64,000 nucleotides of DNA from contig NZ_KB905693.1 of assembly GCF_000380985.1 (NCBI RefSeq), forward strand, positions 124,001 to 188,000, given 5' to 3'. Position 1 is the stretch's first letter, and each line of letters opens with the position of its first letter. Under the pieces are notes generated by a model that was given only the letters and a program-made list of their open reading frames with translations, searched no databases and had not been told where the DNA came from. The DNA comes from Proteiniphilum acetatigenes DSM 18083 (GTDB taxonomy: Bacteria; Bacteroidota; Bacteroidia; Bacteroidales; Dysgonomonadaceae). The translations under genes and the position numbers were made by a program. Of this stretch, positions 1 through 64,000 are shown piece by piece.

Positions 1-720
1 CCTGAAATCATCGCCCTTGGTGCCGGGGGAGGTGCGTTCCTCCCTCTCAGCAATATGGCAATGACGGATATACTTACCATATTTCACTATCTCCGATGCA
101 GGTTCATCTTCCCGCATCATATGATATATATCGCACAGTAACTGTACATTGGGATGATCGACCGCTTCCACGATCCGGGCGCCTTCCTCCAGGGAATTGA
201 TCAGGTTGGTTTCCGACCTGTTCAGGGGTTCGATAACTACCGTCACTTTATACTTCTGAGCCAATGGAGCGATCTGTTTACAAAAAGAAATAAATTGTTC
301 CGTAGCTTCTTCCTTACTGAAATTTTCTGGTACATTGCGGGCTTTACCGCTTCCGAAAACAATGTAGGGAATATTGGCCATACCCGCCCTGCGTAAAGCA
401 GATTCCGCCCAGACCACTGCTTCATCATGTCTGGCTTCAGGACCGATCAGAGGCAAACTGCCGGGAATAAAACTGGTACAGGAAATAATTCTGGCCTCTA
501 ATTTCCTTATTTCATCCAGATGTTCCTGGAATTCGGCATCACTCTTGTCAGGCATCAGGTATGACACGTTCGACTCGACATACGTATACCCTGTCGCTTT
601 GAGCAACGGGTAATTGGATACACTTGTACACACAGCAAATTCCGGCTGGTAAGGATCGGAAAAGGATGCCATTCCAAGCGTAAGGCATACCAGAAGTATA
701 TTATAATAAAAAGGCTTCAT
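1..720 (-). CDS. Secreted sugar isomerase/epimerase, AP-endonuclease-2-type TIM barrel (3' end cut by window edge)
   Basis: Reading the minus strand from the ATG at 720 gives 240 codons without a stop up to the left edge, so the C-terminus is missing. The first 21 residues are a signal peptide (hydrophobic NILLVCLTLGMASF). The body is the xylose-isomerase-like barrel of the D-tagatose/D-psicose 3-epimerase group: EPLNRSETN (Glu164) and CDIYHMMRED (Asp197, His200), then RHCHIAE (His222), are the usual metal-ligand positions. Cytoplasmic relatives epimerise ketoses or isomerise inositol or hydroxypyruvate; the export signal puts this one in the periplasm or at the membrane. It lies 112 bp downstream of a secreted Gfo/Idh/MocA oxidoreductase, so both may act on one oxidised sugar. 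The substrate cannot be told from sequence. Confidence 0.8.
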   Translation of the reverse strand, partial: MKPFYYNILLVCLTLGMASFSDPYQPEFAVCTSVSNYPLLKATGYTYVESNVSYLMPDKSDAEFQEHLDEIRKLEARIISCTSFIPGSLPLIGPEARHDEAVVWAESALRRAGMANIPYIVFGSGKARNVPENFSKEEATEQFISFCKQIAPLAQKYKVTVVIEPLNRSETNLINSLEEGARIVEAVDHPNVQLLCDIYHMMREDEPASEIVKYGKYIRHCHIAEREERTSPGTKGDDFR

Positions 721-737
721 AAGGCAATATTTATTTT

Positions 738-830
738 AGAACCAAGACTTTGGATCTGGGAATTGAAATGTGAGATGTGGGAATCGAAAACTTTTCATTT
801 TTCACTCTTCATTCTTAACTTTTAGTTCTA
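738..830. repeat. Low-complexity intergenic element of a dispersed family
   Basis: The gap between the oxidoreductase stop and the epimerase start holds AGAACCAAGACTTTGG followed by repeated GGAATTGAAA/GGAATCGAAA and CATTTTTCACTCTTCATTC blocks. The same short words recur in the gaps near 16500-16742, 29940, 47957 and 52279. No reading frame or hairpin is evident. Confidence 0.5.
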
Positions 831-832
831 TT

Positions 833-2191
833 TTAGTACTTGAATATTTTTCCTCCCGCCATAATCTGTTGTGCTGCCGGATCATATACTGCCCGCATAC
901 CTGTCCGGTAGGCGGCGTTTGCCATAGCGCAGGCAATAGTATGGCTATGCCCTGCTTCTACCGGGCAATTGGTGGCTACATTCTTCGCTCTGACACACTC
1001 CATCCAGTTACGCATATGGGCCGATGTGAGGGGATCACCTCCCGTGTTGGCTTCCGCCTCCACGGTAACACTCGGCAGAGTGAACTTGTCGAGCCGGTTG
1101 GCCTTTAATCCCATGGCAGATGCCTCGCGTTCACTCAATCCGCCCTCGGGAGTAATTTCGTTGGTATCCAGATTCAACATTCCGCCGTTCGAATAGTACA
1201 GCTCCTTTGTCCCTCCTGCCGAATTGCTGAAACGGGACGAATAGACCACCTGAAATCCTTTGTCCTGATTGTCCAGCGGCCCGTAATCGAATACCGAAGT
1301 CAGCGTATCGGCATTGGTGCGGCCGTCTTTCCACTGGTAAATCCCTCCGTTGGATACCACACTGCGCGGATAGGGGAAGCCGGTGAACCAATGCACTGTA
1401 TCGATCTGGTGGCACATCCATTGTCCCGGTATGCCCGACGAATAAGGCCAGAACAGGCGGTATTCAAGGTATTTGCGTGGGTCCCATGCCACTTTGGGAC
1501 GGTTCATCAGATAGCGGTTCCAGTCCACATCGCTCTCCCGGATAGAGGCACATAAGTCCGGCCTTCTCCAACGCCCCGGCTGGTTCACGTTCCAGCACAT
1601 CTCGGCAATCACGATATCACCGAATTTTCCGGATTGGATATAATCATGGGCAGCATGGTAATTCGCCCCACTACGGCGCTGTGATCCTATCTGCACCACG
1701 ATGCCGCTTTCCTTGCAGGCTTTTAATGCGGCATTGGCATCATCCATGGTTTCTGCAAACGGTTTTTCGCAATAGGCATCCTTACGCGCTTTTGCCGCTT
1801 CCACCAGGTGCAACGCATGCTGGAAATCTGCGGTGCTGATAATGACCGCATCAATGTCGTTCCGGTCATACAGTTCTTCGTTATTACGGCACAAGGCGAC
1901 ATCCCATCCGGTTTTTTCCCTGATATAGGCTCTTCCCTCCTCACGACGGCGGTTCCAGATATCCGACAGTGCCACCAGTTCGAAATTCAACTCCCTGGCA
2001 TGGTTCATAAAGCCGGGTAAAAGCGAACTCCTGAACCTATCGGAAAAACCGACAACCCCTACGCGGATCTTATCGTTAATCCCGGGGATATGGGCATAAC
2101 TCCTGGCGCTCATATCAAAACCCTTACTACTAATAGCCATGGCAGCTACGCCGGCCGATACTTTCTTAATAAACTCCCTTCTATTTTCCAT
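833..2191 (-). CDS. Secreted Gfo/Idh/MocA-family NAD(P)-dependent oxidoreductase
   Basis: A 452-residue protein. The N-terminus has a twin-arginine-like motif (RREFIKK) and a hydrophobic stretch ending near residue 24, so export is likely. The Rossmann part has VGVVGFSDRF around residues 44-53 (a variant of GxGxxG, with FSD in place of the second glycine region) and CEKPFAETMDD at 141-151, the family EKP signature. The C-terminal half is the usual alpha/beta substrate domain; QWMCHQIDTVHWF carries a candidate catalytic His. Members oxidise or epimerise sugars, inositol or glycosides with tightly bound NAD(P). The gene sits between a GH67-like protein and a secreted TIM-barrel epimerase; such pairs occur in Bacteroides loci that cleave glycosides through keto intermediates. 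Substrate unknown. Confidence 0.87.
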   Translation of the reverse strand: MENRREFIKKVSAGVAAMAISSKGFDMSARSYAHIPGINDKIRVGVVGFSDRFRSSLLPGFMNHARELNFELVALSDIWNRRREEGRAYIREKTGWDVALCRNNEELYDRNDIDAVIISTADFQHALHLVEAAKARKDAYCEKPFAETMDDANAALKACKESGIVVQIGSQRRSGANYHAAHDYIQSGKFGDIVIAEMCWNVNQPGRWRRPDLCASIRESDVDWNRYLMNRPKVAWDPRKYLEYRLFWPYSSGIPGQWMCHQIDTVHWFTGFPYPRSVVSNGGIYQWKDGRTNADTLTSVFDYGPLDNQDKGFQVVYSSRFSNSAGGTKELYYSNGGMLNLDTNEITPEGGLSEREASAMGLKANRLDKFTLPSVTVEAEANTGGDPLTSAHMRNWMECVRAKNVATNCPVEAGHSHTIACAMANAAYRTGMRAVYDPAAQQIMAGGKIFKY

Positions 2192-2210
2192 GACAAATAT
2201 AATTATGTTG

Positions 2211-2222
2211 TTAATCGATTAT
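2211..2222. promoter_or_regulatory. Operator-like palindrome TTAATCGATTAT
   Basis: A perfect 10-bp palindrome (TAATCGATTA, 2212-2221) lies about 20 bp upstream of the oxidoreductase start. It matches 11 of 12 bases of the palindrome in front of the second LacI gene (50949-50960). A -7-like TATATTTG (minus strand, 2194-2201) is almost on the start codon, too close for a normal leader, so whether this is a working internal promoter is open. Confidence 0.35.
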
Positions 2223-2249
2223 AGTTTACTGATGTGGTACAATTTTTAT

Positions 2250-4589
2250 TCAATTTATTTTTATAAGCCAGATATCACACACCTTAGAATATTGACGCCA
2301 GTTCAGGTGCGACTCTTCCGGTTCATCGAATGAAACCTCCAGTTTACCGTCCTGAAAGAATCTTCTGTCTATGGGGAACTCTTTGAATTCCTCTAACTCC
2401 TTATTGTACTGGGTGGGGGATATACGTTCCCCATCCACCCTGAGCAATGCATCGCCATATCCGGCGATACGGATCAGGTAACGTGCTTTCGGGTCAAGAT
2501 CCTCATATACAAGTTGCGGGGCATTCTGGAATAATTGGGTAGATAACCTTTTACGGCTTTTTCCGCCGTCCCACCAGGCCACATCGGTAGCATCATAGAC
2601 TGTTGTCTTTACCCGCGGACTCTGGCTGATATTCGATATGTTATCGTAATAACTCCCCTTTCCGGGGTTTTCCCATCCGGCAATCACTTCTAAAGCCGCC
2701 AGCTTTTCGGCTTCGGTTTCCATTTGTCCGATCTTTTCAAACCGGTCGGACAACCACCAGCGGTTGTTCAGCGGATAGTCCACAAAATCGAGTACAGAGC
2801 CCCGCTCCGGCCCGCTGGCCTGATATTTCTCCACGCTTGTCTGCAAACCTACGGAGTGATATAACGCCTCGCAATAATCTTCAATTTTCTTTCTCAATAA
2901 AGGAGCTGTATTTACCCGGTTGGCTTCATTCACTTTCTCCAAAGCCAATTCCATCGCTTTTTCAGAACCGATCTCCGGAGCCTGCTCCAGCAATTTATTG
3001 GCTTCCCGTTCCAACCCTTGTTCGTATAACTTCCGCCTTTTGGTATAAGTATCATAATAAGCGCGGAGCAACAGCATCTGCCAGCGCCAGTCGTTTTGTA
3101 AACGGGGATAGGCCTCTTCAAGCTGCTGCCAGCGCAGGAAAGTCATCTCAATCCCCCCGTTTGCCTCTATCGGGCCGTCCCAGTTGCGTTCCAATCCCAG
3201 TATGGCATCCGTTACGCGATCATCAGGACGGGTGCCAAAGAAGAATCGTACATATTGTTCCGTAATGCCAACGGCATCTTCCTCCTTATTCCATCCTTTC
3301 CGGCTCCAGATAAACTTATTTAAATCATCGTGTGCTCCGTCGGAGTAGGTGAGAAAACCATCGGTGAATGGGGCATACCGGTCGTGTAATTCCGCGTAAT
3401 AGAAAGGCTGCGGGTTGACCGGCTCCCGTCCCAATGTAAGGGCGAACGCCTGATCCCAGCGGAGGGTAGGGTAGAGGCAGCGGACAGTATGGGTAATATC
3501 GGCATAATGGCGGTGCATATACTTCCCGGGCAACCGATAGCGTGTGTCGGACAACGGAGGGCTACCCGGCCCGCTTACCACTCCCCGCAACCAGTCCGGA
3601 CTCTCGGTCTCCAGGAAATGGTAGAAGTAATCGATCTGTTCATCGCTGAAACCCTGCAATGAGATCCAGACACCGGCCTGAGGATGATATTTTTCCAGCT
3701 CCCCGGCAATGGCTTTAAGGAAAGGCATCACATACCGCGGATGATTGTCTCCCGGATCACCACCCGGCACAAAGACATGGCTCAGATGCGGACACTCCCT
3801 GTAATAATCACTGTGTTTCTTTACTTCCGCCCGAAACAGATTTTCATCTGAGAGATCCACATTGGCCGGGGTCCATACCCAGTAATCCAGTCCATAGTTT
3901 TTACACACACTGCTTATATGCCGGTTCATCTCTTCCTTTGACACTTTCATATGGGAGCTCGGAGTATTGTCAAAAGGAATGGTCTCAATACAGTTTGTAC
4001 CAAAGATAGCCAATTCCCGGATATATTGCTCATATTGTTCCTTCGACCAGGCGTCATAGGAATTCGCCGTATTGCGATAACCCAACTGATGCCCTCGGAT
4101 GGGATAATCCGGCGCGCTTTGTATGGCACTTGAGGAATCGAACAGTATTTGCTTGTCGGCAAGTAATGATGTACGCAGGAGATGTCCCGCAGCGAACAAA
4201 ACCCCGCGTTCATCGGCTCCGATAAGCCAGATAACCGCCGGGGAAGCCTCTTCTTGCACAATCACGCTGAATGATTCGGTTTGCAGGGAGAGTTTTGTTT
4301 TTTCAGAAAGCATTTCAGGAAGCGCCTTCCCATTCAATATCTCATCCGAAGAGAGTGCCAAGGCGATGACCGGCGAACCGCCCCAGGCGTCGGTAATACC
4401 TAAATGAATGCCCGTACGCCTGTGGATCTCTTCCTGCAAGACCTGAATGATTGTCTCCTTCACGGGAGATTTGATGGAAGGCGATACAAGCAATCTGCTA
4501 CCGGAAAGCTCGATCTCACCAGCATACAGCGTTGAGGATATGCACAGTAAAACAAGACAGATTTTCAGCACTGCATCCCATTTATTCAT
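2250..4589 (-). CDS. Secreted glycoside hydrolase-like protein with GH67/GH20-type N-terminal domain
   Basis: The frame is open to a TTG at 4616, but the ATG at 4589 gives a clean signal peptide (MNKWDAVLKICLVLLCISS, cleaved near LYAG), so I start there: 779 residues. Residues about 20-150 look like the alpha/beta domain that precedes the barrel in alpha-glucuronidases (GH67) and hexosaminidases (GH20). The barrel opens with YPIRGHQLGYRNTANSYDAW and IRELAIFGTNCIETIPFD, and FVPGGDPGDNHPRY is typical of these (beta/alpha)8 enzymes. The C-terminal 200 residues form a beta-rich domain ending in a sugar-binding-like jelly roll. It may act on a uronic acid or hexosamine in the PUL substrate. No family can be assigned with certainty. 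The previous gene stop is 31 bp upstream of this start. Confidence 0.65.
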   Translation of the reverse strand: MNKWDAVLKICLVLLCISSTLYAGEIELSGSRLLVSPSIKSPVKETIIQVLQEEIHRRTGIHLGITDAWGGSPVIALALSSDEILNGKALPEMLSEKTKLSLQTESFSVIVQEEASPAVIWLIGADERGVLFAAGHLLRTSLLADKQILFDSSSAIQSAPDYPIRGHQLGYRNTANSYDAWSKEQYEQYIRELAIFGTNCIETIPFDNTPSSHMKVSKEEMNRHISSVCKNYGLDYWVWTPANVDLSDENLFRAEVKKHSDYYRECPHLSHVFVPGGDPGDNHPRYVMPFLKAIAGELEKYHPQAGVWISLQGFSDEQIDYFYHFLETESPDWLRGVVSGPGSPPLSDTRYRLPGKYMHRHYADITHTVRCLYPTLRWDQAFALTLGREPVNPQPFYYAELHDRYAPFTDGFLTYSDGAHDDLNKFIWSRKGWNKEEDAVGITEQYVRFFFGTRPDDRVTDAILGLERNWDGPIEANGGIEMTFLRWQQLEEAYPRLQNDWRWQMLLLRAYYDTYTKRRKLYEQGLEREANKLLEQAPEIGSEKAMELALEKVNEANRVNTAPLLRKKIEDYCEALYHSVGLQTSVEKYQASGPERGSVLDFVDYPLNNRWWLSDRFEKIGQMETEAEKLAALEVIAGWENPGKGSYYDNISNISQSPRVKTTVYDATDVAWWDGGKSRKRLSTQLFQNAPQLVYEDLDPKARYLIRIAGYGDALLRVDGERISPTQYNKELEEFKEFPIDRRFFQDGKLEVSFDEPEESHLNWRQYSKVCDIWLIKIN

Positions 4590-4620
4590 GATCTCAGGTC
4601 TGTACATGGCGACCAATCTG

Positions 4621-7281
4621 TTATTTTTTTATCCGTTCTACATTTATTCCCTGTATAATTACCGAAGGTTCGGATGTTGCGTCAGCCAGACTACAGCGAG
4701 CCGTAATCGTTTTTGTGTCATCATTCACCAAAGATACATAATTATCGCTCCAGTATACCGGAAGTATCGGATTTTCTGTCTGATTGTCCACTAACAGTAA
4801 CTCAATACTGAATGCAATATTTTTACTCGTATTGCTCAAATCCACTTCCACCACCCATTCATCACCCTCTTTGTACACTTTCTTTGTAGCATTCACCTGC
4901 GGTTGAGGCAGATCATTCAATTCGTGAAAATCTGCATATCTCTTCTGGGGAGTATAAAACCAATAATATTGATCCCAATCCATCTGGTCTTCCTGACCCG
5001 ACAACCAATAAAAATTGTCGGCGACCAGCTTATGCTGACTGTCGTGCAAGGTCAAATTCAGGAAATAAGTCCCTTTTTTATCGGGCAGCTCCGGTAACTC
5101 CGTAAAGACAACGGATGAGTTCTCTTGCACGGACAACTTTTTCCCCTGTTCGAATAGTACTTTGGACTGACTATCATATAACGTAGCCCTTACAGTATGA
5201 TCGGTAATATCATCCAATATATCGTTGGCGACATATATTTTCCGGTCATGATAATTGTAAATGATATTGACCGGCTGACACGCTTTCTTTGTACCGAAGT
5301 ATGCGCCGGTAGGCATTAAATACCAATCGTAAAGCTGCCAGTAGAATTCCGGCCAGGCTGAATTCAACTGCCATTGCACCACTCCTGTCGCTATCGGGCG
5401 GTTCACGACGAATGCTTCAAACATCGGCCGGATAGCTTCATAGTTCGCCCATTGTGCTTTCATCGCCAGTTCTTCCAGATCCCCGGCGGTTCCGTATCTT
5501 TTGTTCAACGCATTCAGGTAGACTTTCACACTGTTGAAGTCTTTTCGTCCCGAATGATAATCCCACACCACATTCAGCGGCGGCCAAAGATTCTCTTCCG
5601 GGATCATCTTTTTGATACTGCTAATCGGAGGTATTTGCGGACCCGGGCCTGTTTCAGTATTAAAACCGAAAGCGCCCCCCAGTTTTTTGTCTTCGAACCA
5701 GTAAATGGGAGGAACATATTCATAAGGCCCGTTCATCTTCATCCCCGTTACTCCGGAAAGCCCGCTGGTAAAATCACCGGCTGAAACCAGTAAAGAACGG
5801 CTTTTGTCGTACCTTTCCATTGTTTCCGCATATTTCTTTTCCAACGACGGCTTGGGCATGGCATCACTCCCCACGGCCCATACAAAAACAGAGGGATGGT
5901 TCCTTAGCCACAACAGCTGATCCCTGAACATGTCCGATAACAGTTGTTCCTGCTCAGGCGTGATCTTCACTCCGTATTTATCGACTCCTTCATTGATGGG
6001 TATATTTTCGTCTTCTTCCGGCACCTCCATCTCCAGGCCGAGGTAATCAGGCCATTCCCACTGGCAGCTCCATCCGACCATCAGCAGGATACCGTTTTCA
6101 TCACAGAGATCATATATCTCCCGGCTTGTTCCCCAGAAACCTTCAAACCGCAAAGAATTAAGGTTCATCTCCTTTACATAGCGTATTTGTGCCCTGTTAC
6201 TGCGGGTATTATCGCGAAGAAACAGGTCGTCCACCCAACCTGCGCTCTTTATCAGCACTTCTCTTCCGTTCACTTTGTATCCCCGGACGCCTTGTTCATT
6301 CAGGTAAGTGTCAATTGTACGGATACCGAAGCGGATCGCTGCCGTGTCACAGAGCGTATTTCCCTCTTTAAGCGACAGATGCAAGGTGTACATTTCCGGG
6401 TCTCCCAATCCGTTAGGCCACCAGAGACGGGGATTTTTTACTGTCAGCTCTTTGAATTTTTCCGGAGCAAGTTCAGCGAGAAGCGTCTTACCCGCTTCCA
6501 CAGTAAAAGTTTCACTGATCACACTGTTTTCCACCCTGGCTTCCAGGATCAGTTTCTTACTTTCGAAATGGTGATTGGTCAGTTCTGCTGAAACAGACAA
6601 GGTTGCTTCATCCAACGTTTCGGTGTTCACTTTTGTTATTACAAAGGGTCGGTCGATAGAAACTTTTCCACTTCGTTTGATTCTTACCGGACGATAAATT
6701 CCCATGTTATTATCAGGTGGAACAGGCGCCCAGTCGACAAAACCCATATAGAAATCACCCGGTTGCGGAGGCAATATCTCTATCGCCAGGTTATTCCCCG
6801 ATTCAGAAGCTATGCCGGTGATGTCGCAGGCGAACTGACGGAAGGCCCCGAAGGCACTGTCTGCAGAAAGTATCAAATGTCCGTTCAGCCATACATTTGT
6901 GCTGTAATTGATGCCGTCCAGCAACAGTCTTGTCTGTTCTTTCTCCGGATCAAACCCTGTCAGGTCAAAAGAGGTCTGGTACCACCAGGGTTTTCTGAAC
7001 TGTTCTTTCGGTATTTCTTCCAGATTCATGCCGAAAAAGGGATCTTTATATACGCCGGCATTGCATAATGCCCCTAATACCGTGGCAGGTAAGGATGTTT
7101 GTATCCAGTTATCCGTCGCCGGAGAGACAGATAATGTCGCTCCATCCTGGTTCAATCCCTCAGCAGAATGGATATACCAGTTATCTGTCAGGATAAGTTC
7201 TTCAATCGTGCTTTTTTGCGTGCAGGAACACAAAAATAAAGCGCCTGCGAATGTAATGATGATATGACTGAATTTCTTCAT
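4621..7281 (-). CDS. GH2 lipoprotein of the exo-beta-D-glucosaminidase type
   Basis: I use the ATG at 7281 rather than the one at 7314, because it starts a lipoprotein signal (MKKFSHIIITFAGALFLCSC). The protein has 886 residues in the GH2 order: sugar-binding domain (about 45-210), Ig-like domain (215-320), TIM barrel (320-620) and C-terminal beta domains. In the barrel, VGSDAMPKP puts an Asp at about residue 473 where most GH2 enzymes have Asn-Glu, and FNTETGPGP puts the nucleophile Glu at about 543. That Asp/Glu pair and spacing are those of the exo-beta-D-glucosaminidase (CsxA) subgroup rather than beta-galactosidases. It should release a non-reducing GlcN or related sugar. A ChbG-type deacetylase in the same operon fits an amino-sugar substrate. 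Confidence 0.82.
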   Translation of the reverse strand: MKKFSHIIITFAGALFLCSCTQKSTIEELILTDNWYIHSAEGLNQDGATLSVSPATDNWIQTSLPATVLGALCNAGVYKDPFFGMNLEEIPKEQFRKPWWYQTSFDLTGFDPEKEQTRLLLDGINYSTNVWLNGHLILSADSAFGAFRQFACDITGIASESGNNLAIEILPPQPGDFYMGFVDWAPVPPDNNMGIYRPVRIKRSGKVSIDRPFVITKVNTETLDEATLSVSAELTNHHFESKKLILEARVENSVISETFTVEAGKTLLAELAPEKFKELTVKNPRLWWPNGLGDPEMYTLHLSLKEGNTLCDTAAIRFGIRTIDTYLNEQGVRGYKVNGREVLIKSAGWVDDLFLRDNTRSNRAQIRYVKEMNLNSLRFEGFWGTSREIYDLCDENGILLMVGWSCQWEWPDYLGLEMEVPEEDENIPINEGVDKYGVKITPEQEQLLSDMFRDQLLWLRNHPSVFVWAVGSDAMPKPSLEKKYAETMERYDKSRSLLVSAGDFTSGLSGVTGMKMNGPYEYVPPIYWFEDKKLGGAFGFNTETGPGPQIPPISSIKKMIPEENLWPPLNVVWDYHSGRKDFNSVKVYLNALNKRYGTAGDLEELAMKAQWANYEAIRPMFEAFVVNRPIATGVVQWQLNSAWPEFYWQLYDWYLMPTGAYFGTKKACQPVNIIYNYHDRKIYVANDILDDITDHTVRATLYDSQSKVLFEQGKKLSVQENSSVVFTELPELPDKKGTYFLNLTLHDSQHKLVADNFYWLSGQEDQMDWDQYYWFYTPQKRYADFHELNDLPQPQVNATKKVYKEGDEWVVEVDLSNTSKNIAFSIELLLVDNQTENPILPVYWSDNYVSLVNDDTKTITARCSLADATSEPSVIIQGINVERIKK

Positions 7282-7300
7282 ACGATTGTATCTCCTTGTA

Positions 7301-8539
7301 TTACATAGTTGCATCGGATATCTCCTCCATCAGAAGATTTTTCCCGCCCTCCTGCTTTTCGAGTGTAAACTTGTCGTATAACCTACCTGTAGCAGTATAG
7401 GCTTCATATACCAATTCGCCGGAATCTATGCGGATAATCTGGTATAGCTGTAGCTTCTCGGCCGACCGGTGCATCCATTCCTGCTTGTCGAGTTGGTAAA
7501 ACTTCGGTCCGCTGACAGAAACAATATATGCCGTCCCTTCGGAATGAGTGCGTGCATAGGTATGGTCGTGTCCCGTTAAGACCAGGTCGACTTTAAATTC
7601 GTCGAACAAAGGTTTCCACAAGTCGCGTAATTCCTCATTATCCCGACCTGCTTTTGGAGAAAATATTGGATGGTGAAAGGTAATGATTGTCCATTTCTGT
7701 GTATTATGGGAAAGCAGATCCCGTAACCATTGCTCCTGCTCTTCTTGTTTCTCATTCGAATTGAGTGAGATGATCCGCACTCCCTGGTAATCGATATAAT
7801 AACAACTCTCTTTCACTCCTTCCGGTCCATTTTGCGGAAAAGCGAACTGAGGCTGCCAGAAGCTGCTTAAACCTGGAGAACCGGATTCGGCGTAGCGATC
7901 ACGAGAATATTCATGATTTCCGGGAGTGGCAATTACCGGAACAGAAGCATTCACCCACCCCGGAGCATTGAACCATTCACCCCATTGTTCATCATTTTCG
8001 GCCCTGTTAATCAGATCTCCGGCATGAAGCGTGAATGCCGCATCGGGAGCATGTCGAAAGGCCTGATGAAAGATACGGGACCAATAAGTTTTAATATCTG
8101 CCTGCGCATCTCCGAAGTAAATAAAAGAAAAAGGTTCCGGCTTGCGGGAAGCAGTCCTGAAATGAAACCATTCCGTCCATACTTCTCCGTCTCCTACCCG
8201 GTATGCATAGGTGGTTCCGGGAAGCAACCCGTTAAAGTTCACACTATGGTAACAGACCTCTCCACCCAATTCACTGCTAAACGGGGTTGTTGCCGCCTCT
8301 ACCTCTGTAGGTCTGATATCATGTCCATTCTCTTCCGCAACGGCAATTTGTGCCAGCGCACGTTGCACAGACCGGTCGGTTCGCCAGGTAACAGCCTGCG
8401 AATCGGAAGGATCTCCGGCCCAGGTCAGTACAACTCTGTCCGGATAAGGAGAAGCTGCAATAAAAGAAAGTACAACAAAGCAAAAGAATACTTTGACAGA
8501 GATAGTAAATAATGCTGAATAATATTTCTTGTGGCGCAT
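7301..8539 (-). CDS. Secreted purple-acid-phosphatase-like metallophosphoesterase
   Basis: A 412-residue protein with a signal sequence (about residues 10-29), an Fn3-like purple acid phosphatase N-terminal domain (about 33-130; TWAGDPSDSQAVTWRT) and a calcineurin-like catalytic domain. All metal motifs are present: GDAQAD (143-148), GDLIN (174-178), GNHE (207-210), HHP (289-291) and GHDHTYAR (323-330). It should hydrolyse phosphate esters in the periplasm or outside the cell. It is a paralogue of the C-terminal third of the protein encoded just upstream (8555-11821), sharing the order and wording of the motifs, so the pair probably arose by duplication. Spacing of 15 bp to that gene and 19 bp to the GH2 gene indicates one operon. 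Confidence 0.9.
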   Translation of the reverse strand: MRHKKYYSALFTISVKVFFCFVVLSFIAASPYPDRVVLTWAGDPSDSQAVTWRTDRSVQRALAQIAVAEENGHDIRPTEVEAATTPFSSELGGEVCYHSVNFNGLLPGTTYAYRVGDGEVWTEWFHFRTASRKPEPFSFIYFGDAQADIKTYWSRIFHQAFRHAPDAAFTLHAGDLINRAENDEQWGEWFNAPGWVNASVPVIATPGNHEYSRDRYAESGSPGLSSFWQPQFAFPQNGPEGVKESCYYIDYQGVRIISLNSNEKQEEQEQWLRDLLSHNTQKWTIITFHHPIFSPKAGRDNEELRDLWKPLFDEFKVDLVLTGHDHTYARTHSEGTAYIVSVSGPKFYQLDKQEWMHRSAEKLQLYQIIRIDSGELVYEAYTATGRLYDKFTLEKQEGGKNLLMEEISDATM

Positions 8540-8554
8540 TTCTTTAATGTTTGA

Positions 8555-11500
8555 TTATTTCTTTAACTGAAACTGATCTGTTATCACACCGTCAATACCT
8601 TTGGATATAAAATCGAGGGTATTGTTATCGATACGGATAATCTGGAACAATCCCCCCTTATTGGCATAAACTTCATTGTACTTTTCAGATGCCGGTTCAG
8701 GTTTACGGGGCTCAACCGTTACCGAAGAGACATAGAGGGTCCCCTTTCCTGAATCGGTTACTACCTGCTCATTATTAATCGGATAGGAGCGGAAATATTG
8801 ATGTACATGCCCGGACAGCACCAGATCGACATGATACTTATCGAACAGCGAACACCATGATCTGCGTATTTCCGGATAAGAGCTATCCGTCGCATAAGGA
8901 GGAAAATGGGTGACGGCTATTTTCCATTTCTCTTTGGTTTGCCTGAGCTCTTCTTCCAGCCAGCAGGCAATCTTTTCTATATCGCCCGTAGCATCGATCA
9001 TATAAAAACGTGCATCTCCGTAAGAAAAAGCATAATTCCGTTCGGGAGACAGACCGCATGCTGTATCCTGAGGCAGCATGAACAGTTGTGTGTAGAGGGT
9101 AGGGGGCAAGCCGTCCTGACTGTCGTGATTACCCAAAGTGGGGACAAATGCCAATCCGGGAAAGATATCCCTACCGGAATGTAAATATTTATCCCACAGG
9201 TCTCTGAACAGCCCGGTGTTTACATGGTCTCCCGAATGTACCAGGAATGCAGCATCCGGCGCTTCTTTCACAGCCTGTTTCAATACCGGCTCCACAATAT
9301 CATCGTTATGGGTATCGCCCAGATAGATAAAGCTGAAAGGTGATTTTCCCTGTGGAGCTGTACGAAAAGAACAGACCGGACTTTCTTTCCGGTTATCCGC
9401 ATTATATATCAGATAACTATATTCAGTATCAGGTTGAAGTCCCGTGATATTTACTTCCCAGTGCTTTACATCGGGGTTGTTATGGATATATTTATCGCTA
9501 AGCAGCTGTTGTGAAGCCAATGCCTCTGAAAATTCTCCTTTATTGTTATTCTCACTCCAATACCTGAGTGTCATTTTAGCTACAGAAGTATCGGTTCTCC
9601 ATTGAATCGCCTGTGTGGTAGCCGGGTCATCACACCAGGTCAGTATAATCTGATCTGCATCGGGAGAGGCAGGATAAGCAGTTTCCCGGAAAGAATTCAA
9701 TACAGCGGCTTCGCGTGCACGGCCGCGAATAGTGGTGAACAGCACATGCCCTTCGAGTTCTTCCGGCAGTTGTTCAATAACCAATTCATCCCAGTCGTTG
9801 TAGGTATAAGCCCCTTTCTCCATCCGGATCACTTTCCATCTGTCCGGGGAATGATGCAATATTTTCGGCATCTTATTTCCGGCAACCGGGCCGATCGTAA
9901 CAAAATAAACCACCCGGTGCAGATCGAATCCGTTGATCCCGAGACTGATCTCACCGACAGGGAACTCCTTTTGCCATACTTCATATTCGTAATTTTCGTT
10001 GGATACCGACATACCTGTCTTCCGGAATCCCTTTTCTTCTAACCAGAAAGGAACGATTTCCTGCCCTTTATGGCGCATCACGGATACCAGGGCAGGAGCA
10101 TCGACCGTGAAACGCCAATGTTCATTGGCAAAGATCTCTTTTTCTTCTTCACTGATCCTCCCCAGCAGTTGCTGATTGTTCACCTCATTCAACTTCTCTG
10201 CCGGTACTTCAGAAATGACCCGTTCCAACACTGCATCCCTGATCTGTTCCGTTTTAGAAGAGAGTGGGAGGGTAGCGGGTAACTCCTCCAACAGTTGGTG
10301 CAACTCTTTATACAAAAGCGGTGCGGTCTCCGGGCCAAGAGAATTCTGTTCACCGTAATAAGGCTTGTCCCGGTATACATACGGCTTCTTCACATCCCAC
10401 TGGCTTTTGGGGATTATATAGCCGATCTCATCATTGGCAAGACCGATGCCAAAACGGAACTCTCCCTGCATCAGATCGCGCAGAGGCGGCGTTTCCCGGG
10501 AATCGACCGGAAAGTCCCGGCCGGGTAAGGCCACTACCCCTCCATTCAATATCTCAGGATAGAGCTCTCCCGGGAAAGTGATAAAACCGGCCGGCCCGAT
10601 ACTCCATACAGCAGCTTCGGTACGCTTTTTCATCCATCCGGTCATATCTGCATCCATGAGCCCGATAGCGGCAGCAAGGCGGAACAGTTTGTTCTTCAGA
10701 GGAAGTTCAAATGTCTTTGCACGTAGATTGATGCCTGCTTCTCTCACTTCAACAGCCTTTTCCTCCATCGTACGGAGTATGATTAATCCAAGGGTATCTC
10801 CCTGGGCACGTATCTTATCGAACGACGGCTCTACATACACCGTATCGCGGAACGGATCATGGACCTCCATGCTGGCATGGGTAGTCATTAATCCGCCTAC
10901 TGCCCCGTTCACATAGAGGGCAACGCCGCCGACTCCCTTTCTGGCGAGGCTGTCTCCGTAATAGACTCCTTTTTCGACCGCTTCCCTCAGGTAGTGGGGA
11001 AAATCGGAGGAGATATACAGGTTTTTACTCCACAATGTTTCGGGATGATTGGCCCATTGTATCAGTGTACCAAGCGTCTGTAAGGTCTCGGCATCGGTGA
11101 CCTGCATCATTCTGAGGCCCGCGTCAAAGACATAAGGTTCACGTGTGTCTTTTAAGGTTACCATCCCCTCCGTCAGGTTTTGCGAGAAGCGGAAATAGGC
11201 AGGGCGCAATGCTTCCACAGCCTCCACAACAGATTGAACCACCCTTTTCTTGATATACTCTTTCCACTCCTTGTTGACGCCGCTCTTTAAGGGTGATTCA
11301 CCCCACAGACCCAGCAGGTCCGGGGCTTCATGGGTGTGGGTGGATGTAATCACCAGATAGGTGATGCCTGCTTCTTCCGGCAGCATTTTCCGGATATCGA
11401 CTACCATCGGGTGAAACATACCAATCACATCCACTGCCACCACTGCAAGGCGGGTATTGCCGTCATCCAGCACCATTGTACGCGCCCACAGATCGTCATG

Positions 11501-11821
11501 GACACCTTGGGCAGCGACTCTGTTTCCAAAGCCGGCAATCCAGTAGGTATCGAACTTTCCATTTCCGTTCAGGTCTTCATAGGTATCTCCTTTCTCCGGC
11601 TCGTAACGTGCATTGTTATCCACATCGTTCCACGGTTCCATATACTCAGGCGTGATCGTAACCGCAGCAAATCCGGCACGCATGATCCGGGGTTCCCTGC
11701 TTTCGATTTTCAGGTCTACACTATATCCCGGATGACGGTCGCGCATATTGCTGTAGCCGTAAATACAGACCAGGATAAGTACAACCAGCAGTGAGATTCC
11801 TATGATCTTTATTATTTTCAT
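8555..11821 (-). CDS. Fusion of a neutral-ceramidase-like domain with a purple acid phosphatase
   Basis: A 1088-residue protein. A membrane anchor or signal (residues 4-22) is followed by a neutral/alkaline ceramidase N-terminal-type domain (about 48-510) with zinc-ligand-like STHTHEAPD (159-167) and ANHPE (257-261). Two Asp-rich loops (DVDNNARYEP and DLNGNGKFD, 66-91) look like calcium sites. Where true ceramidases carry the nucleophile Ser in GDVSPN, this protein has NGAVGGLM (305-312), so ceramide hydrolysis is doubtful. A beta-rich linker (560-700) leads to an Fn3-like domain (722-825) and a complete phosphatase domain: GDTHND (835-840), GDHVN (864-868), GNHD (897-900), HFPP (972-975) and GHVHQYFR (1004-1011). 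The protein may remove an acyl or amide group and a phosphate from the same substrate. That is inference. Confidence 0.83.
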   Translation of the reverse strand: MKIIKIIGISLLVVLILVCIYGYSNMRDRHPGYSVDLKIESREPRIMRAGFAAVTITPEYMEPWNDVDNNARYEPEKGDTYEDLNGNGKFDTYWIAGFGNRVAAQGVHDDLWARTMVLDDGNTRLAVVAVDVIGMFHPMVVDIRKMLPEEAGITYLVITSTHTHEAPDLLGLWGESPLKSGVNKEWKEYIKKRVVQSVVEAVEALRPAYFRFSQNLTEGMVTLKDTREPYVFDAGLRMMQVTDAETLQTLGTLIQWANHPETLWSKNLYISSDFPHYLREAVEKGVYYGDSLARKGVGGVALYVNGAVGGLMTTHASMEVHDPFRDTVYVEPSFDKIRAQGDTLGLIILRTMEEKAVEVREAGINLRAKTFELPLKNKLFRLAAAIGLMDADMTGWMKKRTEAAVWSIGPAGFITFPGELYPEILNGGVVALPGRDFPVDSRETPPLRDLMQGEFRFGIGLANDEIGYIIPKSQWDVKKPYVYRDKPYYGEQNSLGPETAPLLYKELHQLLEELPATLPLSSKTEQIRDAVLERVISEVPAEKLNEVNNQQLLGRISEEEKEIFANEHWRFTVDAPALVSVMRHKGQEIVPFWLEEKGFRKTGMSVSNENYEYEVWQKEFPVGEISLGINGFDLHRVVYFVTIGPVAGNKMPKILHHSPDRWKVIRMEKGAYTYNDWDELVIEQLPEELEGHVLFTTIRGRAREAAVLNSFRETAYPASPDADQIILTWCDDPATTQAIQWRTDTSVAKMTLRYWSENNNKGEFSEALASQQLLSDKYIHNNPDVKHWEVNITGLQPDTEYSYLIYNADNRKESPVCSFRTAPQGKSPFSFIYLGDTHNDDIVEPVLKQAVKEAPDAAFLVHSGDHVNTGLFRDLWDKYLHSGRDIFPGLAFVPTLGNHDSQDGLPPTLYTQLFMLPQDTACGLSPERNYAFSYGDARFYMIDATGDIEKIACWLEEELRQTKEKWKIAVTHFPPYATDSSYPEIRRSWCSLFDKYHVDLVLSGHVHQYFRSYPINNEQVVTDSGKGTLYVSSVTVEPRKPEPASEKYNEVYANKGGLFQIIRIDNNTLDFISKGIDGVITDQFQLKK

Positions 11822-11919
11822 TTTATAACTAATTCACGTTTCGAAAGTCGTATTATTGCAACTAAATCATCCATATCCAATTCACATGCGAAAGTTGAGT
11901 AAACAGGATTATCATCTTT

Positions 11920-12837
11920 TTACTTTTTTCTCTGCAATTCAAACAAGGGACGGTAACTGATAACGATAATACCTTCCTCTTCAATCAATTGCCTGAACCT
12001 GTCACTGGTAAAAAATTCCAATTCCTTTATGCGTTTGGGAGCAGAACCGGTGACTGCCCGTATCTCGTCTCCCTCTGTCGCTGCATGGATGTATATTTCC
12101 GTCACTCCGGGCTGTATATTCTTAATATACGCTGTCCAGAACTCCTCCAGATTTTCTGTTTTGTAGTTTTGCAGCTCTTCATGAATAAAATAATCGGGAT
12201 GAATAATTCCTTTCTCCTTACAAATATCCCTGAAAGGAGGCGCCCCCATATTGTCCAGTGTGGATTGCGACGGCATACGCACAGGCAGGTCAAATTCTTC
12301 GGCAAGTTGCAAATATATCAACATATAGTCCGGTGAATACTGATAGGTTCCCATATGGGAATCGATATGAGTCACCGGTACTCCGGCATCCAGCGCCTTG
12401 CGGATCTGCGCCCTGCCTTCAATCAATGCTTCTTCGGTATTGGACGCTTTATATACCTCCATTACTCCTTTCCACATATAGCCCTGTTCATCATACAACC
12501 CCGGGACTTCATTGCGCGGAGCTACCGTGCCCCACCTATAGTTTTTCCATTCCGATGTCAATGTGAGATGCACGCCAAATCCTTTATCCGGATTCTCTTT
12601 CGCATAATTGACGATCTCATTCGACCAGGAACAGGGCATCATGATTGTAGCCGAACTGATAAGCCCATTCTCCATCCCTTCAACGGTAGCGGTATTGGCA
12701 GCATGGCACATACCGGCATCGTCATTATTGATAATCAGTAGTTTATCCGTATTTTTATATCCCAAACGTTCGGCCAACGTCTGGGCGGACAGGGTTCCTA
12801 CAAAAAATAATACACTCAGTATCAGAATTCCTCTCAT
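11920..12837 (-). CDS. Secreted ChbG/HpnK (YdjC)-family carbohydrate deacetylase
   Basis: A 305-residue protein with a signal peptide (MRGILILSVLFFVGTLSAQ). The family metal site is present: NNDDAGMCH (37-45), GVHLTLTSEW (88-97) and HIDSHMGTY (157-165). Family members remove an N- or O-acetyl group from sugars, for example from chitooligosaccharides (ChbG) or hopanoid-linked GlcNAc (HpnK). The signal peptide places it outside the cytoplasm. In this operon it could expose the amino group that the exo-glucosaminidase-type GH2 enzyme needs. It ends 98 bp from the upstream end of the fusion gene. Confidence 0.87.
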   Translation of the reverse strand: MRGILILSVLFFVGTLSAQTLAERLGYKNTDKLLIINNDDAGMCHAANTATVEGMENGLISSATIMMPCSWSNEIVNYAKENPDKGFGVHLTLTSEWKNYRWGTVAPRNEVPGLYDEQGYMWKGVMEVYKASNTEEALIEGRAQIRKALDAGVPVTHIDSHMGTYQYSPDYMLIYLQLAEEFDLPVRMPSQSTLDNMGAPPFRDICKEKGIIHPDYFIHEELQNYKTENLEEFWTAYIKNIQPGVTEIYIHAATEGDEIRAVTGSAPKRIKELEFFTSDRFRQLIEEEGIIVISYRPLFELQRKK

Positions 12838-12873
12838 CTCGTTTGATTTATTAAGTTAATTAAACTTCCACGA

Positions 12874-14229
12874 TTACTCTACAAATACCTTTTTATTATC
12901 CGAGACATATGTCCGGGTACTGACTGTGTACTCATCACCATGGGGATCTTTATAAACCAGATCCACATAAAAAGCCTGAAATCCTTTTTTCGGATAATTA
13001 ATCCTTACGTCGACCGCAGATTTGTTGCTGGGGTTGAGCTGTATATCACTTTTAGTCCATGTGGCCTTACGGAAATCCCGGCTGTCTGAAGCGGATGTCC
13101 ACAGTCTGGCACCCACCAGATTGTCCGGAGAGGTTTTCACTTTCAGGTCGATATTTCTACGCTTTTCCTCCAGATTCCACTCGCAGACAGGATAATCCGC
13201 CTTATATAACATATGCGCGAAAAATGAACTGAGCGCCCCGAAAGCCTGTACTTTATCCCCCAAACCATGGCCTGCATTGGGAACATAATGCAACAGGTTA
13301 TGCCCGGGGATATCATTGATATAATGTTTCACCGCATCGACGGTCCAATAGGGATCGTTTGTTCCCATAATAATCATCTTGGGTATGGTTAGTTTTTCAC
13401 GGTAGGAATAAGGATCTATCATTTTTACGACAGCGCTTCCAAATTCGCTATGGATTGCCTGTGGTATCTCCAGATTCACGTAATCCTGGATCTCCTCGCT
13501 GTATTCTCCGTAGAGTTGTTTCTGATAATCCAGGGTGGCGGGCATATTCAGCATATCAATCACCATGGGAGCGATGGCTTCCACACGCGGATCCTGCAGT
13601 GCCCCGGTAAGCCAGCTGGTCCATCCCCGCTTCGACCCTCCCGAAACAAGGAAACGGTTTACCTGCCGGTCCAACTCTTGTGTGGCAAATTCCTGCACCG
13701 CATCCATGGCTTTATAAGCAGTTTTCGTCATCGGAAACAACAATGGCCAGGAGTAATCTTTGTCTTTCCTGAACTCATTGAGCGTATAGGAGATCAATGC
13801 ATCTTCTTTCAAACCGCCATACAGAGGCTGATTAGGCACTTGCTTTAATACACACACAAGGGCATTATTGCGGTTAGCCAGGGCAGATAAGAACAATAAA
13901 AAGCCATCATCCTCCTTCGCAAATCTCGGAATACCCTCGTTTATCGAGCCTCCGTCTACAAATAACAGCGCCCCATCCTGTTTTAAGGACTCCGGAACAA
14001 AGATAATAAGTTCATGTTTCCAAAGGATTCCATGCCATTTCTGAGAAATAAACAGCAAGGAATAGACCTTTGTCTCATCCATCTCATATGTATTGCGGAC
14101 TTCCCATCCCCATGTACGATCATCATTGTGGACATAGGCATTCAGCGCCGTTTCAGGTGTAATAGCTTGTTGTGCACATCCAACAATAACGCAACAATAG
14201 ACAGTTAAAATAAACAGTAATCTCTTCAT
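12874..14229 (-). CDS. PhoPQ-activated pathogenicity-related (PqaA) family lipoprotein hydrolase
   Basis: A 451-residue protein with a lipoprotein signal (VIVGC, Cys18). It matches the PhoPQ-activated pathogenicity-related family of alpha/beta hydrolases: an N-terminal beta domain (YTWGWEV-type segment here as TWGWEVRNTY), FVSGGSKRG-like LVSGGSKRGWTSW (Ser199 as nucleophile), GTNDPYW (candidate Asp) and NAGHGLGDK (candidate His), so the triad looks complete. The C-terminal 90 residues form a beta domain. Physiological substrates of the family are poorly known; an esterase or amidase role on the PUL glycan is inferred. It is 36 bp upstream of the deacetylase gene in the same operon. Confidence 0.85.
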   Translation of the reverse strand: MKRLLFILTVYCCVIVGCAQQAITPETALNAYVHNDDRTWGWEVRNTYEMDETKVYSLLFISQKWHGILWKHELIIFVPESLKQDGALLFVDGGSINEGIPRFAKEDDGFLLFLSALANRNNALVCVLKQVPNQPLYGGLKEDALISYTLNEFRKDKDYSWPLLFPMTKTAYKAMDAVQEFATQELDRQVNRFLVSGGSKRGWTSWLTGALQDPRVEAIAPMVIDMLNMPATLDYQKQLYGEYSEEIQDYVNLEIPQAIHSEFGSAVVKMIDPYSYREKLTIPKMIIMGTNDPYWTVDAVKHYINDIPGHNLLHYVPNAGHGLGDKVQAFGALSSFFAHMLYKADYPVCEWNLEEKRRNIDLKVKTSPDNLVGARLWTSASDSRDFRKATWTKSDIQLNPSNKSAVDVRINYPKKGFQAFYVDLVYKDPHGDEYTVSTRTYVSDNKKVFVE

Positions 14230-14271
14230 ACGTTCAATTTTATTTTTTAGTTTTATAATGAATCATACACC

Positions 14272-14312
14272 ATTTAATCTTCACATCAGTAAATCAGCAA
14301 ATCATCTAATTA
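14272..14312. repeat. Short ATCATC/AAATCA-rich repeat
   Basis: The gap and the adjoining end of the next gene read CATCAGTAAATCAGCAAATCATC. The same words occur at 32281-32330 and, inverted, at 53795-53835. They belong to the dispersed low-complexity family described under findings. Confidence 0.35.
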
Positions 14313-16482
14313 CATCAAGGTAACGCGCCATCCAGTAGGGCAACAGAAATTCATCGCCGGTAAGTTGCTGGTGTGTTCCCCGACCCCCGTCAATAATGAA
14401 TTCGTTATTATTATGCCTGTTCATAGGCCGCTCTCTTTTAGGAATAAGTTCGGTAGTTGTCTGCTCCCGGAAATTGGTGTGGATATCTTTCGGCAGAAAT
14501 TCCAAATCTTTCCGGTGTGAGTTTTTTACCACATAACGGTTACGATCTTTGGGAAAGCCTTGTAAATACCAGAGGGTAGATTCCAAATCGATATCTCCTG
14601 ATGTCCCATAGGTCAGGAGATTCCAGAGCGCATTGCGTTCTGGTTTTTCAATTTCCCAGTGATCCCGTATCATTGCTGCATATTCCTGCTTTAACGTATC
14701 ATTGAAAGCATAATGATATAACACCCAATAGGTGAGAAATGCCATTTCATCATCAGAATGATTCCAGTCCTCACCCATGGTTATTCCCTGGTGTTGAAAC
14801 CCGGAAGTAAACCGGATATTGCCCACAGGGATTTTCATATTATCGAGATATCCGTGTTCTTCCATCATCCTAAACGCTTCTGTCTTATAGATCTCTTTCC
14901 CTGTCAGCTTATATGCCAGTTGCAATCCCGTAACGGTCAATGTACTGTTCAGCCTGCGGTCGAACTGCGTGGTAGCAAAAGAGTTCACATATTCGGGATT
15001 CCATCTTCCCCAGAGTGTCGGCTTACCATCATAATCTATAAAATAATAATCATTGGTGATGATATGAGTCATGATAGCATCGAAATAATCTGCTACCCGT
15101 TTTTTTTCTTCCGGCGTTTGCGCCACATACTGGTCTATTACGGAAGTAACGAACAGATAACCGACGAATTCATCGGTGCTGGTCGTTCCCTTCCACCACC
15201 AGTTCTTATCGGGTGCAGGTCTCCAGGGGACTGTGTCTCCGGCAATATATCCCGTACGCTCGAATGTTCTTGCTGAAAATCCCTCTATGGGATGGATGGT
15301 CAGCAGCCTTTCATAGGCTTCAAACGACTCCCACACATATTCCCTGGCCTTCTCCTCTTTGGTTACAGCATAACGGAATGCCTGACTTCCCAGATAGAAT
15401 GAAGTCCACAGGCCGTCATTATCATCATCATCGAGGCGCAGGGTGGTGGGATCGTCCGGATCGACTAACCGGGAAGCGGCTGAAAAACCATAACGGAGAT
15501 GATACTTGCGCAGGTTGTCCTGCATAAACTCCGCTTTTTCAGCCAGTGTTTCCTGTACAAACTGCACCTTATTCAAACCGGTCGGGGTCAAAAAGTAAAG
15601 GTTCCCGTCGTTATCCGCAGCCATATCTATGACCTTGTCCTGATCGAGCCAGCGTTCAGAGGCATAATAGTCGAACCGTTCCGGTTGCCTTACAAAAGCG
15701 CCCTGATCTGTTGCGAACCAATACTTACCATCCACGGTCAACATATGGTTAATAACGGGAACAGGAAGCCTATTATTGTGAGGTTCAGCGATTTTTCCAT
15801 CCCGGTCAATCACATAATAGCCATCCGTTGTTCCCACTGCTATGCTATCTCCCTTGAATGCCATTGCTGTCAGATTGCTGCCGGCATGGATTTTAATCCA
15901 TTTGTCATCTTTGAGTAAATAGATACCCGTAGATGATAAATACCAGAACTGATGATCCGATACATACAATCTGATCAATTCTTCAGGGGGAACGTCCAGA
16001 TCTCTGACTTTTGTATTCCGGTTATACAATACACCTCCATGCTCTCCTGTCAGCAATACGTCGTCATTGGCATTTACCGCAATATGTCTGTATCTGTTTT
16101 CAGGCAGCAGGCCGCATATTGTTCCGGCATGTTTATTGGTAAGGAATCGGTCGGAATACAGATAGTAGAGATAATCCGTTCCTTCCTGAATACAAATATC
16201 CACAGGATATTTATCGGACAGGGAAGCATACCGGAGATCCTTTGAAATGATCTCTCCCGGGAAATCGCGGAACAGGCCGGCATCGGTCAGTATGAAAATA
16301 CTGTTATCCCCGTCCGCGACTACTTTCGTGAAGCGGACATCTTTCCATTTCGGAGATAATGTATACCTGACCGATACCGGAGCGGTGTAAGGTTCGTCCT
16401 TCACCGGCAGATCGGCCGTTCCCGCAAAAACAGGTTTTATAAACAAAAGGCACAAGAAGATGCCTATCTGGCTTAAATTCAT
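14302..16482 (-). CDS. Secreted protein with N-terminal beta-propeller-like region and C-terminal alpha/alpha-toroid-like domain
   Basis: The frame extends to a TTG at 16569, but the ATG at 16482 starts a good signal peptide (MNLSQIGIFLCLLFIKPVFA), giving 726 residues. Residues about 30-310 contain regularly spaced short strands with Asp/Gly turns (for example DGDNSIFILTDAGLF and DNDGNLYFLTPTGLN), as in two-component-sensor-type propellers. From about 330 the sequence is helical with RLDDDDNDGLWTSFYLGSQA and WNPEYVNSFATTQFDRRLNS, resembling (alpha/alpha)6 glycosidases or lyases. I do not recognise a named family. It lies between the SusD gene and the PqaA-type hydrolase of PUL A, so a role in processing the same glycan is likely. 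Confidence 0.65.
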   Translation of the reverse strand: MNLSQIGIFLCLLFIKPVFAGTADLPVKDEPYTAPVSVRYTLSPKWKDVRFTKVVADGDNSIFILTDAGLFRDFPGEIISKDLRYASLSDKYPVDICIQEGTDYLYYLYSDRFLTNKHAGTICGLLPENRYRHIAVNANDDVLLTGEHGGVLYNRNTKVRDLDVPPEELIRLYVSDHQFWYLSSTGIYLLKDDKWIKIHAGSNLTAMAFKGDSIAVGTTDGYYVIDRDGKIAEPHNNRLPVPVINHMLTVDGKYWFATDQGAFVRQPERFDYYASERWLDQDKVIDMAADNDGNLYFLTPTGLNKVQFVQETLAEKAEFMQDNLRKYHLRYGFSAASRLVDPDDPTTLRLDDDDNDGLWTSFYLGSQAFRYAVTKEEKAREYVWESFEAYERLLTIHPIEGFSARTFERTGYIAGDTVPWRPAPDKNWWWKGTTSTDEFVGYLFVTSVIDQYVAQTPEEKKRVADYFDAIMTHIITNDYYFIDYDGKPTLWGRWNPEYVNSFATTQFDRRLNSTLTVTGLQLAYKLTGKEIYKTEAFRMMEEHGYLDNMKIPVGNIRFTSGFQHQGITMGEDWNHSDDEMAFLTYWVLYHYAFNDTLKQEYAAMIRDHWEIEKPERNALWNLLTYGTSGDIDLESTLWYLQGFPKDRNRYVVKNSHRKDLEFLPKDIHTNFREQTTTELIPKRERPMNRHNNNEFIIDGGRGTHQQLTGDEFLLPYWMARYLDVIR

Positions 16483-16496
16483 ATAATTACAAGTTT

Positions 16497-16742
16497 GAAA
16501 ACTAAAACTAAGAAGTAAAAGTGAAAATGAAGAATGAAGAGTGAGGGATTGGGAACGAAAAGTTTTCAATTCCCAAATCCCATATCTCGATTGAAAATCG
16601 ACATAGTCAAATCCTACATCCTAAGTCTCACATCTTACCTCTAAAATCATAAATCCTACATCTTAAATCCAAAGTGTTGGCTCTTGATTCTTTGTTCTAA
16701 AAATCTAGTGTCTTTATTCCTTATTCTTTACTCTTTATTCTT
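16497..16742. repeat. Low-complexity intergenic block between the SusD gene and the next gene
   Basis: This 265-bp gap is filled by degenerate repeats of a few words: AAATCCTACATC/AAATCCCATATC, TTCTTTGTTCTAAAAATC and TCTTTATTCCTTATTC followed by TTTACTCTTTATTC. The last block is nearly repeated at 47957-47988. No coding frame is supported. It separates the Sus genes from the enzyme genes of PUL A and could affect mRNA stability or relative expression, which is speculation. Confidence 0.5.
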
Positions 16743-16747
16743 TTTAA

Positions 16748-18415
16748 TCACCACGGTTTTCCTGTTCCCTGAAGAAGCCACATCTTCGACCAGGCGCTGT
16801 TCTTGGATTGGTCTGTACCCTGATATGGGGTTGCTTCCAGCCTTTCGATAGCCGCTTCGGCATTCGCCCTGTTCTTTTCAATCTCATCAGTGGTGTGATA
16901 ATACCAGCGGATGGGCAATACGGTACGTAGTGCGGCCGGACCTGTCTCCAATGCCGGCAAGCCGGTCCTGCGCCAGTCGAACCAGGCTTCATGTGCCGTA
17001 GTCCAATGGGCAATCCACTTTTGTTGGATAATACTTTCCAGCCCGTCATAAGGTGCATTCTCAATATAATCTTCAAATTCACCTTCCACTCCCCAGGCTC
17101 GGAACGACTCCCTCACACCGTCGGTATAATATCCGGCCGGATCGCCGGCGATCCATCCCCTGAATGCTGCTTCTGCGAGGAGCAGATTGGTTTCTGCGGC
17201 AGAGATCAATCTCATTAGCACAAGGGGATCGGTTGTCTTTGTATAACGGTTGTTCAGATGGGAGGCGTACGGATTCACTGTTCCCTGGGAAGCATTGTCG
17301 TTATTCATATTAAAGATCTGTACCAACGGATGGGAAATGGTTACTCCCGCATATTCGGGATCAAAATCCACCTTCATTCCATTTTCTTCAAATTTAGTCA
17401 CTACATCCTGCGATACTTCCCGAATTTTATGTTCATCATCAATTTCCACAATACGGTCTATGCCTGTTCCCGAAACCAAAACCAGTGGGATCTGAATCCT
17501 ATCGGCCCATACTTCCAGACGGGGGTCATCGTATTCCCTCATTACATCCACCAATGTTTTCCCCATTTTCACCCTCATATAGGCTCCGGCCGGATCTACA
17601 TCGTAAACGGTATTTAACGGGTTGGAAACACTGTTCGACGTTCCGGGGAAGCTGATGTTCGCATCGTCACCCGCGACCGTGATCAACGGGTATCTGGCAG
17701 GATCTCCGGCAATTCTCTTGATTCCCTCTTCCGCAAAGGCGGGTTCTTTAGCCTGTAGCCTCATATAGTACCGTAAGGCCAGTGAATTCGCAAATTTTTG
17801 CCATTTGGATACATCACCGTTATAAACCACATCTTGTTTGGCTACAATATTGCGATATTCATTCGCACTTTTCGACAAGAGCGTATTGGCAGTATCCAGA
17901 TCGGCAAGGATACCATGGTAAATCTCCTGTTGCGGATCAAAAGCCGGCATAAAATGGTCTGATCCCTGTTCGGCCTTCAACGCGTCTTTATAAGGTGCGT
18001 CGCCCCATATATCGGTAATCAGGCCGAAAACATATGCCCTCATGATCCGGGCGACTCCCTCGTGAAACTCGTAATTATGCTCAACAGCCTTTTTGAAATA
18101 CTCATCGTTGTTCATCAAAATGCTGTAATATCCGTTCCAGCTATGCGAAAGGGTATTCCAATCGTAATTATTATAACCGCCAAACCAGCCGGTTTGCTGT
18201 GTATGCTGCATAATTCCTGAAAAGGTACCGAAACCGATATTGTAAACGGTTTGTCCTACATTCGTCTGAACCGTAGGCAACAGGAAGTTTACATCCGCAA
18301 TTGCCGGATCAACACCGTTCGGATTGATATTCAGTTCATCCAGATCCTTGCATGAAACCACAAATCCGAGTACCAGCGTTACAATTATGATAAAACTGTT
18401 TTTTAACTTATGCAT
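16748..18415 (-). CDS. SusD/RagB-family glycan-binding outer-membrane lipoprotein (PUL A)
   Basis: A 555-residue lipoprotein (LGFVVSC lipobox, Cys22, followed by KDLDELNINPNG). The NPN start, the TPR-like helical body and NRYTKTTDPLVLMRLISAAETN (read as two shorter segments NRYTKTTDP and LMRLISAAETNLL) are those of the SusD-like type 2 group. It should sit on the cell surface as the lid of the SusC channel and bind the PUL A glycan. The start is 14 bp downstream of the SusC stop, the usual coupled arrangement. The C-terminal region (KWIAHWTTAHEAWFDWRRTG) is the conserved family end. Confidence 0.94.
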   Translation of the reverse strand: MHKLKNSFIIIVTLVLGFVVSCKDLDELNINPNGVDPAIADVNFLLPTVQTNVGQTVYNIGFGTFSGIMQHTQQTGWFGGYNNYDWNTLSHSWNGYYSILMNNDEYFKKAVEHNYEFHEGVARIMRAYVFGLITDIWGDAPYKDALKAEQGSDHFMPAFDPQQEIYHGILADLDTANTLLSKSANEYRNIVAKQDVVYNGDVSKWQKFANSLALRYYMRLQAKEPAFAEEGIKRIAGDPARYPLITVAGDDANISFPGTSNSVSNPLNTVYDVDPAGAYMRVKMGKTLVDVMREYDDPRLEVWADRIQIPLVLVSGTGIDRIVEIDDEHKIREVSQDVVTKFEENGMKVDFDPEYAGVTISHPLVQIFNMNNDNASQGTVNPYASHLNNRYTKTTDPLVLMRLISAAETNLLLAEAAFRGWIAGDPAGYYTDGVRESFRAWGVEGEFEDYIENAPYDGLESIIQQKWIAHWTTAHEAWFDWRRTGLPALETGPAALRTVLPIRWYYHTTDEIEKNRANAEAAIERLEATPYQGTDQSKNSAWSKMWLLQGTGKPW

Positions 18416-18428
18416 GACCTTATTTCGA

Positions 18429-21400
18429 TTAAAAAGTAAAACTTAATTTAAACCCGACCGGAACAACCCAGGGCTCGGCGTTAAAACGTTCGACACCTTG
18501 TTTAAAACCTCCGTTACTACCCGATTGATAAGCTCTTTCCGGATCTATTCCCATCCCGGCGCTTTTCGCCCAAAGCATGATGTTCCTGCTGTATACTGAA
18601 ACGTTCAGGTCTCTCATCCTCAGTTTTTGTGCGGCCTTATCGGGAACCCTGTAGTTCAGTGAGATCTCCCTTAATTTTATATAGTCCGCATCGAACAGGT
18701 TCGCTTCCCCGATATCCCACGGATAGCTCATTACATACGGCCTGAATTCAGTACCTTCATTGCCAAGATTTTCCTTGATAAGAATAAAATTACCCTCATC
18801 GTCATACCGGCCGTATACACCCGGAGCAAAAGTCCCGTCGTATGCTCCTATACCGGTATAGAAATCGTTATAATATCCTCCGAAATCAGGAGTAGGGCCA
18901 CCGACAGGTCTTGGATTATCGGTATAAATCAATTTATCGGCATTGGCTACCACCCAGTCACGAAGCGCCTGACTCGGGCCACCACCCAGTCCTTCGGGCG
19001 GCGTAACCAACTGGTTGAGCCATGTGTTTGAAACAACACCTTCAGTGAGGTACCGCCAGGTTTGCGACACATACTGTCCTCCTGATCTCCAGTCGAACGT
19101 CATACTCAACGTAAAATTCTTATAGGTAATTGAGGTTTGAAGCCCCATGATAAAATTGGGGTTATAGTTACCCACCTTAGAGTATTCGTCCTCTGACTGC
19201 CATTCGGCATCTTCATCGTTTTCCGGTAGTAAGGGATATCCGAAATAGGGGGAGTTTTCATCGGTTACTCTCAGTATTTTCCGGGTGTAAAGATTTCCTA
19301 TCAACCCGTCCCTGCCCAGGGATTCATCTTTTGCATAAGCAATATTTCTTACCCTTGCCTCATCCCAGAACTGGACAAAATCGGTTCCCTCAGACAGTTC
19401 CAGTAACCAGGTCTTATTTTTAGTGAAATTCACATTCAAATCCCAGGTCCAGTCTTTGGTTTCAATGGGTGTAAAGCCAAGCATCAATTCCACGCCCTTG
19501 CTTTGCAGTAAGCCGGCATTGATCTTTATACTGTTGAATCCGGCCGATCCGGCCAACGGTACGCTCAGGATCTGATTGCGATTGTCTGCCTGGTACCAGG
19601 TTCCCTCGAACCGTAACCTGTTATTGAACATTTTTATATCCATCCCCACTTCATAGGATTTCGACTCTTCGGGAAGCAGGATGGGATTTAAAAGATCCCC
19701 GGGTTTTCCGAGACGGATCGCATCACCCCATTGTCCCGCATCATAATAGGTCGCATAAAGGCTGTAAGGCGAAGTATCATTCCCTACCTGGGCAATACCT
19801 CCTCTTATTTTGAAAAGATTTACGTTTCTTCCCATATCGATCATATTATTCAGCAGAAGGCTCAATGAGGCGGAGGGATAGAAATAGGATCTGTTCTCCG
19901 CAGGAAGTGTGCTGGCCCAGTCGTTTCTCGCCGTCAGGTCGAGATACACCATGTCTCTCCATCCCAGGTTAGCCATTGCGTAAAGGCTGTTGATCGCTCT
20001 TTCGTAACGGGCATTGGAATAATTCAGTGAAGTGTTTTCAATATTCTGGATCGTATACAAATAGGGGATAATCAATCCCGATCCCGGTTTCGATGAATTA
20101 CTCACATTCGCCCAGCGGGAATAGAGAAGGTTACCTCCGGCAGAGGCAGTAAGAGAGAAGTCATCCCAATGGTTTTTATAGGTAGCCAGCACATCGGCAT
20201 TGGTTTCAGTGCTTTCGCTGGTAACGATACCGTATGCTCCGTTATTGGGTTCCTGAGAATATCCCGGATCTATCTTCGTTTCCCTTGTTTCGTCCGATCT
20301 GTTCAGCGCATATCTTCCCATAATGCTCAATTGCGGGGTTATCTCCCAGGTAGCGGAAACATTCCCTATAAGCCTGTTCCTTTTGAAACTGTTATTGATG
20401 CCATACGCAAGAAAGTACGGATTTTCCCAGCCTTCACCTATGGTGAGTACCTGTCCTCCGCCAAGATCATAATCTTTCATCTTACGGATATCCACATTGG
20501 GGGGTGTCCATGCAGCCCATTGCAAAGGATTGGCGCCCCTTTCCTGGGTAGCCGGCCTGTTATCGGCCCAATTCTGTGTATAGTTGATATCGGTACTTAC
20601 AGTAAGTCCTTCCACTACCTCCGATGCGGCGGCAAGTGTCAGGTTATTTCTGTTGAGATCCGAATTAGGTACCAAACCTTTATTAGTCATATTGGATACG
20701 CCGAGCCTGTAGTTCACCTTGTCGTTGCTGCTTGAAATAGCTACGCTGTTGGTAGTGGTAACTGCACTGCCGTTAATAAAGTTCTTATAGTTGTCAGGAT
20801 AGGAAACCAATTCTGTGGGTATTGGAACTCCATTGGCATCGAGTGGTGCAAACGGTTGAACCTGCCAGTAACCTTTATTCAGTTCGGGCCCAGCTCCGGC
20901 CTGTTCCGAGGGACTGAAAGGAGGTATGATTCCACTGGGAAAAGTAGCATCGGTATAGCTCCTGGCACCAAATCCAAAACGGTTTTGCACGTCCAGGTAT
21001 TTTGACGGAATATCGAAAACGGTGTTTGAAACTATTTCCACTTTCATTCCGCCTTTCCGGTCCGACTTTTTTGTAGTGATAAGCACCACCCCGTTACCGG
21101 CACGCGTTCCATAGAGCGCTGCGGCACTGGGTCCTTTAAGGATGGAAACACTTTCAATACTTTCCGGATCGATGTCCGAAATCGCATTCCCGTAGTCGAC
21201 CAGATTGCCGTTACCAAAACCGCCTACATTATTTACGGAGCTGGTCATCGGCACACCGTCGATCACGAACAAAGGCTGGTTATCGGTACTCATGGAAGTC
21301 GCTCCCCTAATGATCATACTGACTGTAGATCCTGCACCGCCGGTTGAGTTGATAGTTACCCCCGTCACTTTACCTGCCATTGAAGTAAGTACGTTCTCGT

Positions 21401-21863
21401 GAACCACTTTGGCAAGTTCTTCAGATCCGAGTTTCCCTACCGAATAACCGAGTGATTTCTCTTCACGGCCGATACCAAGAGCTGTAACCACTACTTCACT
21501 CAGCGTTTCAGTACTCTCTTCCATGACAATGCTGATATTCGCACGTCCTGCAACAGCTATTTCCTGTGTTATGTATCCTATATAGGAAAAAACCAGGGTT
21601 GCATTCGACGGCACATTTATTATATAATTTCCTTCCACATCGGAAACAGTGCCTTCCGCTGTTCCCTTTACAACGATACTGACCCCTATAAGCGGCATCC
21701 CATCGGAGGCTGATGTAACCGTACCGGTAACACTGATAGTATTTTGTCTTGTATCGGTTGTCTCTGCTAAACCGGTTCCTATAGATAACAGGAGGAAAGC
21801 AAGAGACAGCATCACTTTACACCGGTTCTGAAATTTATTCATTGGCAATTTTTTTGCTTCCAT
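18429..21863 (-). CDS. SusC/RagA-family TonB-dependent transporter (PUL A)
   Basis: About 1144 residues from the ATG at 21863; an ATG at 21842 (MNKFQNRCKVML) is also possible, and the frame begins at a GTG at 21869. A signal peptide is followed by a carboxypeptidase-regulatory-like domain (about 45-120; VTGTVTSASDGMPLIGVSI), the plug domain with the SusC signature (VVTALGIGREEKSLGYSVG and SILKGPSAAALYGTRAGNG) and the 22-strand barrel, ending in VPVGFKLSFTF with a terminal Phe. It imports oligosaccharides across the outer membrane with TonB energy and pairs with the SusD lipoprotein downstream. The PKD lipoprotein gene lies 24 bp upstream. Confidence 0.95.
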   Translation of the reverse strand: MEAKKLPMNKFQNRCKVMLSLAFLLLSIGTGLAETTDTRQNTISVTGTVTSASDGMPLIGVSIVVKGTAEGTVSDVEGNYIINVPSNATLVFSYIGYITQEIAVAGRANISIVMEESTETLSEVVVTALGIGREEKSLGYSVGKLGSEELAKVVHENVLTSMAGKVTGVTINSTGGAGSTVSMIIRGATSMSTDNQPLFVIDGVPMTSSVNNVGGFGNGNLVDYGNAISDIDPESIESVSILKGPSAAALYGTRAGNGVVLITTKKSDRKGGMKVEIVSNTVFDIPSKYLDVQNRFGFGARSYTDATFPSGIIPPFSPSEQAGAGPELNKGYWQVQPFAPLDANGVPIPTELVSYPDNYKNFINGSAVTTTNSVAISSSNDKVNYRLGVSNMTNKGLVPNSDLNRNNLTLAAASEVVEGLTVSTDINYTQNWADNRPATQERGANPLQWAAWTPPNVDIRKMKDYDLGGGQVLTIGEGWENPYFLAYGINNSFKRNRLIGNVSATWEITPQLSIMGRYALNRSDETRETKIDPGYSQEPNNGAYGIVTSESTETNADVLATYKNHWDDFSLTASAGGNLLYSRWANVSNSSKPGSGLIIPYLYTIQNIENTSLNYSNARYERAINSLYAMANLGWRDMVYLDLTARNDWASTLPAENRSYFYPSASLSLLLNNMIDMGRNVNLFKIRGGIAQVGNDTSPYSLYATYYDAGQWGDAIRLGKPGDLLNPILLPEESKSYEVGMDIKMFNNRLRFEGTWYQADNRNQILSVPLAGSAGFNSIKINAGLLQSKGVELMLGFTPIETKDWTWDLNVNFTKNKTWLLELSEGTDFVQFWDEARVRNIAYAKDESLGRDGLIGNLYTRKILRVTDENSPYFGYPLLPENDEDAEWQSEDEYSKVGNYNPNFIMGLQTSITYKNFTLSMTFDWRSGGQYVSQTWRYLTEGVVSNTWLNQLVTPPEGLGGGPSQALRDWVVANADKLIYTDNPRPVGGPTPDFGGYYNDFYTGIGAYDGTFAPGVYGRYDDEGNFILIKENLGNEGTEFRPYVMSYPWDIGEANLFDADYIKLREISLNYRVPDKAAQKLRMRDLNVSVYSRNIMLWAKSAGMGIDPERAYQSGSNGGFKQGVERFNAEPWVVPVGFKLSFTF

Positions 21864-21886
21864 TTTCACATTGGTTTAAATCGGTT

Positions 21887-22897
21887 TTAATTAACTGCTT
21901 CGAATGTAAGTATTGCAGCAGAAGTACTTAAAGCAATCAAAGGATTTTGACTGACTATCGCATCAGGGGACAATGTCAGGAACATCACCAACCGCATGGA
22001 GCTGCTCGTTATCTCCTGCACAATCACTTTCCTGTGAAAATCCCGTATGCCGATAAATGCATCCGAATCGGGAAAATCGAGTGTCATCACACCCGGATAG
22101 GTTACAACCGGAATACCGGGAGGCTGTGTACCTGTCGCAAAATCAGGAATGGTAGGTATGATGAAATTTTCATTCTCATTCAATACAAATGTGGCGTTCT
22201 CGTCGGATGTGTAAGTTGTCAACGCAAAAACATCCTGACCAAACACCGCTTCTCCACCCGTCTTGGTGATCTGAGCACCTCCCATCTGCTGCAATCTCAT
22301 CGCATAGACGATACCCCCGAAAGAGGAGCCGTCTGTTGTGTTTTGCCTGTAACGACCATCATAATAAAAAGTGAACTCATCATTATATGCTTCAGGCAGT
22401 CCGACATATACACTAAAAGCTCCCGAGGGCAACGATGGAATATCTTCATCGAGCAATGAGAAATTCGCGTCGGAGTTCACCAGCTTGTCATTGACAGTAT
22501 GCGACATGGTAAGTTTCCATGTTTTACCATCGTACCCTTCGGCTGTGTGGTTTCCGGTCAGCAAGGCATAAGGGGTGAGCGAAACAGCTAAATTCACCTC
22601 TGTGGTTACCGAATTACCGGCATTGTCTTTTGCTGTTAATGTGGCAATATAATAACCCCCTTCTTCATATACATGTACAGGATCTTTTTCCGTACTGACA
22701 TTTCCGTCTCCAAAATCCCATTCCCAGTTTACTGCACTATGGGTAAGCGCCGTAAAAGCAACCTGTTTTCCGGCTATACTGTGAAAAATCACTGCAGAAA
22801 GCGGAAATTCCGTTTGTGATCCGTCATCTGAGCATGCCGGAAAAAGGAGAACCAGCAGGTACAAAAAAACGGAAAGATAATAGACAACTCTTCTCAT
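21887..22897 (-). CDS. PKD-domain surface lipoprotein (PUL A)
   Basis: The ATG at 22897 is preferred over 22927 because it opens a lipoprotein signal (MRRVVYYLSVFLYLLVLLFP then AC, Cys26). The 336-residue protein has one PKD domain (about 35-105) with the signature WEWDFGDG and VHVYEEGGYYIATLTAKD, then an unassigned beta-rich domain (YDGKTWKLTM, FTFYYDGRYRQNT). Such lipoproteins accompany Sus pairs as surface glycan-binding proteins. It is placed first in the SusC-SusD transcription order here. Binding to the PUL A glycan is inferred from position; no catalytic residues are seen. Confidence 0.8.
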   Translation of the reverse strand: MRRVVYYLSVFLYLLVLLFPACSDDGSQTEFPLSAVIFHSIAGKQVAFTALTHSAVNWEWDFGDGNVSTEKDPVHVYEEGGYYIATLTAKDNAGNSVTTEVNLAVSLTPYALLTGNHTAEGYDGKTWKLTMSHTVNDKLVNSDANFSLLDEDIPSLPSGAFSVYVGLPEAYNDEFTFYYDGRYRQNTTDGSSFGGIVYAMRLQQMGGAQITKTGGEAVFGQDVFALTTYTSDENATFVLNENENFIIPTIPDFATGTQPPGIPVVTYPGVMTLDFPDSDAFIGIRDFHRKVIVQEITSSSMRLVMFLTLSPDAIVSQNPLIALSTSAAILTFEAVN

Positions 22898-23061
22898 ACA
22901 ATTGTTGCGTTTTTGGATTAATAACATGGATAATATTCACTATAATTTTGTTAAATAAATGAATTGAAATGATGACATAAAAATATATTAATAATGTTAC
23001 GATATGATTAAATTCAGGAGGCACTATGTTAAGTAAAAGTTACTTGTATAAACAGCCGTAA

Positions 23062-23994
23062 CTAATTGCCTACACCCAGCACTTTTTTGATTTCCCCCAT
23101 CTCTTTTTCTATTTCATTTCTGCGTTCTTTGTTAAAATGGGTAAAAGGCATTGCCGGAAAATCACCGCAAATTCCTGCGACGGACAATGCGCATTTGAGA
23201 CCTATCAGGTAACTGGAACCGTACTTGCCTTTACTGTAAATGCCGGTAGATATCTGCATCACTTTTTGCTGCAGGCTTCTCACTTTTTCAATATTGTGTG
23301 ATTTGGCCGCATTATACAGTTCAACATACAACTCCGGGAATAAATTGGCTCCTCCGTTGACCCCCCCGTGGGCGCCCATCAGTACCATTTCGGCAGTCAT
23401 TTCTTCCGGACCGACAAAAATCATGAATTCAGGTCTTTCTCTCATGATGTACATCACGGTCTGTAGATAAGTACCGTTGGCGGAACTGTCTTTAAAACCA
23501 ATCACCTTTTCATTTTGAGCAATTTGCTTAATCGTTTTAGGATCAAATGCTACTTTTGTATGAACAGGCATATTGTACAAAAACAAAGGAAGGGGCAACA
23601 GGGAAATCAGATTCTCGAAATACCCGATCAACTCCGACTGGGCGGTAGCAAAATAATAAGGAGGCGTTGCAACAACCGCGTATGCGCCGGCTTCATACGC
23701 CTTTTGAGCCAGAGCAACGCTGTCGCTAAGAGACGTATCGGAGATGCCGACCAAAAGAGGTAGCCGATTTCCCAGAATCCGGCTTGTTTCTTTTATCATT
23801 TCTTCGCGCTGACTCATACTTAAACTTTGGGCTTCTCCGGTAGTACCCAGGATGAAAATACCATGTACCCCACCTCTTATCACGTGTTCGACCAAATTAT
23901 TCAGTCCTTCTATGTCGATCCGGTTATTTCCGGACAATGGTGTTACAAGAGGGACAATGATCCCTTCAAGTGGTTTTAGTTGCCTGTATTGCAT
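23062..23994 (-). CDS. Dihydrodipicolinate synthase/N-acetylneuraminate lyase-family aldolase
   Basis: A 310-residue cytoplasmic class I aldolase. Conserved points are GTTGEA (50-55), Tyr140 in LYNMP, and the Schiff-base lysine Lys168 in IGFKDSS. Family members include DapA, sialic acid lyase, 2-keto-3-deoxygluconate aldolase and related 2-keto-3-deoxy-sugar lyases. Placement as the first gene behind a LacI-type regulator and operator, at the head of a PUL rather than in a lysine operon, points to a catabolic lyase giving pyruvate and an aldehyde. Sialic acid or a 2-keto-3-deoxy sugar acid are both possible; no nanE or kdgK neighbour is present to decide. Confidence 0.85.
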   Translation of the reverse strand: MQYRQLKPLEGIIVPLVTPLSGNNRIDIEGLNNLVEHVIRGGVHGIFILGTTGEAQSLSMSQREEMIKETSRILGNRLPLLVGISDTSLSDSVALAQKAYEAGAYAVVATPPYYFATAQSELIGYFENLISLLPLPLFLYNMPVHTKVAFDPKTIKQIAQNEKVIGFKDSSANGTYLQTVMYIMRERPEFMIFVGPEEMTAEMVLMGAHGGVNGGANLFPELYVELYNAAKSHNIEKVRSLQQKVMQISTGIYSKGKYGSSYLIGLKCALSVAGICGDFPAMPFTHFNKERRNEIEKEMGEIKKVLGVGN

Positions 23995-24082
23995 ATGATT
24001 AAAACTATTTATTTAGTTTATTCCTCTTTATTTACCCTGCCCAAGAGACTCTCTTCTTTGTTTTCTCTTTTTATTCAATCTC

Positions 24083-24098
24083 GCTAAATCGTTTTAGC
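24083..24098. promoter_or_regulatory. LacI-type operator GCTAAATCGTTTTAGC
   Basis: A 16-bp palindrome with a single mismatched central pair and the CG centre typical of LacI-family sites. It lies 89 bp upstream of the lyase gene and just after the LacI gene. Fourteen of its 16 bases recur at 25206-25221 in the promoter of that LacI gene, which ties it to this regulator. Confidence 0.78.
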
Positions 24099-24147
24099 TT
24101 TGAGATATATAATAACTGCCCATCATAATTATTCCAATTTGTATTTT

Positions 24148-25164
24148 CTACGGGTGCCTTTGAGATGACTGCTGGATCACCAACTCCGGTTCCAAAAATA
24201 GTTTTGATTTATAATTATTTTTCTTAATGCGTTTAATCAATATATCGATTGATCCTTTTGCAATTTGCTCGATCGGTTGCCTGATATAGGTTATGGGTGA
24301 ATAAAAGAGATTAAATGCATCATTTCCATTAAAACCCACTACGGCAACATCCTCCGGTATTTTCACATTCATTTCATTCAAGCAGTACAATCCATTGGTG
24401 GCAAGCATATTGGTTAAAAACATAACGGCATCCACATGCTCCCTGTGGATCAATTCTTCCAATGCTACTCTGATATCCGGTTTCGGATTCAGAATATTTA
24501 CCTTCCTGACATGCACATAAGCACTTAGTCCCGCATTTTTCATCGTGTCCTCATATCCCGAAATACGATCTAAAATATGATGCATTTCCGTATTATAAGC
24601 GATCAACGCGATATTTTTATATCCTTGTCCGAGCAGATGCTCCGTGGCTAGTTCCGTTGCCCTGTAATTATCCAAACAGGATGAACTCAAATCTATATCC
24701 GGAAAATATCTGTCCAGCAACACTGTAGGGAAATGGCTGTCATAAAGTCTTTGGATAAGCTTCATCGAACCATCGCATGGCACCAGTATCAATCCTTCTA
24801 CTCCTTTGTTGAGCAGCACATCCACCAATCTTTCTGTATTTTTCAGATTTTCATCCGTACTACTGATTAACACGGTGTAATTCAATTCGCTGGCCCTATC
24901 TTCTACAATTCTTGCGATTGCCGAATAAAAGGGATTGGAAATATCGGTAACGATCAAACCTACCAATTGAGTTTTTCCGGACCGTAAATTTTTTGCGACA
25001 AGATTTGGCGCATAATGCATCTCCTTCGCAGTCTCAACAACCCGCCTGGCGACTTCCTCCCCGATCCTGTACTGTTCAGCCTTGCCATTCAATACCATTG
25101 AAACAAGGGCGGGCGAGACACCTACCATTTTCGCAATATCTTTTATCGATATCTTTTTTTCCAT
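24148..25164 (-). CDS. LacI-family transcriptional regulator of PUL A
   Basis: A 338-residue regulator. The N-terminal helix-turn-helix (ISIKDIAKMVGVSPALVSMV) and hinge (LVAKNLRSGKT) are canonical, followed by a periplasmic-binding-protein-like effector domain (about 60-335). It should bind operators with a central CG and release them on binding a sugar or sugar acid. Two matching palindromes, one in its own promoter and one before the next gene, suggest autoregulation and control of the PUL A operon starting with the lyase. Use of a LacI protein, rather than a hybrid two-component system or sigma/anti-sigma pair, is less usual for a Sus locus. Confidence 0.92.
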   Translation of the reverse strand: MEKKISIKDIAKMVGVSPALVSMVLNGKAEQYRIGEEVARRVVETAKEMHYAPNLVAKNLRSGKTQLVGLIVTDISNPFYSAIARIVEDRASELNYTVLISSTDENLKNTERLVDVLLNKGVEGLILVPCDGSMKLIQRLYDSHFPTVLLDRYFPDIDLSSSCLDNYRATELATEHLLGQGYKNIALIAYNTEMHHILDRISGYEDTMKNAGLSAYVHVRKVNILNPKPDIRVALEELIHREHVDAVMFLTNMLATNGLYCLNEMNVKIPEDVAVVGFNGNDAFNLFYSPITYIRQPIEQIAKGSIDILIKRIKKNNYKSKLFLEPELVIQQSSQRHP

Positions 25165-25192
25165 TTGCAGGTGAAAGAATAAGAATGAAATA

Positions 25193-25224
25193 CAAAAATA
25201 GTTTCATTAAATCGTTTTAGCAAA
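25193..25224 (-). promoter_or_regulatory. Promoter of the PUL A LacI gene
   Basis: On the minus strand TTTG (25221-25224) and TATTTTTG (25193-25200) are separated by 20 bp, an exact fit to the Bacteroidetes TTTG-N19-21-TAnnTTTG promoter. The -7 element ends 28 bp before the ATG. Confidence 0.72.
25206..25221. promoter_or_regulatory. LacI-type auto-operator ATTAAATCGTTTTAGC
   Basis: The site lies inside the spacer between the -33 and -7 elements of the LacI gene promoter, so bound repressor would block its own transcription. It differs from the operator at 24083 only in the first two bases. Confidence 0.75.
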
Positions 25225-25450
25225 ATAAATTTATATGTTTTACAACATATTTTTACGTCTGGTACAAATTATGTTTGCTTCAACACAGTACAAACCCTGG
25301 ATTGTTACAAGATATTCTGATTTATATTTGGTTTTGATACATAATTTATTCATTTCAGGGGTGTATTTATTACAAAAAAAGATATATTTTACACTGTAAT
25401 TTTGTGATACATAGATGTTTTATAGAAAATCAAGAAAACAATTGAAAATT

Positions 25451-25499
25451 AAAACCAGGACCACCTGCCCAAACTGGACAGACAATCCTGGTTTTTTTA
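25451..25499 (-). terminator. Terminator of PUL B
   Basis: A perfect 10-bp stem, AAAACCAGGA (25451-25460) with TCCTGGTTTT (25486-25495), encloses a 25-base loop region 20 bp after the ribulokinase stop. A T-rich stretch follows on the minus strand and a stronger T run on the plus strand. The rest of the 355-bp gap (25225-25450) is AT-rich; I see no gene in it. Confidence 0.75.
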
Positions 25500-25519
25500 T
25501 TTGGATAGCAATTACCCGC

Positions 25520-27148
25520 TTAATTTATCTTTCCTCCAAGATGACAATATTTTCCATACAACACGTTATATGTCTTCCGGTTTTCTCCCCTGGGAATATA
25601 TACCGTTTTATAACCCTGAGCAAAAGCTTCCTGGGCTTTTTCAATGGTTGGGAACAGGCCTGACGCAATCCCGGCGCACATCGCCGCGCCCAATGCTCCT
25701 GCCTGTTGTGTAGCCGCCACTTTAATAGGTACGCCCATGATATCGGAGAGTGTCTGCATCACATAGGGTGATTTCAATGAAATACCTCCCACTCCAATCA
25801 CCTCATTCACCTGTACACCCTCGTTCTCAAGATGCTCCATAATAGCACGGGAGCCGAAAGCTGTGGCTTCCACCAGGCTTTTGAAGATCTGCGCAGGGGT
25901 AGTAGCCAAAGTGATACCGGCAATGCCTCCCTTCAATGTGAGGTCGGCAAAGGGGGTACGTCGTCCGTTCAACCAGTCGGTCGCCACCGGATCCGACTCA
26001 GTTACCGGCAGTTTTTCCGCCTCTTCGGTCAGCTTCGACAATATCTGCGCTGTTATTTCTCTCTTTTGCTCTTCCGGGAGCAGGTTCAACGACCAGGAAA
26101 GTATCTCCTTCCACCAGGCATATACATCGCCAAAAGCAGATTGTCCTGCCTCGAGACCTATCAGGCCGGGAATAACCGACCCGTCTACCTGACCGCTGAT
26201 CCCGGGGATCAGTTTATCTGCGATATCCTCTTTCGGGGTAACCACAATATCGCAGGTAGAGGTACCGACAATTTTCACCATCGTGTGCGCTGTGATCCCC
26301 GCACCAATAGCTCCGGCATGCGCATCCAGGATGCCAACCGCAACATCTATCCCCTCAGGCAATCCGAGCCGCTCTGCCCATTCTTCGGTCAGTTTGCCGG
26401 CGGAGACATCGCTTGTGTAAGTTTTGTTCTCCAGACGGGCGGCAAATCCCCCGAACAGGGGGTCAAGTGCGGAAAGGAACTCTTGCGACGGATAACCGCC
26501 CCATGCTGACGCCCACATCCCTTTGTGTCCCGCAGCACAACGGCTACGCTTCACCTGTTCAGGCCGCAGATTTCCCGTCAATAATGCCGGCATCCAGTCG
26601 CAATGCTCAATAATGGAACAGGCTTTCTCCCTTATTTTTTTATTTGCACGAAGTACGTGCAGCGCTTTTGCCCAGAACCACTCTGAAGAGTAGATCCCTC
26701 CGGAGCGGGACGTAAAATCGGTCTCCCATTTACGGGCCAGGGCATTGATTTCATCTGCCTCCCGGATAGAAGTATGATCTTTCCAGAGAATAAACATTGC
26801 ATCGGGATCGTCGGCATATTCAGGCAGCAATGCCAACGGTGTGCCGTCACGGTCCGTCAGGCAGGGTGTGCTCCCCGTCGTGTCAATTCCAAGAGCAACA
26901 ATATTTTTCGCTTCATCAGGAGATAATTGTGCCAGTAAATCGTGAATCACCTCCACAAGCGAATCAATATAATCCTGCGGATGCTGCCGGTACCGGTTGG
27001 CAGAAGGATCACAATATAATCCTTTTTTCCAGCGGACATAACCGGAGATCGCAGTCGCCAGTTCTTTTCCGGATACGGCGTCTAAAGCTACCGCACGACA
27101 TGAATCGGTACCATAATCAATTCCTATGACTAACTTTTCCATATCCAT
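25520..27148 (-). CDS. araB: Ribulokinase (AraB-type FGGY kinase)
   Basis: A 542-residue FGGY-family kinase that follows enterobacterial AraB closely: IGIDYGTDSCRAVALD at the ATP site, YVRWKKGLYCDP, HPQDYI, FILWKDHT, GGIYSSEWFWAKALHVLR, CDWMPALLTG, RSRCAAGHK, VKIVGTSTCDI and GLEAGQSAFGD. AraB phosphorylates L-ribulose and also accepts D-ribulose. No L-arabinose isomerase or L-ribulose-5-phosphate epimerase gene lies nearby, but a fucI gene does, so here the likely reaction is D-ribulose to D-ribulose 5-phosphate, which enters the pentose phosphate pathway directly. Its start codon immediately follows the permease stop (no gap), which implies co-translation. It is the last gene before the terminator. 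Confidence 0.9.
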   Translation of the reverse strand: MDMEKLVIGIDYGTDSCRAVALDAVSGKELATAISGYVRWKKGLYCDPSANRYRQHPQDYIDSLVEVIHDLLAQLSPDEAKNIVALGIDTTGSTPCLTDRDGTPLALLPEYADDPDAMFILWKDHTSIREADEINALARKWETDFTSRSGGIYSSEWFWAKALHVLRANKKIREKACSIIEHCDWMPALLTGNLRPEQVKRSRCAAGHKGMWASAWGGYPSQEFLSALDPLFGGFAARLENKTYTSDVSAGKLTEEWAERLGLPEGIDVAVGILDAHAGAIGAGITAHTMVKIVGTSTCDIVVTPKEDIADKLIPGISGQVDGSVIPGLIGLEAGQSAFGDVYAWWKEILSWSLNLLPEEQKREITAQILSKLTEEAEKLPVTESDPVATDWLNGRRTPFADLTLKGGIAGITLATTPAQIFKSLVEATAFGSRAIMEHLENEGVQVNEVIGVGGISLKSPYVMQTLSDIMGVPIKVAATQQAGALGAAMCAGIASGLFPTIEKAQEAFAQGYKTVYIPRGENRKTYNVLYGKYCHLGGKIN

Positions 27149-28597
27149 CTATTTTCCGTTACCCAGCTTCTTGCTGCGTGCAATCGTAAAACTATAATAA
27201 GTAATAATAATAAATGCGACGGCAGGTACCCAGTAGGCGAATTTAATACTTCCCGCCTGATCGGAGAGGATACCCTGCATCTGTGTCAGTAGTGCCGCAC
27301 CGGCAATCGCCATCACCATGCCAGAACCGGCAATCTTGGTATCATCTCCCAGTCCTCTCATGCCAAGCCCGTAAATGGTGGGGAACATAGCGGACATACA
27401 ACCCGAGATACCCATCAAGGCATATACTCCCACAAATCCTTCTCCGTAAATCGTCAAAAGTGAACATATCACCGCCAGAATACCCAATCCCGACAATATG
27501 TTCACCGGCCGGGTATATTTCATCAGCCAGGTGCAGATAAAGCGTCCAAGCACAAAGAGAATAAGCGACATGATATAGTAAGTGGCGCCCGCCTGCTCGG
27601 CTGTACGTGGTAAGAGTGCATCCAGTCCGATCGCTTCACAAAGTGCATAAAAACCACCTGCCACCGGCTCTACACCGCGCAACGCCCCGATAATTGCTTC
27701 CTGCGAAGGATTTGCACCCAGACCGGCGATCACTGCATCCAAATCGAGTTGCTGCATGGCGTAACGGATGATGAACGACCAGACTGCGATCTGCGCACCC
27801 ACATAGAAAAACTGTGCCAATACTCCCCAGACGTAATTCTTATTCTTTTTTAGCCGGCTCCATGTCGCTTTCAGGTCCAAACTCTTATCGTCATCCTGTG
27901 CTTTCGGCATTTTGGTGAATATGATCAGCAGTAACAGTACCAGCATCACTGCCCCCAGGATCAGATAGGCCATGGTGACGGCATTCAGTTCACCCCGTTG
28001 AATGGCAACCAGTTCTGAGCCGCTCAGGACAGCCCTTTCGCCGGCCGTCATGGTATTCAACTGAGATAAGACAAATATCTGGCTGGCCAGCACACCGGTC
28101 AATGCACCAAACGGATTGAACGACTGAGAGAAGTTCAACCGGCGGGTAGCTGTCCTCGGATCCCCGAGTGAATAAACATACGCATTGGCTGACGTTTCAA
28201 GTACAGATAAACCGGCAAACAGCACGAAGATGCCGAAAAGATAGGTAGCAAAACTCAACGGCGAACTGATATCATTTACCAGCATAGCCGGATAAAAGAG
28301 CATCGATCCCGTTATACAAAGCGAGAGTCCTAACAATACTCCTGATTTGAAAGTGCGTCTCTTGATAAAAATTGCTCCGGGAAGTGCGAAACAACCGTAA
28401 CCGAGAAGATAGCAAACTACCTGGATCCATGCTGTTTGCGTATCGGTCAGGCTCATGATGCGCTTGAACGCTGCCAGCATGGTGTCGGTCATATTGTTGG
28501 GTACCGCCCAGATAAAGAAGAGCGAAGTAAGAAGAATAAAAGGGAGCAGGATCCCGGGAGGGATCAATCGGTGCTTTTCTACATTATTTGTGTTCAT
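27149..28597 (-). CDS. fucP: FucP-type sugar:proton symporter (major facilitator superfamily)
   Basis: A 482-residue inner-membrane transporter with about 12 hydrophobic segments. FIWAVPNNMTDTMLAAFKR, GYGCFALPGAIFIKR and LSVLETSANAYV followed by NFSQSFNPFGALTG are hallmarks of the L-fucose permease family. An extra loop of about 60 residues (around 250-320) enlarges it relative to E. coli FucP (438 residues). L-fucose and D-arabinose have the same stereochemistry around the ring carbons, and FucP is known to carry both. In this locus D-arabinose released by the GH172 and GH116 enzymes is the probable cargo. It directly abuts the ribulokinase gene. Confidence 0.85.
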   Translation of the reverse strand: MNTNNVEKHRLIPPGILLPFILLTSLFFIWAVPNNMTDTMLAAFKRIMSLTDTQTAWIQVVCYLLGYGCFALPGAIFIKRRTFKSGVLLGLSLCITGSMLFYPAMLVNDISSPLSFATYLFGIFVLFAGLSVLETSANAYVYSLGDPRTATRRLNFSQSFNPFGALTGVLASQIFVLSQLNTMTAGERAVLSGSELVAIQRGELNAVTMAYLILGAVMLVLLLLIIFTKMPKAQDDDKSLDLKATWSRLKKNKNYVWGVLAQFFYVGAQIAVWSFIIRYAMQQLDLDAVIAGLGANPSQEAIIGALRGVEPVAGGFYALCEAIGLDALLPRTAEQAGATYYIMSLILFVLGRFICTWLMKYTRPVNILSGLGILAVICSLLTIYGEGFVGVYALMGISGCMSAMFPTIYGLGMRGLGDDTKIAGSGMVMAIAGAALLTQMQGILSDQAGSIKFAYWVPAVAFIIITYYSFTIARSKKLGNGK

Positions 28598-28605
28598 ATT
28601 TTTAT

Positions 28606-28665
28606 TACTAAGAAGTCTGATGTTATGAAATTAAGAAGTCAAGAAGTTAAGAAGATAGGAAACCA
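28606..28665. repeat. AAGAAGT-type short tandem repeats
   Basis: The gap between the DUF6786-like gene and the permease gene reads as AAGAAGTC, AAGAAGTT and AAGAAGAT units. It belongs to the dispersed family of low-complexity intergenic blocks. Confidence 0.4.
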
Positions 28666-28672
28666 ATCCGAT

Positions 28673-29926
28673 TTAAAATATTGTCCTAACCTTTTCAAGG
28701 TTTACCCCTAATAATTTCTCAGCTATAGGAGAAAGGCTTGCCTCATCTCCTGTGAAATGGAATACGTTGTGTTTGTGCGACAGCGACTCTCCCGGTTTCA
28801 GGAATGCAGCGGGCGAGCAACTTTCCAGCTCCAGGAAGGGGCCCATAATGCTTCCGTCTTCCAACGGACCGTCGTTATAAGCATTCAACGCATCTCCTAC
28901 AAGCGGATTCCTGTCAGGATTCCATTCCTGATTCAAATAGGTTGCATCCGGTTCAGTATCAAATGTCACGATAGTCAATCGCTTTGCAAGCGGATCATAA
29001 TTTCCCGCGATCGACCTGGTGCGTTTGGCATTCATTCCCAGTTTGCCTCTTGATTTTCCATCGGTTTTAAAATAGAGGATACCATTATCGTCAACCAGGC
29101 GGTCCGCAGGAATTTCACCGAAATAATCGGATGTCACCACCTTACCCAGCTCCTTCCCGTCACCGGTATTATAAGGGATCACAGTTACGGCAGCTTCGGA
29201 CGGATTGAACATATCGAGCATCCATATACAGACCGTACCGGTCTCCGGGGTCCATTCGAAATCATTGCCATTGACAATTTTGTTGGTTGTTTCATAGGCC
29301 ACCCCATTCACTCCTTCAGGGATTTCAACCTGCAATTTACCCGTTATTTCACTGGGGGAAAGCAATACAACTTTCCGTTCTATCGCAATATTCAGGAGAC
29401 TCCCCAAGTAGTTCTTCTGTTCCATCTCCTTGACAAAAACAGCCTCTTTGGGAGTCACACGGCTTACCTCCCACTCTTCGATATCGATGGCTTTGGGAGT
29501 ATGCCAGTTATCATATACCTGCTCTTTCCCCGGCTCAAAAAATATGGAATACTTCCCCCCTTCCGGGCCGAGCCAGAAACGATCTTCTCCGCCGAAGCCG
29601 TTCATATGTTCATCTACTATACCCGCATCGAAGAAGTTGTAATTTACAAATCCGTGACTATTACCTTCCGGTCCATTAGCCGTAGAAGTAAATACTTTTC
29701 CCTGATACTTCGCCGACAGGATTATTTGTGCCTTTTCATCTTCCGACTTCAGTACGATCAATCCCTCATCTTTTTCGGACAGATAGTTAAGATCATATCC
29801 GAAAGTCCCCTTTTCATATTCCTTTTCCATATTTCCTGATGTTTTCCCGTTGCCTGTACAGGAGAGTAAAATTGCACCCCCGATTATGGCAGGCAGTACA
29901 CTGCGATAGATTTGTTTTAGTTGCAT
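28673..29926 (-). CDS. Mutarotase-like lipoprotein (DUF6786-type)
   Basis: The frame extends to a TTG at 29953, but the ATG at 29926 opens a lipoprotein signal (MQLKQIYRSVLPAIIGGAIL then LSC, Cys23), giving 417 residues. The rest is a large beta-sandwich resembling galactose-mutarotase-fold proteins: GFVNYNFFDAGIVDEHMNGF, GGEDRFWLGPEGG, IERKVVLLSP and, near the end, LEKVRTIF. I connect it with a Bacteroidetes family of unknown function (DUF6786) from memory, at moderate confidence. In the locus it may mutarotate or bind the released pentose, or be an uncharacterised hydrolase or lyase. It lies 75 bp upstream of the permease gene. Confidence 0.65.
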   Translation of the reverse strand: MQLKQIYRSVLPAIIGGAILLSCTGNGKTSGNMEKEYEKGTFGYDLNYLSEKDEGLIVLKSEDEKAQIILSAKYQGKVFTSTANGPEGNSHGFVNYNFFDAGIVDEHMNGFGGEDRFWLGPEGGKYSIFFEPGKEQVYDNWHTPKAIDIEEWEVSRVTPKEAVFVKEMEQKNYLGSLLNIAIERKVVLLSPSEITGKLQVEIPEGVNGVAYETTNKIVNGNDFEWTPETGTVCIWMLDMFNPSEAAVTVIPYNTGDGKELGKVVTSDYFGEIPADRLVDDNGILYFKTDGKSRGKLGMNAKRTRSIAGNYDPLAKRLTIVTFDTEPDATYLNQEWNPDRNPLVGDALNAYNDGPLEDGSIMGPFLELESCSPAAFLKPGESLSHKHNVFHFTGDEASLSPIAEKLLGVNLEKVRTIF

Positions 29927-30026
29927 AAGATAAAAATTAGACACAAGAGCCAAGAATCAGGAACCAAGACATTTTATTGACAATATCGGTTACTTCGTAA
30001 TTGGCCGCGTCGATTATTTAATAATT

Positions 30027-32129
30027 TCACTTGATTTTTCCGAATTTATCGAGAATACGGTTATAGGCTTCCGCAGCAGCACCGTTTCCCCAATCGTATA
30101 TTGTAAATTCTCCCATTCCTTCACCTTCGGGGCTGGTACGCCCTCCATGGCCGTAATTTTCCATCATAAAGCCGTAATCTTCCTCTCCGAAGAAGGGATA
30201 CACTTTCTCCCATTGTGCTTTGGTGACAGGATTCAGGGGACTATACATCATTACAAACGATGCTTTCAGCGCAGCCCACCCTCTCTCATTGTACTCATCA
30301 CTGTCCAAAAGTTTCCCGTATTGCAGGATCAACTCGGAGAAAAGGCTCTGGCGGGAGTCGTTCCATTCGGCATCGGCATTCAATACCCCGAAACCGCCAA
30401 GCACATTCACATACATGTAGGGCGGCTGCCACGAAGCCTGTGTCATCAGCAATTCATCGAGGGTACGCCGCCCCTGTTCCAGATATCGCCGGTCGCCGGT
30501 CATCCGGTAACATTCGAACAGTGCTTCGGCCGTCCAGAACATGGAGAAATTATTCTGTTTGTACATATTATTTCTGACGACTTTTTTCCCGACAAGGTGA
30601 TCTGCTCCATACCGCGAACAGGACCAGTAGGTCTCGAAATCCTCCCATCTTCCCGAGGGAATGATGTCCCGGATTACCGCATCGATGGCTTTGAGACCTG
30701 CCTCTTTGTATTCCTGTTTTCCGGTCAGCTCATAGAGTTTCAAAAGAAAGGTCGCCGACATAGAGGTCTCAGGCGATCCATTCAGGTGAGTCATCGGTTG
30801 CAGCGTGCGCAGGTCGAGCCATCCCGGGAAAAAACCATTCTCCGACTGGATACCGAGCAATGATCCGGCGTATTGTTCCGCGTAACGAAGTAATCGTTCA
30901 TCCTTTTCCAGTTCATCATACCAACGAAGCATGAGCAACGCGGTCCAGCTCATATCGAGAATATGGAATGGTGATTCGGCAGCATTCCAGGTATAAGGAT
31001 TCCGGTTTGAATTTCCCCAGTAGCAGGCATCCCATCCCTTACTACGGTTATATTTTCTCCCCTCGATCTCCACTTCATGCATCTCTGTGCCGATCAAGCC
31101 GTAAAAGAAACCTTCAACCTGTGGAAAAGAGAGAGCCAACTCTTTGGTAAGCAGCGCCTTTTCCATCAAGGCTGTGTTGCCGGTCCTTCTGGCATACCGG
31201 TACAATCCGCCGGCAGAACGCAGGGAACTAAACCAGGCCTGATTCCATACCGAACGGAATTCCCGTTCATTGACTTCTCCTGGATAATTGGGGCTCTGCG
31301 TGACATTCACGATAAAAACCGGTGAACCGACCTTCTTACCGTCCAGTTCGAACTCCTGCCATACGTTATCCGCCCAACTGTTGAAAGCCCAGTTATAGGT
31401 GTGCTCCACATATCGTTCCAAATCGGCATCTACCGGATTCCCGGCCTGATAAAGATCATGCCCCCAACGATTCCAGAGGAAATCGAGTGGCCTCCTGAAA
31501 GGGTTTTTTAGTGACGCTTCGTCACTATGCACCATCAGGAAAAATCCGATCTCCACTTCTCCTGCCGGATACTCAGCACCCGGTTCACGGACAAACAGGA
31601 CATGATCGTCGACCCTGCTGTTACTCATCCCCAATACCAGGCGATTATTTTCAGCATCGAGATCGAGATACCATCTTACCGGAGTTCCCTTTTTCATAAT
31701 ATCAAGATCGGGGATCAGGGTAATCACCTGCCGGTCATCGGCGACGATCAGTGCCGGAGAACGGAATACATGCTGGTCGATAATATGGCTGCCGGTAGGT
31801 GTAAGGTGGGGCGCCCAATGGAAAGACGGGGTAAACCCGGGAGTGACAATCACCTGCCAGTCATCCTGGTGAACAGTCTGGCCGGGAGAGAAGTTGAACT
31901 GTATGTGGAGGCAATTCTCGTCCACCACCTCGATCCGGCTGGTCCCCTTTTCACTCCCCAACAGGTCATATTGGATTTTTCGAACAGCTTTCTCCAATGA
32001 ACGGGGCAGCTTCAGCTCCATCGGCAAAGATTGGCTCCCTACCCTGGCATCCTGTGCCTGCACCACGGAAGAGAAAATCATAACCGTACCCAACACTGTA
32101 TAAATAAGCCTCTTTATCATATTTTTCAT
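30027..32129 (-). CDS. Unclassified secreted six-hairpin glycosidase-like protein
   Basis: A 700-residue protein with a signal peptide (MIKRLIYTVLGTVMIFSSVV then QA). Residues about 30-210 form a beta-sandwich. From about 225 the sequence is helical with aromatic-rich repeats typical of (alpha/alpha)6 barrels: VEHTYNWAFNSWADNVWQEF, WNQAWFSSLRSAGGLYRYA, GWDACYWGNSNRNPY, GSPETSMSATFLLKLYELTG and FSMFWTAEALFECYRMTG. I do not recognise a CAZy family. Its place within the D-arabinan-type locus makes it a candidate for a missing activity, for example on the galactan or linker part of arabinogalactan or on modified arabinose. Conserved acidic residues cannot be assigned as catalytic without an alignment. 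Confidence 0.7.
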   Translation of the reverse strand: MKNMIKRLIYTVLGTVMIFSSVVQAQDARVGSQSLPMELKLPRSLEKAVRKIQYDLLGSEKGTSRIEVVDENCLHIQFNFSPGQTVHQDDWQVIVTPGFTPSFHWAPHLTPTGSHIIDQHVFRSPALIVADDRQVITLIPDLDIMKKGTPVRWYLDLDAENNRLVLGMSNSRVDDHVLFVREPGAEYPAGEVEIGFFLMVHSDEASLKNPFRRPLDFLWNRWGHDLYQAGNPVDADLERYVEHTYNWAFNSWADNVWQEFELDGKKVGSPVFIVNVTQSPNYPGEVNEREFRSVWNQAWFSSLRSAGGLYRYARRTGNTALMEKALLTKELALSFPQVEGFFYGLIGTEMHEVEIEGRKYNRSKGWDACYWGNSNRNPYTWNAAESPFHILDMSWTALLMLRWYDELEKDERLLRYAEQYAGSLLGIQSENGFFPGWLDLRTLQPMTHLNGSPETSMSATFLLKLYELTGKQEYKEAGLKAIDAVIRDIIPSGRWEDFETYWSCSRYGADHLVGKKVVRNNMYKQNNFSMFWTAEALFECYRMTGDRRYLEQGRRTLDELLMTQASWQPPYMYVNVLGGFGVLNADAEWNDSRQSLFSELILQYGKLLDSDEYNERGWAALKASFVMMYSPLNPVTKAQWEKVYPFFGEEDYGFMMENYGHGGRTSPEGEGMGEFTIYDWGNGAAAEAYNRILDKFGKIK

Positions 32130-32214
32130 ATGACTAAAATATTTATTTTCAATGGTGTCATATGGAACTCGCTTTTAGTCATGATCTTGTGTGATAATGA
32201 TTATCATGCTCGTT

Positions 32215-32330
32215 TCAAATCATCAAAATCACCACTACTTCCCAAAAAATCGGGAAAAGTTATCCCGACTTGCCGGGATCATCAAAATCACCACATCATC
32301 AAATCAGTGAATCATCAAATCAATTTATTC
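32215..32330. repeat. ATCATCAAAATCACCAC direct repeats around a small hairpin
   Basis: The phrase ATCATCAAAATCACCAC occurs twice (about 32219 and 32278, the second as ATCATCAAAATCACCAC continuing into AAATCAGTGAATCATC). Between them is a hairpin, ATCCCG (32262-32267) with CGGGAT (32274-32279). The block occupies the 190-bp gap between the long GH172 gene and the six-hairpin gene, within an otherwise tightly packed operon, and could form an RNA processing or attenuation site. Confidence 0.5.
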
Positions 32331-34266
32331 TTTCGAGTATGATCTGATTCAGTTCGAACTGATCGGCTTTCCCGTTATTTCTCACATGAAAAGTGACGGA
32401 ATTTGTCTGGGGCGTGAGTTGTATATCCCCCACATGAACATTCTCCCGGAAAGTTTCTTTCCCGGCTTTAGTCGATATCCAGTCCGAAAGGCGGTTCTGA
32501 CGTTGCCATACCTGGAAATCAGCGCCGGTCGGCTTTTCGTGGTAGTTAACCAATACCCTGTATTTCCCTTCAGGTACATCCGTAAGCATCACCCTGACCA
32601 TACCCTGTCCAAAGGAGGTAAGCATCAACCCTCTGTCTAAAATAGCCTGTATTCCCCTGTCGAGGGTAATCTCCATCAGCTGCGGGAAATAGATATGCTT
32701 TTCAGGAAAGTAGACCTCCCTTAAATCCGCGGTCGGTTCCATCCGTTCTTTCAACGGTTGTGCCGCGTAAAAGAATGCAACAGACGTATAATCTACGGGA
32801 AAATTATTGCCTACCTCTCCATGTTCCATACCGTGATAGATTTCTTTCCCGAAAGACATCTTATCCGAAAAGAAAAAACGGTAGCCTCCGGTACGTCCCA
32901 TCGGCAGGGAATAATCAAGCGAACCGTGTATCGGCATGCTGATTCCCCTGTCCCACCGGTCGAGCAGCGCATACCACCCTCCGTTATAATAATCTTCCGA
33001 ACCGGTACCATGCAGACGCATTTTTCCATCCACATATGTGGTATCATCTCCCTCGAAGAAAAGAGTCATACCCGGTCGCAAACCCTGTGCCTGATGGATG
33101 GTCCCCACATAATGACCTTTTCCTTTGGTTTCCATAAAAGTATAGAACTGACCCGATTCAGGTTTTTCTCTTCTCCAAACGGTATAGAGTTTCCCTTCCT
33201 CATTGAGATTTCGTCCGTTGTCGTTATAATACACTTTCACATTCACCGGTACAGCGTTTTGCTGTACTCCTTCCCTTTTCTCATAGATGAGTTTCATGGA
33301 AGCCGATCTATCGAAAGGCATGGGCAGGTAACAGTAGTTGGAAGTTTGCTGCCGTCCCATCACGATACTTCGCATAGCCGGTTTTCCGTAGGCATAACCG
33401 AAAAAATCAGCCAGGGGGGCATAGATGGCTTCTACCTGTTCATCATCCCACTTTGCGGAAAGGATGATATCTTTATAAATCCCTTCAAATGCAGTTCCAC
33501 CGTCAATCTCAAAACCGACAATACGGCCCGGGGTTGTTTTCTCAAAGAAAGCTACCTCTTCTCCCGGTTCAATAGTAAATGTTTTTTCTTCGGTACGGAC
33601 ATTGGACGATAAACCGGTTGCATAGCGGTTTACTGTAGGTGATATATCAGCCCATACGTCACTCACCTCTGCCAACAATTCTTTGTCGGAAGCGGAGAAA
33701 TTCCCGGTCCAGCTTTCCACATTCATTCCGGGTAGCATCCGGTATTGAATTTGATGGAACATGATCCGCTCTCCCTGGAACACGATCTTTAATGATTTTG
33801 CGAATGGAATAGGGATATAGCTGTAATACCCTCCTATTTCGTTACCACAAACCGGTTTTACGAAAGGATAGACCTTTCCCGAAAAAAGATCCATAAAACG
33901 AATCTTCAGGCGTGGGACCCGTTCTCCATCGAAGTAAAACAACAATGTGTCTTCTGTAGGTGTAGGAGTCCATATACGGTTGACCACACCCGCCCCTTCG
34001 AATTCGGCCAGCACCAATCCCTCCTTCTCCTTACGAATGAAAGAATAGTTACCACTAAATCCGTCGTCGTTTCCTCCTGTCCGGTCGTAACTCGACTCCT
34101 GTTCTATCAATTGATTATGCCGATATGCAGGCAACCGATCCACTCTTTTCAGAAGCTCCACCTCATCGTTCCACCGGTAAGTTTGGTTTTGCCCGTTCAT
34201 CTGAAAGAGAGATAATAAAAACGTAAAAATGAGTAATAATGTCTTCAATCCTATTCTCTTCATCAT
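32320..34266 (-). CDS. GH172 (DUF2961) enzyme, long form with C-terminal beta domain
   Basis: A 648-residue protein with a signal peptide (residues 8-26). The DUF2961 core spans about 40-480: EFEGAGVVNRIWTPTPTEDT, LLFYFDGE, GYYSYIPIPFAKSLKI, then FEGDDTTYVDG and LHGTGSEDYYNGGWY, which hold the two conserved acidic motifs (the E in EGDD and the E in GSEDYY) that match the catalytic pair of the family. A C-terminal domain of about 150 residues follows (YRVLVNYHEKPTGADFQVWQ). GH172 members include exo-alpha-D-arabinofuranosidases and difructose dianhydride I hydrolase. With two shorter paralogues in the same locus, differing linkage specificity is likely. A 55-bp gap precedes it. Confidence 0.87.
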   Translation of the reverse strand: MMKRIGLKTLLLIFTFLLSLFQMNGQNQTYRWNDEVELLKRVDRLPAYRHNQLIEQESSYDRTGGNDDGFSGNYSFIRKEKEGLVLAEFEGAGVVNRIWTPTPTEDTLLFYFDGERVPRLKIRFMDLFSGKVYPFVKPVCGNEIGGYYSYIPIPFAKSLKIVFQGERIMFHQIQYRMLPGMNVESWTGNFSASDKELLAEVSDVWADISPTVNRYATGLSSNVRTEEKTFTIEPGEEVAFFEKTTPGRIVGFEIDGGTAFEGIYKDIILSAKWDDEQVEAIYAPLADFFGYAYGKPAMRSIVMGRQQTSNYCYLPMPFDRSASMKLIYEKREGVQQNAVPVNVKVYYNDNGRNLNEEGKLYTVWRREKPESGQFYTFMETKGKGHYVGTIHQAQGLRPGMTLFFEGDDTTYVDGKMRLHGTGSEDYYNGGWYALLDRWDRGISMPIHGSLDYSLPMGRTGGYRFFFSDKMSFGKEIYHGMEHGEVGNNFPVDYTSVAFFYAAQPLKERMEPTADLREVYFPEKHIYFPQLMEITLDRGIQAILDRGLMLTSFGQGMVRVMLTDVPEGKYRVLVNYHEKPTGADFQVWQRQNRLSDWISTKAGKETFRENVHVGDIQLTPQTNSVTFHVRNNGKADQFELNQIILERIN

Positions 34267-34321
34267 TCTTTCATTATATTTTAGTTATTCCTGTATCGAT
34301 TCTATCATTCAGAGCATAGGG

Positions 34322-35488
34322 TTAATTCACTTCCAATTCCTGCCAGGAAGGAAACTTGGGAAACGGAGCATGAGGCTCTTTCTGATACCAGAAAGTAGTA
34401 GACGAGATATCCGATTTCTGTGGCAGATAACGGTGTCCATGCCGCCAACCCAGATCCTGAATGGTGATTCTCAGGTCTTTCTTAAACCGTATAGGATCCA
34501 TCACATGCCAGCGATACATTCCGAATCGTTGGCCCGACCTGTAGGTAATATCGGGAGGCAATACCTGTACCAATCCGGCATAAGGTGTTGTAAAAGTAAC
34601 GTATTTCCCATGCCGGTCGAAATTATACGATCCGCAGAAATAATCCTCAGTTCCGGTTCCTATGATGGTAGGGAATTGCTTGTCTCCATCCATGAAGAAT
34701 TTGATTTCTCCTTCGCCCCACCAGCCATTGTTATTCACCTGCCAGGCCATATAGACACCTACATAGTGCCCTTCTCCCTTTATTCCGTCGATAATGGTAT
34801 AATCGGAGGTTTCATTCACTTTTGTGCGGCGGAATTGTGCATGGAAATAAGCAGCATCGTCGGGCACATCGGTCAGCGTATAATCGATCTGATAATAGAG
34901 GTTCATCGGCTGTTCATCATTGATATTAGTCATGGTGATCCTGCATTTTTTGCGGAACGGCATTACCCAATAACAATTGAATGCACTACCCGGATTGACG
35001 GTTACAGGCAGGGAATTCAGATGGGCATATTCATTCCACCCCATGCCGAAGAAATCACCCACAGGTGACTCTACTGACGGTTCCGTTTCATCATCCCAGT
35101 AGATACGTATAATGGAAAAACGCCAGTTGCCTGTCGGCGTCATCCAGATATGCTGAATAGCACCCGGCCCTTCAATTTCGGCCATGGTGAACGTTTCACC
35201 CGGATTGATCGTCACAAACGGATTCACTTTCCAGCCCTGTCCCAGATCACGTGCAGGATTTGTAGCATTCGCCGTATTGCGGGGCGCGTTGGGATCCGGG
35301 ATAGCCATTCCCCCTTTCCCTTTCTCGCCGGTAAAATTTTCCGGACTGATAGAACGTGTTTCCGCGTTGGATAGCCGATATAGGTTACCCATATTCATAT
35401 CCAGACCATTGAAATCACGATTTTGGGAAAAAACGGTTGTCGTGAATGCAATACAAAAAAGAAAAAAGAAAGTTGTTTTTAAACGCAT
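34322..35488 (-). CDS. GH172 (DUF2961) enzyme, short form
   Basis: The frame reaches a TTG at 35497, but the ATG at 35488 starts a standard signal peptide (MRLKTTFFFLFCIAFTTTVF then SQ), giving 388 residues, a typical length for single-domain GH172 proteins. Conserved points: MAEIEGPGAIQHIWMTPTGN, YWDDETEPSVESPVGDFFG, WGEGEIKFFMDGD and IIGTGTEDYFCGSY; the Glu residues in GEGE and GTED are the likely catalytic pair. The expected activity is exo-cleavage of terminal D-arabinofuranose (alpha-configured) from arabinan, in the periplasm. The fold assembles into jelly-roll trimers or hexamers in characterised members. Confidence 0.9.
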   Translation of the reverse strand: MRLKTTFFFLFCIAFTTTVFSQNRDFNGLDMNMGNLYRLSNAETRSISPENFTGEKGKGGMAIPDPNAPRNTANATNPARDLGQGWKVNPFVTINPGETFTMAEIEGPGAIQHIWMTPTGNWRFSIIRIYWDDETEPSVESPVGDFFGMGWNEYAHLNSLPVTVNPGSAFNCYWVMPFRKKCRITMTNINDEQPMNLYYQIDYTLTDVPDDAAYFHAQFRRTKVNETSDYTIIDGIKGEGHYVGVYMAWQVNNNGWWGEGEIKFFMDGDKQFPTIIGTGTEDYFCGSYNFDRHGKYVTFTTPYAGLVQVLPPDITYRSGQRFGMYRWHVMDPIRFKKDLRITIQDLGWRHGHRYLPQKSDISSTTFWYQKEPHAPFPKFPSWQELEVN

Positions 35489-35552
35489 AATAAACAAATT
35501 AAAAATTTATTGATATTCTTAGAAACTGTTTTGAATTTTCCGAATTTATTAT

Positions 35553-38500
35553 TTATGGATTAATTTCTTTCCCAAAGATATTATATTTTTTAACATCCAT
35601 CGAACCAAATAACACTTCCAGCCGGGGTTTTCCATTTTTTAATGAGAGTGTGCCAAAGCCTGTACCGGTACTGATAAAACCGGTAAAATCACCTATTTTT
35701 GAATCAATATACAGTATTTTATCTACTGTATCGTATCTGATTCCCGTCAGCGCTTGTATCATGGCATAACTTGCCATTGCCCTGGCATACCAATGACCGC
35801 ATTCATATTCATTAAAAGGATTTCTTACAGAACCGTCGTACCTGTCACGGCAGACGCGCACTATTTCCAGACCTTTTTCTATCTCTCCTTTCAGCATCAG
35901 ATGGCTTGCCACCTGGTATTCAATCCCGGTCCAAACTTCGTTACTATAAACAAACGGTAGAGATAATGCTCCTCCTTTCGGCCATGAGCAGAGTAATAAT
36001 CCTCCGTCTTCACCACAAGCATACGTCGGTCGTTGCGGATTGTAATGATCGAGTAACGTTGTTTTCAGATTGTATTTATGGACTGCCTTCAGGTGACTGG
36101 TAACCATTTCATTATCTATTATTTCCGGAAGTCCGCAGACGGAGGCCATCCACATTCCCAAGATCCCATCCGAAAGGCAACCGGTACCATATTGATATTT
36201 AGGCCCCTCTTTTTGTAACAAAGCAATGGCCTCTTCAGAATACGCACCACCGAAAGATTGTACATTTACCGGATTGGGGGCCTCCAAGCCTTCCCACTGA
36301 ATTTTCTGAATAAAATATTCACCATCAAAGAGGTCGTTTTCAATATACTTTTTGCCCGCAGTCAATAAAGAGTGATACTCATTATATGGTTTCCTGAGCG
36401 CTTTGCTCATTTCAATAAAAGCCGTGAGTGCACCCAGATAAAAACTGGTGCACATTCCATCAGGTCCCCAAAATTCAATATCATAAGTATTATGATGCGG
36501 CTCCTCGAGACATCCTTTCCCCTTCGGATCCCACGTACGGATACAATAATCAAGGCTCTTCTTTACATATGGATACAACGATTTCATCCATTCCGTATCT
36601 CCACTTATCCTCCAATCCCGGTAGACTTTCATGATTCCTCCCAATTGACCGTCTGCCGCCGCATGAAAATTATGTTCAGTAGGGGTAATGGGGATATTGG
36701 TCCTGAAATTCTGATGCCCTTCTTCATTCTGGCTCACCTTAAATTCCGTCTCACGCAATGTCCGTTCCAAAGCAGGAAAAAGATGAGGAATAGCCTGCGC
36801 ATAATTCCATACATGCGTACAACTTCCGTGACAACATCCCGAATCGTCGTTACACCCTTCCCATGCCCAAAGCCTCCCGTCAGACACACGCAAAACGGTG
36901 GGTGATTTTAGTATAGTTAAATTGGCAGCCACTGCTTCCAGCACTTCAGGGGGGAGGGTGGAGTCGTAAAAAGATTTACTGAATAATTCGGAGTATTTTT
37001 TCAACGTTGTACAGTTCTCGTTCCAATATCCGATTACACTGTCCAGATTCTCAAATCGGGTTGCATACCAGGGACGATAATAAGAATTCCCGGGAGTTAC
37101 AACACCCACTTCCTCGGATTCTATAATTTCCCATCCTTCTGAATAATCACCTTCAAAATCAGCCAGCACAATTGCTCCGGAGGAAGGGGAGGAGAGTATC
37201 TCATCATGACGGTCGGTTAAAACAAACTGGTCGGCGAGAATATGTCCCCATGGGAATGTATCAAGATCAATGATTTTCAACCGGGCAATTTTTCCCGCAT
37301 ATTTTTTCAAATCCCAGATTACTTCTGTTAATTGTTCTGTATTGTTTCCCACCGCGGTCTCCACGATCCGGTCATTTATCCACAGGTTGACAGATGTTTT
37401 TCCCTTTTGATTCCCACCTCCCACTAAAAATTTGAGGTATCTTTTGCTGATGGTAAACTCAGGAGAGAGCAAAGTTCCCACTTGTCCATCCCCATTCGGA
37501 TCAAAAGAGTTCAACAAGCCCTGCCCTATATAACCCGACACTTTTTGCTGACCCTTTACCGGTTGCTTTGTTGTTTTACCGGTAAATGCCGGTCCGGTAA
37601 CAATTCTTTGTCCTATAGAAAGATCCGATTTAGGAAGATACCAACAGAAATTGACTTTCACTGTTTTTTCTTCACCCGGTTTCAAATTTACCGGCAGATA
37701 GACAGAAGCTCCCGGAGAAACTCCTTCAATGGGAGCATTACCAATAATCTTTGCACCCCTGATGTTATCCCAAAGGATCGTCTGCGAATCAAACCATCCA
37801 CCCCTGAACCAGCAATGATCGGTCACAGCATTATTATCGTCCAGATAAACAGCAAATCCTCCAATTCCATTGTTGCCGTCTGTACCGGCTTTGGTCATTC
37901 TGAAGCCATTTTTCTGTCCGGATATATACCCTCCCTCATCAATAAAATTACGGGCATTGTACGAGAAGACGGCTTCAATCACCTCATTGGATCTGTTTTT
38001 AAAGGAATATTCCAGTACACCTACCGGAAGGCTTGAATTATCCTCATCAGTAGGAATAAAGGGACTCCAGCCGGTAATTTTTACATCCAGTGGAATATCT
38101 TTATCTTCTAAATCTATTATTCCAAAAGGGAATCTGGCTCTGAACAAACCTTTCTCAAACCTCGGTAACCCGTAATTCCGGTTACCCAAACCATTTCCAC
38201 TTCCGCGAGGGCCAAACAGTTTCCAGGTAGGAACAGTTGATTCCAGCACTTTCGCTCCGTTTTTTATCCCTTTAATACTGATAGCTGCAAAAGCATAGGG
38301 CGTATTGTAGATCTCCGGGCGATGGTTAACCGATAGGTGAGAAATCGCTCCGGTTCCCTCCAGGCAGAACATACCGGCACCTATGCCTCCAATCGGAAAA
38401 GCCACTTTACTTAAGTACTCATTCCTGTATTCTCCGTTATAGCTTCTCTCGGTTCTTTCAAGCTGAAAATTCAATTTTTCAGGGTTATTTGATCTCAATA

Positions 38501-38591
38501 AACTTTCAGCCGATGCAAAGCCGGGAATATTTGACGCGGCAATAGTGCCCAAGCCAATTTTTTTTAGGAATGTCCTGCGATTATTATTCAT
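35553..38591 (-). CDS. GH116-type glycosidase with an inserted beta-sandwich module
   Basis: A 1012-residue protein with a Tat-like signal (RRTFLKKIG). The N-terminal GH116 domain starts with FPIGGIGAGMFCLEGTG and continues to about 320 (FCWYLP). An extra module of about 165 residues (330-495) then interrupts it; its centre (KFLVGGGNQKGKTSVNLWIN, then WGHILADQFVLTD) resembles jelly-roll modules seen in fructan-active enzymes. The domain resumes at NSYYRPWYATRFE, and the (alpha/alpha)6 catalytic barrel runs from about 540 to the end, with EEPHHNTYDIEFWG (696-709), ACGEDGGLL (858-866) and NEVWTGIEYQVA (884-895). GH116 contains beta-glucosidases and an exo-beta-D-arabinofuranosidase; the latter fits this locus. 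The gene is 10 bp downstream of the DUF4861 gene. Confidence 0.84.
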   Translation of the reverse strand: MNNNRRTFLKKIGLGTIAASNIPGFASAESLLRSNNPEKLNFQLERTERSYNGEYRNEYLSKVAFPIGGIGAGMFCLEGTGAISHLSVNHRPEIYNTPYAFAAISIKGIKNGAKVLESTVPTWKLFGPRGSGNGLGNRNYGLPRFEKGLFRARFPFGIIDLEDKDIPLDVKITGWSPFIPTDEDNSSLPVGVLEYSFKNRSNEVIEAVFSYNARNFIDEGGYISGQKNGFRMTKAGTDGNNGIGGFAVYLDDNNAVTDHCWFRGGWFDSQTILWDNIRGAKIIGNAPIEGVSPGASVYLPVNLKPGEEKTVKVNFCWYLPKSDLSIGQRIVTGPAFTGKTTKQPVKGQQKVSGYIGQGLLNSFDPNGDGQVGTLLSPEFTISKRYLKFLVGGGNQKGKTSVNLWINDRIVETAVGNNTEQLTEVIWDLKKYAGKIARLKIIDLDTFPWGHILADQFVLTDRHDEILSSPSSGAIVLADFEGDYSEGWEIIESEEVGVVTPGNSYYRPWYATRFENLDSVIGYWNENCTTLKKYSELFSKSFYDSTLPPEVLEAVAANLTILKSPTVLRVSDGRLWAWEGCNDDSGCCHGSCTHVWNYAQAIPHLFPALERTLRETEFKVSQNEEGHQNFRTNIPITPTEHNFHAAADGQLGGIMKVYRDWRISGDTEWMKSLYPYVKKSLDYCIRTWDPKGKGCLEEPHHNTYDIEFWGPDGMCTSFYLGALTAFIEMSKALRKPYNEYHSLLTAGKKYIENDLFDGEYFIQKIQWEGLEAPNPVNVQSFGGAYSEEAIALLQKEGPKYQYGTGCLSDGILGMWMASVCGLPEIIDNEMVTSHLKAVHKYNLKTTLLDHYNPQRPTYACGEDGGLLLCSWPKGGALSLPFVYSNEVWTGIEYQVASHLMLKGEIEKGLEIVRVCRDRYDGSVRNPFNEYECGHWYARAMASYAMIQALTGIRYDTVDKILYIDSKIGDFTGFISTGTGFGTLSLKNGKPRLEVLFGSMDVKKYNIFGKEINP

Positions 38592-38600
38592 TTTACCTCT

Positions 38601-39653
38601 CTAATTTTGTATTTTCCCGATAAACTGTTGCGGTGACAACGGAGTAATCCCAAAGATAAACTTTTCTCCGTTCTTAAACGGTGAATTCAATTCTAAATTT
38701 TCGATGGATATACCTCCCGGTATGGGTGCCTCACTTGCCCAATAAGTAAAGCGGCCGGTAATTACTCCCTTTAACTCTTTATGGGGATTCTCTTTTATCC
38801 AATACTGGGTTGCATGTTTACCCCTGTATTGCCAATGCAGTTTCGTGTCGTGCGTAAATACAGTCTGGCTGTAATCTTCCTCATCGGGCGCGGCAATAAA
38901 ATAGACGTTACCCTTTTTATCCCGCATCATCTTCTCTTGTGAAAAATATTCACGTGAAGTAAAATGAATATCCTTATAATCGGGCCATATTTGAAATGAG
39001 GATATTTGTTTGTCTTTGAAGAAAAGCGTCCTCAGACGGGCTTTGTTTCCCATTGTTGCACTCGTTATGAAATAATCCAGATCCACAGAACCATCATATT
39101 TATAAGTGGTTATCTCAAATTCGTAAGGACGGGATTCAAAAAACCGAAGACGGGCATATACTTTAGCACCGTTATCAAAAGGTTCGGAAAAGACATACAA
39201 TGTCAGCGTCTCCTCCCCGTCTATCTTTTCCACTACCCCTCTTGCCGGGTATTGCTCATTTAAGGGTAAAACAGCCGTAGCATCGTCAGAGCTCCAAAAA
39301 CGTTTTCCCCATTCATCCTTATCCAGACTACTCTTTTCAAGTTCCGAATACCCACGTTCTTCTGCTCCTCTCGGAATCGGCTCAAAAGCAATGAAATTCA
39401 TCACCTCAGGAAATCCATAATTCAGATACGGAGTGTATATCCTGATCAATCCTCTGGGGCCTGGTAACGGAACCAATCCCACAATTATACCATTGGCATG
39501 GCCCCATACCGGCATAGCCGGTTTTCCCTGTACCGGTTGTATCCATGCGCCAACCGTATCGGGAGGTGCCAATTGCTTCCAATTCGAAAAACTCTGCTGA
39601 GCATCCGAAAGGGTGATTATCAGTAAAAATAAAGAAACTAGTAACTGTCGCAT
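38601..39653 (-). CDS. Secreted DUF4861-type protein
   Basis: The frame starts at a TTG (39701), but the ATG at 39653 opens a signal peptide (MRQLLVSLFLLIITLSDA), so the protein has 350 residues. It is beta-rich throughout, with PGPRGLIRIYTPYLNYGF, YVFSEPFDNGAKVYARLRFF, GRFTYWASEAPIPGG and FGITPLSP. This matches, from memory, the DUF4861 family, which occurs in polysaccharide lyase and hydrolase loci of Bacteroidetes. No function is established to my knowledge. Its position between the GH183 and GH116 genes, 44 bp after the former, suggests a role on the same arabinan, as an enzyme or an accessory protein. Confidence 0.66.
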   Translation of the reverse strand: MRQLLVSLFLLIITLSDAQQSFSNWKQLAPPDTVGAWIQPVQGKPAMPVWGHANGIIVGLVPLPGPRGLIRIYTPYLNYGFPEVMNFIAFEPIPRGAEERGYSELEKSSLDKDEWGKRFWSSDDATAVLPLNEQYPARGVVEKIDGEETLTLYVFSEPFDNGAKVYARLRFFESRPYEFEITTYKYDGSVDLDYFITSATMGNKARLRTLFFKDKQISSFQIWPDYKDIHFTSREYFSQEKMMRDKKGNVYFIAAPDEEDYSQTVFTHDTKLHWQYRGKHATQYWIKENPHKELKGVITGRFTYWASEAPIPGGISIENLELNSPFKNGEKFIFGITPLSPQQFIGKIQN

Positions 39654-39697
39654 ATCTCTGTTTTCTAAATAATCTAAATAATCGTTTGTACTATTCT

Positions 39698-41128
39698 TCA
39701 ATCCTGAAAACTACCCATATCTGCTATTTCGGCTTTCATCAAAAAAACATTGTACGGCATCCACATCGACATCAGGAAATAGAGATTGTCGCCGTTTACA
39801 GACAGGGGATGAAAATAAGATCCGTATAATTGCGCATAATCCTTTCCCGCTGCCAGTTCATACGGTTCACTCCAGGGGCCGGTAATCTGCTCCGCTGTAC
39901 GCATGGTGATATTATACCTGTCGCCATTGAAATAAGCAACGAACCACTTGTTAAATGTCTCACTATAGATGAACGACAACTCACCCACCTTATCATCTAT
40001 AATGACGGTTGCCAGGTTTTCATCTCCTTTGATCCATTGCCCGGAAGATCCGTTCCAATATTCATACTGATCCCGGTTCTCAATATCAGCTTCACGAAAC
40101 CGGGCAAGAGCGGCTTTGCTGTCGCGCCCGGTTTGTGTGCCGATCATATATACATATCCATCTTTCTTAAAATATCCACCTTGTCCAAAGGGACTATTGG
40201 AGGAGAAGGTAACTCCTTCACACTTCTCCCATGTCAGTCCGTTATCGGTCGACTTGTACATTCCCGAATAATTAGTGATCCAGCCGGTCCAGTTCCTCAT
40301 ATTGAAGTAATGGACATAATCAGCCCCATTGGTGCGAATGGCTGCTGTGGGAATAGAAGTCCAGTCTCCATTACCCGAACCGTCCTTCCCGCCATAAACA
40401 ATTTCACGGGCATCTCCCCTGGCATCGGTCGCCATACTGCTGAAGGTCAACCCGTCATCCAGGTTTTTATCTTCTGAAAAAGCCAGCACGTTACTTCTCC
40501 AACTACCTCCGTTGGGGCCGGGATTAGTGGGGTTCGGTTTGAAATCCCGACCGAAAGTATCCCCAAAGAATATCCCATATTTACCCGGTTCCATTTCCCA
40601 GACAATGCCCAGATCAGTCCCACCCACATTCCAGTTTAATGTATTGTTGGGACTGGGGAATGTCTCTCCGGATACCGGGGCACCGGTCACACGTGCTATC
40701 CGGCTCACATTACGGATAAAAAAGCCCCACCGGTTATCTACATTCAGTGAAATTTCTTTAGAGATATTTCCATCCAGATAAACAGCTTTCAGGATCAGTC
40801 TGAAAAAATCAGGATCAGAAGTTCTCACTTGGTATGTAAAAAGATAAGAGGAAGAGAGTTCGCTCCGGCTGATCTTTTCCGAATAACTTTCTCCTCCACT
40901 CTTATTAATGACCAGATAATCAATATTGTCAAGATTTTTAAACTGGAGAAGTGTGGAAACAGTTTTTGTCTCCTTGTCGGGTATGAGATCGGTTTCGGCC
41001 AATGAGATCTCATCAACCGGAATATAAGGCTCATCACTGCCTTCTTCTTTGCTACAGGACGATATAATTATCGTAATGATAGCAAAGGCTATAAGTATCC
41101 AATAATTTCTATTTTTTTCCGGGCTCAT
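39698..41128 (-). CDS. GH183 (DUF4185) lipoprotein, probable endo-D-arabinanase
   Basis: A 476-residue lipoprotein (ITIIISSC lipobox, Cys25). Residues about 40-130 are an Ig-like domain; the DUF4185 domain covers about 145-470 and looks like a five-bladed propeller: GGTDLGIVWEM, GIFFGDTFGRDF, WRSNVLAFSEDKNLDDGLTF, SIPTAAIRTNGADYVHYF, TNYSGMYKSTDNGLTW, GTQTGRDSKAALARF and MWMPYNVFLMKAEI. DUF4185 proteins are the founding members of GH183, endo-acting D-arabinanases that cut the alpha-1,5-linked D-arabinofuranose backbone of mycobacterial arabinan. As a lipoprotein next to a Sus pair it is the natural surface endo-enzyme feeding oligosaccharides to the SusC channel. This is the strongest single indicator of the PUL B substrate. 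Confidence 0.88.
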   Translation of the reverse strand: MSPEKNRNYWILIAFAIITIIISSCSKEEGSDEPYIPVDEISLAETDLIPDKETKTVSTLLQFKNLDNIDYLVINKSGGESYSEKISRSELSSSYLFTYQVRTSDPDFFRLILKAVYLDGNISKEISLNVDNRWGFFIRNVSRIARVTGAPVSGETFPSPNNTLNWNVGGTDLGIVWEMEPGKYGIFFGDTFGRDFKPNPTNPGPNGGSWRSNVLAFSEDKNLDDGLTFSSMATDARGDAREIVYGGKDGSGNGDWTSIPTAAIRTNGADYVHYFNMRNWTGWITNYSGMYKSTDNGLTWEKCEGVTFSSNSPFGQGGYFKKDGYVYMIGTQTGRDSKAALARFREADIENRDQYEYWNGSSGQWIKGDENLATVIIDDKVGELSFIYSETFNKWFVAYFNGDRYNITMRTAEQITGPWSEPYELAAGKDYAQLYGSYFHPLSVNGDNLYFLMSMWMPYNVFLMKAEIADMGSFQD

Positions 41129-41181
41129 ACACTTTTTTCGGCTAAATGCTATTTAATCAATTCTCTGTGAACAAAGATAAA

Positions 41182-41238
41182 AGGGTGTACCGCTAAGCGG
41201 TGTGACTAAAAACATGTACCTCGCTTTCGGTACACCCT
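41182..41238 (-). promoter_or_regulatory. Large intergenic hairpin between the SusCD block and the enzyme block
   Basis: Arms AGGGTGTACCG (41182-41192) and CGGTACACCCT (41228-41238) are perfect 11-bp inverted repeats. On the minus strand the stem is followed by TTTTATC. A smaller hairpin, ACCGCTTAGCGGT on the minus strand, lies in the 3' part and could compete with the long stem. It sits 24 bp after the stop of the small lipoprotein gene and 54 bp before the GH183 start. A partial terminator or RNA stabiliser that sets expression of Sus proteins above the enzymes is the likely role. Confidence 0.65.
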
Positions 41239-41261
41239 CACTACTTATGGTATCACAGTTG

Positions 41262-41678
41262 TCATTCAATTTTAATTATTACACCTTCAGAAAAGACCCT
41301 GTCGGTAAATCCTTCTTCTTTTGCTTCGGGAGTCAGAAAACCCAGCAATTTGACAATAAACCGGTACTCTTTATTCGGATCTATTGTAATCTGTGCAGAG
41401 TTGACCTCATCGAATACGGAGATTCTCTGTCTGTAAATATCATCCTCCACCACCTGAATACTTGCTTCCAGCGGTCGATTGAAGTCCTGAGGGATATTGC
41501 CGGGTATCTGCCATGACAGTCTAACCACATTTCCTTCCAGCGTATAAGACAGATTCTCTACTTTAGGTAAGGAATAATTAAAATCTTTCCTGTCGATAAT
41601 ATCTCTGTCGTAGCACCCTGTAAACAGTACTAAGATCAGTGCTACAATAATCAGTTTTCCTATTTTTCTCATAACCAT
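41262..41678 (-). CDS. Small Fn3-like surface lipoprotein behind SusD
   Basis: The frame is open to 41699 (TTG) and an ATG at 41696 overlaps the SusD stop as TGATG, but the ATG at 41678 (or 41672) gives a normal lipoprotein signal (MVMRKIGKLIIVALILVLFT then GC). About 138 residues. One beta-sandwich domain of Fn3 type is apparent (YTLEGNVVRLSWQIP, YRFIVKLLGF). No catalytic motif. In Sus loci this position is held by SusE/SusF-type surface glycan-binding proteins; a binding role is inferred from position only. Confidence 0.72.
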   Translation of the reverse strand: MVMRKIGKLIIVALILVLFTGCYDRDIIDRKDFNYSLPKVENLSYTLEGNVVRLSWQIPGNIPQDFNRPLEASIQVVEDDIYRQRISVFDEVNSAQITIDPNKEYRFIVKLLGFLTPEAKEEGFTDRVFSEGVIIKIE

Positions 41679-41695
41679 AGATTTTATTTCCGGCA

Positions 41696-43504
41696 TCAAT
41701 ATCCGGGGTTTTGTGTATAGTTACCTTTGGCCCATTTCATCTGATTTTGCGGAATCGGGAAAAACTCGTCCCGTCCGGAAGTGAAGCGGGCATTTGCCAT
41801 CCATGAGAATCGTGTCTTTTCCACGGTAAAATAGTTATTCATGACCTCTTCCAGGACACCCCAACGTTGCAGATCGAAGAAACGGCGTCCTTCACCGGCC
41901 ATTTCCAGGCGGTTTTCCCATTGCATTGCTTTCCAGGCAAAATCCTTATCCCATACACAGTTCTCACCTGGTTTATAGACCTCCACATGATAGTTCATTA
42001 CCGGTGTACCATCGGCCTTGATCAACCAACCAGTGCTATTGGCAGCCCGTTCACGCACTTTATTGACAGGAATTAATGCCTCATTCCATCTGTCCAGTTG
42101 AATCAATACTTCTGCTTTCCAGAGCAGGACTTCATCGTAACGGATCATCCGCTTGTTCATCGAATTGAATTGCCATCCGTCATACAAGAGACAATCACAA
42201 CCGGGATGGGGTAATTCTTTCACAGATTTCAACCAACCATATTCAGCTCCGTTCCTTATTCCCCTGCTTTCAAAAATCAGATCAGGATCGTATTTCCACG
42301 GCTGTCCGGGCACACCGGCCGTATGGCTGAAACGGGGATCCCAATTGTACTTATTAAAATAGTCCGGATTTCCCGCTTCAACAAGTGCTATATTATCACT
42401 TCCATCCGTATTCTTGATATAATTTCCATAGCTGTCATTATTGTAGTCATCAAACAGCGGCAATCCGTCAGGACCTGTCTTAAAGGCATTCCCCATATTA
42501 TAACTGATATGATGGAATCCGCAACATTGGAATCCTGCCCAGTTCCAGGGGTGATTCAATCCTTCCCCACGATTGATTTTTCCTCCGGTAGAGCTGCCAT
42601 CATCAATAGAATATTGAATTTCCCAGATCGACTCTTTGGTATTATTATCGGAAGTATGAATAAAGTTTTCCCCGAAATCCTGACAAAGGTCTACTTTACC
42701 GCCTTCCTGGTCGGTCAGCTTGTTCAGGTAAACCAACGCCTCCGAGAGCCGGTCTTTATTGATATTAACCACCTGATGCCTGTCGTTCTGCTCATATGCC
42801 ATGAACATCAGGGTTCTGGCCACCATTGCTGTGGCTGCATTTTTATCTACCCTTCCTTTCTCCGGTTGCACATCGGGCAACGCCTCTTCGGCATCTTTAA
42901 AATCACTCAATATCCGTTCCCAGAGATACTGGTCGTTCGGAAAACTGGAATCTCTGTTGGGAATCGCTTCAAACTCAGCCGAACTACCCACTACATTTTC
43001 ATCGATATAAGGTATATATTTGAAAAACTGTTTCAACCTGAAATGAACAAAAGCCCTGATAAATTTCATCTCCCCTATTCTCACACTCTTTAAAGGATAA
43101 TCCTCCTCGGAGATGTTATTCAGTTTCTGTATTGCGGTGTTGCTACGCTGGATAATCTGATAGGAAACATACCACGGATAATCAATCGGCCAACCATTGG
43201 CAGTCAGATTCACAAAGGTTTCCATAAAACCCCATCCGTCACCGCCGTCCCAGACGCCACCACCACCCTTATATGAGTCGTCAGACCGCATAGAGCCGGA
43301 CCACCAGGGCGAAAAAGGAGAATCCCAGGATGGTATATCGGTAATCCTTGCATAAGCTGCTGTCACAAAACCTTCCATATCTTCCGGAGAATTCAGTAAT
43401 CCCTCATCCAGTACCTGTTTAGGATTCACTTCCAAAAGATCGGAGCAGTTATTTGCCGTAACAAGGAAGGTGACGAGCAAAAAGATATATTTTAATCGTT
43501 TCAT
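41696..43504 (-). CDS. SusD/RagB-family glycan-binding lipoprotein (PUL B)
   Basis: A 602-residue lipoprotein (TANNC lipobox, Cys20, then SDLLEVNPKQVLDEG). The SusD fold is shown by the NP start, EDMEGFVTAAYARITD, RSNTAIQKLNN, GEMKFIRAFVHFRLKQFF and the C-terminal signature WENRLEMAGEGRRFFDLQRW followed by FFPIPQNQMKW. It should bind D-arabinan oligosaccharides at the surface and close the SusC barrel. The start is 12 bp after the SusC stop. The glycine- and tryptophan-rich segment around residues 68-95 (DDSYKGGGGVWDGGDGWGF) may belong to the ligand surface. Confidence 0.94.
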   Translation of the reverse strand: MKRLKYIFLLVTFLVTANNCSDLLEVNPKQVLDEGLLNSPEDMEGFVTAAYARITDIPSWDSPFSPWWSGSMRSDDSYKGGGGVWDGGDGWGFMETFVNLTANGWPIDYPWYVSYQIIQRSNTAIQKLNNISEEDYPLKSVRIGEMKFIRAFVHFRLKQFFKYIPYIDENVVGSSAEFEAIPNRDSSFPNDQYLWERILSDFKDAEEALPDVQPEKGRVDKNAATAMVARTLMFMAYEQNDRHQVVNINKDRLSEALVYLNKLTDQEGGKVDLCQDFGENFIHTSDNNTKESIWEIQYSIDDGSSTGGKINRGEGLNHPWNWAGFQCCGFHHISYNMGNAFKTGPDGLPLFDDYNNDSYGNYIKNTDGSDNIALVEAGNPDYFNKYNWDPRFSHTAGVPGQPWKYDPDLIFESRGIRNGAEYGWLKSVKELPHPGCDCLLYDGWQFNSMNKRMIRYDEVLLWKAEVLIQLDRWNEALIPVNKVRERAANSTGWLIKADGTPVMNYHVEVYKPGENCVWDKDFAWKAMQWENRLEMAGEGRRFFDLQRWGVLEEVMNNYFTVEKTRFSWMANARFTSGRDEFFPIPQNQMKWAKGNYTQNPGY

Positions 43505-43515
43505 AATCTATAAAT

Positions 43516-46500
43516 TTAGAATGTTACATTAACTCCAAAAGCCATGGTGAATGGTGTCAGATAACCGTACCCCGGCATTTCAGGATCAAAACTGGTATAT
43601 CTGTCTTTTCCCCATCCTTTTTTCAGCGTAAGTACATTACGTGCAGAAGCATAAATCCGAAGGTGTTGCATCATCATCGCATTCGTAAGCTGTTTCGGGA
43701 AGGTGTAACCCAGTTCTATATTTCTCAACTTCAGATAGGAGCCGTCTTCAACAAAATAGGAGGAAAACCGCTGCTCGCTATTTGGATTTGAATTGGACAT
43801 AGCCGGAATATCGGAATCGGGATTATCGAAATACCATGCATCCAGTATTCTTTTTTCATGATTCTTTCCAGCGGGAACGGAGATATTCCAAAGATCACTT
43901 TCCTGTTTCCAGATATTATTTACCTTATTACCGTATACACCCTGGAAAAAGATGTTCATATCAAAATTCTTATAACCGAGGTCAAAGGTGATTCCCCCGA
44001 AAAAGTCAGGATCGGTAATTCCTATAAAAGTACGGTCATACAATTCATCAACGACCCCATTCCCATCCAGGTCCTTATAACGGATCCTTCCGATGGCCTT
44101 TCCTGTCTGCTCGGCATGGTTATCCACCTCTTCCTGGGTTTTGAAGATGCCATCGGCCACCATTCCATAAAGGATATTAGGCGTTCTGCCTAAGACAAAA
44201 TCATGCATACCGTCACCCGGATACCTGTTGACCACATTTTCGGGAAGTTCTACCAGTTTTGTCCTGTAAGAACCGATATTGGCCGTTATGGCATATTGAA
44301 ACTCAGCGGTTGGATCGTTTCTGTAAGTAATCTCGAATTCAACACCCTGATTATTCATATTGGCTCCATTGATCCAGGGTTCACCTCCTTCACCCATAGC
44401 GGCAATATAAGGAACCTGTACCAACACATCGTTTGTCTTTTTAAAATAATAGCTTAACGAACCGAACAGGCGTTGATTCAGAAAACCAAAATCGACTGCA
44501 ATATCAGTCTGTTTTGTCGTCTCCCACTTTAGATTGGGATTTCCAAGCCAGGTTCTCCGGTAACCAGACCAAAGCGGTCCGCTTTCATTACCTTCTATCG
44601 GATAGGATGTACCAAAATAATCGGTTGTAAAAGGTGTGGAAGTATATCCACGCGGCAATCCCTGCACATTTCCGTTGGCTCCCCAGCTTGCACGAAGCTT
44701 CAGATCAGATACAGCTTCCACGTCAGCCATAAAGGGTTCGTTGTTGATTCTCCATCCGGCCGAAACTGCAGGAAAAATTCCATAGCGGTTGTTCGCACCA
44801 AAGAGTGATGACCCATCTCGTCGTAGTGTAAATGAAAGGAGATACTTTGAGTCAAGGGCATAATTTACTTTTCCAAAGAGTGATAAATAGACATATTCAT
44901 CTGCCGAACTCCCCAATGAATATTTTGTACCGGTAGTCACACCGATATGGGCAAAATCCCTGTCTTCAAGGTATATCCCCTCCCTTCTGGCCGAAAATCC
45001 TTCCTGTACGAATCGGGTAAATTCGGTACCCGCCACCGCATCCAATGAATGTCTTCCGGTATTCAGCGTATAGGAAAGGGTATTGGTCCATACATAACTC
45101 AATGGATGCGACTGGTAGCTTCCTACATAATTTTCCCCGTCGCTGTTCCTTCCGCCGGTCTCAGACCAGATGCCGTCGACCGCCCTGTTATAGGCATTAC
45201 CGTAATCTACCCCGAACTGGGTACGGGCTGATATTCCTTTCCAGATATCAAGGTCAAGGAAAATATTACCGATTATTTTCACGTAATTATTGATATTGTC
45301 TTTATTCATTGTCAATAGACGTACCGGATTGGTAAAATCATCAAAGCCGGGAGCTCCCGCCCAGTTACCGTTGATGTCGTAAACCGGCCCGGCAGGAGGA
45401 TTGATCATTGCCCAACGGGTTTCGTTCGAATTCCTGTATTGCAGATAGGTCAACGCGATATTCTCACCGATTTTCAACCGGTTATTCAATAAGGCGTATT
45501 CCGTATTGGCACGCACCGAGTATTGTCTGAAAAAGGTATGAATTTGCGTACCTTCATTGTTATAATAACCCAATGAAAACAGGCTCTTTGACCGATCTGT
45601 TCCTTGAGAAACGGTCACCTGATGGTTTGTCATCATCGCGGTACGGAAGATTTCGTCCATCCAGTCGGTATCCGAGCCTCTGACAGTCTGTTCCGGATTG
45701 AGCCATTCCGCCGGTTTCACCCCGTCGAGCACTGCCAATTCGTTGTCATTTCTGTGCCAGGTAAAATCATAGGTAGTGGGTAATGACATAGATACGCCAT
45801 ACACTTTCTCGTCATATGCCTGCGCTCTGAAAGCAGCTATTCCGTACTCTTCAGCATTCATCAACCGGGGTTTGTTCACAACGGAACTGAATGAAACACT
45901 TCCGTTGTATTCAACGGATATTGCACCTTCTTTCCCTTTTTTGGTTTGAATCAAAATTACGCCCCCTGATGCGCGTGCACCGTATATACTGGCTGAAGCA
46001 GCGTCTTTCAATATCTGAATCGATTCTATATCTCCGGAATTAATATCCCTAAGGTTGAGATTCTCCGTGGGCATCCCATCCAATACGATCAACGGTTTTA
46101 CTCCACCTGAAAGGGAAGAGAGCCCTCTAATCTGAATATTCACATCTTCAGCAGGATTTCCCCCGTTTGTTGTAATATGGACCCCGGAAAGTTTTCCCTG
46201 CAACGCTTTCATCGCATTGGCCGAAGGATTCTTGATGATATCACTGCTCGTCGCCATGGAAACAGATCCGGTAAGATCGGCTTTCCTTTGTGTCATATAG
46301 CCTGTATAAACCAATTCTTCCAGCATGGTAGCATCATCTTCCATCACCACATCAATTACCGTCGCTCCTCTCACGGATTGTTCCACTGTCCTCTTTCCGA
46401 TAAAGGAAAAAACCAGTACCGCATCCTCTGAAGGCACGTTTAGCTGGTATCTACCATCCATATCGGTGATAGTACCAACAGTTGTACCTTTCACATATAC

Positions 46501-46659
46501 ACTTGTTCCCGGCAAGGGGTCATTGGTATTTTGTTCTGTAACAACTCCTCTGATGGTTTTAGCCTGTTGTATCTGGTTGGGTGTCTGGGCTGCAAAGGTA
46601 TAGAGAGTGAATCCCAGAAACAGACAAACCAAAGCGAGTTTGCTTATAAAATTTTTCAT
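43516..46659 (-). CDS. SusC/RagA-family TonB-dependent transporter (PUL B)
   Basis: A 1047-residue outer-membrane protein: signal peptide (MKNFISKLALVCLFLGFTLY then TFAA), carboxypeptidase-regulatory-like domain (about 36-115), plug with MQTRKADLTGSVS-type segment (here MTQRKADLTGSVSMATSSDI) and SIQILKDAASASIYGARASG, then the barrel ending in LTPFTMAFGVNVTF with terminal Phe. It would import D-arabinan fragments cut by the surface GH183 enzyme. It follows the GH172 gene by 21 bp and precedes SusD by 12 bp. Confidence 0.95.
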   Translation of the reverse strand: MKNFISKLALVCLFLGFTLYTFAAQTPNQIQQAKTIRGVVTEQNTNDPLPGTSVYVKGTTVGTITDMDGRYQLNVPSEDAVLVFSFIGKRTVEQSVRGATVIDVVMEDDATMLEELVYTGYMTQRKADLTGSVSMATSSDIIKNPSANAMKALQGKLSGVHITTNGGNPAEDVNIQIRGLSSLSGGVKPLIVLDGMPTENLNLRDINSGDIESIQILKDAASASIYGARASGGVILIQTKKGKEGAISVEYNGSVSFSSVVNKPRLMNAEEYGIAAFRAQAYDEKVYGVSMSLPTTYDFTWHRNDNELAVLDGVKPAEWLNPEQTVRGSDTDWMDEIFRTAMMTNHQVTVSQGTDRSKSLFSLGYYNNEGTQIHTFFRQYSVRANTEYALLNNRLKIGENIALTYLQYRNSNETRWAMINPPAGPVYDINGNWAGAPGFDDFTNPVRLLTMNKDNINNYVKIIGNIFLDLDIWKGISARTQFGVDYGNAYNRAVDGIWSETGGRNSDGENYVGSYQSHPLSYVWTNTLSYTLNTGRHSLDAVAGTEFTRFVQEGFSARREGIYLEDRDFAHIGVTTGTKYSLGSSADEYVYLSLFGKVNYALDSKYLLSFTLRRDGSSLFGANNRYGIFPAVSAGWRINNEPFMADVEAVSDLKLRASWGANGNVQGLPRGYTSTPFTTDYFGTSYPIEGNESGPLWSGYRRTWLGNPNLKWETTKQTDIAVDFGFLNQRLFGSLSYYFKKTNDVLVQVPYIAAMGEGGEPWINGANMNNQGVEFEITYRNDPTAEFQYAITANIGSYRTKLVELPENVVNRYPGDGMHDFVLGRTPNILYGMVADGIFKTQEEVDNHAEQTGKAIGRIRYKDLDGNGVVDELYDRTFIGITDPDFFGGITFDLGYKNFDMNIFFQGVYGNKVNNIWKQESDLWNISVPAGKNHEKRILDAWYFDNPDSDIPAMSNSNPNSEQRFSSYFVEDGSYLKLRNIELGYTFPKQLTNAMMMQHLRIYASARNVLTLKKGWGKDRYTSFDPEMPGYGYLTPFTMAFGVNVTF

Positions 46660-46680
46660 ATGACTAAATTTATTGATTGA

Positions 46681-47880
46681 TCACTCATTTCCCCACAACT
46701 GTGGGTCATTTCCTTTCGCTTTCCGCCAGGCATCTCTCCAGCGGTGCATATCCATATGGTTGATAAAAGGCTTGGGTTTACGTGCTTCCTTAGATGGCGC
46801 CGGAGGCAATTTTACCGCACTGTCCTGATACCAGTAAGCCACAGTGGCCAGATCAAGGGTGAGATTGTTGTTGTGTCCTGTTTCAATGGTTCCTTTCACT
46901 TCTGTTTCAAAGAAAATGGGGTCATTGATAAAAAAACGGTACACATGGGTTCTTCCCAGCCAGCCTATATCGTTATTCACCCTGGGATAACCGAAATGGG
47001 GATGTGAGAACGGCTCTTTGGGACACCAGGAGGTATTGAAGAAATCTTCCGTACCGGTGCCGATCAAAGAAGGGGTCTTCTCCCCGTCGATAAACCACAT
47101 ATCATCTCCCTCGCCGTACCACATGGGGGTAGGAGAGTGTACGTAATAATTGATCCCTACAAAATGCCCTTTCCCTTTGGTTTCGATAAAAACATAGTTC
47201 CGGTCTAACTGGGTATTGGGCTTCCATTCGCCTGTCAGTGCCCATTCAGTTTCTCCTTCAGGCAGGGCTTTGGATAGGCTATGATTATACCAGGCGTGAA
47301 AACGGCCCATTCCTTCGGAAAGTTCCGCCATCTCCAGATAGTCTACATAAAAATAGAAAGCATTGATCGTCTTATCGGTCTGATTCTCAATCTCTATTCT
47401 CGCTCCTTTCTCAAAGGGCATCGCAAAATAACTGCTCAGTCCTGTTCCGTTCTCAGGTCCTGCCGACAAGGGAAGCGAAGCGTAATTATACCGCTCGTCC
47501 CATCCCTGTCCAAAGAAAGGCCCGATAGGTGATTCCACCGAGGGATAATCGTTCCCGTCCCAATACATCCTGATAATGATATCGTTCCTGCTTAATTCAC
47601 CGGGTGGAGGAGCAATGGTAATCCAGATATGGTTGATTACACCTGTCCCTTTTATCTCCGCAATAGTTCGTTTTTCACCGGGCTTGAACGGTTCCAGATG
47701 GTCCCGGTTTCCTCCTGTGGGATCGGTACTGGATATCCTCCTGTTTTTCATGCCCGACTTCAATTTTGCCAGTTCAAACATCTCCCCCATCGACTCTGTT
47801 TGGGAAAAGAGGGGTAATGAAAGCATAATTCCCAAAATAAGGGTGCTTAATTTCAGCATTTTAAAGTTAATTTTCTTCAT
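46681..47880 (-). CDS. GH172 (DUF2961) enzyme, third copy
   Basis: A 399-residue protein with a signal peptide (LKLSTLILGIMLSLPLF then SQ). DUF2961 landmarks: IAEIKGTGVINHIWITIAPP, MYWDGNDYPSVESPIGPFFG, KGHFVGINYYVHSPTPMW, YGEGDDMWFIDGEKTPSLIG and GTGTEDFFNTSWC; the Glu residues in GEGD and GTED are the likely catalytic pair. It is closer in length and motif wording to the copy at 34322 than to the long copy at 32320, but clearly divergent. It lies directly ahead of the Sus pair, so it is probably expressed early and strongly. Exo-alpha-D-arabinofuranosidase activity is inferred. Confidence 0.9.
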   Translation of the reverse strand: MKKINFKMLKLSTLILGIMLSLPLFSQTESMGEMFELAKLKSGMKNRRISSTDPTGGNRDHLEPFKPGEKRTIAEIKGTGVINHIWITIAPPPGELSRNDIIIRMYWDGNDYPSVESPIGPFFGQGWDERYNYASLPLSAGPENGTGLSSYFAMPFEKGARIEIENQTDKTINAFYFYVDYLEMAELSEGMGRFHAWYNHSLSKALPEGETEWALTGEWKPNTQLDRNYVFIETKGKGHFVGINYYVHSPTPMWYGEGDDMWFIDGEKTPSLIGTGTEDFFNTSWCPKEPFSHPHFGYPRVNNDIGWLGRTHVYRFFINDPIFFETEVKGTIETGHNNNLTLDLATVAYWYQDSAVKLPPAPSKEARKPKPFINHMDMHRWRDAWRKAKGNDPQLWGNE

Positions 47881-47956
47881 TCTATCTATTTATTTACAAT
47901 TTAAGAATACGATTGATATAAGATTATTACATAAAGGATTACAGACTCTATAAAAT

Positions 47957-47988
47957 CTTTATTCTTTACTCCTTACTCTTTATTCTTA
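47957..47988. repeat. TCTTTATTC/TTTACTC pyrimidine repeat
   Basis: The end of the 105-bp gap after fucI and the last codons of fucI are built of TCTTTATTC, TTTACTCC and TTACTC units. Almost the same string occurs at 16711-16742, between genes of PUL A. Confidence 0.45.
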
Positions 47989-49761
47989 TCTATACACCGG
48001 TCCGTAAGCTGCACAGGCACGGTAATCCGCCCCTTCGTTATCAGAACCGAATGCGGACCATGCATCCGGACGGAAGATCTTTTCATCATCCACATTGTGC
48101 ATATTCACCGGAATAGAAAGCGCCGAAGCCAGTGTGATCAGGTCGGCACCGATATGTCCATAACTGATAGCACCATGATTTGCACCCCAATAGTTCATCA
48201 CCGAATAGATATCTGTAAAGCGGCCTTTACCGGTGATGCGCGGTACGAAGAAGGTAGACGGCCATGTCTTGTCGGTTCGTTTGTTGATGATGTCGAAAAC
48301 TTCTTCAGGAAAGGTGGCTGTCCATCCTTCAGCAATCTGTAATACAGGCCCCAATCCCTTGATCAGGTTCAGGCGGCACATGGTCACCGGCATACCTGCC
48401 CTGGTCAGAAATTGTGAAGAATATCCTCCTCCACGCATATACTCAAGCGATGCAGGATACCAGGTAGTGGCATTGAGCATCTTTTCCACCTCTTCCTCAC
48501 TGATCTCCCAGAAAGGTTTCATCACAGGATTGCCGTTTTCGTCCGACTGCTGACCGGTACCGTCAAGGGTACATGAACCGGAATTGATGAGGTGGATCGC
48601 ACCATCTTTCAATATTCCTTCAGGTTTCCATCCGCTTACCCGTTCTATCGCTTCGGGACTCCAATAGGTACGTACATCGGCAAAGATCTGGGAAGTATTG
48701 GTAAGTAGTTGGTTGAATAACATACTGATACCGTTAAGGTGATCATCCTCAGTAGCAAAAGTGAATGGTTTCCGGATCCCGTTCCAGTCGAATGAAGAAT
48801 TGAGGATCGCTTCCGAAAAATCACCATCGGGCAGAAAATCGGTCCACTGCCGTTGCCCCTGAAAACCTCCCGCTATGGCATTGTGCCCAAGGGCTTCTTC
48901 ACCATATCCCATAGTGTCCAGTACCGGATTTCCAATCATCAGGTCACGCATAATCAGTGTCATCTTCACCACGAACTCCCAGTCTTTATCTTTCTGTTCC
49001 CGGCTGTGCTTCAGATGTTCAGGATTAAAATCCTCTCCCTCACGAGTCATACAGTGCTCTTTTGTCCACTGCATCGCTTTGGCGAATTCATCATGATTAT
49101 AGATACCCAGTTGAATGCGGCGAAGTATTTCACTGGCATCCACAAATTCGGTACGCATCCCGAGGTACTCCTGCAAGAAATCGGGATTGGTCATAGAGCC
49201 ACCGATCCCCATCGAGACGGAACCGATGGAGAGGTATGATTTCCCCCGCATGATAGCCACGGCAAGTCCCGCCTTCGCAAAGCGAAGCAGTTTCTCCTGT
49301 ACATCGGTCGGAATCGACGGGTCGTTCATATCCTGTACTTCCCTTCCGTAAATACCGAATGCAGGCAGTCCCTTTTGATTATGAACCGCCAGCGCAGCCG
49401 AAAGATAAACCGCGCCGGGGCGCTCCGTACCGTTGAATCCCCAAATCGCTTTCGGGATATTAGGATTCATGTCAATGGTCTCAGATCCGTAACACCAGCA
49501 GGGGGTAACAGACAGGGAAAGCCCTACGTTCTCCTTTTCAAATTTTTCAGCACATAAGGCTGCTTCTTTCACCCCTCCGATACAACTGTCGGCAATCACA
49601 CATTCTACCGGAGAACCGTCGGGATACCGAAGATTTTCACGGTATAACTTTTCTACACTTTTCGCCAGATTCATAGTGGTATCTTCGAGAGATTCCCTGA
49701 TGCCTCCGCGTCGTCCGTCAATCACAGGACGAATTCCGATCTTAGGATAATTTTGTTGCAT
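47986..49761 (-). CDS. fucI: L-fucose/D-arabinose isomerase
   Basis: A 591-residue enzyme nearly collinear with E. coli Fuc[108 protein letters not shown] and [20 protein letters not shown]. The manganese-ligand Glu, Asp and His segments are all present. The enzyme is also called D-arabinose isomerase, since it turns D-arabinose into D-ribulose as well as L-fucose into L-fuculose. With arabinan-type hydrolases and a ribulokinase but no fuculokinase or fuculose-phosphate aldolase in the locus, D-arabinose is the better guess. First structural gene after the LacI gene, behind two identical operators. Confidence 0.95.
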
Positions 49762-49801
49762 ACAATTTAGTTTACTTTTTTATACTATATATAAAGGATA
49801 G

Positions 49802-49817
49802 AATTAAACGTTTAACT
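49802..49817. promoter_or_regulatory. LacI-type operator AATTAAACGTTTAACT (fucI proximal)
   Basis: A perfect 12-bp palindrome TTAAACGTTTAA (49804-49815) with central CG, 40 bp upstream of fucI. The surrounding 16 bases are identical to the site at 49877. The intervening DNA has a weak -7-like element (TGCTTTTG on the minus strand, 49855-49862), so the pair may bracket the promoter. Confidence 0.82.
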
Positions 49818-49876
49818 ACTACCCTCACACTTATCACAATTATTTAATCCTATACAAAAGCAATTTATCAGAGATT

Positions 49877-49892
49877 AATTAAACGTTTAACT
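49877..49892. promoter_or_regulatory. LacI-type operator AATTAAACGTTTAACT (fucI distal)
   Basis: Second identical copy, 75 bp from the first (about seven helical turns), between the LacI stop and fucI. Two in-phase operators suit looping by a tetrameric or higher-order LacI repressor. Confidence 0.82.
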
Positions 49893-49908
49893 GACTGTAG
49901 AAAAAATT

Positions 49909-50904
49909 TCAGGTAATCAATTCTGCTTCCAAAAAGAGTTTTTGGTTTTTTACATCCTTTTTCTCTATCTGATCAATCAGCAGTTCCAATGCACTTTTAG
50001 CCATTTCTTCGATAGGTTGTTTAATGAAGGGTACCCTAAAGGGGAACAAATTAATAGCATCAGTTTCATCAAAACACATTACCTGAATATCTTTTTGAAT
50101 AAGCATTCCTCGTTTGAACAACGATTTCACACCCGCCATGGAGATAGTATTGGTAGCAAAGAAAATGGCATCTACTTTTTTTTCACATTTCAATAATTGT
50201 GAAATAGCCTTATCCATATCTTCATTCAAATATTGATAACTTACCTCCTTCACATGATCCGGAGTAAAAAGTCCTGCATCTTTCATTGCCTCTATGAATC
50301 CCCGTTTTCGTTCGTTGGTATGAAACTGATCCTGTCTGTAAGTAATGAATGCCGGATTTTTAAATCCCTGGTCAATCAACTGCTTTGTGGAACGATAACA
50401 TATTTCATAATTGTTGATCAGTACAGAAGGAACGTTTAAATCCGGAAATCCCCTGTCTACCAAAACCAACGGTTTCTTACCTTTCAAAACCGATTCTATC
50501 AAAACCTCACTTCCTTCTGCAGGAGTGATGATTAAACCATCCACCTGTCGGGAATTAAGAAAAGTGATTATCTTTCCCATCTCCTCCAATTTTTCATTGG
50601 TATTACCAATAATCACTGTGTATCCTTCTTTCTCAGCGTAATTCTGAATATGGAGAGCCAACGTGCCAAAAAATACATTCGAAATATCAGCGACTATTAA
50701 TCCGATTGACTTGGAATGGCCCATTTTCAAACCTTTGGCCAGGCTATTAGGTATATAATGCAACTCAGCCGCTTTATCTATGATTTTTTTTGACATTTCC
50801 TCACTTACCCTGCCATTCTTGTTCTTTCCGTTCAGAACAAGTGACACGGTTGCAGCAGATACTCCTAACTCTTTTGCTATTACCTTTAAGGAAACTTTTT
50901 CCAC
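49909..50904 (-). CDS. LacI-family transcriptional regulator of PUL B
   Basis: A 331-residue regulator beginning at a GTG (no better ATG nearby; MEKVSLKVIAKELGVSAATV starts the helix-turn-helix at once). Hinge SLAKGLKMGHSKS and a periplasmic-binding-protein-like domain follow. The protein ends at AELIT, a few residues before the point where most relatives carry a polar tail (the paralogue at 24148 continues through QQSSQRHP); this is probably not damaging. Paired operators before fucI and one palindrome in its own promoter suggest it represses the whole arabinan locus and itself, with D-arabinose, D-ribulose or a phosphate of it as probable inducer. Confidence 0.92.
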   Translation of the reverse strand: MEKVSLKVIAKELGVSAATVSLVLNGKNKNGRVSEEMSKKIIDKAAELHYIPNSLAKGLKMGHSKSIGLIVADISNVFFGTLALHIQNYAEKEGYTVIIGNTNEKLEEMGKIITFLNSRQVDGLIITPAEGSEVLIESVLKGKKPLVLVDRGFPDLNVPSVLINNYEICYRSTKQLIDQGFKNPAFITYRQDQFHTNERKRGFIEAMKDAGLFTPDHVKEVSYQYLNEDMDKAISQLLKCEKKVDAIFFATNTISMAGVKSLFKRGMLIQKDIQVMCFDETDAINLFPFRVPFIKQPIEEMAKSALELLIDQIEKKDVKNQKLFLEAELIT

Positions 50905-50935
50905 TCTCTATAGACATTTATAACGTAACTTAACG

Positions 50936-50960
50936 CAAAAGTATAAGGTTAATCGATTAA
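50936..50960 (-). promoter_or_regulatory. Promoter and auto-operator of the PUL B LacI gene
   Basis: A -7 element TACTTTTG (minus strand, 50936-50943) fits TAnnTTTG and lies 32 bp before the GTG. Five bases upstream is a perfect 12-bp palindrome TTAATCGATTAA (50949-50960), the same relative position as the auto-operator of the PUL A regulator. No clear -33 element is seen. Confidence 0.65.
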
Positions 50961-51144
50961 TTAAAAATTATTTCTTATGTTTTATAACATATTTATGCTA
51001 TACAATGATTATTTATATCAATTCTAAATAAAAATATCGTTAGATATAGGATAAGAAGTAGATCGGGGAAGTATTTTAAAAGAGATATTCAATAAACTTA
51101 AAGATATAGGTATCAACGATATAAAATTAGTTTTATGGACGACG

Positions 51145-52248
51145 TCAAACATTAAACCTGAAATGCATAATATCCCCGTCCTGCACAATATATTCCTTTC
51201 CTTCCACACTCATTTTCCCTGCTTCCTTCACGGCATTTTCGGAACCGTAAGTAATAAAATCCTCATATTTGATCACTTCTGCCCGGATAAATCCCTTTTC
51301 AAAATCGGTATGGATCACTCCGGCACACTGCGGTGCTTTCCATCCTTTCTGGAAAGTCCATGCACGTACTTCCTGCACACCTGCTGTCAGGAATGTTTGC
51401 AGATCCAACAGGTTATATGCGGCTTTGATCAGCCGGCTTACACCTGATTCCTCCAATCCTATTTCATTCAGGAACATTTCACGCTCTTCATAGGTATCGA
51501 ACTCAGCTATTTCAGACTCAATTTTTGCCGCAACGACCAATATCCGGGCATTTTCATTTTTCACCGCTTCCCGCACCGCTTCTACATACTGATTACCGGC
51601 TACCGCACTCGCTTCATCCACATTACAGACGTATAATACCGGTTTTGCGGTTAACAGGAAAAGTTCGCGGGCAATTTTATTTTCATCTTTTGTGTCGAAA
51701 GAAACGGTACGGGCCGATTCCCCCTGCAACAATGCTCCCCTGATCTTTGAATAGACTTCGAAAGCAAGTCTGGCATCTTTATCTCCTCCTGTCTTAGCCT
51801 GTTTTTCCACTTTAGTGATACGGGCTTCAATAGTTTCCAGATCTTTCAATTGCAACTCGGCATCGATGATCTCTTTATCCCTGACAGGATCCACCCTGCC
51901 ATCGACATGAGTCACATTTTCATCGTCAAAGCAACGCAATACATGCAATATGGCATCTGTCTCACGGATATTGGCCAGAAATTTATTTCCCAGACCTTCT
52001 CCCTTACTCGCACCTTTTACCAATCCTGCAATATCTACGATCTCCACAGTAGTAGGTACAATCTTCTGGGGATGGATCAATTCCGCCAGTTTATTTAGCC
52101 GTTCATCCGGAACAGTAATAACCCCTACATTGGGTTCTATAGTACAAAACGGGAAATTTGCCGCCTGCGCTTTCGCATTCGACAAACAATTGAAAAGGGT
52201 GGATTTCCCCACATTGGGAAGTCCTACAATACCACATTGCAGAGCCAT
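51145..52248 (-). CDS. ychF: YchF/OLA1-family redox-regulated ATPase
   Basis: A 367-residue P-loop protein with G1 GLPNVGKST (9-17), the switch segment [20 protein letters not shown], the altered G4 motif NVDE that turns specificity towards ATP, and the C-terminal TGS domain (about 283-366) ending in [13 protein letters not shown]. It binds ribosomes and modulates translation and stress responses in other bacteria. Full length and well conserved. It belongs to the chromosomal backbone rather than the PUL; it has its own promoter (52338-52368). Confidence 0.97.
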
Positions 52249-52278
52249 TCTATTAAGACTTTAAGACCGCTTCGCTAT

Positions 52279-52305
52279 AAGAACCAAGAACCAGGATTGG
52301 AGACA
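52279..52305. repeat. AGAACCAAGAACCAGGA element
   Basis: Tandem AGAACCA units in the ychF leader, between its promoter and start. The same words appear at 738 and around 29960 (GGAACCAAGACA). Part of the dispersed low-complexity family. Confidence 0.4.
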
Positions 52306-52337
52306 AAGCTGAAATTTATACTTTTATTTAGTGGGTG

Positions 52338-52368
52338 CAAAAGTACATAAAATTGAAGTATTTCCAAA
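52338..52368 (-). promoter_or_regulatory. Promoter of ychF
   Basis: TTTG (minus strand, 52365-52368) and TACTTTTG (52338-52345) are separated by 19 bp, a full match to the Bacteroidetes consensus. The transcript would have a leader of about 85 bases. Confidence 0.7.
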
Positions 52369-52391
52369 CTCCTAAATGATAAAGCTATTTC

Positions 52392-53336
52392 TTATAAACC
52401 ATACCATGCCGATATTTCCAACATCCGTTCGATAGGTTTCACTGCTTTTATCCTTACCTCTTCATCTACTATAATTTCCGGTTTTTCATTTTTCAGGCAG
52501 AGATACAGTTTTTCCAATGTGTTCATCTTCATATAGAAACACTCGTTACAGGCACAGGTTGAATCTTCGGGAGGAGCCGGAATAAATTCCTTATCCGGAT
52601 TTTCTTTCTGCATCTGGTGTAAAATTCCCGCTTCGGTAGCCACGATAAATTGTTTATTCTCGGAATTGGTAGCAAATTTTAAAATAGCTGAAGTAGATCC
52701 CACATGATCCGCTATTTCCAAAAGATATTTAGGACATTCGGGATGGGCCAGTAACAAAGCATTGGGATATTCCTTTTTCAATTCCAGGATTCTTTCAAGG
52801 GAAAATTGTGCATGTACATGACATACTCCATCCCATAAAAGCATATTCCTGCCGGTCAGTTTATTGATATAATCACCCAGGTTCTTATCCGGACCAAAGA
52901 TTATCTTTTCATCTTCCGGAAGCGATTCTACAATCTGTTTGGCATTGGTGGAAGTCACCACGATATCTGTAAGTGCCTTTACGGTTGCCGTTGTATTTAC
53001 ATAAGAGATGACCGTATGATCCGGATGAGCATTTACGAATTCTTCAAACGGCCCGGCCGGACAACTCTCAGCGAGCGAACAGCCGGCATTCAGATCGGGG
53101 ATAAAAACACGTTTTTCCGGACTTAGTATTTTAGCCGTCTCGCCCATAAAGTGTACGCCACACAACACAATAATATCAGCTGAAGTTTTTGAGGCCCATT
53201 GTGCCAATGCAAGACTGTCTCCTACAAAATCAGCGATATCCTGTATCTCCGGTTCCTGATAGTAGTGTGCCAAAATAATGGCATTCTTCTCCTTCTTCAG
53301 CAACTCTATATTCTGTACAAGTTCTTCTTTTGTCAT
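52392..53336 (-). CDS. nadA: Quinolinate synthase A
   Basis: A 314-residue enzyme joining iminoaspartate and dihydroxyacetone phosphate to quinolinate in NAD synthesis. Seen are AIILAHYYQEPEIQDIADFV, FMGETAKILSP, LNAGCSLAESCPAG, YVNTTATVKALTDIVVTSTN, WDGVCHVH and the C-terminal CACNECFYMKMNTLEKLYLC. Cysteines in AGCSLAESC, the VLCGVHF region and CACNEC include the ligands of the [4Fe-4S] cluster. Full length for the family. No nadB or nadC lies in the window. It is the last minus-strand gene before the strand switch. Confidence 0.97.
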   Translation of the reverse strand: MTKEELVQNIELLKKEKNAIILAHYYQEPEIQDIADFVGDSLALAQWASKTSADIIVLCGVHFMGETAKILSPEKRVFIPDLNAGCSLAESCPAGPFEEFVNAHPDHTVISYVNTTATVKALTDIVVTSTNAKQIVESLPEDEKIIFGPDKNLGDYINKLTGRNMLLWDGVCHVHAQFSLERILELKKEYPNALLLAHPECPKYLLEIADHVGSTSAILKFATNSENKQFIVATEAGILHQMQKENPDKEFIPAPPEDSTCACNECFYMKMNTLEKLYLCLKNEKPEIIVDEEVRIKAVKPIERMLEISAWYGL

Positions 53337-53379
53337 ATGACTATTTATTTTCTCCTATTCCGGCATACAAACCTTTCAA

Positions 53380-53835
53380 TGCTTTTCAACCGGATTTATA
53401 TTTATATATATACTTTTAAATTTAAAAAAATATATGATATTGATAATTGGCTGTTGAAACTGTTGATGATTTTTATATAGAAAAGCAGGAAATGATGTTA
53501 TTAAACTTTGAATCTATATTATCATAACTTATCAACAAAAAAATATTTAATTTATGTCTGTAAATGTGATAATTACAAATGTTATCATAAACTGTTTACA
53601 AAGGGCAAAGTTAATAATTTATTTCTTTTTTGTTTCATTTTTCCTGTTGAAAAGTGGCTGAAATCTTTCCAATAAAAAAAGTATCTTTTTTAGGCAAAGT
53701 CGAAATTTTTTACAAAGGATCGGTTTTTTCTCTTTTGCAAATCATTTTATCAATTTCTATTTACATTCATTCCACAAGTTATCAACAGCCTGTTGGATTT
53801 GATGATTTGTTGATTGAACGATGTGATGATTATTT
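53380..53835. other. Candidate replication origin: AT-rich strand-switch region with DnaA-box-like sites
   Basis: The 738-bp gap between nadA and the next gene has no supported gene. It is strongly AT-rich and holds two TTATCAACA sites (53529-53537 and 53779-53787; one base from the DnaA box TTATCCACA). Further TCAACA-type sites lie nearby: TTTTCAACC near 53382, CTGTTGAAAC and CTGTTGATGA near 53450-53470, CTGTTGAAAA near 53649 and TTGTTGATT near 53808. All genes left of it run left and all genes right of it run right, as expected around an origin. No dnaA gene is adjacent, so this stays a candidate. Confidence 0.45.
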
Positions 53836-53969
53836 TATTCCCTACTTTAGATAAGTCACTATAAAAATCAGGATTCAAATATCTAAAAATTAAGTATTAA
53901 AAAGAAAAACGAATAATTATATATTGTTAATCTGTTCCGGTTGTTTTTATTTTGGAATAAAGTTTTTTG

Positions 53970-53977
53970 TATATTTG
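53970..53977 (+). promoter_or_regulatory. -7 element TATATTTG of the phosphatase-like gene
   Basis: An exact TAnnTTTG match about 98 bp before the GTG start at 54075. A TTTG at 53951 is only 15 bp away, short for a -33 element, so the promoter assignment rests on the -7 box. Confidence 0.5.
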
Positions 53978-53998
53978 TATAATATAGGATGCGCCTCG

Positions 53999-54025
53999 GA
54001 CAAGCTTAAGCAAGCTTAGCTTGTC
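53999..54025 (+). promoter_or_regulatory. Leader hairpin GACAAGCT...AGCTTGTC
   Basis: Eight-base arms (53999-54006 and 54018-54025) enclose 11 bases, and the direct repeat CAAGCTTA occurs twice inside (54001 and 54011), so two alternative pairings are possible. It would form at the 5' end of the mRNA of the phosphatase-like gene. No T run follows; a protective or regulatory leader structure is more likely than a terminator. Confidence 0.5.
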
Positions 54026-54074
54026 TCCCGGCTTTCACTATATTTGTTTGTTTATAGTATTTATAGAAGAAGAG

Positions 54075-55142
54075 GTGAAAAGACTGTATTCTATATCATA
54101 TCTGTTTTTACTTTTAATTTCAGGGTATTCCTGTATGTCAACAGTAAAAATTACTTCTGTCGTTGAAAAAGACAGGGAAGGGGATTTTTTATTGAAATGG
54201 GAGGTAAGTCCTGACCAGGAGGGAGATATAGATATCTATTCTTCCCTTACCGATAGTTCTCTTACCAGTTTTACACCCCTTGCCTCTAAGAAAATTACCG
54301 ATCAGGTACTAAGAGTAAGTCCCACCGGTTCGGGATTGAGGGAATATTTTATACTTCGTACTTCCGGTGTCTATTCGGGTGTGGTTGCGAATAGAATCAT
54401 AGAAATGAATAATATTAAAAATTTCAGGGATATAGGTGGATATTTCACTACGGATAACCGTCAGATAAAATGGGGAGAAATATACAGATCGGCTAATTTA
54501 AGCGATGCCACTCTATATGATCAGGAGAGAATACGCAGGTTGAATATTAAAACAGTCATTGATTTCAGATCCGAGAGGACAGCAAAAAAGTATCCGTTGC
54601 TTCTTCATCCTTCCATCCGGAAAATAGCGTTACCTCTTAGCCCGATGGATGCTGAAAAACTGGATGAACAAACAAAAGATGCTCATTTTGACAGAAGTGA
54701 TGCGATCCGTTATGTACAGGAATCGTATGTGGATATCGTTGAAAATCACAAGGAACAATTTGGTGAGATGTTCGATGTACTGACTAACGACAGTAATTAT
54801 CCTGTTCTTCTGACAGAATCCCTGGGCAAGGATGGTGTGGGATTGGCTTCATATTTTATACTCTACGCTTTAGGTGTTCCACACAGTACATTAGAGGAGG
54901 ATTATATGCTCTCAAATATTGAAATCGATCCGGCAAAAGCAAAAATAGATGCGCGGAATCTCCCTGAACCCATGCAGGAAGCAGTAACGGCCATGCTTTC
55001 TGTCAACAGGGCATATCTGAATTATGTTATCGACTATATTAATCAGAAATATGGTTCGATGGATAATTACCTTGAAAAAGAACTCCGCGTAACTTCGGGA
55101 AAGAAAAATTTATTGTGCAAATACCTGCTTTACCAGTTCTGA
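54075..55142 (+). CDS. Tyrosine-phosphatase-like lipoprotein lacking the catalytic Cys and Arg
   Basis: The frame opens at a TTG (54021), but the GTG at 54075, preceded by AGAAGAAGAG, starts a lipoprotein signal (VKRLYSISYLFLLLISGYSC, Cys20), giving 355 residues. After a beta-rich domain (about 25-110) comes a tyrosine/serine phosphatase domain of the Y_phosphatase3 type: NFRDIGGYFT, WGEIYRSANLSD, KTVIDFRSERTAKKYP. The P-loop, HCTAGKDRTG in active members, reads TESLGKDGVG here, with Glu248 for the Cys and Gly254 for the Arg, while the flanking residues (VL, GKD, G, AS) are kept. The protein is therefore probably a pseudophosphatase, perhaps a binding or scaffold protein at the membrane. It is well preserved otherwise, so it does not look like a decaying gene. 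Confidence 0.8.
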   Translation: MKRLYSISYLFLLLISGYSCMSTVKITSVVEKDREGDFLLKWEVSPDQEGDIDIYSSLTDSSLTSFTPLASKKITDQVLRVSPTGSGLREYFILRTSGVYSGVVANRIIEMNNIKNFRDIGGYFTTDNRQIKWGEIYRSANLSDATLYDQERIRRLNIKTVIDFRSERTAKKYPLLLHPSIRKIALPLSPMDAEKLDEQTKDAHFDRSDAIRYVQESYVDIVENHKEQFGEMFDVLTNDSNYPVLLTESLGKDGVGLASYFILYALGVPHSTLEEDYMLSNIEIDPAKAKIDARNLPEPMQEAVTAMLSVNRAYLNYVIDYINQKYGSMDNYLEKELRVTSGKKNLLCKYLLYQF

Positions 55143-55159
55143 TATTTATTTTATTTTCA

Positions 55160-55167
55160 TACCTTTG
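55160..55167 (+). promoter_or_regulatory. -7 element TACCTTTG of the RNA helicase gene
   Basis: Exact TAnnTTTG match 175 bp before the helicase ATG. The long leader (about 165 bases, 55175-55341) holds no gene; long leaders are common for cold-induced DEAD-box helicases, where they mediate autoregulation, but no specific element is recognised. Confidence 0.5.
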
Positions 55168-55341
55168 CATCCGATTTTAAAGACAGGATAATTTTAACCG
55201 GCTTTTCGGAGTATGGGGTTATTATCGTCACTAAAAATCATATATAAATCATAGGTTGTCATTGAATTCTCTCTCTTCTTTAATGTTGTTATGGGGTAAA
55301 GAGAAGCATCAATACCCATCACATTAAAACTATTTATAAAA

Positions 55342-57072
55342 ATGAGTACATTTGAAGAATTGGGAGTTATTCCGGAAATCCGGCAGGCTATTACGGAATT
55401 GGGATTTGAAAATCCTATGCCGGTACAGGCGGAAGTGATCCCACAATTACTTTCCCATAAGAGAGACATTATTGCCCTGGCACAGACCGGTACGGGCAAG
55501 ACGGCTGCATTCGGCATTCCCGTCATTCAGAAAACAGATCTTTCACTGTTATCACCGCAAACGGTAATCCTTTGTCCTACCAGAGAGCTATGCCTGCAAA
55601 TAGCAGGAGACCTTACCGATTTTTCCACCTATGTGGAAGATCTGAAAATACTTCCTGTATATGGAGGATCGAGTATCGAAAGCCAGATACGGACATTAAA
55701 AAGAGGGGTTCACATTATCGTGGCAACCCCCGGCCGGCTTATCGACCTGATTAACCGAAAAACGGTTTCGTTGAAACATGTACATACTATTGTACTGGAT
55801 GAAGCCGATGAGATGTTGAACATGGGTTTTTCGGAAAGTATTGATGAGATCCTTTCGAGTGTGCCTGAAAGTCGTTCTATGTTGCTCTTCTCGGCTACAA
55901 TGCCGAAGGAGATCGAGAAGATCACCCGTAAATATATGAGTGATCCGGTTGAGATCACCATCGGCAGAAAAAATGAAGGCGCCCAAAACGTGAGGCATCT
56001 CTATTATATGGTGCATGCCAAAGATAAATATCTGGCATTGAAAAGGATTGTGGATTATTATCCCAATATATACGGAATTGTTTTTTGCCGCACCAGAAAA
56101 GAGACCCAGGAGATTGCCGACAAACTTCTGCAGGACGGATATGATGCCGATTCTTTACATGGCGACCTGTCGCAGGTACAGCGCGACTATGTGATGACTA
56201 AGTACAGGAACCATAATCTTCAGATACTGGTTGCTACTGATGTAGCTGCACGGGGATTAGATGTGGATGATGTAACCCATATCATTAACTTCGGGTTACC
56301 CGACGATTATGAAGTATATACTCACCGTAGCGGCAGAACCGGTCGTGCCGGAAAGACGGGAACCTCTATTTCCATTATCCATATAAAAGAAAAAGGAAAG
56401 ATCGCACAGATCGAAAAACTGATCAATAAACAATTTGAAAAACGGACTATCCCCAAAGGTGATCTTATCTGTGAAAAGCAATTGTTCAATTTTGTGGACA
56501 AGATTGAGAAAGTAAAGGTCAACGAAGAGGAGATCGACCGGTTGTTACCCTCTATTTTCCGTAAATTGGAGTGGCTTGAAAAAGAGGATATCATCAAACG
56601 GGTGGTATCGCTTGAATTCAATCGTCTGATTGAATATTACCGTCAGGCGGAGGAGATCTATGAACCGGAAGAGAGATCATCGAAGGGCAGGAGAGAGGAT
56701 ACACGTTCGGAGAGAGGAGGCAGACGCCAGCACAACGGAGTAGTCCAACCTGAAAAAGGGTATGCCCGTCTGTTTATCAATATAGGGAAAATGGATGGAG
56801 TGAATCCTGCTACACTGATGGGTTTTATCAATGAACATGTAAAAGGTAAAGTGCCGGTAGGCAGGATTGACCTGATGAAGAATTTCTCCTTTTTCGAAAT
56901 ACCGGAAGAGCTTGCCCCGAAAGTGGTAAAAGCCTTCAAGGGGATGTATATCGAAGACAGGAAACTGGTTGTTGAAGTCTCTCGGGATGAAAACAGACCG
57001 CAAAAGGAGAAGAAGCAATTCTTTGAATCTTTCGAAGGGAAGAAAAAGAAAAAACATAAGGGGAAAAGATAA
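55342..57072 (+). CDS. deaD: DEAD-box ATP-dependent RNA helicase with DbpA-type RNA-binding domain
   Basis: A 576-residue helicase. N-terminal motifs: Q motif (FENPMPVQAEVIPQ), I AQTGTGKT, Ia PTRELCLQ, II LDEADEML, III FSATMP. C-terminal motifs: CRTRKETQEIADKL, DVAARGLDVDDV and HRSGRTGRAGKTG. After a charged stretch (about 435-470; RRED, RGGRRQ) a DbpA-type RNA-recognition-like domain follows (about 472-550; YARLFINIGKMDGV, VGRIDLMKNFSFFEIPEELA), then a Lys-rich tail (KKKKKHKGKR). This is the CsdA/DeaD-DbpA layout used in ribosome assembly and cold adaptation. It unwinds structured RNA with ATP. Monocistronic, closed by a hairpin terminator at 57121. Confidence 0.93.
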   Translation: MSTFEELGVIPEIRQAITELGFENPMPVQAEVIPQLLSHKRDIIALAQTGTGKTAAFGIPVIQKTDLSLLSPQTVILCPTRELCLQIAGDLTDFSTYVEDLKILPVYGGSSIESQIRTLKRGVHIIVATPGRLIDLINRKTVSLKHVHTIVLDEADEMLNMGFSESIDEILSSVPESRSMLLFSATMPKEIEKITRKYMSDPVEITIGRKNEGAQNVRHLYYMVHAKDKYLALKRIVDYYPNIYGIVFCRTRKETQEIADKLLQDGYDADSLHGDLSQVQRDYVMTKYRNHNLQILVATDVAARGLDVDDVTHIINFGLPDDYEVYTHRSGRTGRAGKTGTSISIIHIKEKGKIAQIEKLINKQFEKRTIPKGDLICEKQLFNFVDKIEKVKVNEEEIDRLLPSIFRKLEWLEKEDIIKRVVSLEFNRLIEYYRQAEEIYEPEERSSKGRREDTRSERGGRRQHNGVVQPEKGYARLFINIGKMDGVNPATLMGFINEHVKGKVPVGRIDLMKNFSFFEIPEELAPKVVKAFKGMYIEDRKLVVEVSRDENRPQKEKKQFFESFEGKKKKKHKGKR

Positions 57073-57120
57073 CAGGTGCGTTATGAAACAACAGCGTCAC
57101 AATTGAGTATTAATGTGTAT

Positions 57121-57147
57121 AAACGGGGTTTTTACCCCGTTTTTTTA
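57121..57147 (+). terminator. Rho-independent terminator of the helicase gene
   Basis: Stem AAACGGGGT (57121-57129) with ACCCCGTTT (57134-57142), a four-base loop and a run of seven T, 49 bp after the stop codon. Confidence 0.9.
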
Positions 57148-57183
57148 TTATCCCACAGTATTATAATTAAAAACTTAATAACA

Positions 57184-57216
57184 TTGTAACCGAACCGTAA
57201 TCGATCTGTAACATTT
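57184..57216 (+). promoter_or_regulatory. PhoB-box-like array before the TonB-dependent receptor
   Basis: Three consecutive 11-bp units, TTGTAACCGAA, CCGTAATCGAT and CTGTAACATTT, repeat a TGTAAC-like core with the 11-bp period typical of PhoB binding sites. A shared promoter-like string, GACCTTTGTGCC (57223-57234), follows. The same arrangement precedes the phosphate transporter at 61949. Confidence 0.7.
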
Positions 57217-57259
57217 ATAAAAGACCTTTGTGCCAAAAATCTAACGTAAAGAATAATTT

Positions 57260-59968
57260 GTGAGATATAAATTTGATTTGTCAATATTATCCGTTCTCTT
57301 GTTTTTTCTTGTCTTTCCGGTGTATTCATATTCCCAGACAGGCACCATCAAAGGAAAAATAGTGGACGCCCAAACCAATGAACCGCTCATAGGTGCATCG
57401 GTACTGATAGAAGGAACCACCAGCGGAGCTGCCGCCGACTTAGACGGCAATTATATCATACAGAATGTAGGTACAGGTACTTATACGCTCATTGCATCGT
57501 ATGTTGCCTATCAAAGTGAGATAAAGACCGGTATTGTTGTCAAAAGTAACAACGAAACAACAGTCGATTTTTTATTGAGTACCGATGATATCAGCCTACA
57601 GGAAGTGGAGGTTGTAGCACGGGCAAACCGTGAGAGTGAGAACATCCTGTTGATGGAACAGCGACAGGCACTTTTAGCCACGCAGGCTGTCGGTGCACGC
57701 GAACTGTCGAGAAAGGGAATTGGTGATGCGCAGGCAGCCGTTGCACAGGTATCCGGAATTTCCAAACAGGAAGGGGTAAAGAATGTATTTGTCCGCGGAT
57801 TGGGAGACCGCTATAATGTTACCATGCTCAATGGGTTTCCTATTCCTTCGGAAGATCCGGAGTACAAAAATATAGCACTCGAGTTTTTCGGGACCGATGT
57901 CATTCAAAATATAAGTGTAAATAAAGTATTCAGCGGAAGTCACTACTCCGATGTGGGCGGTGCCGGTATTAATATTATTCCGAAGGAGTTGGCCGGTGAA
58001 TATGCTTTAGCGCTTGACCTGTCCGGTGGTTTGAACACAACGGCGATAGGCGCTGATTTTTTACGTCAGGACGGTTCTGGCTATTTTGGTTTTGCCAATA
58101 CCGATCAACCTTCTGATGGTCAACATAATTTTTCAAACAGCCTCAATCCGGAAGTGATTTCTATGCCGTTGAACCATAGTTATGGTCTTTCCGGTGGTAA
58201 ATCGTTCCGGTTGGGGGAAAACAACAATCCTTTGTCGTTTTTCATTGTAGGCTCCCATAGCACAGAATATTCCTATACGGAAGAAATTGTCCGTAATACA
58301 ACAAACGACGGGACCATTTATCAGGATCAGACAGGAGATAAATATTCACAGACAACGAGTCAGCTCGTACTGGGTAACGCCATACTCGGCCTTAACCGTA
58401 AACACAATCTACAATATAATTTTATGCTGGTTCACACCAATGACCAATATGTGGGTGAATACAGTGGATACAATTCAGAGCGTCATCAAGGCGCCACAGG
58501 GTACATAGGTTTTGTAAGAAGACAACAGACCAATGATAATATGTTGATTGTAAATCAATTGTTATCTGACTGGAAATTGACTGGTTCGATGAAGCTTGAA
58601 GCGGGTATTTCTTACAACTCCATAAAAGGTTTGGAGCCTGACCGGAGAGAGACTTATTTTTCTTTTAAGGATGATAATGTGTATGACCTGACCAGAAGTA
58701 ACAGAAATAAGCGCTTCTTTTCCGATCTGAAAAGTAATGATGTAAATGCAAGAGCTGCCCTCATTCTCAAACTAAACAACCGTTTCGGAACGGATAATTC
58801 GGAGCTGAAGATAGGGTATAATGGACGCCTTGTAGATGATAAATTCAATGCGATCGAGTATAATTATAGCCCAATGGGCATGCCTACTTTCTCTATTGAG
58901 AATTTGGATGTGGATAAACTGTTTGAGGAAAATCTGGCTAACGGACTATTAAGAATGGATATCGGTGAGCCGAATTCATACGTTGTTACGAAACAGATCC
59001 ATTCCGGTTTTGCAGAAGTATCTTATCAGTTGGCAAAAGCGTTGACGGGAAATATTGGTTTTAGGATGGATAGGGTGGATATGGAGGTAGATCACGATGT
59101 GCAACATACGGAGCCCGGTCAAGTACCTCTTAAGAAAAATTATTTCCTGCCAAGCCTCAATCTGAAATATGATCTGAATGACAAAAACAGTCTTCGTCTG
59201 GGAATAAGTAAGACATATACCCTACCACAATCGAAAGAGATCTCTCCCTACCAGTATGTGAACATATCGTTTTCCAGTCAGGGTAATCCCAACCTGAGAC
59301 CTTCAGACAACTATAATGTGGACCTGAAATGGGATTATTATATAAGCCCGGGGGAACTGTTATCTGTGACGGGTTTCTATAAGTATATTGTCGATCCTAT
59401 CGGACGTGTAGATCAGGGAAATTCTGCAGGATTGCTTACGTATGACAATATCAGTGATCATGCCCTGGTGGGAGGTGTGGAATTTGAATTGCGAAAGAAT
59501 ATCTTTAATCGCTTCAGTATGCAATTGGAGCGGATGGACAGGCTCTCTGCCGGGTTGAATGCTTCTTATATTTACACTGATCTCGAATTGAATATTCTCA
59601 ACACTGATCCCAGAAAAAGCGGATTGGAAGGTGCTTCACCTTTCCTCGTGAATTTCGATCTGTCGTACAACTACACAAAAAAGGAGAAGAGTTTCGTGGG
59701 TTCTTTCATTTTCAATTATTTCAGCGATCGAATTCACACCATTGGTGCAAGAGGGTATAAAGACATTATCGAAGGGAGTGTTCCTACACTCGACTTTGCT
59801 TCATCCTACAGTTTCAATAAATATTTTTCTTTAAAGCTGAAAGCGGCGAATCTTTTGAATGCCACTTACAGGTTATCGAGGGAAAGTGATGCCCCGAATG
59901 AAAAAGTGGTCCTCAATGAATTTAAGAAAGGACTGAATATCAGCTTAGGAGTAAGCTATCAATTTTAA
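57260..59968 (+). CDS. TonB-dependent outer-membrane receptor
   Basis: A 902-residue receptor starting at a GTG (57260). Signal peptide (ILSVLLFFLVFPVYSYSQ), carboxypeptidase-regulatory-like domain (about 29-112; IKGKIVDAQTNEPLIGASV), plug (about 135-240; KGIGDAQAAVAQVSGISKQE, NVFVRGLGDRYNVTMLNGFP, SDVGGAGINIIPKEL) and a 22-strand barrel ending in LNISLGVSYQF. It is not a SusC (no SusD partner and no SusC plug signature); its partner is the beta-helix lipoprotein downstream. The PhoB-like array upstream suggests induction by phosphate starvation, so a phosphorylated ligand such as an organophosphate is a reasonable guess. Confidence 0.9.
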   Translation: MRYKFDLSILSVLLFFLVFPVYSYSQTGTIKGKIVDAQTNEPLIGASVLIEGTTSGAAADLDGNYIIQNVGTGTYTLIASYVAYQSEIKTGIVVKSNNETTVDFLLSTDDISLQEVEVVARANRESENILLMEQRQALLATQAVGARELSRKGIGDAQAAVAQVSGISKQEGVKNVFVRGLGDRYNVTMLNGFPIPSEDPEYKNIALEFFGTDVIQNISVNKVFSGSHYSDVGGAGINIIPKELAGEYALALDLSGGLNTTAIGADFLRQDGSGYFGFANTDQPSDGQHNFSNSLNPEVISMPLNHSYGLSGGKSFRLGENNNPLSFFIVGSHSTEYSYTEEIVRNTTNDGTIYQDQTGDKYSQTTSQLVLGNAILGLNRKHNLQYNFMLVHTNDQYVGEYSGYNSERHQGATGYIGFVRRQQTNDNMLIVNQLLSDWKLTGSMKLEAGISYNSIKGLEPDRRETYFSFKDDNVYDLTRSNRNKRFFSDLKSNDVNARAALILKLNNRFGTDNSELKIGYNGRLVDDKFNAIEYNYSPMGMPTFSIENLDVDKLFEENLANGLLRMDIGEPNSYVVTKQIHSGFAEVSYQLAKALTGNIGFRMDRVDMEVDHDVQHTEPGQVPLKKNYFLPSLNLKYDLNDKNSLRLGISKTYTLPQSKEISPYQYVNISFSSQGNPNLRPSDNYNVDLKWDYYISPGELLSVTGFYKYIVDPIGRVDQGNSAGLLTYDNISDHALVGGVEFELRKNIFNRFSMQLERMDRLSAGLNASYIYTDLELNILNTDPRKSGLEGASPFLVNFDLSYNYTKKEKSFVGSFIFNYFSDRIHTIGARGYKDIIEGSVPTLDFASSYSFNKYFSLKLKAANLLNATYRLSRESDAPNEKVVLNEFKKGLNISLGVSYQF

Positions 59969-60015
59969 TGACAACCTATTTTATTACATTATTTATTCAC
60001 TAAATGATTGACAAG

Positions 60016-61176
60016 ATGAAAAAGATTTTTTTTAGTTTTTTGATGTTTGCTGCAATGTTGACACCGGTTGTGTTGACTTCCTGCGGTGATGATGACAATG
60101 ACAATGGAACCGATCCTACGGATGATAATAAATTGTCCGGATCAATTCAGGATACAAGAACCCTCGATGCCTCCGTGGAATATCTATTGACCGGTCCGCT
60201 AATCGTAGAAGATGGCGCTACATTAAATATTCCTGCCGGAACCACCATTAAAGCCCAGAAAGGATTCGGAAGCTATATTCTGGTACTACAGGGAGGTAAG
60301 ATCAATGTAAACGGTACTGCCGAAGCGCCTGTAACAATGACCGCCAACATAGAGAATGCGGAACAGGGACACTGGGGTGGATTGATTATCAACGGGAGAG
60401 CTCCTCTCTCTGGAGGCGAGACCGGTAAGACGGAAATCAATAACGCCTATACGTACGGTGGAACCAACGCTGCAGATAATTCAGGGTCTATCTCTTATTT
60501 GATACTTGCCTATACCGGAGCCCGTTCAAGTGCCGATGTGGAACACAATGGACTTACACTGAACGGTGTCGGTAACGGTACCAAAATTGAAAATATTTAC
60601 ATTCCCGATGGTGCCGACGACGGTATCGAATTTTTTGGTGGTTCCGTCAATGTAAAGAATCTGTTGGTAGTGAATTCTGATGACGATATGTTTGACATGA
60701 CACAAGGTTATAACGGAACATTGGAGAATGCGTATGGGATCTGGGAGCCCGGATTTGTCAGTTCTGAAGAAGACCCCCGTGGTGTGGAAGCGGATGGAAA
60801 TCTCGATGGAAACAGTCCCAATCAAACCGGTCAGTCTGACTTTACGATCAGGAACATGACCATTGACCTGCGTCTTCAACCCAGTACTACTGAAGGATAT
60901 TTTATGCATGCTGTCTTGAAGATTCGTCGTGGAGCCAAAGCAACGATAGAAAATGCTTTGGTAAAAGGTCAGGGGCAAGCAAGAGACCTTGTAGATATGA
61001 CCGATGGAAAAGGAGTTGGTAACCCTGCTTCCGTGATCAGTATTACAAACGCATTAAGCACTCCGTTAATGAATACCGTAGATGATGGTATTAAAGGTGT
61101 TGCTAATATAACAACTGACAATAATAACACCGGTTGTCCTACCGATATCTTTGCCTGGACGGGATATCAGTTTTAA
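60016..61176 (+). CDS. Right-handed beta-helix-like lipoprotein, partner of the TonB receptor
   Basis: An ATG also exists at 60004, but that at 60016 opens the lipoprotein signal (MKKIFFSFLMFAAMLTPVVL then TSC, Cys23). About 386 residues. Behind an Asp-rich linker (GDDDNDNGTDPTDDN) come repeated turns with Gly/Asn ladders (GKINVNGTAEAPVTMTANIE, GHWGGLIINGRAPL, GSVNVKNLLVVNSDDD), as in parallel beta-helices. Clustered acidic residues (NSDDDMFDM, DGADDGIEFFGG) could bind calcium. Immediately downstream of the receptor (47 bp), so it is probably the surface component that captures its ligand; similar receptor/lipoprotein pairs occur in Bacteroidetes. Enzymatic activity cannot be seen. Confidence 0.72.
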   Translation: MKKIFFSFLMFAAMLTPVVLTSCGDDDNDNGTDPTDDNKLSGSIQDTRTLDASVEYLLTGPLIVEDGATLNIPAGTTIKAQKGFGSYILVLQGGKINVNGTAEAPVTMTANIENAEQGHWGGLIINGRAPLSGGETGKTEINNAYTYGGTNAADNSGSISYLILAYTGARSSADVEHNGLTLNGVGNGTKIENIYIPDGADDGIEFFGGSVNVKNLLVVNSDDDMFDMTQGYNGTLENAYGIWEPGFVSSEEDPRGVEADGNLDGNSPNQTGQSDFTIRNMTIDLRLQPSTTEGYFMHAVLKIRRGAKATIENALVKGQGQARDLVDMTDGKGVGNPASVISITNALSTPLMNTVDDGIKGVANITTDNNNTGCPTDIFAWTGYQF

Positions 61177-61205
61177 AAAGTGTTATGCTATTAAGAGATA
61201 AAAAA

Positions 61206-61233
61206 TACCTTGGTGCAAATCAAGGTGTTTTTT
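61206..61233 (+). terminator. Terminator after the beta-helix lipoprotein gene
   Basis: Stem ACCTTG (61207-61212) with CAAGGT (61221-61226), extendable through flanking A and T bases, then a run of six T. Confidence 0.75.
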
Positions 61234-61302
61234 ACTATATATATTACTGAGAAATAATGACTCTTGTTATTGTGTGGATATAATATTACAAAAGAAAAAC
61301 GA

Positions 61303-61788
61303 ATGAGAAATAAAATATGGTTATTGATGGCCGGTTTCTTTATAGTGCTGGGTCTGCCTGCACAGAGACCGCAGGACACACCGCAGTTATACCAATCGGG
61401 GGGAGTTTATTATCGGGACAGGGCGCAAATGGAACTCTATTCAGGAGATTACCGGGAGTATTACGAGAATAATACGATCAAGCTGGAAATGCAGATAAAG
61501 AACGGTCTGCCGGAAGGTCCTTATATTGTCTATTTCGAAAACCGGAAGCCCAAAGAGGTACGTTCCTATAAAAATGGGAAACTACATGGTCTGTGGAGGA
61601 ATTATGACTTATCGGGGCAGCTGATCTCCGAAGCTGAATACAGGAACGGGCAAAAGCATGGGACATGGCGGATATGGGATGAATTGGGAACACAACGGTA
61701 TGAAATGAACTACTACGACGGTAAAAAGATCGGGATCTGGAAAATGTGGAATGATAAAGGTGAGTTAATAGATGAGAAAAGATATTGA
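61303..61788 (+). CDS. Exported MORN-like repeat protein
   Basis: The frame opens at a TTG (61264), but the ATG at 61303 starts a signal peptide (MRNKIWLLMAGFFIVLGLPA then Q), giving 161 residues. Five short YxxGxxxGxW-type repeats follow: EMQIKNGLPEGPYIVY, EVRSYKNGKLHGLWRNY, EAEYRNGQKHGTWRIW, EMNYYDGKKIGIWKMW. Such MORN-variant (YwqK-type) proteins are widespread in Bacteroidetes; they form beta-hairpin ladders that may contact membranes or the wall. No enzymatic motif. It has its own frame between two transcription units; no clear promoter was found. Confidence 0.75.
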   Translation: MRNKIWLLMAGFFIVLGLPAQRPQDTPQLYQSGGVYYRDRAQMELYSGDYREYYENNTIKLEMQIKNGLPEGPYIVYFENRKPKEVRSYKNGKLHGLWRNYDLSGQLISEAEYRNGQKHGTWRIWDELGTQRYEMNYYDGKKIGIWKMWNDKGELIDEKRY

Positions 61789-61878
61789 TACTATTTTTTG
61801 GCATCAAAAAGATAAGATTTACATAATGAAAATAAATTGGAAATACAGTTTCGAATTATCGCTGTAATCTTAACAATA

Positions 61879-61911
61879 TTGTAACAGGATCGTAACCAAT
61901 TTGTAACATTT
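61879..61911 (+). promoter_or_regulatory. PhoB-box-like array before the phosphate transporter
   Basis: Three consecutive 11-bp units, TTGTAACAGGA, TCGTAACCAAT and TTGTAACATTT, with a further imperfect unit (TCTTAACAATA, 61868-61878) ahead. The string from TGTAACATTTATAA through GACCTTTGTGCCC is shared almost base for base with the region before the receptor at 57260. GACCTTTG (61918-61925) is a one-mismatch -7 element 23 bp before the ATG. Confidence 0.75.
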
Positions 61912-61948
61912 ATAAGAGACCTTTGTGCCCAAAATAATTCGGCACTAA

Positions 61949-64000
61949 ATGGACCCTATTTATTTAATCATTGTAATTATTCTTCTAGGCCTGGCAGCAC
62001 TCGACCTCATCGTAGGTGTGGCAAACGATGCGGTCAACTTTCTCAATTCGAGTATCGGATCAAAAGTAGCACCCCTTTGGGTGATCCTCACGGTCGCCTC
62101 TATAGGAGTGATGATCGGGACGATGTTCTCCAGCGGGATGATGGAGATCGCCCGAAGTGGGGTATTTTATCCGGAGAAATTCACATTCCCGGCTATTATG
62201 ATCCTGTTCCTGGCAGTGATGCTTACGGATGTTATTCTGCTTGACCTGTTCAATACGTTTGGATTACCTACTTCTACTACTGTTTCTCTGGTATTCGAAC
62301 TACTTGGCGCAGCGGTGGCGGTTGCCCTGTTCTCCGTCTGGACTTCAGGATCGGGCGAACACATTGGCGAATTCCTTAACAGCGGGAAAGCCTTGGCTAT
62401 TATTGGTGGTATATTTATTTCTATCGCTATTGCATTTGTAGCAGGTAGTGCCATTATGTATGTCTCCCGGTTAATATTTTCTTTCAATTATGCCAAGCCG
62501 TTTAAATATCTGGGCGCCATCTGGGGAGGTATTGCGCTTACAGCGATTACCTACTTTGCCATTTTTAAGGGATTAAAAGGAAGTGTGCTGGTAAGCCAGG
62601 GTATGCTCGATTATCTGGAACATAATATGGGAACTGCCCTTCTGTATACTTTTATCGGATGGACGGTGTTCATGGCGATACTCCAACATCTTTTCCGCGT
62701 AAAGATACTGAAAGTGATTGTGCTGACCGGAACCGCTGCATTGGCAATGGCATTTGCCGGGAACGACCTGGTGAATTTTATCGGTGTATCCATGGCTGGC
62801 TACGATTCATTCCAGATAGCGCGGGAAGTGACTGCTTCAGGAGGTGATATCAATCAACTCCATATGGGCCGGTTGTCAGAGCCGGTCGTCGCCAATATCT
62901 GGTGGTTGCTGGCTGCCGGAGTGATCATGGTGCTGGCGCTCTGGTTTTCCAAAAAATCCCGGTCTGTCACCGAAACGGAAGTAAATCTTGCCCGGAAAGG
63001 AGACGGAGTGGAGCGATTCTCCTCATCACCCCTTTCACGCCACATGGTAAGGAGCAGCCTCAATTTTAGTAAATCGATCAGTAAGATAATGCCTGCATCG
63101 GCAAAAAGTTTCATTAATAAACGATTCGAACCGGTAGAACTGGAAGACAAAGCCTCTTTCGATTTGATACGGGCATCCGTCAATCTTACTATTGCGGCTT
63201 TATTGATCTCGCTCGGGACATCGTTGAAATTACCCTTGTCTACCACCTATGTTACTTTTATGGTGGCAATGGGGAGCTCCCTGGCCGACCGGGCCTGGGG
63301 ACGGGAGAGCGCCGTGTACCGGATTAACGGCGTTCTTACGGTGGTAGCAGGTTGGCTACTGACAGCATTGGTGGCTTTCACTGCCTCCATGATCGTGGGG
63401 TTGTTCCTGATGTGGGGTGGTAAGATCGCCCTCGCTGTCATGGTGTTCCTGGTTGTCTTTATCCTGTTTAAATCGGGTAGATTGCACTCCAAACTGAAAT
63501 CCAAAGAACAGCAGCAACAACAAATCCTTTCCAGTGAACAACAACTGGTCGCATCCTGTAATAATGACGTGTATCTGATGCTGGAAAAAACGCTCTCGAT
63601 CTATAAACGTGTAGTAGAAGGATTGAAAGATGAGGATAGAAAGCTTGTAAAGAAAGCGATGGGTGAAGCCTATGAGTTGTATGAAAGATTCAAGGATAAA
63701 CGGGATTATGAGGTGGTACCCACGTTGGAAAGCATACAACTCAATGCACTGGATCTTGAACAGGAATATGTGCAGTTGGTAGACTACTCCTATGAGATTA
63801 CCAAATCATTGAAAGCAGTAACAGAGAATACATTCCAGTATATCGACAACAATCACACCGCATTCTCAAAAGAACAGATCGAAGACCTGAAGGTCATTTA
63901 TAAAATTCTTTCTGAAGCGTTTACAGAGTACGAGAAAATGGAAAAATCAGGAGATTACAACCAGTTTAGTCAGATAGTGAATATGCGGGAAACCATCCTG
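61949..64000 (+). CDS. Pit-type inorganic phosphate transporter (3' end cut by window edge)
   Basis: The frame is open from the ATG at 61949 to the right edge (684 codons, no stop). The N-terminal 510 residues form a polytopic membrane protein with the duplicated PHO4 signature: GVANDAVNFLNSSIGSKVAP in the first half and FAGNDLVNFIGVS in the second. A long cytoplasmic loop (about 340-400) splits the halves. From about 515 a soluble, helical domain follows (KEQQQQQILSSEQQL, AYELYERFKDKRDY, EQIEDLKVIYKILSEAFTEY), resembling PhoU/DUF47-type regulators, here fused to the permease. It takes up phosphate with protons or sodium. The PhoB-like array upstream implies induction under phosphate limitation, which is unusual for a low-affinity Pit system in enteric bacteria. 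Confidence 0.9.
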   Translation, partial: MDPIYLIIVIILLGLAALDLIVGVANDAVNFLNSSIGSKVAPLWVILTVASIGVMIGTMFSSGMMEIARSGVFYPEKFTFPAIMILFLAVMLTDVILLDLFNTFGLPTSTTVSLVFELLGAAVAVALFSVWTSGSGEHIGEFLNSGKALAIIGGIFISIAIAFVAGSAIMYVSRLIFSFNYAKPFKYLGAIWGGIALTAITYFAIFKGLKGSVLVSQGMLDYLEHNMGTALLYTFIGWTVFMAILQHLFRVKILKVIVLTGTAALAMAFAGNDLVNFIGVSMAGYDSFQIAREVTASGGDINQLHMGRLSEPVVANIWWLLAAGVIMVLALWFSKKSRSVTETEVNLARKGDGVERFSSSPLSRHMVRSSLNFSKSISKIMPASAKSFINKRFEPVELEDKASFDLIRASVNLTIAALLISLGTSLKLPLSTTYVTFMVAMGSSLADRAWGRESAVYRINGVLTVVAGWLLTALVAFTASMIVGLFLMWGGKIALAVMVFLVVFILFKSGRLHSKLKSKEQQQQQILSSEQQLVASCNNDVYLMLEKTLSIYKRVVEGLKDEDRKLVKKAMGEAYELYERFKDKRDYEVVPTLESIQLNALDLEQEYVQLVDYSYEITKSLKAVTENTFQYIDNNHTAFSKEQIEDLKVIYKILSEAFTEYEKMEKSGDYNQFSQIVNMRETIL

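Follow-up and report, generated by a model that had tools for sequence, protein, structure and literature searches.

The cluster of glycan-degradation genes at positions 25520-50904 of the window (the whole stretch of DNA that was analysed, 64,000 nucleotides) raises the question of which polymer it serves and how it is controlled. The initial annotation proposed D-arabinan, a polysaccharide familiar chiefly from the cell walls of mycobacteria, as the substrate, together with control by LacI and a possibly new combination of genes. Our analysis suggests that this Proteiniphilum-type bacterium very probably has here a D-arabinan utilisation locus of the Dysgonomonas gadei PUL42 kind.

Locus architecture

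The locus consists of 15 genes on the minus strand, from lacI through to the ribulokinase gene, and the intergenic gaps are at most 190 bp, which bears out the tight same-strand cluster first described. The genes are as follows.

49909..50904 (-), lacI, LacI-family regulator
47986..49761 (-), fucI, L-fucose/D-arabinose isomerase; above the TIGR01089 cut-off, 68% to the second FucI of the genome
46681..47880 (-), GH172c (DUF2961), putative exo-alpha-D-arabinofuranosidase; close to BACUNI_00161 and DgGH172c
43516..46659 (-), SusC-type TonB-dependent transporter
41696..43504 (-), SusD-type protein
41262..41699 (-), DUF4945 lipoprotein-like protein between SusD and GH183, perhaps surface glycan binding
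39698..41128 (-), GH183 (DUF4185), putative endo-D-arabinanase; lipobox followed by C-S-K-E-E
38601..39701 (-), unk366, 366-aa protein without a DUF4861 match
35553..38591 (-), GH116, ExoMA2-related, putative exo-beta-D-arabinofuranosidase; twin-arginine-like N-terminus
34322..35497 (-), GH172a, ExoMA1-like, putative exo-alpha-D-arabinofuranosidase
32320..34266 (-), GH172b; second, partial DUF2961 match, as in DgGH172b
30027..32129 (-), 700-aa protein outside any Pfam family; may fold as an (alpha/alpha)6 barrel ('six-hairpin')
28673..29953 (-), DUF6786 protein
27149..28597 (-), fucP-type sugar:H+ symporter; above the TIGR00885 cut-off
25520..27148 (-), araB-type ribulokinase, putative D-ribulokinase; above the NF003154 cut-off, 6 bits below that of TIGR01234

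SusCD, GH183, GH172, GH116, FucI and kinase genes are thus clustered together, as in the PUL42 kind, and repeats within the locus are few and two-copy. Most labels of the initial annotation stand (LacI, fucI, three GH172, SusCD, GH183, GH116, fucP and araB), but it overlooked the DUF4945 gene and its DUF4861 label for unk366 was rejected, since Pfam gave no DUF4861 match at E ≤ 5 for this protein, nor at E ≤ 1 for any of 11 aligned members. Searching solved structures with the unk366 profile gave chance-level matches only. For the 'six-hairpin' label of the 700-aa protein, the matches are weak: 9 of 12 aligned members match PF07944 of GH127, a beta-L-arabinofuranosidase family, at E ≤ 0.1 (best 8.7e-7), and its profile matched no solved structure at E ≤ 1.

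Glycoside hydrolases and catalytic residues

The assignment of D-arabinan as substrate is well supported by sequence, since the closest solved relatives of GH183, GH116 and GH172a are enzymes with proven action on D-arabinan, and the published catalytic residues are present. For GH183, the nearest solved structure is EndoMA1 (8hhv, 2e-52), and the Pfam match to DUF4185 spans model positions 2-309 of 309. Residues D33, D51, E243, R198 and W138 of EndoMA1 align with D172, D190, E383, R335 and W280 of the window protein, and these five are invariant across 12 sequences (the window protein and 11 others; L007, which is nearly identical, and four matches that are interrupted or split, L008, L015, L018 and L022, were left out). 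The protein therefore combines DUF4185 with equivalents of the nucleophile, acid/base and third carboxylate (EndoMA1 D33, D51 and E243) of an endo-D-arabinanase. GH116 is nearest to ExoMA2 (8ic6, 1e-103), with other GH116 entries at 4e-13 or weaker. Counterparts of ExoMA2 E431 and D557 and of the specificity pair H446/R483, the residues looked for in exo-beta-D-arabinofuranosidases of GH116 subfamily 4, are all present, taking the chain numbering of 8ic6 as that of the paper plus 4, an inferred offset that fits all four residues.

All DUF2961 matches in the genome lie within the locus. GH172a is nearest to ExoMA1 (8ic8, 7e-115), and GH172c to the uncharacterised BACUNI_00161 (8e-230) and then to DgGH172c (6e-192). 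The catalytic glutamates E233 and E254 of DgGH172c are matched in GH172a and GH172c in the printed alignments, and also in GH172b, whose similarity to every solved GH172 is weak. DgGH172b is described as 1.5 domains and as weakly active on some substrates (PMC10115798).

GH172 also includes the alpha-D-fructofuranosidase alphaFFase1. A high similarity to this enzyme is reported for DgGH172c (PMC10509167), to which GH172c is closely related, and the locus could accordingly be read as serving fructan or difructose anhydride. For both GH172a and GH172c, however, alphaFFase1 scores lower than ExoMA1 and DgGH172c do. Asn253 of ExoMA1 is said to exclude fructofuranose, and alphaFFase1 has Gly there (PMC10509167); GH172a has an Asn at this position, GH172c has Cys, as does DgGH172c, and GH172b has Tyr. 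A fructan locus is thus highly improbable. Nor is GH183 or ExoMA2-type GH116 known to have a role in fructan use.

Pentose route and second gene copies

The names of FucI, FucP and AraB derive from L-fucose and L-arabinose, and the weak similarity of the 700-aa protein to GH127 also recalls L-arabinose, as if a locus for L-fucose or L-arabinose glycans merely resembled D-arabinan loci. Against this, family profiles detected no araA, araD or fucA match within the locus, and no recognised L-fucosidase or L-arabinofuranosidase family scored above the Pfam cut-off there, two proteins being unclassified. With the fuculokinase model, whose cut-off is 471, the locus kinase scores 44 bits; the missing aldolase family match and the presence of a ribulokinase instead of a fuculokinase speak strongly against an L-fucose utilisation locus. 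A separate araD-like/araA/araB cluster is located elsewhere in the genome, where the second AraB-type kinase (59% to the locus kinase) adjoins araA and an aldolase-II gene. The second FucI, also away from the locus, adjoins fucP, GntR and SusCD. Because of these second copies, L-arabinose or L-fucose is a very unlikely target and the pentose gene set looks dedicated to D-arabinose.

FucI is not diagnostic alone, as FucI proteins of 79-82% identity occur in five loci without GH172 (G013, G010 C23, G090, G032 and G021) in a comparison that leaves out two fragmentary FucI places (G016 and G076). In the kinase tree, separation of 38 locus kinases from 21 others as a group was rejected (p-AU 6e-7), and one row, G088_L271, falls with the locus clade. 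The group of 20 was weakly supported (83/40), and the locus kinase clade is therefore a tentative one.

Proposed pathway and food source

In the proposed pathway, GH183 would act as a surface lipoprotein that cuts alpha-linked D-arabinan, and the fragments would be imported through SusC/SusD with DUF4945. In the periplasm, GH172a, GH172b and GH172c would take off alpha-D-Araf and GH116 would take off beta-D-Araf. D-arabinose may then be taken up by FucP, converted to D-ribulose by FucI and phosphorylated to D-ribulose 5-phosphate by the AraB paralogue, while the six-hairpin-like 700-aa protein, unk366 and DUF6786 may catalyse side steps. One more GH183/GH172/GH116 set, coupled to a dedicated pentose route, is available in this locus, and the 700-aa protein, unk366 and the DUF4886 proteins of relatives are candidate enzymes for dissecting mycobacterial-type arabinan. 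Proteiniphilum sp. X52 is a relative with a DUF4886 protein and an adjoining SusD.

The natural food may be the mycobacterial wall. The same enzymes and pathway could instead serve D-Araf glycans of other bacteria, such as pilin glycans, some LPS and corynebacterial wall debris, and sources of these kinds were raised for gut bacteria by the authors of PMC10115798. The front-end cassettes of relatives vary, and one of them includes genes for GH43, GH59 and a sulfatase function, a variety that would fit more than one D-Araf glycan as target. On the other side, the Microbacterium set of GH183, GH172 and GH116 fully degraded LAM and synthetic arabinan (PMC10509167), and we regard the other glycans as a possible but somewhat doubtful food. 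The two readings share their mechanism and differ in food source only.

Comparison with known D-arabinan loci

Among the matches listed, direct work on such D-arabinan loci is found in PMC10115798 and PMC10509167 only (both 2023). PUL42 of D. gadei contains FucI, three GH172 and two GH183 (PMC10115798) and also a GH116 (PMC10509167). D. gadei is absent from the 78 loci of our contig scan, which covered the 80 best of 163 matches. PUL42 was therefore compared by way of its six published gene tags and of Dysgonomonas sp. UBA7710, where the order of genes agrees with all six. The window locus has FucI, three GH172, GH183 and GH116 in common with the PUL42 kind, and UBA7710 shares SusCD, DUF4945, the 700-aa protein and DUF6786 with it too, as well as an AraB-type kinase and weakly similar LacI (36%) and MFS (27%) genes. 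The enzyme sets agree, but the gene orders differ. UBA7710 has two SusCD pairs and two GH183 where the window locus has one of each, its stretch contains no match to unk366, and the operator described below is absent upstream of its fucI. Unlike PUL42, the window locus adjoins ychF. Since PUL42 and UBA7710 already carry the enzyme set, the suggestion that a Sus pair, three glycosidase families and the pentose route were newly combined here in one LacI-controlled unit is not supported.

The Microbacterium arabinogalactanolyticum locus likewise encodes GH183 endo-, GH172 exo-alpha- and GH116 exo-beta-enzymes with a putative isomerase and kinase, and its active-site residues are equivalent to those of the window enzymes. 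That bacterium is Gram-positive, however, with a putative ABC importer, four GH183 genes and exo-enzymes without signal sequence (PMC10509167).

Predicted regulation

The following sites were found around and within the locus.

50976..50991 (-), Crp/BT4338-type palindrome upstream of lacI, fitting the published consensus TATGTTnTAnAACATA
50947..50962 (-), predicted LacI operator O3 upstream of lacI (autoregulation)
49877..49892 (-), predicted LacI operator O1 in the lacI-fucI gap
49802..49817 (-), predicted LacI operator O2 in the lacI-fucI gap
25451..25495 (-), intrinsic-terminator-like hairpin (stem of 20 bp) directly after the kinase gene that ends the operon

The predicted operator has three exact matches in the genome, all three in the locus. 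A reversed-pattern control matches twice, and the strength of the prediction therefore lies in position and conservation, not in count. Thirty loci have a LacI that is 55% or more identical; in 27 of these the operator lies no more than 260 bp from fucI (0.01 of 30 in shuffles), and in three (G074, G100 and G080) it is missing before fucI, the motif having been discovered and tested on overlapping locus sets. None of the 10 loci counted as without such a LacI has it near fucI; one of these, G063, has a LacI cut by the end of the piece and two sites further up. A conserved palindrome thus precedes the regulated genes and is tied to the presence of the regulator. This adds predicted operators to the earlier proposal of LacI control, which stands as a prediction.

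The Crp/BT4338 consensus was taken from PMC3878776. With up to two mismatches and on both strands, four Crp-type motifs were found at two places against 0.26 expected. LacI bound to the two palindromes before fucI and the one before lacI would keep the operon off as long as no pathway sugar is present, and a Crp-type site lies before lacI. The confinement of the predicted operator to the locus and the Crp-type motif before lacI appear to be new here, and the operator could serve as a D-arabinose-responsive sensor. Counts of terminator-like sites in the region and of sigma-70 promoter-like sites (16 against a mean of 24.0; 32 against 27.7) were not above those of shuffles.

Core and cassette variation in the family

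The lacI-fucI arrangement is kept in 31 of 101 genomes of the family. In fully read loci the core is conserved and the SusCD/endo-enzyme cassette differs. Cassette type on the core tree was not distinguishable from random; three loci cut by contig ends were typed as 'unknown' and left out of one core/cassette analysis. In one relative, a recombination-like tract of about 24 kb spans the locus. There looks to be a stable core of lacI, fucI, GH172, the 700-aa protein, DUF6786, fucP and araB, usually beside ychF, with the SusCD and endo-enzyme part exchanged time and again among the species of the family. Judged from these genomes, the conservation of the core with differing cassettes and the tract are probably new observations.

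One reading of this pattern, which may as easily be wrong as right, is a 'core plus cassette' PUL. The D-arabinose core (its own LacI and operator, FucI, the GH172 proteins, the 700-aa protein, DUF6786, FucP and the D-ribulokinase) would be fixed, and recombination between species would replace entire cassettes for outer-membrane capture and endo-cleavage (GH183/GH116, DUF4886, diverged GH183 or GH43/GH59/sulfatase), which would redirect the cell to other glycans that contain D-arabinose. On this reading, the 700-aa protein and the DUF4886 cassette would represent new D-arabinan-active families. If true, a PUL can switch substrate with its regulator and central pathway unchanged. In Bacteroides PULs, Pudlo et al. 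2022 (PMC8845570) attribute variable content between fixed core genes to homologous recombination. Variable PUL content at conserved genes is common to both cases, but here the swap also appears to occur within one locus, with the regulator and the downstream core retained.

Gene content of the locus

The window covers G000:C2:124001-188000 of a 4.78-Mb genome. The locus runs from lacI (50904) to the ribulokinase gene (25520) as fifteen minus-strand genes with no gap greater than 190 bp, is followed 3' of the ribulokinase gene by a hairpin that resembles a terminator (stem of 20 bp), and is flanked by ychF and by a second cluster carrying another LacI. The gene list of the initial annotation was correct apart from an overlooked DUF4945 gene and the DUF4861 label of a 366-aa protein (unk366). 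This protein is not DUF4861, and it has no convincing match among Pfam families or solved structures. The 700-aa protein occurs in GH183 loci and also in loci without GH183, and 9 of its 12 aligned members match GH127 weakly. GH183 and DUF4945 contain a lipobox by the pattern of our script, SusD and DUF6786 appear lipoprotein-like by eye, and the GH116 N-terminus is twin-arginine-like.

In the gap before GH183 (41129-41261), an inverted repeat, GGGTGTACCG ... CGGTACACCC, precedes a TATCTTTG box that resembles a Bacteroidota -7 element; the stretch is a possible internal attenuator or promoter. At 32100-32227, the 190-bp gap between the genes for GH172b and the 700-aa protein shows 76-85% identity to stretches elsewhere in the loci of Proteiniphilum sp. 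X52 and G088, and may be a mobile or recombinogenic element. Elsewhere in the genome, contigs C1, C2, C4 and C15 (L002-L005) gave four partial DUF4185-like matches, one of them above the Pfam cut-off.

The second cluster (833-25164), with its own LacI at 24148-25164, encodes DHDPS-family, PKD, SusCD, PhoPQ-related, YdjC, phosphatase/ceramidase-like, GH2 and Gfo/Idh proteins. Four of the mapped relatives, G053, G063, G088 and G042, have this lacI next to araB; others have different genes there.

Substrate and pentose route

The best solved-structure matches were EndoMA1 for GH183 (2e-52), ExoMA1 for GH172a (7e-115) and ExoMA2 for GH116 (1e-103; remaining GH116 entries 4e-13 or weaker), all D-arabinan enzymes of Microbacterium. 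GH172c matched BACUNI_00161 (8e-230) and then DgGH172c of Dysgonomonas gadei (6e-192). GH172b is weakly similar to every solved GH172 (7e-23 at best) and has a second partial domain, as PMC10115798 describes for DgGH172b of D. gadei. Published residues were located by reading printed alignments. D33, D51, E243, R198 and W138 of EndoMA1 align with D172, D190, E383, R335 and W280 of GH183, which are invariant across the 12 sequences of alignment A1, and E431, D557, H446 and R483 of ExoMA2 have counterparts in GH116 with the numbering taken to be offset by 4. The position of ExoMA1 Asn253 is Asn in GH172a, Tyr in GH172b and Cys in GH172c, as it is in DgGH172c. The proposal that the locus targets D-arabinan is thus supported at the sequence level, since GH183, GH116 and GH172a are nearest to D-arabinan enzymes and the published residues of EndoMA1 and ExoMA2 have counterparts. 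By its predicted enzymes, this is an authentic D-arabinan locus of the kind of PUL42, the D-arabinan locus of D. gadei.

A second AraB-type kinase (59%) is encoded in the genome close to AraA and to an aldolase-II gene (C1:305-310 kb), and a second FucI (68%) adjoins a GntR-type regulator, SusCD and a fucP (36% to the MFS protein of the locus). Because these lie elsewhere, and the AraA, AraD and FucA families had no match within the locus, its fucI, fucP and araB look like a dedicated route from D-arabinose to D-ribulose 5-phosphate. In a tree of 59 kinases (38 from loci, 21 non-locus), 20 of the 21 non-locus kinases grouped, with weak support (83/40), separately from the 38 locus kinases, and the non-locus kinase G088_L271 formed a long branch beside the locus clade; a strict split was rejected (p-AU 6e-7). 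The label 'L-ribulokinase' here means a position outside the locus, araA adjacency being seen for the second kinase of the window genome only.

Comparison with PUL42

The combination of Sus pair, glycosidases and pentose route had been proposed as new. According to PMC10115798, PUL42 has FucI, three GH172 (tags 02467, 02471 and 02479) and two GH183 (02480 and 02481), and its GH116 is tag 02468 in PMC10509167. In Dysgonomonas sp. UBA7710 (locus L038, genome G010, contig C44; one SusC is split across the border of two fetched pieces) the order is GH172a, GH116, DUF6786, 700-aa protein, GH172b, FucI, SusC, SusD, DUF4945, SusC, SusD, fn3-like, GH172c, GH183, GH183, AraB. All six published PUL42 tags fall at the correct ordinal in this order; by inference, therefore, the combination is already that of PUL42, and the claim of novelty is not supported. 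Related GH183 loci are widespread (78 kept from the best 80 of 163 matches).

Predicted operator

The fucI upstream regions of related loci share a palindrome, AGTTAAACGTTTAAYT, here newly predicted as the LacI operator. The sites in the window are as follows.

49802-49817, predicted LacI operator AGTTAAACGTTTAAYT, upstream of fucI
49877-49892, predicted LacI operator AGTTAAACGTTTAAYT, upstream of fucI
50947-50962, predicted LacI operator in the form AATTAATCGATTAACC, before lacI
50976-50991, Crp/BT4338-type palindrome, before lacI
25234-25249, Crp/BT4338-type palindrome, before the second lacI

Both Crp/BT4338-type palindromes fit the consensus published in PMC3878776. At up to 2 mismatches AGTTAAACGTTTAAYT occurs in the window at the two fucI sites (0.03 expected), and at up to 3 mismatches the same two are found (0.31 expected; 4 of 100 shuffles had two or more). 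The pattern RRTTAAWCGWTTAAYY matches exactly the three locus sites in the whole genome. As its reversed control also has two matches, the operator signal is the position of the sites and not their count. With up to 1 mismatch, this pattern falls no further than 260 bp from fucI in 27 of the 30 loci whose LacI is at least 55% identical (shuffles 0.01 of 30) and in none of 10 loci counted as lacking LacI; these ten include G063, in which the lacI start is beyond the fetched piece and two sites occur further up. G100 is one of the three LacI loci without a predicted operator near fucI. In G074 fucI has been relocated from lacI and a site precedes lacI, and G080 has a site before lacI only.

Conserved core and variable cassette

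GH183 was found at E<=1e-20 in 14 of 101 family genomes, and the rest may hold distant DUF4185 relatives. FucI of at least 76% identity occupies 41 full-length places in 40 genomes of the family, plus two fragments excluded from the fetched, mapped loci. The 43 mapped entries comprise 31 LacI-linked, five Dysgonomonas-type, five with FucI and no GH172, and two outside the family. Among 17 loci judged free of a contig break, FucI (by construction), DUF6786 and FucP are present in 17, GH172a, GH172b and the kinase in 16 each, LacI in 16 (the 17th, G063, is clipped by the fetched piece), the 700-aa protein in 15 and GH172c in 13. Window-type SusCD with GH183 occurs in 9 of 17, as does GH116. Alternative cassettes carry DUF4886 and a different SusCD (with a GH43 added in G060), a diverged GH183 (28%) and a different SusCD, or a GH43/GH59/sulfatase set, or have no SusCD. 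ychF is adjacent in 12 of 17; of the other five, it would lie beyond the fetched stretch in three, and G081 and G097 have other genes there.

Cassette labels were assigned by eye, and several assemblies are fragmentary, some metagenome-derived. On the FucI tree of 31 loci, in which numerous forks are unresolved, the label requires 20 changes (mean of 200 shuffles 20.6, with 87 of them no higher than the observed count), and on a three-core-protein tree of 22 loci, excluding three rows labelled 'unknown', 12 changes (mean of 200 shuffles 12.6, with 85 of them no higher). Since these counts match the shuffles, the placement of cassette types on the core tree cannot be told from chance. The near-identical cores of G000, G053 and G051 share type A. 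The core proteins of G061 and G081 are almost the same, and their cassettes differ.

Per 500 bp, G051 is 88-99% identical to the window between lacI and the initial portion of araB, and 67-83% identical in ychF/nadA on one side and in the remainder of araB on the other, which looks like a recombination tract some 24 kb long. The X52 locus (G063) loses its similarity to the window within unk366 (window 39223) and regains it at GH172a (35489); where the window has GH116, it carries a second SusCD together with a DUF4886 gene. These sequence comparisons are evidence for exchange of the front end as a cassette. In Bacteroides, PULs are known to be exchanged between nodes of core genes (PMC8845570), and no description of front-end exchange inside one PUL was found among the literature matches listed.

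In L118 (G051), GH183 is interrupted by an in-frame stop and the GH116 frame is broken; in L119 (G050), the GH183 frame is broken. Either decay or sequencing errors would account for this. The G081 locus (L200-L201) has the same core with a GH43, two GH59 proteins, a sulfatase, a BT_3987-like protein and a 41% relative of unk366. In the five loci with no GH172 (L225, L227, L229, L233 and L235), FucI is 79-82% identical to that of the window and belongs to another conserved cluster, which includes a DHDPS-family protein (47-50%).
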